Positions 1 to 64,000 of a DNA stretch of 64,000 bases are shown here, piece after piece (the first letter of the stretch is position 1; every line of letters begins with the position of its first letter). The notes beneath the pieces are model-generated. The model saw nothing but the letters and a program-made list of their open reading frames with translations. It did no database searches and had not been told where the DNA came from. This DNA is from Mya arenaria. Lineage: Eukaryota; Mollusca; Bivalvia; Myida; Myidae. Made by a program: the position numbers and the translations under genes. Location of the stretch: the NCBI RefSeq assembly GCF_026914265.1, contig NC_069124.1, forward strand, positions 5,668,213 through 5,732,212, read 5' to 3'.

Positions 1-384
1 CTACTAGTTTGGTGGCATTTAGTTTGCACTGTGCAACATAGTGAGCAAGATGTAGAAAAATCACTAAAACAAAATCATCTTTAAAAACATTTATATTAAC
101 AACATTTACTTTTTAGATACAATAACATAATCATATAGAGTAAAACAAGACATTTAGTACCAAGACTTGATACACAATGTTTGATGTTCAAATGTATACT
201 ACGGTTTGGCACATAAACATGCTCAACTAAACTCCTCATGCACCATCTTACATTTATATAGAATATATTGACAACAGCATTTAGATAAATTGTGGCAATA
301 TATTTTCTCAACATTACACCACTGGGATTTTTAGAAGTAAAACTTTTTGGCATCATAGTGACTTGCAGTCAGAAAGAAGGGTCG

Positions 385-554
385 TGTATGTGCAACATAA
401 ATCGTCGGTTCTCAAGTAACAATCTAATCACCTATATAATAAAGGTATAACATGTGTCATGCACAATTCTTCAACTTGTGACACATGTTATACCTTTATT
501 ATAAAGGTGATTAGACTATTATTAGAGAACCGAGCGGTTAATGTTGCACATACA
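385..554. repeat. Long imperfect hairpin (fold-back element)
   Basis: The outer arms TGTATGTGCAACAT (385-398) and ATGTTGCACATACA (541-554) are exact reverse complements. Pairing continues inward with mismatches through GGTTCTC / GAGAACC. It ends in a perfect 24-bp stem (436-459 with 479-502) around a 19-base loop. The long-arm, short-loop shape suits a fold-back MITE. No target duplication was identified. Confidence 0.75.
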
Positions 555-559
555 AGAAG

Positions 560-614
560 TTTGTATTTACAAGCAAGAAGTGAATTAAATTCACTTTTTG
601 CTTGTAAATACAAA
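560..614. repeat. 55-bp near-perfect palindrome
   Basis: TTTGTATTTACAAGCAA (560-576) is matched by its exact reverse complement at 598-614. The inner part is also self-complementary around an axis near 587 (AAGTGAATT / AATTCACTT). It begins only five bases after the larger hairpin at 385-554, so the two may be parts of one element. Confidence 0.8.
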
Positions 615-1971
615 ACCACTTGTATGCAAATAATAAGCTGAGATACTGATGGAGCATTTGAAAGTCCAAATGGCATTCAATTGAAAGGTAACGCTATTGC
701 CAAAATTCATCCAAATTATTGCTGGGTGTCTAATTTGTATGGATCTTTTCTTTATGAAACGTCGCACAAAGCAGTGACATCTTCTTGTCCATGTTATTTG
801 AATTTCTTTTCTAGTAAAGGAATTGAAGCATACAGAGAATGAAGAACCAAGGTTTTTGAGTGGTTGGTTGAATAACTTGAAAAATCTGTCAGATTGGCTT
901 AATCCTGGCTTGGAACCTTTCCATGACTAAATTTCTTTGATTAAATAAAAGGTTTTCACATATATAAGGAACAACCAAGTAAGTATATTCACAGTGATAA
1001 TTGATGTGTTTACACCATTCGGGGAAAGTGGAAACTTTCATTCATATTTTAATGATTTGATCTTACAGTATAGGCTGATTCAATCATTTGGCCATACAAA
1101 ATAAATTTCTCCAAAGCATTGCGATTCATTTTTGGGCTGCCTTCATTACAGACTCAAAACACTGGACAACTTGGCTATTGCTTGATCAAACAAGAGTTAT
1201 AACTTTTATGGAAAAAAATAATCTATTTTTTCTTTATTAACAGCTGGTGCATTAAAAGTTTGGTAGAGTATAGGTACAAACAAGCTTTTAAAGAAGTAGT
1301 TTGGTACAAAAATATAAATGTCTTGTAAAATACGGACTGATAAAAAATGGAGTGGTATGCTTACTAACTTGATACAATCTAAGAGGAATAAAAAAAAAAC
1401 CATATACATGCACTGGTATATTTAAATGTAAATCAAAACTATATGTTACCAATATCATAACATGTAAATTATTACTGATAGAGGAAACTCATGGCAAACT
1501 TTACATTTTAAACAGGATTTCACAACAATCTAAATGCATTGTTATTTGTTAACAAATTGCAAAAGCAAGCTTAGCCCCCAGCAAATGAACGAGTTCCATA
1601 ATCTGAGATTCTTCACAAAAGTTCAAACTTACTTTGATATTCATGTATAAAAAAGGAACTACTAGTATAAATTTGCAAACATAGCACCATAAGAGATCAC
1701 AAATAAGGCACTACCGGTACTCATCAACACACAAGATCATTAACACGAGTTGTAAACAACTACAGCAAGAGTACCTTCTGCATTTGATGGGCACTAGTCT
1801 GGCTTTGGAGATGATCGTGATCTGGCAAAACTTCAACCAATGACACTTTAATACATTAAAATCATGAGAATAACATATTTATCTGCAATAACTACGACAT
1901 TTTTTTCTTCTTCTGAATAACCCCAATTAAGGATTTTAAGGCCTTTGTCAAAACAAAGTGTTTGAACTGGT

Positions 1972-2116
1972 GAGAGAAGATTATTCACACAAGAGGTGTT
2001 TGTGCCTGTGTTGGGGTCATGGGAGAAGATTATTCACACAAGAGGTGTTTGTGCCTGTGTTGGGGTCATGAGAGAAGATTATTCACACAGAGTGTTTGTG
2101 CCTGTGTTGGGGTCAT
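1972..2116. repeat. Tandem triplication, about 49 bp
   Basis: Three direct copies (1972-2020, 2021-2069, 2070-2116) begin near GAGAAGATTATTCACAC and end in TGTTGGGGTCAT. The first two are 49 bp and nearly identical. The third has lost two bases in the ACAAGAGGTG stretch. It lies just past the SGCB stop codon, so it is probably in the 3' UTR. Confidence 0.85.
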
Positions 2117-2228
2117 GAAAGTCCTTTAGCCATGTTTCAATCATTGGTCACATCGTTGGACATTCATCAAGTTCTCACAACAACTGTCTGGGTCCCCATA
2201 TGTGACCATGAATACATGTAGGTTCAAA

Positions 2229-2426
2229 TCACAGATCACATGGGTGGACACCCACCACAGCATCGGCACAGGAAGTGTCTGCATGTGTGTCAGGTAATGT
2301 GAACACCCTACCACTCCCTGCACACACGCATAGCAGCATCTGCGTGCTGGAAGACTGGGAACCCTCTCCCTTTCCCTCCACCGGAAGAAACAGGCTCAAG
2401 TACACTTGGGAGTCCAAGACCACCTC
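2229..2426 (-). CDS. SGCB: SGCB exon 5: C-terminal cysteine cluster and stop
   Basis: The acceptor is TTTTAG; 65 codons then TGA at 2231-2229. LLCVCAGSGRVFTL corresponds to KLCMCADGTLFKV of human SGCB, followed by two further cysteines (TSC...HPC) and a short tail. The four-cysteine layout is the family's disulfide-linked C-terminus. The gap between the last two cysteines is three residues longer than in human. Confidence 0.88.
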   Translation of the reverse strand, partial: EVVLDSQVYLSLFLPVEGKGEGSQSSSTQMLLCVCAGSGRVFTLPDTHADTSCADAVVGVHPCDL

Positions 2427-5400
2427 CTAAAACAAACACATATTGGTGGTTACAACATTGCAAACAGTCAATTTAAGGATACAAATCTCCAAAGTGCAAC
2501 ATCTTTCAACGAAAAGGTTGTGTATTTAAGTTGGATTGGAATAAGTTCTGTATCTAACACTGGACTTGACCTGGCAAACAAATCAAGGCAGAGGACATTG
2601 ATGCACACTCCCTAGTGTGTATAAAAATGCCTATGATGTTAATTAAGAAGGCAATGTATAAGCATAACACTTAATTTCCACATTTATATTTTAGCATTAT
2701 CTGTAAAGAAAGTAAAGCATTCAAAAGCACCGAATATTTTTATAGTTCATTGAAAAGTTTTGCAACATGCAAGCAAGAAATCATTTCAGACAATAACAAC
2801 ATCACCTTTGCCTGTAGGTTCAAATCAGCCCCTCCATGAATCCCAATGTCGCCCTCAGAGGAAAAATCCACCCCCTCTGTCCCGATCATCTGTGTAATCT
2901 GGTCAGACTCAATGTGAAGGTCTGGGAAAAGGCTTGTACCAGTCACCTGAAGAAATAAACAATAAAACAAAATATCTTTAATGAACACTAATTTATTCTA
3001 ACTTGGTTGTAAAGACAGCCATGAGCTGATATGAATCACGCCCTAGTCTGTTTCAAAGACTGGTACGGAATAACTTTAATTAGGATTGACAGATTGCGAC
3101 TAATGTTGGTATCTAGGAAGAGTTTATGCAGACCTTTCATGGGATTGTGTTTGGGGCCTCTAGGGTCAAGGTAACTGTTACTACAAAAAGATTACCATTT
3201 GGTACTGAAAACCAGTTGAATCTTACAATGAAGGCTAAGTTCTGCTATCAGTCATTTAAAACATGGTTTCATCCCATTACGGCCCTTCTTGTTTACTCTT
3301 TAATTTGCCTTATTTTTTATTGCTTTTGACAGGCACATATTACATCATTATTGTATTCATTTCCAAGACAAAGAAGCTTATAGCAGTGTTCAATAAGAAC
3401 AGACTGTCAGCCAAAATGGATGGTTGAAATGGCAATTGGGCCAGTTGAAATTTGGAAATATAGTGAATATTAAGAAGAAGAAGTAGGAGCTGGTCAGTTA
3501 ATTTACTATTTCAGACAGTTAAACTAAAAGTTATTGGGAACCTGCCTGTTGTATGACAGCTCTTGTTTTTATGTTTTATTACATTACCGTTTGTATAATT
3601 TTATAACATATACTCAACAAACTTACAGCTCCAACGTCCAATGCAGAGGCATGAAGGTTTGTGACCTGGTAAAGGTCAAGGTTCAGTGGTGCACTTGTGG
3701 AGAACAGGGGTTTACCACTCTCAGTCCAAAGCTCAAACTGACCACCAGTCAGTAACACACTTTTCCCTGACATTTCAACTATAAAGTACAAATTAACAAC
3801 TGGCATACACATGTACAATGTTCAAATGAGTAAGGTCACTGTTATAATTGCTACTCTGATTCTGGTATTTTAGACAACATTTAAATAAAATTTAATGTCT
3901 TTTGCATGAAAATTAAATAACATTATTATTGGATTCCTTTTTGGCACCATACATGTATGTCCAAATTCTTCATTATTACTACAAACATGGACAAAGAAAG
4001 TGTAAAAAGCCATGTATATAGAGAAATATCCTCCCAAGTATCCCATGCTGTCTGATAAATTGTGTCATAAATGCTACATGGGAAATATTTTGCTTCGAAG
4101 GAAGACTTTAAACAAAGACAACTTCACTATTTCTTCACCATTTTAAATGAAACATAGCGCAGTCTACGCGGCTTATGGAGCCCAGCCTTTGGTCTTTTAC
4201 CAGAGTTGGATTGAGAGTTTAGTTTCTTAAAACACTTTGACAAATCTTTTCTCAATATGGCTGTCTGACGGAGCACTGTCAAAACATTATTTTAGAAACC
4301 GGTTTTTTGAAGTGTTTGATAAAACTTATAAACTCTGATAATAAAGCAAAGGTGGTGCTCCTTAAGCGGCATAGACTGCCCTGTTTCATTTAAAATAGTG
4401 AAGTAAAGAAAAAGTTATCTATGATTTAAGTCTTTATTTTAAGCAAAATGTTGCCTTCCGACGTAGCATATATGACATAATTTATCACGTGGTATAGACA
4501 CACTGTGTCTGTACAGTTTAAAAATAATCACAGAAACATCCATGAAGGAAGGAGTATTTAATAATGTCACGGCCTTTGTGGTGTATCTCTGTTCTTACCT
4601 TTTGAGTATTTTTCTGTGCCAACTGATATCTGAAATAGATCAAAACTTCTGTATTGCAGTGTACAGGAAACACAGTCTATAAATAATATGAAAATCGAAT
4701 ATAGAAACACATAGTTTAGCAAATGGTTCCAAAATACTTACTTTGTTATGTATTTTAATAACGAAATTTTAATTTCCAGTTTCTTACGGTATCCTATAAG
4801 TTAATTTTATATTGTAACCTTCTGCTGTAGGCGGAAGTGTGTTCATAGTGTAACCTTTGCTGTAGGTAGAAGTGTGTTCATAGTGTAACGTTTGCTGTAG
4901 GCGGAAGTGCGTTCATAGTGTAACCTTTGCTGTAGGTAGAAGTGCGTTCATAGTGTAACGTTTGCTGTAGGCGGAAGTGTGTTCATAGTGTAACCTTTCA
5001 GGGTTCAAATTTAACTTTGCGGAGCACTTGTAAAATTTTGCGAGTGCTTTTTGAGGCAACTCGCAAAACGAAAAATCAACTTGCAATTTTATTATTTGCT
5101 TTATTTCCCTATAATATTGTCTAATTAAAGTAGATATAAGACATCTAATTAAAGTAGATATACGACATACTATAAATATTAAAAAGTATCAATCTTAAGT
5201 GTTTGACATTGTTCACTGTGAGGGGGGGGGGGGGGGGGGGGGGTATATTTACCCTCGCCATCAGGATATACCCATTCGGCGAGCACGCTACAGATTTCAT
5301 TATGTCTATAATTATAAAAACAATAACAATATAAATTTAAAATAAATAAAAGCAACAGTAAATGTAGTGTGGATGCTTTGGACGATAAAATATATCCAAG

Positions 5401-8400
5401 TCTATTCACTTTGACAGTTGGGCGGATATATTCAACGTTTGATGGGGTTTACATAAAATGCGCGAAAGCGCTAAATTTAGCCAATGATTGAGCTAGGTGA
5501 TTACGTCATTTGTATTCACTTTGTATTATGCACGCATCTGAGCATCCCGGAAAGATTCGAGATAAAACTCGGCCTTTTCCGTATTTGTTCTATTTTTGAA
5601 AACTTGAGCGTGACTCCGTACTTACTTCTTTATACGGGTAGTGTAAACATGCCACTTATAGGTTGTTTACACTCAACAACGTAGCGGAGTAAGTTTATGT
5701 TTATTCTACTTTCCTTTTAAAATTTTGTGGTCTAGAAAAAGCCACTCGCAGAATTTTGCGAGCTTGAATAAAAGTCACTCGCAATTTACAATTGTCGCTC
5801 GCATTTTGCGAGTATGCGAGTCTAAATTCGAACCCTGCCTTTGCTGTAGATAGAAGTGCGTTCATAGTGTAACGTTTGCTGTAGGCGGAAGTACGTTCAT
5901 AGTGTAAGGTTCTGCTGTAGGCGGAAGTGCGTACATAGTGTAAGGTTTGCTGTAGGCGGAAGTGCGTTCATAGTGTAAGGTTCTGCTGTAGGCGGAAGTG
6001 TGTTCATAGTGTAACGTTTGCTGTAGGCGGAAGTGCGTTCATAGTGTAACGTTTGCTGTAGGCGGAAGTACGTTCATAGTGTAAGGTTCTGCTGTAGGCG
6101 GAAGTGCGTACATAGTGTAACGTTTGCTGTAGGCGGAAATGCGTTCATAGTGTAAGGTTCTGCTGTAGGCGGAAATGCGTTCATAGTGTAACGTTTGCTG
6201 TAGGCGGAAATGCGTTCATAGTGTAAGGTTTGCTGTAGGCGGAAATGCGTTCATAGTGTAAGGTTCTGCTGTAGGCGGAAATGCGTTCATAGTGTAAGGT
6301 TCTGCTGTAGGCAGAAATGCGTTCATAGTGTAACGTTTGCTGTAGGCGGAAATGCGTTCATAGTGTAACGTTTGCTGTAGGCGGAAGTGCGTTCATAGTG
6401 TAACGTTTGCTGTAGGCGGAAATGCGTTCATAGTGTAAGGTTCTGCTGTAGGCGGAAATGCGTTCATAGTGTAAGGTTTGCTGTAGGCGGAAATGCGTTC
6501 ATAGTGTAAGGTTCTGCTGTAGGCGGAAATGCGTTCATAGTGTAACGTTTGCTGTAGGCGGAAATGCGTTCATAGTGTAACGTTTGCTGTAGGCGGAAGT
6601 GCGTTCATAGTGTAACGTTTGCTGTAGGCGGAAGTACGTTCATAGTGTAAGGTTCTGCTGTAGGCGGAAGTGCGTACATAGTGTAACGTTTGCTGTAGGC
6701 GGAAATGCGTTCATAGTGTAAGGTTCTGCTGTAGGCGGAAATGCGTTCATAGTGTAAGGTTCTGCTGTAGGCGGAAATGCGTTCATAGTGTAAGGTTCTG
6801 CTGTAGGCGGAAGTGTGTTCATAGTGTAAGGTTTTGCTGTAGGCGGAAGTGTGTTCATAGTGTAACGTTTGCTGTAGGCGGAAGTACGTTCATAGTGTAA
6901 GGTTCTGCTGTAGGTGGAAGTGCGTACATAGTGTAACGTTTGCTGTAGGCGGAAGTGCGTTCATAGTGTAAGGTTCTGCTGTAGGCGGAAGTGTGTTCAT
7001 AGTGTAACGTTTGCTGTAGGCGGAAGTGCGTTCATAGTGTAACGTTTGCTGTAGGCGGAAATGCGTTCATAGTGTAAGGTTCTGCTGTAGGCGGAAGTAC
7101 GTTCATAGTGTAACGTTTGCTGTAGGCGGAAATGCGTTCATAGTGTAAGGTTCTGCTGTAGGCGGAAGTGTGTTCATAGTGTAAGGTTCTGCTGTAGGCG
7201 GAAGTGTGTTCATAGTGTAAGGTTCTGCTGTAGGCGGAAGTACGTTCATAGTGTAACGTTTGCTGTAGGCGGAAATGCGTTCATAGTGTAAGGTTCTGCT
7301 GTAGGCGGAAATGCGTTCATAGTGTAACGTTTGCTGTAGGCGGAAATGCGTTCATAGTGTAAGGTTCTGCTGTAGGCGGAAATGTGTTCATAGTGTAACG
7401 TTTGCTGTAGGCGGAAATGCGTTCATAGTGTAAGGTTCTGCTGTAGGCGGAAGTGTGTTCATAGTGTAACGTTTGCTGTAGGCGGAAATGCGTTCATAGT
7501 GTAAGGTTCTGCTGTAGGCGGAAGTACGTTCATAGTGTAACGTTTGCTGTAGGCGGAAATGCGTTCATAGTGTAAGGTTCTGCTGTAGGCGGAAGTGTGT
7601 TCATAGTGTAACGTTTGCTGTAGGCGGAAGTACGTTCATAGTGTAAGGTTCTGCTGTAGGCGGAAGTGCGTTCATAGTGTAACGTTTGCTGTAGGCGGAA
7701 ATACGTTCATAGTGTAAGGTTTTGCTGTAGGCGGAAGTACGTTCATAGTGTAAGGTTCTGCTGTAGGCGGAAATGCGTTCATAGTGTAAGGTTCTGCTGT
7801 AGGCGGAAGTACGTTCATAGTGTAACGTTTGCTGTAGGCGGAAATACGTTCATAGTGTAAGGTTCTGCTGTAGGCGGAAGTGCGTTCATAGTGTAACGTT
7901 TGCTGTAGGCGGAAATACGTTCATAGTGTAAGGTTTTGCTGTAGGCGGAAGTACGTTCATAGTGTAAGGTTCTGCTGTAGGCGGAAGTGCGTTCATAGTG
8001 TAAGGTTCTGCTGTAGGCGGAAGTACGTTCATAGTGTAACGTTCTGCTGTAGGCGGAAATACGTTCATAGTGTAAGGTTCTGCTGTAGGCGGAAGTGCGT
8101 TCATAGTGTAACGTTTGCTGTAGGCGGAAATACGTTCATAGTGTAAGGTTTTGCTGTAGGCGGAAGTACGTTCATAGTGTAAGGTTCTGCTGTAGGCGGA
8201 AGTGGGTTCATAGTGTAAGGTTCTGCTGTAGGCGGAAGTACGTTCATAGTGTAACGTTCTGCTGTAGGCGGAAATACGTTCATAGTGTAAGGTTCTGCTG
8301 TAGGCGGAAGTGTGTTCATAGTGTAAGGTTCTGCTGTAGGCGGAAATGCGTTCATAGTGTAAGGTTCTGCTGTAGGCGGAAGTGTGTTCATAGTGTAAGG

Positions 8401-11400
8401 TTCTGCTGTAGGCGGAAGTGTGTTCATAGTGTAAGGTTCTGCTGTAGGCGGAAGTACGTTCATAGTGTAAGGTTCTGCTGTAGGCGGAAGTGTGTTCATA
8501 GTGTAACGTTTGCTGTAGGCGGAAGTACGTTCATAGTGTAAGGTTTTGCTGTAGGCGGAAGTACGTTCATAGTGTAAGGTTCTGCTGTAGGCGGAAATGC
8601 GTTCATAGTGTAAGGTTCTGCTGTAGGCGGAAGTACGTTCATAGTGTAACGTTTGCTGTAGGCGGAAATGCGTTCATAGTACGTTGATGTACGTTGTAAT
8701 ATGCAAATTGGCATAGCTACTTCTCCGTGTGGAGGTTCAGGGCCTTTATATATAAGGGTTGAGCATGCTTTTCTCTGAAAGGAATCTGTTGCATATTTGG
8801 GCTCACACGTTACATTATTCTAACTACGAACATCCTGAATGCTCAATGAAACACAGGCTAAAACACCTTTATCTAAGGTTCAAATTCAATACATATAAAA
8901 AACAAACAAACTATGATTGGTATTCAAGTCCTAACACAAACCTCTTCTCCTTTAAAGACCAGATCCCTGTCACCCCTCCCCTCAATGTTGCTATGCAACA
9001 CCAGGTTGTCAACCGTTAGGTTAGATAGAACACGCACAGCACTCTCTCCAGTGAACAACTCCAGACTTGCCATGCCTTCATGGGTGATGGACAGGAAATA
9101 CAGAAGACCAGCTGTAACCTGGAGATATGATCAGTTTTCATAATTGGATAATTGTTTTAAAAAATAAAGTGATAATGTTACTCTGTTCATATATCAGCAG
9201 TCATCTGTTGTAGTTTTTAAACCTCACTACAGCTTCTTGGACTGGTTTGTGTTTAAAATGAGTAGAAAGACCAATGATTTTTTTTTATTTCTAACTGACA
9301 TATTTTTATTACATACAAGTGCAATTCCTACCATAAATATGAAAACTTTAAACTGTACTATTTGTACAGTTAAGTTTTTGGTCAATGCAAATGATTCATC
9401 ATGCATAAAATGTATGCTTACAACCATTAACATTCCAAAATATGTCAGGGCTATAACCTGTTTGGTTTACAGTATTCAAGGTAACCTGTGTGGTATACAG
9501 TACTCAAGGTAACCTGTGTGGTATACAGTACTCAAGGTAACCTGTGTGGTATACAGTACTCAAGGTAACCTGTGTGGTATACAGTACTCAAGGTAACCTG
9601 TGTGGTATACAGTACTCAAGGTAACCTGTGTGGTATACAGTACTCAAGGTAACCTGTGTGGTATACAGTACTCAAGGTAACCTGTGTGGTATACAGTACT
9701 CAAGGTAACCTGTGTGGTATACAGTACTCAAGGTAACCTGTGTGGTATACAGTACTCAAGGTAACCTGTGTGGTATACAGTACTCAAGGTAACCTGTGTG
9801 GTATACAGTACTCAAGGTAACCTGTGTGGTATACAGTACTCAAGGTAACCTGTGTGGTATACAGTACTCAAGGTACCCTGTGTGGTATACAGTACTCAAG
9901 GTAACCTGTGTGGTATACAGTATTCAAGGTAACCTGTGTGGTATACAGTATTCAAGGTAACCTGTGTGGTATACAGTACTCAAGGTAACCTGTGTGGTAT
10001 ACAGTACTCAAGGTAACCTGTGTGGTATACAGTACTCAAGGTAACCTGTGTGGTATACAGTACTCAAGGTAACCTGTGTGGTATACAGTACTCAAGGTAA
10101 CCTGTGTGGTATACAGTACTCAAGGTACCCTGTGTGGTATACAGTACTCAAGGTAACCTGTGTGGTATACAGTACTCAAGGAACCCTGTGTGGTATACAG
10201 TATTCAAGGTACCCTGTGTGGTATACGGTACTCAAGGTAACCTGTGTGGTATACAGTATTCAAGGTAACCTGTGTGGTATACAGTACTCAAGGAACCCTG
10301 TGTGGTATACAGTATTCAAGGTAACATGTGTGGTATACAGTACTCAAGGTACCCTGTGTGGTATACGGTACTCAAGGTACCCTGTGTGGTATACAGTATT
10401 CAAGGTAACCTGTGTGGTATACAGTATTCAAGGTAACCTGTGTAGTATACAGTATTCAAGGTACCCTGTGTGGTATACAGTACCCAAGGAACCCTGTGTG
10501 GTATACAGTATTCAAGGTAACCTGTGTGGTATACAGTACTCAAGGTACCCTGTGTGGTATACAGTACTCAAGGTAACCTGTGTGGTATACGGTACTCAAG
10601 GTAACCTGTGTGGTATACGGTACTCAAGGTACCCTGTGTGGTATACAGTATTCAAGGTACCCTGTGTGGTATACAGTACTCAAGGTAACCTGTGTAGTAT
10701 ACAGTACTCAAGGTAACCTGTGTGGTATACGGTACTCAAGGTACCCTGTGTGGTATACAGTACTCAAGGTAACCTGTGTGGTATACGGTACTCAAGGTAA
10801 CCTGTGTGGTATACAGTATTCAAGGTACCCTGTGTGGTATACAGTACTCAAGGTAACCTGTGTGGTATACAGTATTCAAGGTAACCTGTGTGGTATACAG
10901 TATTCAATGTAACCTGTTTGGTTTACAGTATTCAAGGTAACCTGTGTGGTATACAGTACTCAAGGTACCCTGTGTGGTATACAGTACTCAAGGTACCCTG
11001 TGTGGTATACAGTATTCAAGGTAACCTGTGTGGTATATAGTACTCAAGGTAACCTGTGTGGTATACAGTATTCAAGGTAACCTGTGTGGTATATAGTACT
11101 CAATGTAACCTGTGTGGTATACAGTACTCAATGTACAATGTGTGGTATACAGTACTCAAGGTACCCTGTGTGGTATACAGTATTCAAGGTAACCTGTGTG
11201 GTATACAGTATTCAAGGTAACCTGTGTGGTATATAGTACTCAAGGTACCATGTGTGGTATACAGTACTCAAGGTAACCTGTGTGGTTTACAGTACTCAAG
11301 GTAACCTGTGTGGTATACAGTATTCAAGGTAACCTGTGTGGTATACAGTATTCAAGGTAACCTGTGTGGTATACAGTACTCAAGGTACCCTGTGTGGTAT

Positions 11401-14400
11401 ACAGTACTCAAGGTAACCTGTGTGGTATACAGTACTCAAGGTAACCTGTGTGATATATAGTACTCAAGGTAACCTGTGTGGTATACGGTACTCAAGGTAA
11501 CCTGTGTGGTATATAGTACTCAATGTAACCTGTGTGGTATACAGTACTCAATGTAACCTGTGTGGTATACGGTACTCAAGGTAACCTGTGTGGTATACGG
11601 TACTCAAGGTAACCTGTGTGGTATATAGTACTCAATGTAACCTGTGTGGTATACAGTACTCAAGGTAACCTGTGTGGTATACAGTACTCAAGGAACCCTG
11701 TGTGGTATACAGTATTCAAGGTAACCTGTGCGGTATACAGTAATCAAGGTAACCTGTGTGGTATACAGTACTCGAGGAACCCTGTGTGGTATACAGTATT
11801 CAAGGTAACCTGTGTGGTATACAGTATTCAAGGTAACCTGTGTGGTATACAGTACTCAAGGTACCCTGTGTGGTATACGGTACTCAAGGTAACCTGTGTG
11901 GTATACAGTATTCAAGGTAACCTGTGTGGTATACAGTACTCAAGGTAACCTGTGTGGTATACAGTACTCAAGGTAACCTGTGTGATATATAGTACTCAAG
12001 GTAACCTGTGTGGTATACGGTACTCAAGGTAACCTGTGTGGTATACAGTACTCAAGGTAACCTGTGTGGTATACAGTATTCAAGGTAACCTGTGTGATAT
12101 ATAGTACTCAAGGTACCCTGTGTGGTATACAGTACTCAAGGAACCCTGTGTGGTATACAGTATTCAAGGTAACCTGTGTGGTATACAGTATTCAAGGTAA
12201 CCTGTGTGGTATACAGTACTCAAGGAACCCTGTGTGGTATACAGTATTCAAGGTAACCTGTGTGGTATACAGTATTCAAGGTAACCTGTGTGGTATACGG
12301 TACTCAAGGTACCCTGTGTGGTATACAGTACTCAAGGTAACCTGTGTGGTTTACAGTATACAAGGTAACCCGTGTGGTATACGGTACTCAAGGTACCCTG
12401 TGTGGTATACAGTATACAAGGTAACCCGTGTGGTATACAGTACTCAAGGTACCCTGTGTGGTATACAGTATTCAAGGTAACCTGTGTGGTATACAGTATT
12501 CAAGGTACCCTGTGTGGTTTACAGTACTCAAGGTAACCTGTGTAGTATACAGTACTCAAGGTAACCTGTGTGGTATACAGTAATCAAGGTACCCTGTGTG
12601 GTTTACAGTACTCAAGGTAACCTGTGTGGTTTACAGTACTCAAGGTAACCTGTGTAGTATACAGTACTCAAGGTAACCTGTGTAGTAAACAGTACTCAAG
12701 GTACCCTGTGTGGTATACAGTATTCAAGGTACCCTGTGTGGTATATAGTACTCAAGGTACCCTGTGTGGTATACAGTATTCAATGTAACCTGTGTGGTAT
12801 ACAGTATTCAAGGTTACCTGTGTGGTATACGGTACTCAAGGTAACCTGTGTGGTATACAGTACTCAAGGTACCCTGTGTGGTATACAGTATTCAAGGTAC
12901 CCTGTGTGGTATACAGTACTCAAGGAACCCTGTGTGGTATACAGTATTCAAGGTAACCTGTGTGGTATACAGTATTCAAGGTACCCTGTGTGGTTTACAG
13001 TACTCAAGGTAACCTGTGTAGTATACAGTACTCAAGGTAACCTGTGTGGTTTACAGTACTCAAGGTAACCTGTGTAGTATACAGTACTCAAGGTAACCTG
13101 TGTAGTATACAGTACTCAAGGTACCCTGTGTGGTATACAGTATTCAAGGTACCCTGTGTGGTATACAGTATTCAAGGTAACCTGTGTGGTATACAGTATT
13201 CAAGGTAACCTGTGTGGTATACAGTATTCAAGGTAACCTGTGTGGTATACAGTATTCAATGTAACCTGTGTGGTATACAGTATTCAAGGTTACCTGTGTG
13301 GTATACAGTATTCAAGGTAACCTGTGTGATATATAGTACTCAAGGTACCCTGTGTGGTATACGGTACTCAAGGTACCCTGTGTGGTATACGGTACTCAAG
13401 GTACCCTGTGTGGTATACAGTATTCAAGGTAACCTGTGTGGTATACAGTATTCAAGGTAACCTGTGTGGTATACAGTATTCAATGTAACCTGTGTGGTAT
13501 ACAGTATTCAAGGTTACCTGTGTGGTATACAGTATTCAAGGTACCCTGTGTGGTATACAGTATTCAAGGTTACCTGTGTGGTATACAGTATTCAAGGTTA
13601 CCTGTGTGGTATACAGTATTCAAGGTAACCTGTGTGGTATACAGTATTCAAGGTTACCTGTGTGGTATACAGTATTCAAGGTACCCTGTGTGGTATACAG
13701 TATTCAATGTAACCTGTGTGGTATACAGTATTCAAGGTTACCTGTGTGGTATACAGTATTCAAGGTAACCTGTGTGATATATAGTACTCAAGGTACCCTG
13801 TGTGGTATACGGTACTCAAGGTACCCTGTGTGGTATACAGTACTCAAGGTAACCTGTGTGGTATACAGTACTCAAGGTAACCTGTGTGGTATACAGTATT
13901 CAAGGTAACCTGTGTGGTATACAGTATTCAAGGTAACCTGTGTGGTATACAGTATTCAAGGTAACCTGTGTGGTATACAGTACTCAAGGTAACCTGTGTG
14001 GTATACAGTATTCAAGGTAACCTGTGTGGTTTAAAGTACTCAAGGTACCATGTGTGGTATACAGTATTCAATGTAACCTGTGTGGTATACAGTACTCAAG
14101 GTAATCAGTGTAGTATACAGTACTCAAGGTACCATGTGTGGTATACAGTATTCAAGGTAACCTGTGTGGTATACAGTACTCAAGGTAACCTGTGTGGTAT
14201 ACAGTATTCAAGGTAACCTGTGTGGTATACAGTACTCAAGGTAACCTGTGTGGTATACAGTATTCAAGGTAACCTGTGTGGTTTACAGTACTCAAGGTAA
14301 CCTGTGTGGTATACAGTATTCAAGGTAACCTGTGTGGTATACAGTACTCAAGGTAACTTGTGTAGTATACAGTATTCAAGGTACCCTGTGTGGTATACAG

Positions 14401-17400
14401 TACTCAAGGTAACTTGTGTGGTATACAGTATTCAATGTAACCTGAGTGGTATACAGTTCTCAAGGTAACCTGTGTGGTATACAGTATTCAAGGTAACCTG
14501 TGTGGTATACAGTACTCAAGGTACCCTGTGTGGTATACGGTACTCAAGGTAACCTGTGTGGTATACAGTATTCAAGGTAACCTGTGTGGTATACAGTACT
14601 CAAGGTAACCTGTGTGGTATACAGTATTCAAGGTAACCTGTGTGGTATACAGTACTCAAGGTACCCTGTGTGGTATACGGTACTCAAGGTAACCTGTGTG
14701 GTATACAGTATTCAAGGTAACCTGTGTGGTATACAGTACTCAAGGTAACCTGTGTGGTATACAGTATTCAAGGTAACCTGTGTGGTATACGGTACTCAAG
14801 GTAACCTGTGTGATATACAGTATTCAAGGTAACCTGTGTGGTATACAGTACTCAAGGTAACCTGTGTGGTATACAGTATTCAAGGTAACCTGTGTGATAT
14901 ATAGTACTCAAGGTAACCTGTGTGGTATACAGTACTCAAGGTAACCTGTGTGATATACAGTATTCAAGGTACCCTGTGTGGTATACAGTATACAAGGTAC
15001 CCTGTGTGGTATACAGTATTCAAGGTAACCTGTGTGGTAAACTGTATTCAAGGTGTACTCAAGGTAACCTGTGTGGTATACAGTACTCAAGGTAACCTGT
15101 GTGGTATACAGTATTCAAGGTAACCTGTGTGGTATACAGTACTCAAGGTAACCTGTGTGGTATACAGTATTCAAGGTAACCTGTGTGGTATACAGTATTC
15201 AAGGTAACCTGTGTGGTATACAGTACTCAAGGTAACCTGTGTGATATATAGTACTCAAGGTAACCTGTGTGGTATACGGTACTCAAGGTAACCTGTGTGG
15301 TATACAGTATTCAAGGTAACCTGTGTGGTATACAGTATTCAAGGTACCCTGTGTGGTATACAGTACTCAAGGTAACCTGTGTGGTATACAGTATTCAAGG
15401 TAACCTGTGTGGTATATAGTACTCAAGGTAACCTGTGTGGTATACAGTATTCAATGTACAATGTGTGGTATACAGTACTCAAGGTACCCTGTGTGGTATA
15501 CAGTATTCAAGGTAACCTGTGTGGTATATAGTACTCAAGGTAACCTGTGTGGTATACAGTATTCAAGGTAACCTGTGTGGTATATAGTACTCAAGGTAAC
15601 CTGTGTGGTATACAGTACTCAATGTACAATGTGTGGTATACAGTACTCAAGGTACCCTGTGTGGTATACAGTACTCAAGGTACCCTGTGTGGTATACAGT
15701 ACTCAAGGTAACCTGTGTGGTATACAGTACTCAAGGAACCCTGTGTGGTATACAGTATTCAAGGTACCCTGTGTGGTATACGGTACTCAAGGTAACCTGT
15801 GTGGTATACAGTATTCAAGGTAACCTGTGTGGTATACAGTACTCAAGGAACCCTGTGTGGTATACAGTATTCAAGGTAACATGTGTGGTATACAGTACTC
15901 AAGGAACCCTGTGTGGTATACAGTATTCAAGGTAACCTGTGTGGTATACGGTACTCAAGGTAACCTGTGTGGTATACAGTACTCAAGGTACCCTGTGTGG
16001 TATACGGTACTCAAGGAACCCTGTGTGGTATACAGTATTCAAGGTAACCTGTGTAGTATACAGTATTCAAGGTACCCTGTGTGGTATACAGTACTCAAGG
16101 AACCCTGTGTGGTATACAGTATTCAAGGTAACCTGTGTGGTATACAGTACTCAAGGTACCCTGTGTGGTATACAGTACTCAAGGTAACCTGTGTGGTATA
16201 CGGTACTCAAGGTAACCTGTGTGGTATACAGTACTCAAGGTACCCTGTGTGGTATACAGTATTCAAGGTACCCTGTGTGGTATACAGTACTCAAGGTAAC
16301 CTGTGTAGTATACAGTACTCAAGGTAACCTGTGTGGTATACGGTACTCAAGGTACCCTGTGTGGTATACAGTATTCAAGGTAACCTGTGTGGTATACGGT
16401 ACTCAAGGTAACCTGTGTAGTATACAGTACTCAAGGTACCCTGTGTGGTATACAGTACTCAAGGTACCCTGTGTGGTATACAGTATTCAAGGTAACCTGT
16501 GTGGTATATAGTACTCAAGGTAACCTGTGTGGTATACAGTATTCAAGGTAACCTGTGTGGTATATAGTACTCAATGTAACCTGTGTGGTATACAGTACTC
16601 AATGTACAATGTGTGGTATACAGTTCTCAAGGTACCCTGTGTGGTATACAGTATTCAAGGTAACCTGTGTGGTATACAGTATTCAAGGTAACCTGTGTGG
16701 TATATAGTACTCAAGGTACCATGTGTGGTATACAGTACTCAAGGTAACCTGTGTGGTTTACAGTACTCAAGGTAACCTGTGTGGTATACAGTATTCAAGG
16801 TAACCTGTGTGGTATACAGTATTCAAGGTAACCTGTGTGGTATACAGTACTCAAGGTACCCTGTGTGGTATACAGTACTCAAGGTAACCTGTGTGGTATA
16901 CAGTACTCAAGGTAACCTGTGTGATATATAGTACTCAAGGTAACCTGTGTGGTATACGGTACTCAAGGTAACCTGTGTGGTATATAGTACTCAATGTAAC
17001 CTGTGTGGTATACAGTACTCAATGTAACCTGTGTGGTATACGGTACTCAAGGTAACCTGTGTGGTATACGGTACTCAAGGTAACCTGTGTGGTATATAGT
17101 ACTCAATGTAACCTGTGTGGTATACAGTACTCAAGGTAACCTGTGTGGTATACAGTACTCAAGGAACCCTGTGTGGTATACAGTATTCAAGGTAACCTGT
17201 GTGGTATACAGTAATCAAGGTAACCTGTGTGGTATACAGTACTCGAGGAACCCTGTGTGGTATACAGTATTCAAGGTAACCTGTGTGGTATACAGTATTC
17301 AAGGTAACCTGTGTGGTATACAGTACTCAAGGTACCCTGTGTGGTATACAGTATTCAAGGTAACCTGTGTGGTATACAGTATTCAAGGTAACCTGTGTGG

Positions 17401-20400
17401 TATACAGTACTCAAGGTAACCTGTGTGGTATACAGTACTCAAGGTAACCTGTGTGATATATAGTACTCAAGGTAACCTGTGTGGTATACGGTACTCAAGG
17501 TAACCTGTGTGGTATACAGTACTCAAGGTAACCTGTGTGGTATACAGTATTCAAGGTAACCTGTGTGATATATAGTACTCAAGGTACCCTGTGTGGTATA
17601 CAGTACTCAAGGAACCCTGTGTGGTATACAGTATTCAAGGTAACCTGTGTGGTATACAGTATTCAAGGTAACCTGTGTGGTATACAGTACTCAAGGAACC
17701 CTGTGTGGTATACAGTATTCAAGGTAACCTGTGTGGTATACAGTATTCAAGGTAACCTGTGTGGTATACAGTACTCAAGGTAACCTGTGTGGTATACAGT
17801 ACTTAAGGTAACCTGTGTGGAATACAGTATTCAATGTGACCTGTGTGGTTTACAGTATTCAAGGTAACCCGTGTGGTATACGGTACTCAAGGTACCCTGT
17901 GTGGTATACAGTACTCAAGGTAACCTGTGTGGTTTACAGTATACAAGGTAACCCGTGTGGTATACGGTACTCAAGGTACCCTGTGTGGTATACAGTACTC
18001 AAGGTAACCTGTGTGGTATACAGTATACAAGGTAACCCGTGTGGTATACAGTACTCAAGGTACCCTGTGTGGTATACAGTATTCAAGGTAACCTGTGTGG
18101 TATACAGTATTCAAGGTAACCTGTGTGGTATACAGTATTCAAGGTACCCTGTGTGGTTTACAGTACTCAAGGTAACCTGTGTAGTATACAGTACTCAAGG
18201 TAACCTGTGTGGTATACAGTAATCAAGGTACCCTGTGTGGTTTACAGTACTCAAGGTAACCTGTGTGGTTTACAGTACTCAAGGTAACCTGTGTAGTATA
18301 CAGTACTCAAGGTAACCTGTGTAGTATACAGTACTCAAGGTACCCTGTGTGGTATACAGTATTCAAGGTACCCTGTGTGGTATACAGTATTCAAGGTACC
18401 CTGTGTGGTATACAGTATTCAATGTAACCTGTGTGGTATACAGTATTCAAGGTTACCTGTGTGGTATACGGTACTCAAGGTAACCTGTGTGGTATACAGT
18501 ACTCAAGGTACCCTGTGTGGTATACAGTATTCAAGGTACCCTGTGTGGTATACAGTACTCAAGGAACCCTGTGTGGTATACAGTATTCAAGGTAACCTGT
18601 GTGGTATACAGTATTCAAGGTACCCTGTGTGGTTTACAGTACTCAAGGTAACCTGTGTAGTATACAGTACTCAAGGAACCCTGTGTGGTTTACAGTATTC
18701 AAGGTAACCTGTGTGGTATACAGTATTCAAGGTACCCTGTGTGGTTTACAGTACTCAAGGTAACCTGTGTAGTATACAGTACTCAAGGTAACCTGTGTGG
18801 TTTACAGTACTCAAGGTAACCTGTGTAGTATACAGTACTCAAGGTAACCTGTGTAGTATACAGTACTCAAGGTACCCTGTGTGGTATACAGTATTCAAGG
18901 TACCCTGTGTGGTATACAGTATTCAAGGTACCCTGTGTGGTATACAGTATTCAATGTAACCTGTGTGGTATACAGTATTCAAGGTTACCTGTGTGGTATA
19001 CAGTATTCAAGGTAACCTGTGTGATATATAGTACTCAAGGTACCCTGTGTGGTATACAGTACTCAAGGAACCCTGTGTGGTATACAGTATTCAAGGTAAC
19101 CTGTGTGGTATACAGTATTCAAGGTAACCTGTGTGGTATACAGTACTCAAGGAACCCTGTGTGGTATACAGTATTCAAGGTAACCTGTGTGGTATACAGT
19201 ATTTAAGGTAACCTGTGTGGTATACAGTACTCAAGGTACCCTGTGTGGTATACAGTACTCAAGGTAACCTGTGTGGTTTACAGTATACAAGGTAACCCGT
19301 GTGGTATACGGTACTCAAGGTACCCTGTGTGGTATACAGTACTCAAGGTAACCTGTGTGGTATACAGTATACAAGGTAACCCGTGTGGTATACAGTATTC
19401 AAGGTACCCTGTGTGGTATACAGTATTCAAGGTAACCTGTGTGGTATACAGTATTCAAGGTAACCTGTGTGGTATACAGTATTCAAGGTACCCTGTGTGG
19501 TTTACAGTACTCAAGGTAACCTGTGTAGTATACAGTACTCAAGGTAACCTGTGTGGTATACAGTATTCAAGGTACCCTGTGTGGTTTACAGTACTCAAGG
19601 TAACCTGTGTAGTATACAGTACTCAAGGTAACCTGTGTGGTTTACAGTACTCAAGGTAACCTGTGTAGTATACAGTACTCAAGGTAACCTGTGTAGTATA
19701 CAGTACTCAAGGTACCCTGTGTGGTATACAGTATTCAAGGTACCCTGTGTGGTATACAGTATTCAAGGTACCCTGTGTGGTATACAGTATTCAATGTAAC
19801 CTGTGTGGTATACAGTATTCAAGGTTACCTGTGTGGTATACGGTACTCAAGGTAACCTGTGTGGTATACAGTACTCAAGGTACCCTGTGTGGTATACAGT
19901 ACTCAAGGTACCCTGTGTGGTATACAGTACTCAAGGTACCCTGTGTGGTATACAGTACTCAAGGTAACCTGTGTGGTATACAGTATTCAAGGTAACCTGT
20001 GTGATATATAGTACTCAAGGTACCCTGTGTGGTATACAGTACTCAAGGAACCCTGTGTGGTATACAGTATTCAAGGTAACCTGTGTGGTATACAGTATTC
20101 AAGGTAACCTGTGTGGTATACAGTACTCAAGGAACCCTGTGTGGTATACAGTATTCAAGGTAACCTGTGTGGTATACAGTATTTAAGGTAACCTGTGTGG
20201 TATACGGTACTCAAGGTACCCTGTGTGGTATACAGTACTCAAGGTAACCTGTGTGGTTTACAGTATACAAGGTAACCCGTGTGGTATACGGTACTCAAGG
20301 TACCCTGTGTGGTATACAGTACTCAAGGTAACCTGTGTGGTATACAGTATACAAGGTAACCCGTGTGGTATACAGTATTCAAGGTACCCTGTGTGGTATA

Positions 20401-23400
20401 CAGTATTCAAGGTAACCTGTGTGGTATACAGTATTCAAGGTAACCTGTGTGGTATACAGTATTCAAGGTACCCTGTGTGGTTTACAGTACTCAAGGTAAC
20501 CTGTGTAGTATACAGTACTCAAGGTACCCTGTGTGGTATACAGTATTCAAGGTAACCTGTGTGGTTTACAGTACTCAAGGTAACCTGTGTAGTATACAGT
20601 ACTCAAGGTAACCTGTGTAGTATACAGTACTCAAGGTACCCTGTGTGGTATACAGTATTCAAGGTACCCTGTGTGGTATACAGTATTCAAGGTACCCTGT
20701 GTGGTATACAGTATTCAATGTAACCTGTGTGGTATACAGTATTCAAGGTTACCTGTGTAGTATACGGTACTCAAGGTAACCTGTGTGGTATACAGTACTC
20801 AAGGTACCCTGTGTGGTATACAGTACTCAAGGTACCCTGTGTGGTATACAGTACTCAAGGTACCCTGTGTGGTATACAGTACTCAAGGTACCCTGTGTGG
20901 TATACAGTATTCAAGGTAACCTGTGTGGTATACAGTATTCAAGGTACCCTGTGTGGTATACAGTACTCAAGGTACCCTGTGTGGTATACAGTACTCAAGG
21001 TACCCTGTGTGGTATACAGTATTCAAGGTACCCTGTGTGGTATACAGTATTCAATGTAACCTGTGTGATATACAGTATTCAAGGTACCCTGTGTGGTATA
21101 CAGTACTCAAGGTACCCTGTGTGGTATACAGTATTCAAGGTAACCTGTGTGGTATACAGTATTCAAGGTACCCTGTGTGGTATACAGTACTCAAGGTACC
21201 CTGTGTGGTATACAGTACTCAAGGTACCCTGTGTGGTATACAGTATTCAAGGTACCCTGTGTGGTATACAGTATTCAATGTAACCTGTGTGATATACAGT
21301 ATTCAAGGTACCCTGTGTGGTATACAGTACTCAAGGTACCCTGTGTGGTATACAGTATTCAAGGTAACCTGTGTGGTATACAGTATTCAAGGTAACCTGT
21401 GTGGTATACGGTACTCAAGGTAACCTGTGTGGTATACAGTACTCAAGGTAACCTGTGTGGTATACGGTACTCAAGGTAACCTGTGTGGTATACAGTACTC
21501 AAGGTAACCTGTGTGGTATACGGTACTCAAGGTAACCTGTGTGATATACAGTATTCAAGGTACCCTGTGTGGTATACAGTATTCAAGGTAACCTGTGTGG
21601 TATACAGTACTCAAGGTAACCTGTGTGGTATACAGTATTCAAGGTAACCTGTGTGGTATACGGTACTCAAGGTAACCTGTGTAGTATACAGTATTCAAGG
21701 TAACCTGTGTGGTATACAGTATTCAAGGTAACCTGTGTGGTATACAGTACTCAAGGTAACCTGTGTGGTATACGGTACTCAAGGTAACCTGTGTGATATA
21801 CAGTATTCAAGGTACCCTGTGTGGTTTACAGTACTCAAGGTAACCTGTGTGGTATACAGTACTCAAGGTACCCTGTGTGGTATACAGTACTCAAGGTACC
21901 CTGTGTGGTATACAGTACTCAAGGTAACCTGTGTGGTATATAGTACTCAAGGTAACCTGTGTGGTATACAGTACTCAAGGTAACCTGTGTGGTATACAGT
22001 ACTCAAGGTAACCCTGTGTGGTATACAGTATTCAAGGTAACCTGTGTGGTATACAGTACTCAAGGTAACCTGTGTGATATACAGTATTCAAGGTAACCTG
22101 TGTGGTATACAGTATTCAAGGTAACCTGTGTGGTATACAGTATTCAAGGTAACCTGTGTGGTATACAGTATTCAAGGTACCCTGTGTGGTATACAGTACT
22201 CAAGGTAACCTGTGTGGTATACGGTACTCAAGGTAACCTGTGTGGTATACAGTACTCAAGGTAACCTGTGTGGTATACAGTACTCAAGGTACCCTGTGTG
22301 GTATACAGTACTCAAGGTAACCTGTGTGGTATACAGTATTCAAGGTAACCTGTGTGGTATACAGTACTCAAGGTAACCTGTGTGGTATACAGTACTCAAG
22401 GTAACCTGTGTGATATATAGTACTCAAGGTAACCTGTGTGGTATACAGTACTCAAGGTACCCTGTGTGGTATACAGTATTCAAGGTAACCTGTGTGGTAT
22501 ACAGTATTCAAGGTAACCTGTGTGGTATACAGTACTCAAGGTAACCTGTGTGGTATACAGTACTCAAGGTAACCTGTGTGATATATAGTACTCAAGGTAA
22601 CCTGTGTGGTATACGGTACTCAAGGTAACCTGTGTGGTATACAGTACTCAAGGTAACCTGTGTGGTATACAGTATTCAAGGTAACCTGTGTGATATATAG
22701 TACTCAAGGTACCCTGTGTGGTATACAGTACTCAAGGAACCCTGTGTGGTATACAGTATTCAAGGTAACCTGTGTGGTATACAGTATTCAAGGTAACCTG
22801 TGTGGTATACAGTACTCAAGGAACCCTGTGTGGTATACAGTATTCAAGGTAACCTGTGTGGTATACAGTATTCAAGGTAACCTGTGTGGTATACAGTACT
22901 CAAGGTTACCTGTGTGGTATACAGTACTTAAGGTAACCTGTGTGGAATACAGTATTCAATGTGACCTGTGTGGTTTACAGTATTCAAGGTAACCCGTGTG
23001 GTATACGGTACTCAAGGTACCCTGTGTGGTATACAGTACTCAAGGTAACCTGTGTGGTTTACAGTATACAAGGTAACCCGTGTGGTATACGGTACTCAAG
23101 GTACCCTATGTGGTATACAGTACTCAAGGTAACCTGTGTGGTATACAGTATACAAGGTAACCCGTGTGGTATACAGTACTCAAGGTACCCTGTGTGGTAT
23201 ACAGTATTCAAGGTAACCTGTGTGGTATACAGTATTCAAGGTAACCTGTGTGGTATACAGTATTCAAGGTACCCTGTGTGGTTTACAGTACTCAAGGTAA
23301 CCTGTGTAGTATACAGTACTCAAGGTAACCTGTGTGGTATACAGTAATCAAGGTACCCTGTGTGGTTTACAGTACTCAAGGTAACCTGTGTGGTTTACAG

Positions 23401-26400
23401 TACTCAAGGTAACCTGTGTAGTATACAGTACTCAAGGTAACCTGTGTAGTATACAGTACTCAAGGTACCCTGTGTGGTATACAGTATTCAAGGTACCCTG
23501 TGTGGTATACAGTATTCAAGGTACCCTGTGTGGTATACAGTATTCAATGTAACCTGTGTGGTATACAGTATTCAAGGTTACCTGTGTGGTATACGGTACT
23601 CAAGGTAACCTGTGTGGTATACAGTACTCAAGGTACCCTGTGTGGTATACAGTATTCAAGGTACCCTGTGTGGTATACAGTACTCAAGGAACCCTGTGTG
23701 GTATACAGTATTCAAGGTAACCTGTGTGGTATACAGTATTCAAGGTACCCTGTGTGGTTTACAGTACTCAAGGTAACCTGTGTAGTATACAGTACTCAAG
23801 GAACCCTGTGTGGTTTACAGTATTCAAGGTAACCTGTGTGGTATACAGTATTCAAGGTACCCTGTGTGGTATACAGTACTCAAGGTAACCTGTGTAGTAT
23901 ACAGTACTCAAGGTAACCTGTGTGGTTTACAGTACTCAAGGTAACCTGTGTAGTATACAGTACTCAAGGTAACCTGTGTAGTATACAGTACTCAAGGTAC
24001 CCTGTGTGGTATACAGTATTCAAGGTACCCTGTGTGGTATACAGTATTCAAGGTACCCTGTGTGGTATACAGTATTCAATGTAACCTGTGTGGTATACAG
24101 TATTCAAGGTTACCTGTGTGGTATACAGTATTCAAGGTAACCTGTGTGATATATAGTACTCAAGGTACCCTGTGTGGTATACAGTACTCAAGGAACCCTG
24201 TGTGGTATACAGTATTCAAGGTAACCTGTGTGGTATACAGTATTCAAGGTAACCTGTGTGGTATACAGTACTCAAGGAACCCTGTGTGGTATACAGTATT
24301 CAAGGTAACCTGTGTGGTATACAGTATTTAAGGTAACCTGTGTGGTATACAGTACTCAAGGTACCCTGTGTGGTATACAGTACTCAAGGTAACCTGTGTG
24401 GTTTACAGTATACAAGGTAACCCGTGTGGTATACGGTACTCAAGGTACCCTGTGTGGTATACAGTACTCAAGGTAACCTGTGTGGTATACAGTATACAAG
24501 GTAACCCGTGTGGTATACAGTATTCAAGGTACCCTGTGTGGTATACAGTATTCAAGGTAACCTGTGTGGTATACAGTATTCAAGGTAACCTGTGTGGTAT
24601 ACAGTATTCAAGGTACCCTGTGTGGTTTACAGTACTCAAGGTAACCTGTGTAGTATACAGTACTCAAGGTAACCTGTGTGGTATACAGTATTCAAGGTAC
24701 CCTGTGTGGTTTACAGTACTCAAGGTAACCTGTGTAGTATACAGTACTCAAGGTAACCTGTGTGGTTTACAGTACTCAAGGTAACCTGTGTAGTATACAG
24801 TACTCAAGGTAACCTGTGTAGTATACAGTACTCAAGGTACCCTGTGTGGTATACAGTATTCAAGGTACCCTGTGTGGTATACAGTATTCAAGGTACCCTG
24901 TGTGGTATACAGTATTCAATGTAACCTGTGTGGTATACAGTATTCAAGGTTACCTGTGTGGTATACGGTACTCAAGGTAACCTGTGTGGTATACAGTACT
25001 CAAGGTACCCTGTGTGGTATACAGTACTCAAGGTACCCTGTGTGGTATACAGTACTCAAGGTACCCTGTGTGGTATACAGTACTCAAGGTAACCTGTGTG
25101 GTATACAGTATTCAAGGTAACCTGTGTGATATATAGTACTCAAGGTACCCTGTGTGGTATACAGTACTCAAGGAACCCTGTGTGGTATACAGTATTCAAG
25201 GTAACCTGTGTGGTATACAGTACTCAAGGAACCCTGTGTGGTATACAGTATTCAAGGTAACCTGTGTGGTATACAGTATTTAAGGTAACCTGTGTGGTAT
25301 ACGGTACTCAAGGTACCCTGTGTGGTATACAGTACTCAAGGTAACCTGTGTGGTTTACAGTATACAAGGTAACCCGTGTGGTATACGGTACTCAAGGTAC
25401 CCTGTGTGGTATACAGTACTCAAGGTAACCTGTGTGGTATACAGTATACAAGGTAACCCGTGTGGTATACAGTATTCAAGGTACCCTGTGTGGTATACAG
25501 TATTCAAGGTAACCTGTGTGGTATACAGTATTCAAGGTAACCTGTGTGGTATACAGTATTCAAGGTACCCTGTGTGGTTTACAGTACTCAAGGTAACCTG
25601 TGTAGTATACAGTACTCAAGGTACCCTGTGTGGTATACAGTATTCAAGGTAACCTGTGTGGTTTACAGTACTCAAGGTAACCTGTGTAGTATACAGTACT
25701 CAAGGTAACCTGTGTGGTTTACAGTACTCAAGGTAACCTGTGTAGTATACAGTACTCAAGGTAACCTGTGTAGTATACAGTACTCAAGGTACCCTGTGTG
25801 GTATACAGTATTCAAGGTACTCTGTGTGGTATACAGTATTCAAGGTACCCTGTGTGGTATACAGTATTCAATGTAACCTGTGTGGTATACAGTATTCAAG
25901 GTTACCTGTGTAGTATACGGTACTCAAGGTAACCTGTGTGGTATACAGTACTCAAGGTACCCTGTGTGGTATACAGTACTCAAGGTACCCTGTGTGGTAT
26001 ACAGTACTCAAGGTACCCTGTGTGGTATACAGTACTCAAGGTACCCTGTGTGGTATACAGTATTCAAGGTAACCTGTGTGGTATACAGTACTCAAGGTAC
26101 CCTGTGTGGTATACAGTACTCAAGGTACCCTGTGTGGTATACAGTACTCAAGGTACCCTGTGTGGTATACAGTATTCAAGGTACCCTGTGTGGTATACAG
26201 TATTCAATGTAACCTGTGTGATATACAGTATTCAAGGTACCCTGTGTGGTATACAGTACTCAAGGTACCCTGTGTGGTATACAGTATTCAAGGTAACCTG
26301 TGTGGTATACAGTATTCAAGGTACCCTGTGTGGTATACAGTACTCAAGGTACCCTGTGTGGTATACAGTACTCAAGGTACCCTGTGTGGTATACAGTATT

Positions 26401-29400
26401 CAAGGTACCCTGTGTGGTATACAGTATTCAATGTAACCTGTGTGATATACAGTATTCAAGGTACCCTGTGTGGTATACAGTACTCAAGGTACCCTGTGTG
26501 GTATACAGTATTCAAGGTAACCTGTGTGGTATACAGTATTCAAGGTAACCTGTGTGGTATACGGTACTCAAGGTAACCTGTGTGGTATACAGTACTCAAG
26601 GTAACCTGTGTGGTATACGGTACTCAAGGTAACCTGTGTGGTATACAGTACTCAAGGTAACCTGTGTGGTATACGGTACTCAAGGTAACCTGTGTGATAT
26701 ACAGTATTCAAGGTACCCTGTGTGGTATACAGTATTCAAGGTAACCTGTGTGGTATACAGTACTCAAGGTAACCTGTGTGGTATACAGTATTCAAGGTAA
26801 CCTGTGTGGTATACGGTACTCAAGGTAACCTGTGTAGTATACAGTATTCAAGGTAACCTGTGTGGTATACAGTATTCAAGGTAACCTGTGTGGTATACAG
26901 TACTCAAGGTAACCTGTGTGGTATACGGTACTCAAGGTAACCTGTGTGATATACAGTATTCAAGGTACCCTGTGTGGTTTACAGTACTCAAGGTAACCTG
27001 TGTGGTATACAGTACTCAAGGTACCCTGTGTGGTATACAGTACTCAAGGTACCCTGTGTGGTATACAGTACTCAAGGTAACCTGTGTGGTATATAGTACT
27101 CAAGGTAACCTGTGTGGTATACAGTACTCAAGGTAACCTGTGTGGTATACAGTACTCAAGGTACCCTGTGTGGTATACAGTATTCAAGGTAACCTGTGTG
27201 GTATACAGTACTCAAGGTAACCTGTGTGATATACAGTATTCAAGGTAACCTGTGTGGTATACAGTATTCAAGGTAACCTGTGTGGTATACAGTATTCAAG
27301 GTAACCTGTGTGGTATACAGTATTCAAGGTACCCTGTGTGGTATACAGTACTCAAGGTAACCTGTGTGGTATACGGTACTCAAGGTAACCTGTGTGGTAT
27401 ACAGTACTCAAGGTAACCTGTGTGGTATACAGTACTCAAGGTACCCTGTGTGGTATACAGTACTCAAGGTAACCTGTGTGGTATACAGTACTCAAGGTAA
27501 CCTGTGTGGTATACAGTATTTAAGGTACAATGTGTGGTATACATTACTCAAGGTACCCTGTGTGGTATACAGTATTCAAGGTACCCTGTGTGGTATACAT
27601 TACTCAAGGTACCCTGTGTGGTATACAGTATTCAAGGTACCCTGTGTGGTATATAGTATTCAAGGTAACCTGTGTGGTATACAGTATTCAAGGTAACCTG
27701 TGTGGTATACAGTATTCAAGGTAACCTGTGTGGTATACAGTATTCAAGGTACCCTGTGTGGTATATAGTATTCAAGGTACCCTGTGTTGTATATAGTACT
27801 CAAGGTACCCTGTGTGGTATACAGTACTCAAGGTACCTTGTGTGGTATACAGTACTCAAGGTAACTTGTGTGGTATACAGTACTCAAGGTACCCTGTGTG
27901 GTATACAGTATTCAAGGTACCTTGTGTGGTATACAGTATTCAAGGTACCCTGTGTGGTATACAGTACTCAAGGTACCCTGTGTGGTATACAGTACTCAAG
28001 GTACCCTGTGTGGTATACAGTATTCAAGGTACCCTGTGTGGTATACAGTACTCAAGGTAACCTGTGTGGTATACAGTATTCAAGGTACCCTGTGTGGTAT
28101 ACAGTACTCAAGGTACCCTGTGTGGTATACAGTACTCAAGGTACCCTGTGTGGTATACAGTATTCAAGGTACCCTGTGTGGTATACAGTACTCAAGGTAA
28201 CCTGTGTGGTATACAGTATTCAAGGTACCCTGTGTGGTATACAGTATTCAAGGTAACCTGTGTGGTATACAGTATTCAAGGTAACCTGTGTGGTATACAG
28301 TATTCAAGGTACCCTGTGTGGTATACAGTATTCAAGGTAACCTGTGTGGTATACAGTATTCAAGGTACCCTGTGTGGTATACGGTACTCAAGGTAACCTG
28401 TGTGGTATACAGTATTCAAGGTAACCTGTGTGGTATACGGTACTCAAGGTAACCTGTGTGGTATACAGTACTCAAGGTACCCTGTGTGGTATACGGTACT
28501 CAAGGTACCCTGTGTAGTATACAGTATTCAAGGTAACCTGTGTGGTATACAGTACTCAAGGTACCCTGTGTGGTATACGGTACTCAAGGTAACCTGTGTG
28601 GTATATAGTACTCAAGGTAAACTGTGTGGTATACAGTATTCAAGGTACCCTGTGTGGTATACGGTACTCAAGGTACCCTGTGTGGTATATAGTACTCAAG
28701 GTAAACTGTGTGGTATACAGTATTCAAGGTAACCTGTGTGGTATACAGTATTCAAGGTAACCTGTGTGGTATACAGTATTCAAGGTAACCTGTGTGGTAT
28801 ACAGTATTCAAGGTAACCTGTGTAGTATACAGTATTCAAGGTACCCTGTGTGGTATACAGTATTCAAGGTAACCTGTGTGGTATACAGTACTCAAGGTAA
28901 CCTGTGTGGTATACAGTACTCAAGGTAACCTGTGTGGTATACAGTACTCAAGGTACCCTGTGTGGTATACAGTACTCAAGGTAACCTGTGTAGTATACAG
29001 TACTCAAGGTACCCTGTGTGGTATACAGTACTCAAGGTACCCTGTGTGGTATACAGTACTCAAGGTAACCTGTGTGGTATACAGTATTCAAGGTAACCTG
29101 TGTGGTATACAGTACTCAAGGTAACCTGTGTGGTATACAGTACTCAAGGTAACCTGTGTGGTATACAGTACTCAAGGTACCCTGTGTGATATACAGTACT
29201 CAAGGTACCCTGTGTGGTATACAGTATTCAAGGTAACCTGTGTGGTATACAGTATTCAAGGTACCCTGTGTGGTATACAGTACTCAAGGTACCCTGTGTG
29301 GTATACAGTATTCAAGGTACCCTGTGTGATATACAGTACTCAAGGTACCCTGTGTGGTATACAGTATTCAAGGTAACCTGTGTGGTATACAGTACTCAAG

Positions 29401-32400
29401 GTACCCTGTGTGGTATACAGTATTCAAGGTAACCCGTGTGGTATACAGTACTCAAGGTAACCTGTGTGGTATACAGTATTCAAGGTACCCTGTGTGGTAT
29501 ACAGTATTCAAGGTACCCTGTGTGGTATACAGTACTCAAGGTACCCTGTGTGGTATACAGTACTCAAGGTACCCTGTGTGGTATACAGTACTCAAGGTAA
29601 CCTGTGTGGTATACAGTACTCAAGGAACCCTGTGTGGTATACAGTACTCAAGGTAACCTGTGTAGTATACAGTACTCAAGGTACCCTGTGTGGTATACAG
29701 TACTCAAGGTAACCTGTGTGGTATACAGTACTCAAGGTAACCTGTGTGGTATACAGTACTCAAGGTACCCTGTGTGGTATACAGTACTCAAGGTACCCTG
29801 TGTGGTATACAGTACTCAAGGTACCCTGTGTGGTATACAGTATTCAAGGTAACCTGTGTGGTATACAGTATTCAAGGTAACCTGTGTGGTATATAGTACT
29901 CAAGGTAACCTGTGTGATATACAGTATTCAAGGTACCCTGTGTGGTATACAGTATTCAAGGTAACCTGTGTGGTATACAGTATTCAAGGTAACCTGTGTG
30001 GTATACAGTACTCAAGGTACCCTGTGTGGTATACAGTACTCAAGGTAACCTGTGTGGTATACAGTACTCAAGGTACCCTGTGTGGTATACAGTACTCAAG
30101 GTACCCTGTGTGGTATACAGTATTCAAGGTACCCTGTGTGATATATAGTACTCAAGGTAACCTGTGTGGTATACGGTACTCAAGGTAACCTGTGTGGTAT
30201 ACAGTATTCAAGGTAACCTGTGTGGTATACAGTACTCAAGGTAACCTGTGTAGTATACGGTATTCAAGGTAACCTGTGTGGTATACAGTATTCAAGGTAA
30301 CCTGTGTGGTATACGGTACTCAAGGTAACCTGTGTGGTATACAGTACTCAAGGTAACCTGTGTGGTATACGGTACTCAAGGTAACCTGTGTGATATACAG
30401 TATTCAAGGTAACCTGTGTGGTATACAGTATTCAAGGTAACCTGTGTGGTATACAGTACTCAAGGTAACCTGTGTGGTATACAGTATTCAAGGTAACCTG
30501 TGTGGTATACGGTACTCAAGGTAACCTGTGTAGTATACAGTATTCAAGGTAACCTGTGTGGTATACAGTATTCAAGGTAACCTGTGTGGTATACAGTACT
30601 CAAGGTAACCTGTGTGGTATACGGTACTCAAGGTAACCTGTGTGATATACAGTATTCAAGGTACCCTGTGTGGTATACAGTACTCAAGGTAACCTGTGTG
30701 GTATATAGTATTCAAGGTACCCTGTGTGATATACAGTACTCAAGGTAACCCGTGTGGTATACGGTACTCAAGGTACCCTGTGTGGTATACAGTATTCAAG
30801 GTAACCCGTGTGGTATACGGTACTCAAGGTACCCTGTGTGGTATACAGTATTCAAGGTAACCTGTGTGGTATACAGTACTCAAGGTAACCTGTGTGGTAT
30901 ATAGTATTCAAGGTAACCCGTGTGGTATACAGTACTCAAGGTAACCCGTGTGGTATACAGTACTCAAGGTAACCTGTGTGGTATACAGTACTCAAGGTAA
31001 CCTGTGTGGTATACAGTACTCAAGGTACCCTGTGTGGTATACAGTACTCAAGGTAACCTGTGTGGTATACAGTACTCAAGGTACCCTGTGTGGTATACAG
31101 TACTCAAGGTAACCTGTGTGGTATACAGTATTCAAGGTAACCTGTGTGGTATACAGTATTCAAGGTACTCTGTGTGGTATACAGTGCTCAAGGTAACCTG
31201 TGTGGTATACAGTATTCAAGGTAACCTGTGTAGTATACAGTATTCAAGGTAACCTGTGTGTTATACAGTACTCAAGGTAACCTGTGTGGTATACAGTACT
31301 CAAGGTAACCTGTGTGGTATACAGTATTCAAGGTACCCTGTGTGGTATACAGTATACAAGGTACCCTGTGTGGTATACAGTATTCAAGGTAACCTGTGTG
31401 GTAAACTGTATTCAAGGTGTACTCAAGGTAACCTGTGTGGTATACAGTACTCAAGGTAACCTGTGTGGTATACAGTATTCAAGGTAACCTGTGTGGTATA
31501 CAGTACTCACGGAAAGCTGTGTGGTATACAGTACTCAAGGTAACCTGTGTGGTATACAGTACTCAGGGCAACCTGTGTGGTAAACTGTATTCAAGGTGTA
31601 CTCAAGGTAACCTGTGTGGTTTACAGTACTCAAGGAACCTGTGTGGTATACAGTACTCAAGGTAACCCGTGTGGTATACAGTACTCAAGGTAACCTGTGT
31701 GGTATACAGTACTCAAGGTAACTTGTGTGGTATACAGTACTCAAGGTAACCTGTGTGGAATACAGTACTCCAGGTAACCTGTGTGGTATTTAGTACTCAA
31801 GGTAACCTGTGTGGTATACAGTACTCAAGGTAACCTGTGTGGTATACAGTACTCAAGGTAACCTGTGTGATATACAGTACTCAAGGTACCCTGTGTGGTA
31901 TACAGTACTCAAGGTAACCTGTGTGGTATACAGTATTCAAGGTACCCTGTGTGGTATACAGTATTCAAGGTAACCTGTGTGATATATAGTACTCAAGGTA
32001 ACCTGTGTGGTATACAGTACTCAAGGTAACCTGTGTGGTATACAGTATTCAAGGTAACCTGTGTGGTATACAGTACTCAAGGTAACCTGTGTAGTATACA
32101 GTATTCAAGGTAACCTGTGTGGTATACAGTATTCAAGGTAACCTGTGTGGTATACGGTACTCAAGGTAACCTGTGTGGTATACAGTACTCAAGGTAACCT
32201 GTGTGGTATACGGTACTCAAGGTAACCTGTGTGGTATACAGTACTCAAGGTAACCTGTGTGGTATACGGTACTCAAGGTAACCTGTGTGATATACAGTAT
32301 TCAAGGTACCCTGTGTGGTATACAGTATTCAAGGTAACCTGTGTGGTATACAGTACTCAAGGTAACCTGTGTGGTATACAGTATTCAAGGTAACCTGTGT

Positions 32401-35121
32401 GGTATACAGTACTCAAGGTAACCTGTGTAGTATACAGTATTCAAGGTAACCTGTGTGGTATACAGTACTCAAGGTAACCTGTGTGGTATACAGTACTCAA
32501 GGTAACCTGTGTGGTATACGGTACTCAAGGTAACCTGTGTGGTATACGGTACTCAAGGTAACCTGTGTGATATACAGTATTCAAGGTACCCTGTGTGGTA
32601 TACAGTACTCAAGGTAACCTGTGTGGTATATAGTATTCAAGGTACCCTGTGTGATATACAGTACTCAAGGTAACCCGTGTGGTATACAGTACTCAAGGTA
32701 ACCTGTGTGGTATACAGTACTCAAGGTAACCTGTGTGGTATACAGTACTCAAGGTACCCTGTGTGGTATACAGTACTCAAGGTAACCTGTGTGGTATACA
32801 GTACTCAAGGTAACCTGTGTGGTATACAGTACTCAAGGTAACCTGTGTGGTATACAGTATTCAAGGTAACCTGTGTGGTATACAGTATTCAAGGTACTCT
32901 GTGTGGTAAACAGTGCTCAAGGTAACCTGTGTGGTATACAGTATTCAAGGTAACCTGTGTAGTATACAGTATTCAAGGTAACCTGTGTGGTATACAGTAC
33001 TCAAGGTAACCTGTGTGGTATACAGTACTCAAGGTAACCTGTGTGGTATACAGTATTCAAGGTACCCTGTGTGGTATACAGTATACAAGGTACCCTGTGT
33101 GGTATACAGTATTCAAGGTAACCTGTGTGGTAAACTGTATTCAAGGTGTACTCAAGGTAACCTGTGTGGTATACAGTACTCAAGGTAACCTGTGTGGTAT
33201 ACAGTATTCAAGGTAACCTGTGTGGTATACAGTACTCACGGAAACCTGTGTGGTATACAGTACTCAAGGTAACCTGTGTGGTATACAGTACTCAGGGCAA
33301 CCTGTGTGGTAAACTGTATTCAAGGTGTACTCAAGGTAACCTGTGTGGTTTACAGTACTCAAGGAACCTCTGTGGTATACAGTACTCAAGGTAACCCGTG
33401 TGGTATACAGTACTCAAGGTAACCTGTGTGGTATACAGTACTCAAGGTAACTTGTGTGGTATACAGTACTCAAGGTAACCTGTGTGGAATACAGTACTCC
33501 AGGTAACCTGTGTGGTATTTAGTACTCAAGGTAACCTGTGTGGTATACAGTACTTAAGGTAACCTGTGTGGTATACAGTACTCAAGGTAACCTGTGTGGT
33601 ATACGGTACTCAAGGTAACCTGTGTGGTATACAGTACTCAAGGAACCCTGTGTGGTATACAGTACTCAAGGAACCCTGTGTGGTATACAGTACTCAAGGA
33701 ACCCTGTGTGGTATACAGTATTCAAGGTAACCTGTGTGGTATACAGTATTCAAGGTAACCTGTGTGGTATATAGTACTCAAGGAACCCTGTGTGGTATAC
33801 AGTACTCAAGGAACCCTGTGTGGTATACAGTATTCAAGGTAACCTGTGTGGTATATAGTACTCAAGGTAACCTGTGTGGTATATAGTACTCAAGGTACCC
33901 TGTGTGGTATACAGTACTCAAGGAACCCTGTGTGGTATACAGTATTCAAGGTAACCTGTGTGGTATACAGTACTCAAGGAACCCTGTGTGGTATACAGTA
34001 TTCAAGGTAACCTGTGTGGTATACAGTACTCAAGGTACCCTGTGTGGTATACAGTATTCAAGGTAACCTGTGTGGTATACAGTATTCAAGGTAACCTGTG
34101 TGATATACAGTATTCAAGGTAACCTGTGTGGTATACAGTACTCAAGGTACCCTGTGTGATATACAGTATTCAAGGTACCCTGTGTGGTATACAATACTCA
34201 AGGTAACCTGTGTGGTATACAGTATTCAAGGTAACCTGTGTGGTATACAGTACTCAAGGTAACCTGTGTGGTATACGGTACTCAAGGTACCCTGTGTGGT
34301 ATACAGTATTCAAGGTAACCTGTGTGGTATACAGTACTCAAGGTACCCTGTGATGTATAGAGTATTCGAGGTAACCTGTGTGGTATACGGTACTCAATGT
34401 AACCTGTGTGGTATACAGTACTCAAGGTAACCTGTGTGGTATACAGTATTCAAGGTAACCTGTGTGGTATACAGTATTCAAGGATTTCTTATGGACTACT
34501 CAGAACTTGTATGTAAGACTGAAGAAGTGGTTGTCCTGTTAGCGCACTGGTTAGCGCACTCGCTTCTCACTAAGGCAACCCAGGTTCGATTCCCGACCTG
34601 GGCACATGTGAGTTTGGTAAGTGGTTACCAAGCCAGACATGTGGATTTCTCCGGGTACTCTGGTTTCCCCCACAACCACAAGACCTCACATTCGTGCAAC
34701 ATGTGCCAACGAGAGTGACATAGTATAAGCTATCATAGCTTTCCTCACAATCGTTGTAAAATATATTATGTTTAAACTTAGACTGAAGAGGTTGGTATGC
34801 AGATCTTCAAATCTGAAATTATTTTAAATGCAGACTCTCGAATTGTTAATTATTATCTGCTACACCAGATCAGACAGAGATTGAAGGAATATTTTGTACA
34901 CAACGGGGACAAGTCATACACATATGTATCATTATCCTTACCAGTGCATTCAACACAGCCACCAGAAAAAGAAGTGTAATTACGATCCATAGACAGCAGC
35001 TCCTGCCTCCACGTAGACCAGTCTGCTCATAATCATCCTCATCCACCAATATATAACCATCGGCCTGGCTACTGGAGGGTCGGGTTGAACGATGGCGAAG
35101 TGTCACTTGGTCGTCCGCCAT
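2229..35121 (-). CDS. SGCB: Beta-sarcoglycan, complete five-exon gene
   Basis: The sarcoglycan complex is part of the dystrophin-associated assembly that ties the muscle membrane to the extracellular matrix. Coding exons in order are 35121-34942, 9118-8938, 3778-3627, 2946-2806 and 2426-2229, giving 283 codons (human SGCB has 318). The predicted type II membrane protein has a cytosolic N-terminus with GYILVDEDDYEQTGLRG (residues 22-38), matching the conserved GYIPIDED..KTGLRG region of SGCB. A membrane span covers about 42-70, split by intron 1. A beta-rich ectodomain with an NLT glycosylation site follows. The C-terminus carries a four-cysteine cluster (CVC, then two more), as in SGCB. Phases are 0, 1, 0, 0. 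The exon 2 donor needed for phase agreement (GTGTTA at 8937) is weak. A better-looking GTTTGT donor four bases earlier would break the frame. Introns 1 and 2 (25.8 and 5.2 kb) are filled by minisatellites. No disabling change was seen. Confidence 0.88.
2806..2946 (-). CDS. SGCB: SGCB exon 4: ectodomain
   Basis: The exon has 47 codons, acceptor TTTCTTCAG and donor AAG|GTGATG, phase 0-0. DLHIESDQITQMIGTEGVDF and the following GADLNLQAK correspond to the DLNIKVDGRAIVRGNEGVFI and GNMELKAEN segments of SGCB with no gap. This is the clearest family match among the ectodomain exons. Confidence 0.88.
3384..3545 (+). repeat. Dispersed repeat, copy 1
   Basis: This diverged interspersed repeat lies in SGCB intron 3. 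It shares an ordered set of blocks with 55619-55797: CAGTGTTCA, GCCAGCCAAAAT-like, GGTTgAAATGGCAA..GGCC.GTT.AAATTTGGAAA, and TAAAGTTATTG.GAA. No termini or coding capacity were recognised. Confidence 0.5.
3627..3778 (-). CDS. SGCB: SGCB exon 3: ectodomain
   Basis: The exon is 152 nt with acceptor TTATAG and a consensus GTAAGT donor after GCT. The peptide SVLLTGGQFELW...GKPLFST aligns by eye with TSITSDIGMQFFDPRTQNILFST of human SGCB. It enters in phase 1 and leaves in phase 0. The acceptor has a poor pyrimidine tract, so an upstream AG in the same frame (after ATGCC) cannot be excluded. Confidence 0.85.
4053..4487. mobile_element. Fold-back / MITE-like element with arms over 100 bp
   Basis: The left end TGATAAATTGTGTCATAA is the near-exact reverse complement of the right end (TATGACATAATTTATCA at 4487). 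Pairing extends inward: ACTTCACTATTTC and the following TTTTAAATGAAAC..AG.GCAGTCTA.GC stretch reappear inverted near 4360-4405. The central 150 bp is unpaired. There is no coding capacity and no clear target duplication. Confidence 0.7.
4999..5837. mobile_element. Non-autonomous DNA transposon inserted in the minisatellite
   Basis: Terminal inverted repeats CAGGGTTCAAATTTA and TAAATTCGAACCCTG bound 839 bp, flanked by the direct repeat CCTTT (4994-4998 and 5838-5842). Removing the element restores a normal repeat junction (GTAACCTTTGCTGTAG), which supports the boundaries. Subterminal GCGAGT/ACTCGC motifs recur at both ends. The CAGGG ends resemble hAT elements, but hAT usually duplicates 8 bp, so the superfamily is uncertain. 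No transposase frame is present. Confidence 0.82.
5222..5243 (+). repeat. Poly-G tract, 22 bases
   Basis: An uninterrupted run of 22 G lies inside the transposon at 4999-5837. It could form quadruplex structure. Its exact length is likely unreliable because such runs are hard to sequence. Confidence 0.9.
8938..9118 (-). CDS. SGCB: SGCB exon 2: end of membrane span and proximal ectodomain
   Basis: The acceptor is CTCCAG at 9119. Translation VTAGLLYFLSI completes the membrane span from exon 1. GMASLELFTGE and NLVLHSN follow, resembling the GLLRFKQ...ENLVITGN stretch of human SGCB. SNLTVDN carries an N-glycosylation sequon. The donor is ambiguous: GAG|GTTTGT (exon end 8942, phase 0) looks better, but only GTT T|GTGTTA (exon end 8938, phase 1) joins exon 3 in frame. 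Confidence 0.85.
17300..27550. repeat. Two adjacent about 5.1-kb higher-order copies within the 28-bp array
   Basis: The order of variant units in 17.30-22.42 kb recurs in 22.43-27.55 kb. The shift is 5125 bp (183 units + 1) across the first 2.3 kb, then 5097 and 5153 bp after gain or loss of one or two units. The odd base is the 29-bp unit near 22012. An older relative of the block occupies about 10.2-14 kb, at shifts of 5471 to 5695 bp. Inside each block, shorter repeats of 980 bp (35 units) and 224 bp (8 units) recur. Confidence 0.85.
31284..33560. repeat. 1729-bp tandem duplication with truncated units
   Basis: The stretch beginning 31284 recurs at 33013. The 1729-bp shift equals sixty 28-bp units plus two 11-bp remnants and one 27-bp unit. 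Diagnostic features present in both copies are GTGTGGTAAACTGTATTC followed by the 11-bp remnant, ACTCACGGAAA, CTCAGGGCAACC, and GTGGTATTTAGTAC. The same 11-bp remnant context also occurs once at about 14920-15123. Confidence 0.85.
34534..34760 (+). mobile_element. tRNA-derived SINE with conserved central domain
   Basis: A tRNA-like head carries an A-box-like TAGCGCACTGG and a B box GGTTCGATTCC, followed by a CCCGACCTGGGCA arm. The body includes TTTCTCCGGGTACTCTGG and TTTCCCCCACAA, a central domain I recall from metazoan SINEs (probably the Meta-domain group of bivalves). It lies about 50 bp from the right edge of the 28-bp array and in plus orientation, antisense to SGCB. The 3' end is approximate. 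Confidence 0.8.
34942..35121 (-). CDS. SGCB: SGCB exon 1: start codon, cytosolic tail, half of the membrane span
   Basis: Sixty codons run from MADDQVTLRH to the CTG before a strong GTAAGG donor (phase 0). Residues 22-38 hold the sarcoglycan juxtamembrane motif with an acidic DEDD run. Residues 42-60 are the first part of the hydrophobic span (WIVITLLFLVAVLNAL). The start is the first ATG of the frame and gives a short polar N-terminus. Confidence 0.88.
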
Positions 35122-37260
35122 TGTATGTCAAGTCATTTCTTATGAACATAAAGAAGTGAACCTAAAACACCAATTTTTGAATTTAAATATAAAAATCTGA
35201 TAATAATCTGATATTTTGTTAGCAGTCTTATATTACTGGTTTCCATGGATTTTCGCCAAAAATGGCTTGTTTCAAGACAAAAAATAAAAAAAGTTGTCAA
35301 AATGTTTAATCAGTGAGAGTGCAGCTTTAAAATAAAAATAATTATAGCCATTTATAGAAAAATACATTTATATTCATTTGTAGTCCATATAAACAGACGC
35401 TTCAGAGTCTTTGACAATTTTTTATTTGGCGACTCTATGTGTCCATATCCCACTTGTTGTGTTGTTGTCCTAGCCAAGAATGACAGATCCCAGAGCTAAG
35501 TATATTGAGCGGAACGATAACAGGCACCTGCTAGATGGTTTCAAAATGGTGTTGCTTTATTGACAGAAGTCGATCTAAATTAAACTAATTATTTGTGTTT
35601 CATAAAAAACTTATGTGTAATAAGTTAAAGGTATTGGCTAAAATAATTAAGTGTAACTTTTATGTTTTTATTTCAAAGTGAAGTACTTATTATTGTGGAG
35701 TTACAGTTGAAGAATATATTTTACATTGATATGGAATAGTCGACGTGTGGCGTTTAAGGAACAAAATATCCAAATTTAAAAAAAGTTCCCTTAACGCGCA
35801 TTATTGTGGCTAATCCATTTGCTAATAGAAATCTTTTGCAAAAATAATTCATATTGTTTAATAACGCTCGAACTATTTCGGCCAAACGTACATTTATGTG
35901 CAAAATACATAAAAAATGTAAAAATAAACTTACTAAAGTTTTCTCAGCTTCAGCAACCTATTTCTAAAAACCTGCACCGTACAGCCTTGCATTATCTCGA
36001 AAATTCAGGAATTGTGCACATGTTAACACATATTCATTTATCCTCCTTATATGCGATTATTTAAATGCAGAAAGTCAAACTTCGATTTCTCTATAAAAAT
36101 ATTAAAATGCGCAGAAAAGTTTTGCTTGGCATATAAATGCAATATATACAATACGGCACCTACTTTTGTAAAGAGGAAATTCCTCATGTGGATAGCTTTG
36201 GTTTTGTAGCTAAGGACGCCTAAAGAAAATCATTTTGTTTTTGCACAAATTAACAATGGAAAAAAGCTATTAAGGTTTTTGCTATGTAGTAATTTCATAT
36301 GTTTATTGCTAGTTTGGAATGTGTTATGATAAATTTAATAACACTGAAATGAATGGGTACATTTCAGAAACTAACAAAAAAATATTTTTAATTATCCTTA
36401 TTTCATGTTTAATTTTAGTTCATCTTCATGTCTTTCTATCTCATTACAAGACTCGTTCATTTTTAAGATTTTGGTATTGTAACTGTCAGTTAACAAACAT
36501 GAGAATGGTTGATTCAATGATTAAGAGCTGAATACTCTCGCCATTTGGAGAAAGTAAAACCCTTGTTGAGACTTCAGCCTCAGGGGAATCCTTATTTAAA
36601 TCATAAAATGTAGTATTTAAAATGTTTGTCAGAGTCCTAAGTGTTGTATTTAATACGAATAATGTTACAAATTATTTTCCATTGCAATAGAGTTATTATA
36701 TAATGTTTATGTCTAAAATGGACCCAGGTCGCTGTACATCATACCATACACTTTTAGTATACCGGTAGCCTTTCAGTATTGTTATTTTGTTGTTGCTACA
36801 AACATATGAAATTATGTTTATGCAATCATATCTAAAAAAGGCTAATTTTAATGTTATCGAAGTTTAATCTGTATTACACATATCGTGTACAGCAGATGAA
36901 TCATCTATAAAATCATTTTAAACTTAAAATGTGGTTAAATGTTAAACATTTTCAAAATTGTATGCACTCTTATGTTAGATATTTATTTTTTACTTTAAAC
37001 TGTTAATGATAAATAAATTTCAACAAGTGTACAAAACGGTGTACTGGTGTGGTCTTCTTGTCATAATACTATGATTGACTTGTAGAGTCGTCAAACTAAA
37101 AAGTATGCACATTAGTTGTGGACAACAGATGACCCCTATTAACTGTCATGGCTATATCAGAATGAATGTTAAAAGACAGGAAATGGTTTAAGATATGTTA
37201 AATGTAATATATTGTTTTGTATTATGATAACAATTTCCATTTGTTTATTCTTCAGGTGCG
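35122..37260. promoter_or_regulatory. Shared upstream region between divergent SGCB and ankyrin genes
   Basis: About 2.1 kb separate the SGCB start (minus) from the ankyrin start (plus), so both promoters should lie here. A splice acceptor TTCTTCAG sits just before the ankyrin ATG, implying at least one upstream non-coding (or coding) ankyrin exon in this interval. I could not place it, and no TATA box or CpG-rich core was convincing. No other gene is seen. Confidence 0.45.
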
Positions 37261-37390
37261 ATGAACAAAGAACAGCAGCTGCATCTTGCAGTGAAGGACA
37301 ATGATGTTTCGACAGTGGAGTCCCTGTTGATAGCTGGGGTTGACATTAACTGTCTGTTTTATGGATGGACACCATTACAATATGCTATTA
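37261..37390 (+). CDS. Ankyrin gene exon 1
   Basis: The ATG lies five bases after a TTCTTCAG acceptor. MNKEQQLHLAVKDNDVSTVE begins repeat 1, and GWTPLQYAI starts repeat 2. The donor is A|GTTTGG, phase 1. The open frame continues past the donor but becomes hydrophobic AT-rich intron sequence. Confidence 0.78.
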
Positions 37391-40300
37391 GTTTGGGTAT
37401 ATTATTCAATTTACACATAAAAGCTGTAGTGTACTATTTTATCTTCGTTATTTTCTAGAGATAAAAGTTTTCACTAAAAGGCATACAACCACTACATAAG
37501 AGCCAGGGGTTATACTCAGTAGTTAATACATTTAATGTTATGACTAATACAAATATTTGAATGAGATTTATATGTAAGACGACTGACTTAAGACTAAGAC
37601 TAAAATACACTGATGTACAGGTGTGACAGTTCTTTAAATTCTTAAGCAGTCAATCATGGAACTTTGGTGTTTCTTTATGTAATCTAAGTACAACTGCCAA
37701 GCAGATTATCAGTAAGAAGGCAGTAACCCCTTCTTTCGCAAATTAATATATTTTGATATGTATGTGTGGTATGTCTATGGTGTTACGTATGTGTGGTATG
37801 TCTATGGTGTTATGTATGTGTGGTATGTCTGTGGTGTTATGTATGTGTGGTATGTCTATGGTGTTATGTATGTGTGGTATGTCTGTGGTGTTATGTATGT
37901 GTGGTATGTCTATGGTGTTATGTATGTGTGGTATGTCTATGGTGTTATGTATGTGTGGTATGTCTGTGGTGTTATGTATGTGTGGTATGTCTATGGTGTT
38001 ATGTATGTGTGGTATGTCTATGGTGTTATGTATGTGTGGTATGTCTATGGTGTTATGTATGTGTGGTATGTCTATGGTGTTATGTATGTGTGGTATGTCT
38101 ATGGTGTTATGTATGTGTGGTATGTCTATGGTGTTATGTATGTGTGGTATGTCTATGGTGTTATGTATGTGTGGTATGTCTATGGTGTTATGTATGTGTG
38201 GTATGTCTATGGTGTTATGTATGTGTGGTATGTCTATGGTGTTATGTATGTGTGGTATGTCTATGGTGTTATGTATGTGGTATGCCTTTGTTGTTTTGTC
38301 TGTTCTGAATCCCTCATTTGGTGTCTGTTGGGCTTTGACCTAATGCCTTAAAACAGGGTCATCATACAATGCAAACTTGTTTTGGGACGAGGCTTTTCTG
38401 TGTAGGTAGTTTTTAGCTCGACTATTCGAAGAATTAGGAGAGCTATACTACTCACCCTGCTGACGGCGTCTTCGGCGTCACACCTTGGTTAAGGTTTTGC
38501 ATGTAAGCGACTTTAAGTCATTATCTCAGTAAATACATCATTTATTGCATTGAAACTTTGGATATGTATTCCCAACTATCTAACCTACAAAATTAATAAA
38601 GTTAAATAACACTTATTTGAATATAATGCAAATAATGGGCCTTTATTATTTGACTTATAAATTCTGGTTAAGGTTTTGCATGTAAGCACACTTAGGTAAA
38701 TATCTCAGCAACTGCTTGAAGTATTGCATTGAGACTTTATTCAATGATACTCAACCATCCAATCTACTTAAATAACCAAGTAAGATAACTCTAGTTTGCA
38801 TTAAATTCAAATAAAAGCATCACTCTAATTAAATTTTCAAGTGATACATGCATGTTTGGCTAAAACTTTTCAATCCTTACACTGAAAGCGCGGAATAGTC
38901 GAGCGTGCTGTCTCTGTGACAGCTCTTGTTATTAACAATGATTTTGAGCTTTTTACCAGATAAACAATTGATATATATAGCAATATAATACAATATTATT
39001 TTCCCACCATCAGGCAATGAATCCTTGTCATTATTGCTGATTGAGAAAGGTGCTGACATTCAGAAGCTGCATCACAAAACTGATGGATGCCCATTTGAAG
39101 GTGCTATCAAGAAGAAACTACCAAAGGTATGAAGACAGTTTACGAAGAAGCTTTTTCAAGGCTTAATTTAGACTTGTCATTTTAAAAGATTTTATAACCC
39201 TGACCCTTTGCACAAGTTCTGTGTGTGTGGAATTACCCAATGGCGCCATGGCTGGTAAAAACTAAGTCAGGTGTTACCTGCCCCTGACACTATGAGTGAA
39301 TGACATACATGTATGATACCAGTCGGCAAAATTAAGATTTGGTTAAGCAAGCCAGAAGTCTATATAATAGTCATTACTAACAACTAATTTTGAAAAAGAT
39401 AATGTTATTGAGTTCTTCCTTTAAGCTGACAAATTATGTTCATATTGCAGTTATATTGATACACAAGTTATAAGCCATGAATATATATTATATAGAGTAG
39501 ACATAACAAAACCCAGATAGTTTTACAAGCTTGGTTCTGGTTCTAGGCTTGTACTTATTTTGATAATCGGATATTTTATATAAATACATATTTGATACAC
39601 TTTACTTGAATTAACTTTTGTTATTCTCACTAAGTAGAATTCTAATTTCTGTGTTTTACAGGTTATTCAAGCACTACTTGAAAAGGGCGTGGACCCTAAC
39701 AAGGTTCTAAGTAATGGGAGTCCTGCATTATTTACAGCATTGGAAAAAGAAAATAAACACATCATGAAAGTCTTAATAAATGGTACCAGTTAATATTATG
39801 GTAGACTCTTATAATTTTACTTTATTATTTAACATGAAGCTTTTATAAAAGAAAGCTCTTTTGCTGCATCATAGACCTTATTGAATAAACTTAAGTGCAG
39901 TTTAGTTTTCAAGAAGTATTTATGTAATTAGTATTTTTTTCTTACAATTGGTCAAATTATTTTGCAGAACATACATGTATGTATATAGAATTTAACAAAG
40001 GATTTTTCTTGTACCTCGTATGCAACCATAACTGATGCTTTAACTGTTCTTATTGCCAGCAATGATATCAGATCTGTGAAAGAGAATTCATATATATTTT
40101 CGTACTTTTTTCTAGAAAAAGCCAATGTCAATATACTGAACAAAAATGGGGAATCAGCTCTATTTCTTGCAAGTAGAGACGGTCTGTCTGACATTGTTCA
40201 GATACTTCTTGAGGCCGGGGCAGACATGGACATTCAGGTAAACATATCGTTGGATATTTACTGGCTTAAGCAGTTAATGAAATCTCATTGTAAGAGTTCA

Positions 40301-42271
40301 TTTTGTCAAAGATAATTCTTAATTTTGATAAAACTTTTGTATCTTATTTCATTCGGGTGGATATTGTAACTTTAAGTTTAAGAAGATTTGGATAAATACC
40401 TTATACTTATCACTGATTTCTTAGAATTTAGAGTATATTTGTTTGAAGATTCCTACACGTATGCTTTCTGATGTGTGAAGGTTTTTAAAAAATTATATTG
40501 TCAAGTTGTTCACCTTTTACAGATAATGGTGTTAGCTACATATCAATATTTTTGTAAGAGACCACTGTGTACATATTTGTTTTGGAAATATTAACGATTT
40601 TGTCCTTTACAGAGTGCAGAGACAGGGTTCCAGACTCCATTGATAGTGGCCACAGCAAATGAGCATAACAAAGTTGTAAAGCTTCTTCTGAGGGTAAGTA
40701 GCTCTTTGAAATAGTCTTCATGTAGTACTCAATGTTACACAGTCATACACATTTTGCAAGCAGGGTATTAAATAAGTTGTTTCTTTTTATTGTGTAAATT
40801 TTTCTCACACAAGTTTATTAAGTACATTGTCATAATTTACTATACCAGCAGAAAGATATATCACAGTTTGCATTTTGCCCGTCTTATCATGTCACATCCC
40901 CTTACAAAACATTGTTGCGTGTAGCTCCAAAACTAATTGAATCTACACACATGAAGTTTCATATCAATGTTGGCCAGCATGGGAAATGGTGCATCAGTGA
41001 TTTCTAAGATGTTGCACTTAGTCTAACAAGAGTTATGGCCCTTTAATTAGAAAAAAGTCTGAAAAGTATTGTGATGCATGTAGCTCCGAAAGTAGTGCAT
41101 CTACACACATGAAGCTTCATATCAATGTTGGCCAGCATGGGAAATGGTGCATCAGTGATTTCTAAGATGTTGCACTTCGTCTAACAAGGGTTATGGCCCT
41201 TTAATGAGGAAAAAAGGTCTGAAAAGTATTGTGATGCATGTAGCTCAGAAAGTAGTGCATCTACACACATGAAGTTTCGTATCAATGTTGGTCAGTGTAG
41301 GAAATGGTGCATCAGTGATTTCTAAGATGTTGCACTCAGTCTAACAAGAGTTATGGCCCCTTAATGAGGAAAAAACTCTGAAAAGTATTGTGATGCATGT
41401 AGCTGGGAAAGTAGTGCATCTACACACATGGCACTTGACAGGAAGGATGGTCAGCATGGGAATCGTGCACTTTCAATTTGTGTGACATCTGGCTTTGTCT
41501 TATAAGAGACATGGCCCTTGAATGAACTTTACAGAAATGTATGTCAGTATTAGCAATGGTGCACCTGCAATATGTTTGACATTTGACTCGGTCTAACAAA
41601 AGTTAGCCCTTAGCCAAAATTTATCAGAAAAACTTAAAGGCTGAAATAACAATTTTTTGCTCTGTGGAGCCATATCTTTGTATTGGTTAGCTAATTTTCA
41701 AATAGAAGGATGGTTTTTGGATGCCTGCAGTAGTTTGGAGATGTGAGCCCAGAAAGATGACCACCTACAACAATCATAATAATCTGTCTATCAGCAGCCG
41801 TATTACATATACATACTAGGAATATTTCACAAACTTTTTATTTCCATTCCATCTACTTTGCCTACTCAGTCGAGGGATATCAATTCAACAAATTTGCTTG
41901 TTACTTCTGTGATAACTTTAAGTTACAATTATCTTCATCTTCAAAAATCTTCATTGCAAAAATAACTGTTACAACCACAGCAGAAAATAGATCTCTTTAT
42001 ATATGCAAAATAACAATGTTTCAAACAAATTAATATTTGCCATTCTCAGAAAAACTGCAACACAAACCTGCAAGACAGTGACAGCTGGACGGCCCTCTGG
42101 CACGCATATAGCAACAGTGATGAGGACATGATGAATCTGCTCCTCAAATCCGGAGCTGCCAAGGACATACCTGATGCTGATGGGCAAACCATTCTGCAGG
42201 ATGCTACTGACAACGAGGATGACAGTGTCATTGAACTGATTACAAGATTCACCCGATCTTGGACCAACTGA
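37261..42271 (+). CDS. Ankyrin-repeat protein, six coding exons
   Basis: Exons 37261-37390, 39014-39126, 39662-39782, 40116-40237, 40613-40693 and 42050-42271 join in compatible phases (1, 0, 1, 0, 0) to 262 codons plus TGA. The product is almost wholly ankyrin repeats, about eight by eye. Examples are LHLAVKDNDVSTVESLLIAG, GWTPLQYAIS, NGESALFLASRDGLSDIVQI with LLEAGADMD, and FQTPLIVATANEHNKVVKLL. No signal peptide, membrane span, SOCS box or other added domain is visible, so it is probably a soluble protein-binding scaffold; the partner cannot be deduced. An acceptor lies directly before the ATG, so additional N-terminal coding exons remain possible. Intron 1 carries a 27-bp minisatellite and a fold-back repeat; intron 5 carries a 160-bp tandem repeat. 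Confidence 0.82.
37757..38284 (+). repeat. 27-bp minisatellite, about 19 copies
   Basis: The unit contains TGTATGTGTGGTATGTCT and ends ATGGTGTTA. The copies are nearly identical, with one common A/G variant (TCTATGG or TCTGTGG). Because 27 is divisible by three and no stop is present, all three forward frames stay open for 180-197 codons. This explains the apparent cysteine-rich proteins. It lies in ankyrin intron 1. Confidence 0.95.
38412..38930 (+). mobile_element. Fold-back repeat with AGCTCGACTATTC ends, copy 1
   Basis: It begins TTAGCTCGACTATTCGAA and ends with GAATAGTCGAGC followed by GTGACAGCTCTTG, so its ends are inverted repeats. Inside, AAGGTTTTGCATGTAAGC recurs at about 179-bp spacing (38493, 38672). 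Related to 42947-43846. No coding capacity. It is a family I recall as abundant in bivalve genomes. Confidence 0.75.
39014..39126 (+). CDS. Ankyrin gene exon 2
   Basis: The acceptor CCACCATCAG leads into LSLLLIEKGADIQ, the end of ankyrin repeat 2. The start of repeat 3 (DGCPFEGAIKKKLPK) precedes an AAG|GTATGA donor. Phase 1 in, 0 out. Confidence 0.82.
39662..39782 (+). CDS. Ankyrin gene exon 3
   Basis: The acceptor GTTTTACAG leads into VIQALLEKGVDPN, completing repeat 3. Repeat 4 follows (GSPALFTALEKENKHIMKVL). The donor G|GTACCA is phase 1. Without splicing the frame stops four codons later. Confidence 0.82.
40116..40237 (+). CDS. Ankyrin gene exon 4
   Basis: The acceptor TTTTTTCTAG leads into KANVNILNKNGESALFLAS and DIVQILLEAGADMDIQ, a textbook ankyrin repeat. 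The donor is CAG|GTAAAC, phase 0. Confidence 0.88.
40613..40693 (+). CDS. Ankyrin gene exon 5
   Basis: Twenty-seven codons lie between TCCTTTACAG and AGG|GTAAGT. FQTPLIVATANEHNKVVKLL is the body of one ankyrin repeat. Confidence 0.85.
40920..41560 (+). repeat. About 160-bp tandem repeat, four copies
   Basis: Copies begin near TGTAGCTC at 40920, 41079, 41239 and 41399. Each includes ATCTACACACATGAAG, AAATGGTGCATCAGTG, and AACAAGAGTTATGGCCC. The fourth copy is more diverged. It lies in ankyrin intron 5. Confidence 0.85.
42050..42271 (+). CDS. Ankyrin gene exon 6 and stop
   Basis: The acceptor CATTCTCAG is followed by 73 codons and TGA. Two further repeats (SWTALWHAYSNSDEDMMNLL, then DGQTILQDATDNEDDSVIEL) precede a short polar tail ending RSWTN. 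Confidence 0.85.
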   Translation, partial: KNCNTNLQDSDSWTALWHAYSNSDEDMMNLLLKSGAAKDIPDADGQTILQDATDNEDDSVIELITRFTRSWTN

Positions 42272-42664
42272 TGATAAGAATAATGTAGAGATAATTATTT
42301 TTGAATCCTGGTTTTTAAGATAGACTGCAGTAGTCTGCAACTATTGCTTGCAACCTCTTAAAAGCGTAGGAGCACAGTTGAGTTGTATATGTTTGATGCA
42401 AATTCAACTTTTTTATTGTAAAAATTATGTTTGCTTTGTTCTACAGTGTAGCTTGTTATTTTTTTAGTGATACATGTGTGAAGCTTATAAGCATAGGTCC
42501 ATAGCAGTGTTAAAACCATAAATTTTCAGGTAAACTGCTTGCAAATAACGAATTTAACATGTTCAAACTGATTATTTCATTGGATGTGTAAAATAGAGAT
42601 TACTCCATTGTGTTTTAGATGTAGATCATGGCTTTGCTTAATCAAACAAAAAACTAATGTTTCA

Positions 42665-42670
42665 AATAAA
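42665..42670 (+). terminator. Candidate poly(A) signal of the ankyrin gene
   Basis: AATAAA lies about 400 bp after the stop codon. It is the first canonical hexamer in the expected orientation; no cleavage-site evidence exists. Confidence 0.45.
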
Positions 42671-42946
42671 GCAGAATGTTGAACACTTGGACCACAAAAT
42701 GAAATGTATGTTACTATCCAATGTATAAAGCTACATGATCAAAGGAATTAGATGTAATTATGCACTTGTAAATTTAATGTGATATTTTAGTATATATATT
42801 TTCATAAATTGCACTTACATTAGTATCTTGTGTACATGCATATCATATCTTGCATATACCCATACCTATATATCCATAGTTTTATGTGATGTTTAATACA
42901 ATTATCTATCTCTTCTAACATTTGTGTTCAGACTAATACATTTTTT

Positions 42947-43846
42947 TAGCTTGACTATTCTAAGAATAAGGAGAGCTATACTACGCACCCTAGTGTCAGC
43001 AGTGGCGACGGCGTCACACCTTGGGCAAGGTTTTCCATGTAAGCAGCTTTATGTCATTATCTCAGCATATACATCATGTATTGCACTGAAACTTTAGATA
43101 TGTGTTCCCAACTGTCCAATCTATTTAATTAATGAAGTTTGGTTGACACTGTTTTAATTATAATGCAAATAATGGGCCTGTATTGTTCAACTTGGAAATT
43201 CTTGTTAAGGTTTTGCATGTAAGCACACATAGGATAATATCTCAGCAACTACTTGATGTATTGCATTGAGACTTTATACAGTGGTATTCAACCATCCAAC
43301 CTACTAAAATAACCAAGTATGATAACTCTATTTTGAATCAAATGTTAATTATGGCCCTTTATTATTCAACTTAGAAGTCAGGTTAAGGTTTTGCATGTTA
43401 CCATATTTAAGTCAATGTCTCAGGAAATACATAGCGTATTGCATTGAAACTTAAGACATGTGTTCCCAACTATCCATGCAAAGTATTTGATTAATCTTGC
43501 ATGTAATGCAAAATATTGCTCTTATTATTTGACTTAGAATTTCTGGTAAAGGTTTTGCATGTAAGCACACAGGTTAATATCAGCAACTACTTGATGTACT
43601 GCATTGATATTTTACACAATGGTACTCAACCATCCAACTTACTTGAAAAACTAAGTTAGATAACTCTATTTAGCATACAATGCTTATTATTGCCCTTTTT
43701 TATTGGACATTCTGGTTAAAGTTTTGCATATAACCACATTTTGCATGTAATCCAATTTTACAGTGATCCATGCATGTTTCACCAAAACCATGCAATCCTT
43801 TAACTAAAAAGCGATGGAATAGTCGAGCGGGCTGTCTAGGTGACAG
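42947..43846 (+). mobile_element. Fold-back repeat with AGCTCGACTATTC ends, copy 2
   Basis: It begins TAGCTTGACTATTCTAAGAA and ends GAATAGTCGAGCGGGC plus GTGACAG, as in the copy at 38412. It is longer because the internal AAGGTTTTGCATGTAAGC module (about 179 bp) is present four or more times (near 43027, 43206, 43385, 43550), each with GCATTGA.ACTTTA and CAACCATCCAA blocks. Confidence 0.75.
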
Positions 43847-44119
43847 AACATGTCATTTCTCATAGTTACATGTGTTCAAATTAACTTACTAATTTAGAAG
43901 TAATACCAAAAATATGTAACACTGTAATTTATTAGGTGCAAGGCAATAAAGAAAGAAATTCCAAACAAGTTTTGTTCTTTTGTTTTGAAAATAAGGATAC
44001 TTGATGCAACCATTGATGTATCTGAATGCCAGGGGTGGTGCATGTTTACATAACATTGGGATGTACATATTGGAAACATTGATAACTTTGTGGCCATAAA
44101 CAGCTGGCCAAAAATTGAT

Positions 44120-44790
44120 ATTGCCGTGCTGGTGTTTACCACTGTCAGATATTGCCCTCTTGTTGATATCGTTCATTACCATTGATATTGTCGTGCTGGT
44201 GTTTACCACTGTCAGATATTGCCCTCTTGTTGATATTGTTTATTACCACTGATATTGCCATGCTGGTGTTTACCACTGTCAGATATTGCCCTCTTGTTGA
44301 TTTCGTTTCTTACCACTGAAAGCCCTATTGTTGCTTACCACGGATATTGCTTCTTTGTCGATTATCACTGATGTTGCCGTCTTGTTAATTTTGTTCATTA
44401 CCTCTTATATTCCCCTACCGTTGTAATAACCATCGATATTGCCCTCTTGTTGATCACCACTGGTATCACACTCTTGTTGATCATGAGTGACTGCCCTATT
44501 GTTGATTACCATGGATATTGACCTATTGTTGATTATTACTGAAATTGCCCTCTTGTTGATATTGTTCATTACCATTGATATTGGTTATTGTCATTGAAAT
44601 TGCTCTCTTGTTGATATTCTTCATTACCATTGATATTGGTTATTGTCATTAATGCTCTCTTGTTGATATTCTTCATTACTATTGATATTGGTAATTCTCA
44701 TTGAAATTGCTCTCTTGTTGATATTCTTCATTACCATTGATATTGGTTATTCTCATTAAAATTGCTCTCTTGTTGATTTATTATGATTGT
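44120..44790 (+). repeat. Degenerate short tandem repeats
   Basis: A 67-bp set (44123, 44190, 44257) shares TTTACCACTGTCAGATATTG. A 52-56-bp set (about 44547-44760) shares CTCTTGTTGATATTCTTCAT and CATTGATATTGG. Both use TTGTTGAT and ATTGATATTG words, so they look like one decayed array. Confidence 0.75.
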
Positions 44791-45706
44791 CACTGCTTCA
44801 AAACAATCTGAATACCAAGCTCAGAATCAAGCTTGGTAGACACCTAGACTGGTGTCAACATGTAAGTTATGTGTAAAAGTCAAGACCATTAGATTGAAAG
44901 GATAATTTATTTTGTAAAAATGTCCTGTACAAAAATAATAATAAAATGTCTCCGAAATAAAAGTATTTACAATGTAGATTTTGCAAGGATATAATAATGA
45001 GTAAATATACAGCACTACTGTTGTTTCATAAGTATATAAGTATCAAATGTGATGAGACATATATTACTTCATTTCACAACAAATAAGACAATTGACAGAT
45101 GCCGTGTAATATTCCTGTTTAATTTTAAACATGGCTTAAGCAGATGAATAATTTTAAATTTTCAAAATAATGTTGTTTTTCTCCCAGTTTCTAATTCTTC
45201 TACTAGATACAGCTACGGGTGAGTAAGATATATGTCTGACTTTGTTAGACTTCTTACAATGTATACAAGATTGAATATATAATGTCAAAATGATCATGTG
45301 ACTATATAAATGTACAATAAAAGATGAATGGAATGTTTAATATATTACAAGTTTACAGATGCATATTTACAACTTATCAGACCTTTGTGTACTTGTATCT
45401 TATACAATGTCCCTTATTGGTTTGTATGAGGTATGTTTGTCCTTCATACATTAGAATGTAACTAATACTTTTTTTTTTGTTCCAATGTAAATCCTCCCTC
45501 CACAGATAATGAAATTATTTGTCAAACAGACAATCAGATGTTAATGTCATAAGCTGAACTTTACACTATTTAAACGATAATTATTTTCTGTTCAATTTAA
45601 CACATTTTAGGGAGGAAAGCCCTCAGAGTCTGTCATTAAAACAATAATCACTTATGTCTTCTATTTGATTCTTCAACTCCTCAAAAAGAACACAATAGCT
45701 TGTGAG

Positions 45707-45817
45707 TTAGTAATATCCGAGTCCTTTTCTCTTTTTCTCCCCAGCAAAGCGCAGCTCTCTGTCTGTCTGTTCAATGATTTCCTGCTTCCGGGCCATCAGG
45801 ATTACAACAAAGGTGAT
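45707..45817 (-). CDS. Four-pass protein exon 6 and stop
   Basis: The acceptor TTTTTTCAG leads into ITFVVILMARKQEIIEQTDR, completing span 4 and starting a basic tail, then TAA at 45709-45707. Confidence 0.8.
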   Translation of the reverse strand: MTFVVILMARKQEIIEQTDRELRFAGEKKRKGLGYY

Positions 45818-48800
45818 CTGAAAAAAACATTGTGTTAAGATTATCTGGATCTAATATACCTAAAGCCGCAGGATCATACAAGGGGACAACACAATCAAGA
45901 TCTGTACAGAATTGAATATGAAACCCTGAAGCCTGTACATGATATCACTTTCTTGATAATGAAATATGAATACAACTCTTTGTCAAGAAAAAGCAATAAA
46001 AGACAAAATGCAAGATAACTACGACATAAAAGGCATGATGTATGGTCGCTCAGCGAAGGCTGTTCATAACACATCAGTAGAGTTTGAGCTAGAGTTATAG
46101 AAGGGTGCTGCCCTCTATGCCATTTTTGGTACAAACCAACTGCCTTCACAGAGACCAGCATGGGCTTTTTCTGCTTCATAGACTGAAATGCTTAAGATAT
46201 TCAACTGCTACTATTGATTTTGTTTTAATTAAAAGTAAAAACTCATAATAAAGCCTTAACGCTTTCTGTCAAATTCATAATGTTGAAGTTCTTCACAGCC
46301 CAAAATGATGTGCCCCTTTCACCCTTAGCACCCTGTCTTTCTTAAAATCTGGCTAAAACCCTAACATCTAATACAATATAGATTAGTTATACAAGATATA
46401 ACCAAATAAATTGTATATTCATTCCATATTGTTTTATGTCAATGATCCCACCTTCTACCACAATGCTTCATGATACTGTCCAGCACATGACATGTGTACT
46501 TACATTCACCAGTGTTCTTCCAAGCCAATACAGGAACAGCCAGACAACATATGCCAGTCTCTACAAATCACAAGTGAGAATAGTTTTTTACTCTTCCAAA
46601 CGTTTATCCAGCAACACAATGTATGCCAGTGTTGCATGTTACATGAATATTTGTAAGAGCATTTTTATAGATCTATATTTCAGGCATAAGCACACCCTGA
46701 TCTTTATTCTATATGAATACAGTTTTAAAAACATTGAGCCATGTTTCCAGATGACACTTAAAGAGTTCAATGCAATTACCAATGCTGGTCTATTTAGGAA
46801 CATTAACTTAAAATAATATTTCAGCTAAAGTTTCATTAAAGTATAAAGACACACAAAAATGGAATACTTACGAATGTGTTCATGGCATAGTAAGAGAATT
46901 CAAAGGTTGAGAAGCAGAACTCAACAAAGATGTAGAGGATGTAGAAAATGATGTACTTCTTCAACCAATGCATGTACATCACAAAATGCTGGAAAAAAAA
47001 GAGAAATACAGTAATACACAAAGTGTTTAATATATCAAATTGCAAACAAACAATGTAGCTTGGTGTATATTTATTTGCAAAAAAATGTTTGACTTTCTAA
47101 TTATTATGAAGAACTGAAAATTGAACAGCTTGTGCAAACCAGATTATGTTTGGTCTAAACATATTGTAGCCAAACAGTGATACTATTATTGCCTGGGAGT
47201 GTCTTTGTTTATGTCAGAATATCAGAATGGTAACAAGTAGGCAGAGTTCTCTTTTCATTAACTAGCCTGCAGATTAATTACTGCACTTTTCACCTAAACC
47301 GCATATTAGTTCTTGCCAATGAACATTTTTTTTTTGGTAACAGACAGTTATGTCCAACACTACCCTTGTGATTGAAAGTATACACTTCAGCTGAAGTGCT
47401 TGTGCATCATTTCAATAGCTAAGGTTGTGGGTGCAGTAACTATCATTTATAAAACAATAATATCGGATAATAATCATGCCTGAATACCTCTCTCTAGAAG
47501 AAACCAGTATTCATGTATTCTTTTTATCTGAAAGGTCACATGTAAGGACAAGACAGTGCCAACTGTGGGGCCAACTTTGATGGATAAAAAATAGGTAAGT
47601 GGTTGACACCCCTGTAGTATACCATACGACCACCTTGCCTTCACAACCACATTAGTTATTAATCCTCGTTGGATTTTTGAGATTTTGAAATATTATGGGG
47701 AAGTCCTTAATTGGGTCTTACTCTGTAAGTGACTTGAATCAGCATGAAGACACTGAAGAAGCACATCAGAATGTGGTCAAATGTGCAGACCACATCACTA
47801 GCAAGGAACGCTGAAACATAGATAATTTTAATGTTAGTTATGCAGACTTTGTTATTTTGTAATTACCTGCTGTATTTATTTTTGATCATGTAATTTAAAT
47901 ACAGTGTACATGTTGCTTCATTTCAAAGAATCATAACCAATTAGAAAATAAGCCCCAATCTGGGAGTAGTCACAGCTGCAATTAAAGAACATGCTTAAAC
48001 GAACCAGCTAATCATATTAACTGTTATTAAATATTCAAATAATCCATTTCATTTCATTTTCTGTTTAATAAAAAGACATTTTTTTAATCCATGAATACTA
48101 CGCTGTGGTACCTCGCCACTGATGCGACCTCCACTGTGTGTGAAATCCTTGGCTGATCTCAAATTCAGTACTTATTGCAAGCAGATCTATCAGTCGCATT
48201 ATCAGGGCGAAAAATGATGTGATCTGAAAGAAAGGGATAAACAAAAATTATTAAAAGCTGCTATCATTTTTATGGACCAAGGAATAAATGAGAACATTAT
48301 GTTCCAAAACTCGTTATATTCAAGGTTCTATTTGTAGGCTTTTTTTTAAAGTAAATATCAAATTCCAGATAACAATTTTTTTATGTACATGCAAATCTCT
48401 AAACACATACACGGAAAAACACATGGACTACAAGACTCGAGGGGTGAATGTGAAATGGTTCTAAGTGATATTAAATAAAGAAGCAGATAGAACCTTTTCG
48501 CTTTCACCTGTCGATTAGTACATGTACAAGAATAATAATTAAATATTTAAGATTTTTTTATGTACATTTGTACACACAATTTTAATAATTAAATTTAAAA
48601 GAATGAACTGTAGTAACGCTTGAAGAAAGCTTCTGGTTTCACAGTTCTAAATGATTTTTATTTATATGACTCATGCATTAGGTTCATGTAATAATTATAA
48701 ACAGGCATATTATATATTTCTATTTGCTGGAACATTAAATTCTATTATTTCAAAGACAGTAGTTAAATGACAATTTATTGACGTAAGTATGACTAACTTT

Positions 48801-49054
48801 GGTATTACAATTTGTAAACTTGTATAGGTTAAGAAGTTTTATAGATATTTCAAATTAAACAACAAACCGGAAATGGAATTTTGACACAATAAATCACACC
48901 TGTAATTAATCCAGGTGAGTTATGTATAAGGAAAGGTTAACAGATAATGTTTTAACTGAGTGTCTATCGGTAATTTACTTACAGCCACAAATATAAAACA
49001 AACGATCGAAGCCGTTCTAAGGTTCCAGCACAGAAACCTGTGCATGAACGCCAT
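45707..49054 (-). CDS. Four-pass membrane protein, LAPTM4/MTP-like
   Basis: Exons 49054-48983, 48223-48112, 47810-47722, 46988-46872, 46560-46504 and 45817-45707 join in compatible phases (0, 1, 0, 0, 0) to 185 codons plus TAA. Four hydrophobic stretches lie at about residues 15-41 (ASIVCFIFVAITSFFALI), 70-90 (HILMCFFSVFMLIQV), 100-118 (YIIFYILYIFVEFCF) and 132-157 (LAYVVWLFLYWLG...ITFVVILMA). A charged cytosolic tail ends in KKRKGLGYY. The N-terminal CWNLRTASI before the first span resembles the H/N-V/L-RT-G/A-S/T segment of LAPTM4/MTP or DUF4728 proteins, which sit in endosomal and lysosomal membranes. That assignment is by eye and uncertain. No PY motif is present in the tail. An upstream non-coding exon is likely. 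Confidence 0.78.
46504..46560 (-). CDS. Four-pass protein exon 5
   Basis: Nineteen codons (RLAYVVWLFLYWLGRTLVN) lie between a weak acceptor (GATTTGTAG) and a strong GTAAGT donor. Phase 0-0, and hydrophobicity continues into exon 6, which supports it despite its size. Confidence 0.7.
46872..46988 (-). CDS. Four-pass protein exon 4
   Basis: Thirty-nine codons with acceptor TTTTTTTTCCAG and donor TTC|GTAAGT. HWLKKYIIFYILYIFVEFCF forms span 3. Confidence 0.82.
47722..47810 (-). CDS. Four-pass protein exon 3
   Basis: The acceptor is ATGTTTCAG. FLASDVVCTFDHILMCFFSV and FMLIQVTYR form span 2. The donor is AGA|GTAAGA; phase 1 in, 0 out. Confidence 0.8.
48112..48223 (-). CDS. Four-pass protein exon 2
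   Basis: The acceptor CTTTCAG leads into ITSFFALIMRLIDLLAISTE, the end of span 1, and then a polar loop with two tryptophans (QWRSHQWR). The donor is GAG|GTACCA, phase 1. Confidence 0.8.
48983..49054 (-). CDS. Four-pass protein exon 1
   Basis: The ATG (context AAAATGG) opens MAFMHRFLCWNLRTASIVCF. The exon ends GCT|GTAAGT after 24 codons, phase 0. The untranslated part of this exon reaches back to an acceptor CTCCCACAG at about 49094. Confidence 0.82.
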
Positions 49055-49450
49055 TTTGCTTGTTTTGGTTTAGCCTCGTTTTCAAATTCCTACCTGTGGG
49101 AGAAGTAATTAATGCAGGTAAATTTTTAATGGTTGTTTTGTAATAAAGATAACAGCGAATTTAATCATTGATAAAATAACAACAGATTTAGTTTATTGTG
49201 CAAATCAAATCAAATCATTTTCATAAATGAATAGTTGTAAAATAATTAGTTTTTCAACTTACCCCCAGTATTTGGTTACAAACAACTAAAAGTTGCGCAA
49301 ACACACTGCGGCTGTTATTAACCCTTACTTTTGGATTGCGCCGTGTGACAAGCTCTCACACTCATAGAAACCTTAAACACGCTATGATGACTGTCTACTC
49401 CTGATATTCTTCTTCGATCCCATATTTAAGTTTCGAGAAGTACTTCGTCC
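49055..49450 (-). other. 5' UTR exons and promoter region of the four-pass gene
   Basis: A non-coding exon seems to end at 49263 with GG|GTAAGT and splice to the acceptor at 49094. Transcription should therefore start above 49263, probably between 49.3 and 49.5 kb. No TATA box was identified. Confidence 0.5.
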
Positions 49451-52400
49451 CGCCAAAATGTGTAAGGTGTCTTCAATGCGTTGAAGAGTGTAGGCAACCT
49501 GATTTTTTTCGAGAGTTCAGTTTTCTGAAGACGATGCCCAATCGTTTGGTTTCGTCTTTCCTACTTGCGATCACTACCTACGGTGGGAATGGGCTGTTGG
49601 ACATCATAATTGTGCATACTGGTGTCTAGAATGTATTTCGCGTGTCCGATTTTACTTCCTGAACTAGCTAGACATCGGCGTCTTTGCATATAAGACTCTT
49701 TCATGGCTTAAGATTGGTAAGTTCAATCGTTTGTCTGATTGCTGATTTCGTATCTGTGTCTATGAATATGCACATCTTGAAGAAGTTCTTATCTTACATT
49801 TGTTTTTGTTATTATTTTTTTTTAATCGCAGATGTATTGATGTTTCGTTCAGCGTTCTTACTTGGTATCCGTTGCACCTAAAAAATGCAATGTGAACCAG
49901 GACGCCACTTGTAGCCATTGGAACATGTAAATTTACTGTTTTAAATCAGAATTAGGTTAAATTCAAAGGATACAGTAATCGACACTGGACAAGCCCAAAT
50001 TCATACTCTTGTACTTCACATAAATGTTTTTAACCAACCCATCTCATATGAAAACAACAAATTATCCGAAAATGTACTGGCTGCATACTTTGCCAGCGAA
50101 AAATTGTGTATCAAAATATTTGTATTTAAATTACCATATTTCCGGTCCTTGTAGCAATGTTTTAAAGGGACTCGCTCATGATTTGGCACCCAAAATGAGT
50201 TTTCCCGGTAATTCATCTGACAACATTTATATTTTAAGTAATAAGTATATAATCATTTTACTCTTTGATACCGAAATTGTAGAAAAAATGCAAGTTAAGT
50301 ATAAAAACAATCTGGTTATAGTGGGGAGATAACACGCCGATTATAACAGACAAGAAAATATTAGAAAACTGATACCATATCAACTCGACCACAAGGACTC
50401 ATTGTAAGCTGAGGGATAATTGAACTTTTATTGAATATTTTGGTAGCACCACGTGATAATGTTAATCAGCAAATCACGATACAGGCTTTTTTGAATCGCG
50501 TAACTAACGCTTTTCAAAATCGTAGACTTCACAGACAATATTTGAGCACATATCAACATTGTTGACGGGTTCCAGCCATCAGTATCTTAGTTTTGACTCT
50601 CTTAATAATTTGCCACTTCATTTCGCCCCCCCCCCCCCTTAAAAAGTGCATTTTACAAAGCATCAAATAGTCCCGTTAACATAGCAATACTATAATTATA
50701 AGAATCTATATTACTCAATAAATTCATTTTTCACTGCAGCTGGCGTTAATGATGCGTGGCGGCTGTAAAAAGTCGCCCATGCTACATGTGTAGGTACACA
50801 GTGTAGTTACATAGGTTTATTTGCTGCAACGGATTGTATAAAACCAGTTAAACGTTTGGTTTGGTCAAAGTTATCAAAAAATAATATTGATTGGTCAATG
50901 ATTATCCAATGGAAAATATACTAGAAACAAATCAAACCGTTTAATTAGTCAACAAGCCAAAAGATAACATGGACAACTTATTAAAGTTTTATACAACTGG
51001 CTGCTGGTCCCTCTGGATCATTTACCATGGCTTAGTGATTCGTGTTCAACTCGTGACAGTGCTGCATTTACCATTGTTGTTGAATGAACAGCCTAAGCCA
51101 AACCGTGACTGCTGGTTTAATACTTTGGATGTGGTTTGTGCTTCCAACGGATCTCTAAATTCCAAAATGTATATAATATCACGAAGTGTTCATACCAGCT
51201 AGTTATATTTTATTGATATTTATAGATTGTACCATGTGGAAGAGTGTTACTTTGTTTGCGGTTATGCATTACTTTCATGTCAGAATGGTATTCTGTAGAC
51301 AGGGCTCTTATCGTGCAACAAGTAGCTCCCGGATAAAGTACAACGATGTTTTAATCTACGTACGCTGGGTATTGTACAGCAAGCTTAACACCGTAATAGA
51401 AAACAATTACTACACCCAACCCTCGTGATTGAAACTCATTCGGAGCTCCGCGGCCATTTTTTTAAAAAACAACCTCGGATGTATGCAGGTACATCAGTTG
51501 AATTAGTTCGTAAAATTTTGAATTATATCATTAATTAAATGTAGTGTTTTAGAGTTGTATTGATTGATCTAAGTGTAAATTGATTGCCATTGAATTGTAT
51601 TATTGCAAACATAATTAAGAATCCCAAGAGTTAGGTCACAAAGTTTAACTGCTAAATAAAATTACTACGCGATATACTTGCGGCGGACTAAAACGTACCA
51701 CTTTTTGAGTATGTAAACCGTCCAAATACATCCGAGGTTGTTTTCGATAAAATGGCCGAGAAGCTCCGAATGGATTGAAACTATACTGAAGTCGGGTTTT
51801 GCGCTCATGATTTAAAATGTCCATAACTCAGGTAGTGGCTGCAGGAACTATCTCACAATTAATTGTCTGGAGTAAATGCTCAACACTAATGGCCATTAAA
51901 TCATTACAGTAGGTTTGTACTAATTATAGAAGAACAACTCTATCAATGTTTAAGATATTTTATATATATGCCATTATATACAACAAGCTACAATTGTCAA
52001 AGAAGTCAAACATCCTGCACATTTACACGATAAAAGGTAAACATGAACGCAATAATGTCCCTTTTCATTATTATTTATGCAACAATATTATCTTAATGTT
52101 GGCCAACGTAACATAGGCAATTGTCAAAGTGTAGCAAACTGGGCCTGGCGATATCCATTAAAACTACTGAGTTCTGCATAGCTCGAAAATAAAAGGTTGA
52201 CATGAACATAAAAATTGTCATTTTTCAATTTTATTTATACAACAAAATGATCTTAATTTTGGTTAAATAATAGGTATAGGCAATGGTGAAAGCAAACTTG
52301 GCCGAGCGATAATCATTAAAGCTACTGATTGCTGCACACATACAAAGGCATAGGCTTTTAGAATATTTTGTTCTACATAGTGGGACAACGGTGCTATATT

Positions 52401-53083
52401 TGAAAACATATTGTTAGTTTCTTTCAATTAAATACGGTTGTTATGACAGTATTGCAAGAATGGATTGACCATTTAATTGATTGTATTAATTATAGCTATT
52501 ATAAGAAGTAAGGTTCAACTACGTCTTTGTCAATACGAGAAAACACAAATATTGGGAAATATTAGATATCGAACAGTCCAACCAGTTTGAACCACTTAAC
52601 CAAGAGAATATTTATACGGCATCTCTCCGGTATTCAACTGTTTTCCAATAGGGATGTTAAACAGTGTTTTCTTCAGGATACACGTTCGTGTTTTCGTCTA
52701 CGGACAGTCGATCTCTGTCGAATTTTATTTACCGTGAAATAACGACCGCACTACTTAATTAAAATAACCCTGATCAGTTTTCAACGACTGTTTTGATGTT
52801 GAAATGTTGTCAGGGTCAATTTTCAATGTCGAAAAATGACCTTTGGGGTCAAAAAATTTCGGAGTCAAAATTTAATTTACTCAGGCACGTTACAAAAGAC
52901 AGAACACATTGTTCGATCGCTTGCCAGACATATTTAGATGGCACGATTTAGTTTTTTAGCTTGTTTTTTTTTCTTGAATGTTGTACACTAGATGTAATTC
53001 TTAACAAACTGTCTAGAATAAGACTCTTAGTCCAAACAAATACATTAAATCTACATACAAATGGGACAACACAGGTTTTTGTG
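49451..53083. other. Intergenic sequence without supported genes
   Basis: AT-rich sequence with scattered short open frames that show no domain, codon bias or splice structure. It includes one MITE (51437-51772) and a short poly-C run near 50627. I see nothing else that can be named. Confidence 0.6.
51437..51772 (-). mobile_element. MITE with 10-bp target duplication, copy 1 (MULE-like)
   Basis: Ends CATTCGGAGCTCCGCGGCCA and its near reverse complement TGGCCGAGAAGCTCCGAATG are each followed inward by an ACCTCGGATGTA / TACATCCGAGGT pair. Target duplication GATTGAAACT occurs at 51427-51436 and 51773-51782. The interior is the reverse complement of the copy at 56614, so the orientation is opposite. 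Duplications of 9-11 bp with long terminal repeats are typical of Mutator-like elements. No transposase. Confidence 0.85.
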
Positions 53084-53468
53084 TTAAGCATTTAAGCAAA
53101 CGCCTCTAAAGAATGGTGAAATAGTTGGCCACAGGGCCTTTCCATGTATTTTCAATGGTTTATTCGTAAGAAACGTTGTTACTGGGCTTGTCCATGTTGT
53201 TTCAATGTTTATTTCGTATAAAGCATGAGAAGGTTGAGTAGATTTGTCACATGGTTTTCTCTCAACAGGTGCCCTTTCTGTGATGCATATGTCCGTTATG
53301 TGGTACTGTCTATTACCTGAAAATAAACGACAGATTCTAGGGCACAATCAAAATACCATTGTAATCTGGTAAGTTGGACAAGGACAACTTTACATACCCT
53401 TGAGGCAAAGTTTTTGACCGCATCCACGATTTGCATCACTTTTTTGTAGGCCGCCCATTTCACTGGGT
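53084..53468 (-). other. Candidate orphan exons, gene unknown
   Basis: An acceptor-bounded 71-nt exon (53468-53398, donor AGG|GTATGT) is followed by another acceptor TATTTTCAG at 53317. Read in phase 1, the pair encodes WAAYKKVMQIVDAVKNFASR and then stops seven codons into the second exon. Read in phase 2, it stays open for over 100 residues down to 53084 but looks compositionally random and includes an imperfect 60-bp duplication. The phase-1 reading could follow the last sushi exon (58037), though no membrane exon is seen between. Confidence 0.3.
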
Positions 53469-53687
53469 CTGTAATAAATCAACGATTTAGTGATTAACCT
53501 ATTTCTATCTAGAGGTATCTTTCAAAGGCTTTTGAACAAACAAACACTGTTTAAAATCCAAATGATAAAAAAGTCACTTGAACGATCTTATAATATGAAT
53601 TAAGGCGGTGCCTCTACGGGCGTGAAGTATTATTGCCGGACACTATACTGTTAAAATTTACTAAATGACTAATAGTCATTAAGTAAA

Positions 53688-55170
53688 GTGAAACATACTC
53701 GGAGTGAAAAGGAAACGTTTGTCATATATCTTTCTTATTTAGGTGTTGTCTTTTCCTCGGGTGGTTCTTTTAGTAAAACAGAAGCAACTCTAGCTGGCAA
53801 AGCACAAAAAGCTATTTTTAAACTTAATAAATATTTATGCAATTTTCCTAACGTGGGCGTGAAACACCGACTCGACCTTTTTGACAAGCTGATTGTACCT
53901 ATTTTGAATTACTCTAGCGAGGTTTGGGGTTTTCATAAGGCAAATACTATCGAACGTATCCATACACAGTATTGCAAACGCATTCTTCAGGTAAAACGCT
54001 GTTCACAGAATGATTTTGTTTACGGTGTACTCGGTCGATTTGATTTAGCATACAATAGATATATTAGAATTGTTAAGTACTGGCTAAAGATTCTAACTAG
54101 TGACGACCTGAAGTATTGTAAAATTGTCTACGAAGTTTTAAAAACTGATGCTGATTTGCTTCCAAATAAGGTGTCGTGGGTAACATTACTTCAACATTTA
54201 TTGTCATCATTAGGATTTTATGAAGTTTGGGTAGCTCAGGGTGTTGGTGATGCAAATGTTTTTGTAAGAATTTTTAAACAACGTTTGTGTGATACAAATG
54301 TACAAAACTGGAACGCGAGAATTGAAAATTCACCGCGCAGCACTTTCTTTAAATCCATTGTTTCCTTTGGCTTTCAGTATTATTTAAAATGTAACGTATG
54401 TAATAGTTTAACCATAGCAATGTCTAGGTTACTTCTTTCATCTCATAATTTGTCTATTGAAACAGGTCGATGGCATCGTCCAAACTGTATTCCACGTCAA
54501 GACAGAAAGTGTATTACATGCAATAAATTGGAAGACGAATATCACTTTGTGATAGAATGTAATTTATATACTGAACTCCGTAAAAGATACATTGCAAAAT
54601 ATTATTGGTCCAATCCAAGTATGTATAAACTTAAACAACTCTTCGAAAGTACTAATATTACTAAACTCAGAAAGTTATGCACATACGTAGATAAGGCTTT
54701 TAAATTTAGAAAAAGTTTACAAATATAAACAACCTTCTTTTTTCCATTTTTTTCTTCTTGTTGTTTTTACTGTTGTAATATGTTGCCTTACATTTCATTT
54801 TATGTATTGGTAAATTTGTCCTTTGATTTGTATGTATTGAAGATCGATACTTTGTTTTTGAAATGTGTAAATGTACAATGTGTAAAAATTTCACTTTTCT
54901 CAGATTTCTATGTTGCACTTTGTTGACACTGTATGTAGTAGTATAGGTATATGAACACCTTCTCCGTATTTGATGTCGACTTGCACCTTTAAGTATTACG
55001 TTGTCTCTTACCATGTCCTTCGTTAGCTGTAAAATCTATAGTAAAATTTAAACAAGCCTTACGTGCTCCACTTGCTATGTCATTTGTAAATGTTAAATCG
55101 TGTATTTTGTTTTTCTCACGGGCCATGTGGCTTATTGAACATGTATTCAAAATAAACCATCTCTCTCTAT
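53688..55170 (+). mobile_element. 5'-truncated LINE (reverse transcriptase C-terminal part and 3' UTR)
   Basis: An open frame of about 345 codons ends TAA at 54726-54728. The part after the polymerase core is recognisable: YLGVVFSSGGSFSKTEATL (thumb region), LNYSSEVWGFHKANTIERIH, and a zinc-knuckle-like CITCNKLEDEYHFVIEC (C-X2-C-X7-H-X4-C). The catalytic palm with its FADD box is absent, so the copy is 5'-truncated and dead. The ATG at the start is fortuitous. The tail includes AATAAA at about 55154. The clade (CR1- or Jockey-like) is not assigned. Confidence 0.82.
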
Positions 55171-55618
55171 ATTAATGCAACTTGGAAGTCTTTCACCCAA
55201 TTATTAAAACAAGCAGTTTTGCTGCAATTGACAATTTATTAAATATATACACAAATACCTCTAATAAAATATTGTATCTATACACTATATATCAAACATT
55301 TAGTTATCCTACTCATTTCAACTAAAATAAAATGGAGCATCTCTGCATTCGATAAAGTACACACATGCATAAGAAGAATATGTTACAAACAGAAAATAAG
55401 TTAAATTTATATCATCTTTAAACACCCTTGAAAGTTGAAATTCTTAATGATTAAGCCTAGAACTTAATGATTGCCTATCTACATTTTCATTGACTGTAAA
55501 TGTAAGTTGTATTCTAACTAAACTTTCTATATGCTTTAAATAGATTTATCTGGATGCATTAAGTTCTGTGCAAAAAAGCACTGGTTTCATCTCTTATTCA
55601 ATTTTTTTTATGTCCTGA

Positions 55619-55797
55619 CAGTGTTCACCAAAAAAAGTTGTCTTGCCAGCCAAAATTAAAAGGTTCAAATGGCAAAGTGGCCGGTTCAAATTTGGAAAAA
55701 AAAATGAATTCTATGTAGAATAAGTAGTAGATGGACGAGTTTTTCATTATTTGAAACAGTCTATCCTAAAGTTATTGAGAATCCTGGATAATTAAAT
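55619..55797 (+). repeat. Dispersed repeat, copy 2
   Basis: Diverged relative of 3384-3545 in the same orientation. The shared blocks are CAGTGTTCA, GCCAGCCAAAAT, AAATGGCAAAGTGGCC with GTTCAAATTTGGAAA, and TAAAGTTATTGAGAA. Confidence 0.5.
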
Positions 55798-55922
55798 CAG
55801 AAAACAGGCATTTTTTTCCGTTTAAACAGCTGGATTTTGATCAACAACTGTGGTTCTTGAGCATATTTAAGTATCATTTTTGACAAAACAGAGTTTCAAA
55901 AATGTTTCAGTTCATTTTTAGG

Positions 55923-56007
55923 CTAATGCAACATAACCCGAGGCTTGAAGAGTGCTGCAGATTCGGTTTCAGATTGCTTGACCGTTTGCCTTTTGGCACA
56001 TAAGAAT
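55923..56007 (-). other. Candidate terminal exon
   Basis: After an acceptor with a good pyrimidine tract (TATTACTTGCAG), 27 codons run to TAG: FLCAKRQTVKQSETESAALF then KPRVMLH. It reads like a short cytosolic tail following a membrane span and could end the sushi gene, but the required phase (2) has no partner exon that I can find. It could be chance. Confidence 0.25.
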
Positions 56008-56613
56008 CTGCAAGTAATATAAAAGCAATGTTTTACACATGATACAACTATCAACCACTTCTGTGTGAGTATGCAAAATGCCTGTTAACAATCACTTGAA
56101 CTATACACAACCCTATAATTATGTTTTAATACATTTGATATTAAAGTGAAATTCAGGAATACAAAGATTTTGAAAATCAAGTTTATGAAATATAAAACCT
56201 TGGGATATTTTGCAAAGAGTTATCAACAAGTCCAAAGATTAATCTCCACAAATTAACTACAAAGAAGTATGTTGGTGTATAAAAACCACACGTGCTTAGA
56301 GTCTCTTCTTTTTTTAAAAGATATTACATTAACAATTACTTCAACTGCTGATGATCAAGTATTAAATTTTAGCAGCTTATATTCCGAAACAGACGTACAT
56401 AAATCGATAGTTAACCGCTTTAACTAATGATATCAAACATCAAATGATCAATCTATTAAATTAATATATTAATGTGTATTCTTAAGTCTGTGAATATTAA
56501 GTTAAAATGCCAATGTTTACTTTGAGTCAGAAGCGTGTGGGAAAACGGATGTCGGAGAATTCGTAGCTTTTCAATATCTTACCACTGTCATCTTACCATT
56601 CTTGGTAATTCTT

Positions 56614-56946
56614 CATTCGAAGCTCCTCGGCCATTTTTCATCGACCTCGGGTGTATATGGACAGTTTGCAATGTCAGAAATCGGTACACTTTAACTACGC
56701 TGCAAGTCGATCGCGTATTAATTTCAATTTAGCAGTTAAACTTAATTACTTAACTCTTGGGAATCTTAATTATGTTTGCAATAATACACTTCATTGGCAA
56801 TCCATTTAAACTTAGATCTACAGATACAAGCTCAAACACTACATTTAATTAATAATATAATTCAAAATTTTACGAACTACTTCTACTGATGTTACGGCAT
56901 ACATCCGAGGTTGTTTTCGATAAAAATGGCCGAGGAGTTCCGAATG
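56614..56946 (+). mobile_element. MITE with 10-bp target duplication, copy 2 (MULE-like)
   Basis: Ends CATTCGAAGCTCCTCGGCCA and TGGCCGAGGAGTTCCGAATG, with target duplication GGTAATTCTT at 56604-56613 and 56947-56956. The interior shares TTAGCAGTTAAACTTAATTA-like and CTCTTGGGAATCTTAATTAT blocks with the copy at 51437 on the other strand. Confidence 0.85.
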
Positions 56947-57172
56947 GGTAATTCTTTCCAGCCCACCATCGGCGAATGTTATGAATGCACCTGGAATGGA
57001 AATTGGAGTGGTTACTCGTATGAAATCTCCGTAAATAGGGGAAAACCCGTACCTTGCTATCAAAATCTCGGTTGGAACGCGAAGATCGATAAAACATAAA
57101 GTTTCTAGTGAAAGTGTTTTAAGTATGTATTATTCAATAAAAACGAAAAACATGCATCTCAGTTTAACTCAC

Positions 57173-57247
57173 CTGTACAAGGTTAATCAGACTTATTTGC
57201 TCTGCTTCCAGACTGGGAGTAAGATTTGTTATTGGTCCCAGTTCCAT
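57173..57247 (-). other. Candidate first coding exon, gene unknown
   Basis: ATG then 25 codons (MELGPITNLTPSLEAEQISL then INLVQ) up to a strong CAG|GTGAGT donor, phase 0. No downstream exon in matching phase was found before 53 kb. The donor is good but the coding evidence is slight. Confidence 0.25.
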
Positions 57248-57249
57248 AT

Positions 57250-58036
57250 AAACAAAATGGCGTCCAATGTTCACTTAAAATTAAGTTCATTGTAGCGTGA
57301 AATGCGGATTAATATATTTAAATTTCATTCCATAAATATTTAGTTTAAGCTATACTTTGTGAATTTGTCGGGTGAAATACCTCCTTAAAAGACAAAAAAG
57401 CAGTTTGCTACATACTTTATTGCAGAGTAATGAAATATACTTTCCTATCAAATGTAAAATTATTTTGAATGCATATCCATATATGGAAGTGCCGATCTAA
57501 AAAGGTACATGTACCTTGGGTGTTTCTCGGGCATTGATTTTCATTGGTTAAAGGCCTAGTTTAAGGAATGTTTGGAATGATAATCCCCTGCTGTGCATCT
57601 TCTGCTAATTGCACTGGTGTCACAGAAGAGGCCAATTTCCTGTGTATTCGTTTATTGGCTCAGGGCCATTTAGGGACCATTTTTATAATAAAACATTGAA
57701 AACTGCACAGCAGGATACTCAGATTGGAGATCTGATAAGCCAATTAAGCAATACGATTAAGATCTTTTTTTTTTCTTTTTTTTTAATTTATTTATTTATT
57801 ATTTTTTTTTTTTGGGGGGGGGTTCACTTATAGAAGGCTTAAACTAGGTTAAAACCCGCCCAAAACATGTACAATTTGCTTTCCGGCCTGCACGCGCTGA
57901 TTCAAGCCCGTATCAACACTCATTGTGTTTGTAACTATGAACCAGGGGAACTTGTCACTACATATATATTATAAACATATTTATGTATTTATTCATGTTT
58001 TTGTTGCATTAAATTGGTGTAACATATTACGTGTAC
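57250..58036. other. Non-coding interval below the last sushi exon
   Basis: It includes a 70-bp T-rich tract ending in a G run (57763-57823). No membrane-spanning exon for the sushi protein was recognised here, so the C-terminus of that gene remains unplaced. Confidence 0.5.
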
Positions 58037-58210
58037 CTGTAAGCTCACATAGTGTGCTGTGGTCACTCCAATTTCCTTCCTCTGTACAGAAAATCACCGG
58101 CTCCCCTACCAGAGAGTGACCCGGGTAGCAGGCATACGAGCATTCAGATAGGTATGTCGTACTATTGCAGATAACTACACCATTCGTTATGTTCGAGGGA
58201 AGACGGCAAT
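58037..58210 (-). CDS. Sushi domain 5 exon
   Basis: 174 nt, phase 1-1. DCRLPSNITNGVV, CSYACYPGHSLVGEPVIFC and GNWSDHSTLC give the CCP pattern with the conserved tryptophan. There are two extra cysteines (VICNS and SEC before SYAC), unlike its four sisters. Confidence 0.85.
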
Positions 58211-61200
58211 CTGAAAACAGTATTTTCAAGCAGTGACTTTGTTTCAATTCTAAAAGTTAAAAAATAGGCAATGCAGCTTAGAATTCCTTTATTTCATTTT
58301 TAAAACTAACACATTCTATAGGGTCATCTGTTTTTTTCAAACCAATGACGTTTGGAAAATGATAACGTTTTCATCGTTAAAGTGACACTCTTATTAAAAA
58401 TCAATACATACACATGCAAAACAAACATAAATTTGAGTAGTAAATCTTTAACTACTTAGTAAATAATGCATTTATTTTAAATATTAATTACTTATAAGAA
58501 GATTGTAATCGTGTATTTGATAGCTGAAAACGCATTTTTTTTAAATGAATGGTGAATGCTAAAATATTTTCTCTAATCTACTATCGTCTCATCAAGTAGA
58601 AATGCCGTGTTTTCTGCACGTTTCTTTCAAATTAAACTCAGTATCCTTCATAAGGACCATTATGTATCACATTTATTCATCTGTTTTTGGTGAATTAAAC
58701 AATTGTATTATTGGGGTAAATATTATTTGAAAGCAAGAGTGCATCTTTAACTTTCGGATGATATATCTGTATAAAAAAAAAAAGGTTTACTTCTTTCTTT
58801 AGTCCATACATACGTAGTGCTTCAGTATATGAATACTGCATCTCAACGATGGTAATAGAGTAAACTCGCAACCCCGAGAAAAACAACGTTCCCTGAGGCG
58901 TTCCGATGTTACGCTATTACCCTCAAAAAGATTAGTATTTATTTTATTATACCGAACGCTTTTATTCGAACGTATATTTTGTAAAATGTATGTAATGAGA
59001 GTAAATAATTCTAGATGATACATATTATTTACAATGACAGCGATAAATATATTTATCCTAACGCCAGTTGAATCTTAATATCGTTTTAACAAGCATATGC
59101 TCGTTGAATTTTAAACGCTCTTGATGGTGTCATTAAAGTTGTCTCAGAGATGGCTATATGTAACTTTACAACAACAATTAATGGAAAGTTAAATTGTATG
59201 CATCGTTCTATTGACAAACTACAAATGTATCCACATTATTATTACCTGCCGTAAGGGAAGTTTTGTTATTAAATCGTGTTATTGCAAAGTAAAAAAATAT
59301 TGCTCTTACCTTTAGGCTCACACGACGGAAAGTCTGCGCTCCATTCATCATTTTCTTGGCAAATTAATTCCGATACACCAACAAGTTCGTATCCAACATT
59401 GCAAGAAACAATAGCCGTCGCCTTATAACGAGCTGAGGAGACACTCAGTTTCCCATTTTCTGGAGGATGGATGACCTCGCACACTAAAATGTATTAGTTG
59501 TTCTCATTTGAAGAGCGTATGACAAATTGTCGGAGGATGAAGACATTCAGTTAAATACAAGATGAGTATCAAAACACGAAATAAAAAGTTTACTTGCTTA
59601 TAGTGAAACCATTTAACCAACATATTTGTTTCAATGATTTGTCTTAACAACCAAGAATAAAGGATTCGAAAAATATATCATTGTTACTCGTTCATAAGTT
59701 GGCCCTCATTATACTAGACCACAAGAATCATAAAACGTTAAGCTATAAATTACGAAGGAGTCGTCGGTTAAATATTCTTTCGTTCAAGATAGTTGTCATG
59801 AGAAGCAAATAAGTCAATTAGATTTACCAAAAGTTAACGAAAAATGTTAAGAACATCTAATCTAAGTTCAACTCGAATATTGAAAATATATGTGTATGTA
59901 TTGCTGTTTTATACGAGGGATGATCAAGGAGACTTTTTAAATAACTTTTAAATTGATGTTTTCAAATAATATTTGGACAGGATAAAATTCGACATTTTAT
60001 CACCTTAACTAAGCAAAATGCTAAAATTGCACCGATTTTTGTAAGATAGAAAATACGAGAAGCCATGGCACGCTAGAGAGGCACCCGCCATATGATATAA
60101 AGAGTGAACTTACACCAATATGTTACGAGACATACGTAGATAATCGTTTTTCTTCCATATTTTGTCTCCTTATACCTAAGTGATAAACCAGTAAAATGAC
60201 GGAAGGACATACCTAATGCACATCTTAACGATGAAACTTGACAACTATCGTGATACAATTATTTTGTTTGAAGTCCACTAAATAGAGTATTAATGCAAAA
60301 GGTCAACGCACATCATGAACAGACCACGTATATTGTGTGCCTTTTCATTGTAAAATAACTGCTAAAATTATCATGCTTTTTTCACCTTAAAATGATAAAA
60401 CATATAAATATGACGTACCAGACTGTTGACATGATGTTTGGAGGTTTGACCAAGTCCCATCGTTCTGACAAACAGAGATAGAACTTCCAACCAACTGATA
60501 TTCATGAGAACAATTGAATGTAGCTGTGTCATCAACATACGTCTGACTGAACGTAACGTAGCCATTGTCAGGGGCATCTATGGTGCCGCAATCTGTCAGA
60601 ATAACGTGAATAAACGCTTGAGTAAAGTTAAATCATTGAAATCATTGAAGCTGGGTACATTTACCAAGACTATGTTTAAGTCAAATATGTATTGATGCAT
60701 CTGAATAAACTAGTGCATGGATTCTAATTTTCATATTGGGTTTGAAATAATTGTTTGCATTTTTTCAAAGTATCAATACTTTCATACACATAGTTTTACA
60801 AACAAATGGTTTAATACCTATTAGTTCACAGACTGGAATATTCTGGCTCCAAAGTCCAGTTTCTTCACAAACCCTTCTGTTGTTGCCGATAATATGATAC
60901 CTTCTCAAACATTCATATGTTGCATACTCGCTGTACGTTGTTTTAGGCGCGACAATATTACCATTCAAGACGTCTGGTGGAAATCCACAATCTAAAATTA
61001 TTTTTTCTTGGATTCATTTAGATTCATAATTATTAAAAGTTTATTTTTGTGCAACATACTTAACAATAAATTGAATACTATGGAGACGAGCCTTAAATAC
61101 CACATAACTTGACTATGAACCTTTTGATGTCACTTTGATAAACGCGCAACATATACTTAGTTATACAAACTGATGCCAGCTGGAAGTGTTATTAAATGTT

Positions 61201-63798
61201 CAGGACTTAGTTGAGGAGCTGTTTGGCTTGTGATCCCGTGAAAACATTCAATCTGTGAGAGTGCAGCTTTAAAGGTGTTACTGTTTTTTGTCCACAAAGT
61301 TTCCATTAATTTATTTGGTAAAAGCAAAAACTAAACATAACACTTAATATTCTCAGCAAGGTTTTTATTGCAATGTTAGAATACCCGTGACACTTTGTTT
61401 AATCTCGTATAAATTCCGTTCAAGCTGAGACACGGAATTTAGATTGCGTATCTTACTACTGACGAATAATAGCACCACCATTCAGTTGGTAACATACCTT
61501 TTGGTTCACATGTTGAATTTTCGCCAGTCCAAGACCTGTTTGGTTGACACGTTCTGCTAATATCACCAACAAGATAGTAGCCAGGATCGCAGGCGTACGT
61601 GACAGTGGACGGATATGCGGTTGCGTTTGGTGGCGTCACTTTCCCATTGGGAACAATAATCTCCCCGCAATCTGAAGGAAAACGTAACTTCGTTTTTTTA
61701 TGTTTTCGTTTGGTTGAAGGTTTAAACAGGGAACTGTAAAACTGTGAAGAGTATTCACGGTTTTTATGATTTATCATGTTGTATGGAAAACAATATACAA
61801 ATACTATGTTGTTTCGGGAGGACCAAAAAGCAGGTCGCAATAGCTTGAAGTTTGGACAGCATTCCAACAAGATATGTTTATGCTACCATACCTAGTTCAA
61901 TGGGCCAAAACGCAGAGTCATTGATTGCTTTAGAAACGGCACCGCAACTGACATATCCTTTCACAAGACCTGTGAAAAGTAAAATGATATGTCAAAACAT
62001 ACATATATTTGGTACTAATAACGTTATAAACAGATATACAAATTGATATGTGCATGTTCGTGCAAAAATTAGACTTAATTGTTATAGTGAAATGTGTTGG
62101 CTTCAGTTGTCAATTAAATGAGTACTGTACCTGAAGGAATAGACACGTGATATTTGGTGTCGATATCGAATGTGTATAGAAACGTCACTGTAATTCTCCG
62201 ATTTATTGGATCATACAACACATCAGAAGATGTTGCAACGTCTACACTGACTAAGGCCTCGTTTGATTCTGTATCATAAACAAATATAAGGGCAGAGTTC
62301 GTCGGTCGCTGAAACTAAATACAATTATTGTTATGAATATCTGAAATGAATAGAACGTTATTGTCATTGTTGCGCTCTAATTGGATTAGCACGACGTCAT
62401 TTTTAATGGTAAACGGTGAACACTTTTCAGGCGATACATGTCGGCGATAACTTCTATAATAACATTTAATGTTAAAGATAGTGTTTCTACATTTTCATTA
62501 TTATAATTTTTAAATGTAAATATATGGATTGGTACTTGTTTCATGTGCTGTATGTAGACAGGAGAACAACATTGTGTGTTTAAATGGAGTTGTAAGCTTT
62601 CACACATTAACACACAAACAAATGCGACCAGTTCTTAAAAAGCTTAAAACCTTAAAGTAGTATTACGCATGCGCAGAAAACACTATTGAGAAAAAATATT
62701 GGATTGTAAATGTACTCAAAAGTATCGACACGTACTGTTTGGTCAATCACAATGACCCATGTGTTTGACAACCCGATCCTTTCGACTCTCAGAGGAGCAG
62801 GCTCCTTCACTAGAACATGAAACAGTATCAAACATAATATACAATTTTACAAATAGAAACAACCGGAACTGGAAAGTATAAAAGGGACAAACGTATTGAT
62901 GAATAAATATACCTGACACAGGTATCCTGATGCATTGGACCATTGTGCTTAATCTGTAAAAGTAAGATTTAGTTTTACAACTGCAGTAGGCATAACTATG
63001 CAGATGTAATTTACATCATGTATAAGCGATTCATCAGAAACTATGCCAAACGTATAGACAAAGCAGTCTTTGTTTGATCGAGAACATTCGTATAAACAAT
63101 CGATTTAAAACAGACTTAATGCACCGGAAAACAAATACTTTTTCGGATAAACTTACCGTGTTATAATAAACACACGATATTATGTTCAAACTATGTTATT
63201 GTTAAAGTTTTAATATGCGTTACCCCAAATGACTGTCAGTTGCGTAGAAACAGAAGTTGTGATCCTTTCCAGTGTCTGACTGCTCAGGAACCCAGGTCAA
63301 CTGTATAGCCAGGTAGTGCCAGTCAGAATCCGAACTGTGAAGCTCATAAGATTTCTCCATGCCAATAGGAGAAATTGTTGTCAAACCACGAAGCCTGGTC
63401 AAATGAAAAAAAGAACGATATGTTGCTTTTCATGAAGTTTTCTTTATGTGTATGTTTTAACATGATTTCTTGTTTCGAAGATTGTAAATTATAAGGTAAC
63501 AATAACCAAAACTACAAAGGAAGGTCGATATCTACCTCCATTTACTCCTAGCTTTCAGTGTGACATTAAACATGTCACCAACATCAAGCGAAAAACAGGC
63601 GTTAGGTTTAGGTGTAGGGTCAACAAATTCGGGCTCTCTTTCGCACGTGCAACCCTTGCATGATTCTACACGGACGAGAAACTGAAGCGGTATACTACTA
63701 AAAGGAACTGTCGATTCCGTGCTAGCAAAGTCTTCAATTTGGAGAGCTACCGCGAAAATACCACGCTGAGTTGCCTTGTATGACATTGTGCAAGTTTT
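58037..63798 (-). CDS. Large extracellular protein with five sushi domains (partial, 5' end outside window)
   Basis: Eleven exons in compatible phase give about 560 codons: 63798-63536, 63394-63224, 62953-62913, 62809-62736, 62314-62131, 61969-61892, then five sushi exons of 174 nt each. The N-terminal part carries FAVALQIEDF, IPLQFLVRVESCKGC, EFVDPTPKPNACF, ISPIGMEKS and FCFYATDS. I recall such motifs from large invertebrate (bivalve, lancelet, sea urchin) secreted or membrane proteins that combine beta-sandwich modules with other extracellular domains; I cannot name a Pfam entry. Sushi/CCP domains commonly mediate adhesion or complement-type recognition, so a surface recognition role is possible but inferred. 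The start lies beyond 64000. The end after sushi 5 was not found. Confidence 0.78.
59310..59483 (-). CDS. Sushi domain 4 exon
   Basis: 174 nt, phase 1-1. It begins VCEVIHPPENGKL rather than DCG. CNVGYELVGVSELIC and EWSADFPSC complete the four-cysteine CCP fold. Confidence 0.87.
60419..60592 (-). CDS. Sushi domain 3 exon
   Basis: 174 nt, phase 1-1. DCGTIDAPDNGYVTF, FNCSHEYQLVGSSISVC and GTWSNLQTSC. The donor is G|GTACGT. Confidence 0.87.
60818..60991 (-). CDS. Sushi domain 2 exon
   Basis: 174 nt, phase 1-1. DCGFPPDVLNGNIV, YECLRRYHIIGNNRRVC and GLWSQNIPVC. Confidence 0.87.
61498..61671 (-). CDS. Sushi domain 1 exon
   Basis: 174 nt, phase 1-1. DCGEIIVPNGKVTPP, YACDPGYYLVGDISRTC and SWTGENSTC. 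Two potential N-glycosylation sites are visible (NAT, NST). Confidence 0.87.
61892..61969 (-). CDS. Linker exon before the sushi array
   Basis: 78 nt, phase 1-1: LVKGYVSCGAVSKAINDSAF then WPIEL. The acceptor TTTTCACAG and donor G|GTATGG are clear. Confidence 0.7.
62131..62314 (-). CDS. Beta-rich module exon
   Basis: 184 nt, phase 0 in and 1 out. NSALIFVYDTESNEALVSVD and RRITVTFLYTFDIDTKYHV alternate hydrophobic and polar residues as beta strands do. Confidence 0.72.
62736..62809 (-). CDS. Short extracellular exon
   Basis: 74 nt, phase 1 in and 0 out: KEPAPLRVERIGLSNTWVIV. The acceptor is GTTCTAG and the donor ACA|GTACGT. Confidence 0.65.
62913..62953 (-). CDS. 41-nt micro-exon
   Basis: Acceptor CTTTTACAG, donor G|GTATAT, phase 2 in and 1 out. 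LSTMVQCIRIPVS fits the position where related modules have a DQ.CITLLV-like strand after FCFYATDS. Confidence 0.65.
63224..63394 (-). CDS. Beta-sandwich module exon
   Basis: 171 nt, phase 2-2. LRGLTTISPIGMEKSYELHS, LAIQLTWVPEQSDTG and FCFYATDSHLG. The acceptor is TTTGACCAG and the donor GG|GTAACG. Confidence 0.78.
63536..63798 (-). CDS. Beta-sandwich module exon, most upstream in window
   Basis: 263 nt with acceptor TTTCTTATAG at 63799, so the gene continues beyond the window. It contains YKATQRGIFAVALQIEDFAS, IPLQFLVRVESCKGCTC and FVDPTPKPNACFSL. The in-frame ATG (MSYKA) is internal, not a start. Confidence 0.78.
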
Positions 63799-64000
63799 CT
63801 ATAAGAAAAGAAGAGATTATACACAGAACGAAATACACTGCAGGAGCGGTGTAGGATTAGACGTTAGAGGGGGCGTAACGTAGGTGCATTACCTTTTGAT
63901 TTGCGCCCCTTACTCAAAATCGAAATGTATTTGGTTTAAAGTTTTGGCATGGGGTTTAGGGTAATCCCCAAAGAAAATGTTAACGAATTCTAGTCCAAAA
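63799..64000 (-). other. Intron sequence of the sushi gene at the window edge
   Basis: No coding region is seen. The acceptor for the 63536-63798 exon shows that the transcript extends rightward. Confidence 0.6.

Follow-up and report, generated by a model that had tools for sequence, protein, structure and literature searches.

How did a muscle-complex gene come to carry about 25 kb of a single tandem repeat between its first two coding exons, and does the repeat matter to the gene? These questions arise from a stretch of 64,000 nucleotides of Mya arenaria DNA (the window), in which a beta-sarcoglycan (SGCB) gene contains an array of 28-bp units. The explanation that we favour, with a probability of about 85%, is that a single-locus minisatellite grew in situ and inflated an old SGCB intron, that it is spliced out with this intron and that its length is probably polymorphic.

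The beta-sarcoglycan gene and its first coding intron

The gene lies on the minus strand and comprises six coding exons, which join to one frame of 292 amino acids ending in a stop codon; all five introns run GT..AG. Exon 1 (34942..35121, 180 nt) extends from the ATG to codon 60, and exon 2 (8942..9118, 177 nt, donor GTTTGT) encodes the remaining membrane span and the start of the ectodomain. Both are in phase 0, with the donor GTAAGG and the acceptor TCTCCAG between them, in agreement with the matching phase described in the initial annotation. The limit given there for exon 2 (9118-8938) had to be corrected, since the last base is 8942 and the earlier call was four bases too long. The joined frame continues through exon 3 (4599..4629, 31 nt), exon 4 (3627..3778), exon 5 (2806..2946) and exon 6, which contains the stop codon (2229..2426).

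Searched against Pfam, the protein matched Sarcoglycan_1 (E=3.7e-33, residues 33-273), and inspection by eye places one membrane span near the sarcoglycan N-terminus. The best solved chain was beta-sarcoglycan (9c3c_b, E=2.5e-15, 60 bits), followed by weaker matches to delta (1e-07, 34.9 bits) and gamma (2e-06, 30.7 bits). Judged by these match scores, the predicted product is a beta-type sarcoglycan, with delta and gamma as more distant matches. Across the whole genome (1,216,080,610 bp in 18 contigs of one haploid assembly), the protein gave five matches at E≤0.01, which correspond to exons 1, 2, 4, 5 and 6 of this same gene, exon 1 having a single match; thus, no alternative partner for exon 1 or exon 2 was found at E≤0.01. 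The 31-nt exon 3 was not recovered, and no second gene copy was found by this search at the same threshold. A stop inside the genomic exon-6 match is the first codon of the match and is intronic by the exon coordinates. The view of the initial annotation that exons 1 and 2 form part of one gene is well founded, given the single open frame, the agreeing phases and one Pfam domain across both.

The array-bearing intron is the first coding intron, counted from the exon at 35121 (9119..34941, minus strand, 25,823 bp, GT..AG, phase 0). Codon 60, the end of exon 1, aligns ungapped to residue 81 of the 318-residue solved beta-sarcoglycan chain. In a report on human SGCB, the variant c.243+6T>A is assigned to intron 2 (PMC13221219), which places the end of human exon 2 at c.243, the last base of codon 81. 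If the numbering of the solved chain is that of the human protein, as we assumed, the clam intron agrees with human SGCB intron 2 in codon position and in phase 0; this vertebrate comparison covers the array-bearing intron only. The shared position and phase support the predicted splice junction 34941-9119, and they suggest that the intron predates the array, i.e. that an old intron was later inflated. Without the array, the intron measures 793 bp, so that a conserved beta-sarcoglycan intron of ~0.8 kb would have expanded ~33-fold to 25.8 kb.

Make-up and growth of the 28-bp array

The array occupies 25,030 bp (9454..34483) or 96.9% of the intron; arrays, their blocks and the tRNA-like repeat described below are given on the plus strand. 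TRF called the same interval with a period of 28 and 894 copies, whereas wrap-around alignment resolved 892 monomers in 86 variants, with a mean identity of 95.3% to the consensus TAACCTGTGTGGTATACAGTACTCAAGG. These measurements agree closely with the ~97% and ~890 copies of one 28-bp repeat noted earlier. The monomer register is almost without indels: 884/892 monomers are 28 bp long, and the others have 27 bp (two), 29 bp (one) or 39 bp (five). There is no N in the window, and the array is gapless.

When up to three mismatches were allowed, the consensus had 883 matches in the window and 883 in the genome, all on the forward strand, and the 157 genome copies of the exact unit equal the 157 in the array. 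The agreement of the two counts indicates that, at ≤3 mismatches, the unit occurs in this intron and nowhere else in the assembly. In 100 dinucleotide shuffles, no consensus match was found at this tolerance. The array therefore falls within the unit size (roughly 10-100 bp) and the single-locus distribution of a minisatellite or VNTR. No known coding or RNA family was recognised within it; no Rfam family was matched in the window at gathering scores, and ARAGORN found no tRNA there. The longest open stretches within it measure 58-68 codons on the gene strand and 167-223 codons on the opposite strand and, since 28 is not divisible by 3, a single reading frame passes through the unit in each of the three phases.

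Comparison of monomers and blocks revealed several layers of duplication. The youngest block duplication found consists of block A (17299..22417, 5.1 kb) and the adjoining block B (22424..27597), which show 10 mismatches in 5,090 aligned bases (0.20%) and four length differences (28, 56, 1 and 28 bp). Older copies are represented by 10900..12298 and its partner 16371-17769 (10/1,399 bases, 0.71%) and by 31200-32399 versus 32929-34100 (37/1,172 bases, 3.2%). Aligned over a greater length, 9454-16900 and 14690-22417 show 3.9% mismatches and 17 gaps; a shorter gap-free piece was preferred as evidence. Block copies keep a common order of variants. Between monomers at lags 1-40, the divergence is 6.5-7.3%. 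Neighbours are slightly more alike than shuffled monomers (exact identity 0.129 at lag 1 vs 0.088, sd 0.008), and exact identity peaks at lag 183 with 0.212 (709 pairs; 0.088 shuffled); lags 769-848 reach 0.145-0.200, with 44-123 pairs only. At the edge adjoining exon 2, a homogeneous stretch (9482..9873) contains a run of 14 identical monomers, compared to a largest run of 8 in 1000 shuffles. A regular dimeric or trimeric higher-order repeat had been suggested by higher TRF scores at 56 and 84 bp; exact identities of 0.129, 0.110, 0.142 and 0.150 at lags 1-4 reject a strong short period.

Overall, the array is partly young and grew partly through block duplication. Unequal exchange or conversion may have duplicated whole blocks of up to 5.1 kb, single monomers would have been gained and lost alongside, and the edge next to exon 2 would have been homogenised by a recent spread. 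As the youngest 5.1-kb block is only 0.20% diverged, array length is likely to vary between individuals. A paper on what is likely this species describes bivalve heterozygosity as high; together with the 0.2% divergence, this would probably make the block duplication younger than many alleles.

The same blocks give some weight to the assumption that the array is real but that its 25-kb length, chiefly the 5.1-kb duplicate, reflects an expansion during assembly, which would agree with in situ growth in all but size. Long tandem blocks that are 99.8% identical are hard for noisy long reads, and the likely source assembly combined PacBio reads, FALCON-Unzip and 10x polishing. However, the array contains no gaps; besides 10 substitutions, gains or losses of whole monomers and one single base distinguish the two blocks; and the array also contains older copies with divergences of 0.7% and 3.2%. 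Subtracting the youngest block would leave ~20 kb, and we regard an artefact of assembly as unlikely.

Tandem repeats were sampled by drawing 10 kb at each of 20 places, with all 17 large contigs represented (200 kb, including 4,602 bases N). TRF arrays with a period of at least 7 cover 14.7% of the non-N sample. Among 60 merged arrays, 26 are at least 300 bp and 8 at least 1 kb long (in 7/20 stretches), and the longest measures 3,120 bp; the 25-kb array is ~8x this length, although 10-kb stretches are too short to show 25 kb whole. The genome is thus rich in minisatellites, and the 28-bp array is extreme in size but ordinary in kind. The term "megarepeat" in the initial annotation makes the array seem more novel than it is, as arrays of 1-3.1 kb occur in the sample and minisatellites with units of similar length are known from abalone and human genes.

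Among known systems, the VNTR of human ABCA7, which we take to be intronic, offers one parallel. This likewise gene-borne minisatellite has 25-bp units with frequent substitutions and alleles of ~12 to >400 units (PMC6857246); it reaches slightly more than 10 kb at most, compared to 25 kb in the clam, and is GC-rich and disease-associated. In abalone, intron 3 of a TSSK1-like gene carries a polymorphic 27-bp minisatellite whose copy number varies among individuals (PMC6905558). The abalone repeat is likewise molluscan, intronic and of near-equal unit length, but comprises 62 repeats compared to 892, resides in another gene and has a unit that appears unrelated by eye. Against this background, the clam array belongs to a familiar class of DNA, the intronic minisatellite, of which it represents a large and, in part, recently grown case. 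New observations are that the 28-bp unit is private to one intron, that growth was partly block-wise, and that the neighbouring 36-bp array is instead dispersed. Among literature titles on bivalve intron minisatellites, Mya arenaria repeats and sarcoglycan minisatellites, none reports the array.

Transcription, splicing and possible functions

Under in situ growth, the array is most likely transcribed and then spliced out as part of the intron, and its expansion may have been neutral. The Drosophila Y genes kl-3 and kl-5 also have satellite-filled introns, which are gigantic (PMC6508621). As in the clam, a coding gene with largely tandem-repeat introns has to be transcribed and spliced; in Drosophila, however, the introns are of megabase size with 5-bp satellites, and the testis expression of the genes needs the RNA-binding proteins Blanks and Heph. 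With 25.8 kb, the clam intron is far below the megabase scale of Drosophila Y intron gigantism, and it is not known to depend on a dedicated factor.

It is conceivable that the long intron is functional, either by timing or dampening beta-sarcoglycan expression or through an action of its CAG|GT repeats on splicing. Besides the location in a muscle-complex gene, a strand bias in the array could be read in this way: CAGGT occurs 555 times on its sense strand and twice on the opposite strand. In 504/555 cases the site is CAGGTTACC, a weak donor-like sequence with a crude donor score of 6/9, which equals two of the five real donors (range 6 to 8), and only 2.3% of random local 28-mers contain CAGGT. 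No other feature of the array would agree with a splicing effect. On the other hand, no array site reaches a donor score of 8 or 9, compared to nine such sites in 25 kb of local control sequence. The hexamers AATAAA and ATTAAA are absent from the array (0 vs 72 in a 25 kb control), but 92.5% of random 28-bp units also lack polyadenylation hexamers. In both cases, little can be concluded from one unit examined post hoc.

The proposals of the initial annotation that the repeat delays expression or nucleates RNA structure or chromatin found no support. One 280-nt array piece folds at -0.248 kcal/mol per base on the sense strand, which is inside the spread of 20 local controls (-0.264 to -0.154). 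The antisense strand gives -0.320 kcal/mol per base, outside this range, but all controls come from the minus strand at 39-64 kb and are less GC-rich. Moreover, because the array is partly young and the intron position is old, the gene most likely worked before the array existed. Nothing found demands a function, and we consider a functional role improbable.

Slightly less probable still is an active length switch, in which multi-kb block duplications and deletions would segregate in the clam population and alter the time or efficiency of SGCB splicing, with CAG|GT sites on the sense strand, hundreds in number and 28 bases apart, serving as decoy donors. The locus is a clean natural case of a conserved intron inflated by a repeat that the rest of the assembly lacks, and the next intron contains a dispersed repeat. 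If length alleles segregate, they would allow a direct test of what a 10-25 kb intronic repeat costs a muscle gene, and a hypervariable locus could mark Mya arenaria individuals as well as transmissible cancer lineages.

Neighbouring repeats and the origin of the array

The adjacent intron 2 contains a second minisatellite with 35/36-bp units, which is split by an inserted element into a longer part (5842..8680) and a short far-side part (4809..4998). Its 36-bp unit has 284 matches in the genome, 83 in the window and 201 outside. The intron-2 array is therefore of other origin than the 28-bp array: both are minisatellites, but the former (4809-8680) is a split member of a dispersed repeat family, whereas the latter is built from a private unit. 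The inserted element (4999..5837, ~839 bp) has inverted ends CAGGGTTCRAATTTA and is flanked by CCTTT on both sides, the ends and the duplication having been read by eye. A 286-bp query on the element end gave 836 first-look candidates; the 40 that were scored comprise the query itself and 39 copies at 92-97% identity, 36/39 of which stop at query base 278-282, corresponding to window positions 5837-5841.

A further dispersed repeat (34540..34700) lies within ~57 bp of the 28-bp array. It is tRNA-like and carries the B box GGTTCGATTCC, and it is probably a tRNA-derived SINE. Used as a query, it returned 3100 first-look candidates, and the 40 scored were itself and 39 copies at 87-90% identity; its ends as given here are those of the query and not of the element.

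These neighbours are the main reason to ask if the 28-bp array could have been copied from a satellite with dispersed loci or brought in by a mobile element, as one adjacent array has relatives across the genome and a dispersed tRNA-like repeat lies close to the array edge. However, the equal genome and window counts show no 28-bp unit elsewhere at ≤3 mismatches, by which a dispersed satellite family with many loci was rejected, and the 40 bases on each side of the array contain no direct flank duplication of more than 5 bp. We therefore consider such an origin very improbable. That the exons near 35 kb and 9 kb belong to different genes can practically be dismissed, given one open frame over six exons with agreeing phases, one Pfam domain over both, no other genomic partner of either exon at E≤0.01 and the human-matching intron position.

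A third array in the window, with 27-bp units (37757-38279), is nearly private, 19/22 genome matches being in place. Its unit and the 28-bp unit both hold TGTGTGGTAT (p=0.002 in one of six comparisons). The array is open in three plus frames (211, 198 and 183 codons) and one minus frame (198 codons). It would sit between exons of a gene divergent from beta-sarcoglycan, as open stretches on the plus strand at 37231-42271 appear ankyrin-repeat-like by eye. Within this region, TRF also detected a tandem repeat with a 160-bp period (40941-41430), which resembles the old bivalve satellite BIV160 in length. Further along the window, a 350-codon open stretch (53676-54728) resembles by eye the C-terminal part of a LINE-type reverse transcriptase, and open stretches on the minus strand of 57993-61882 show repeated cysteine patterns that look, by eye, like sushi/CCP domains.
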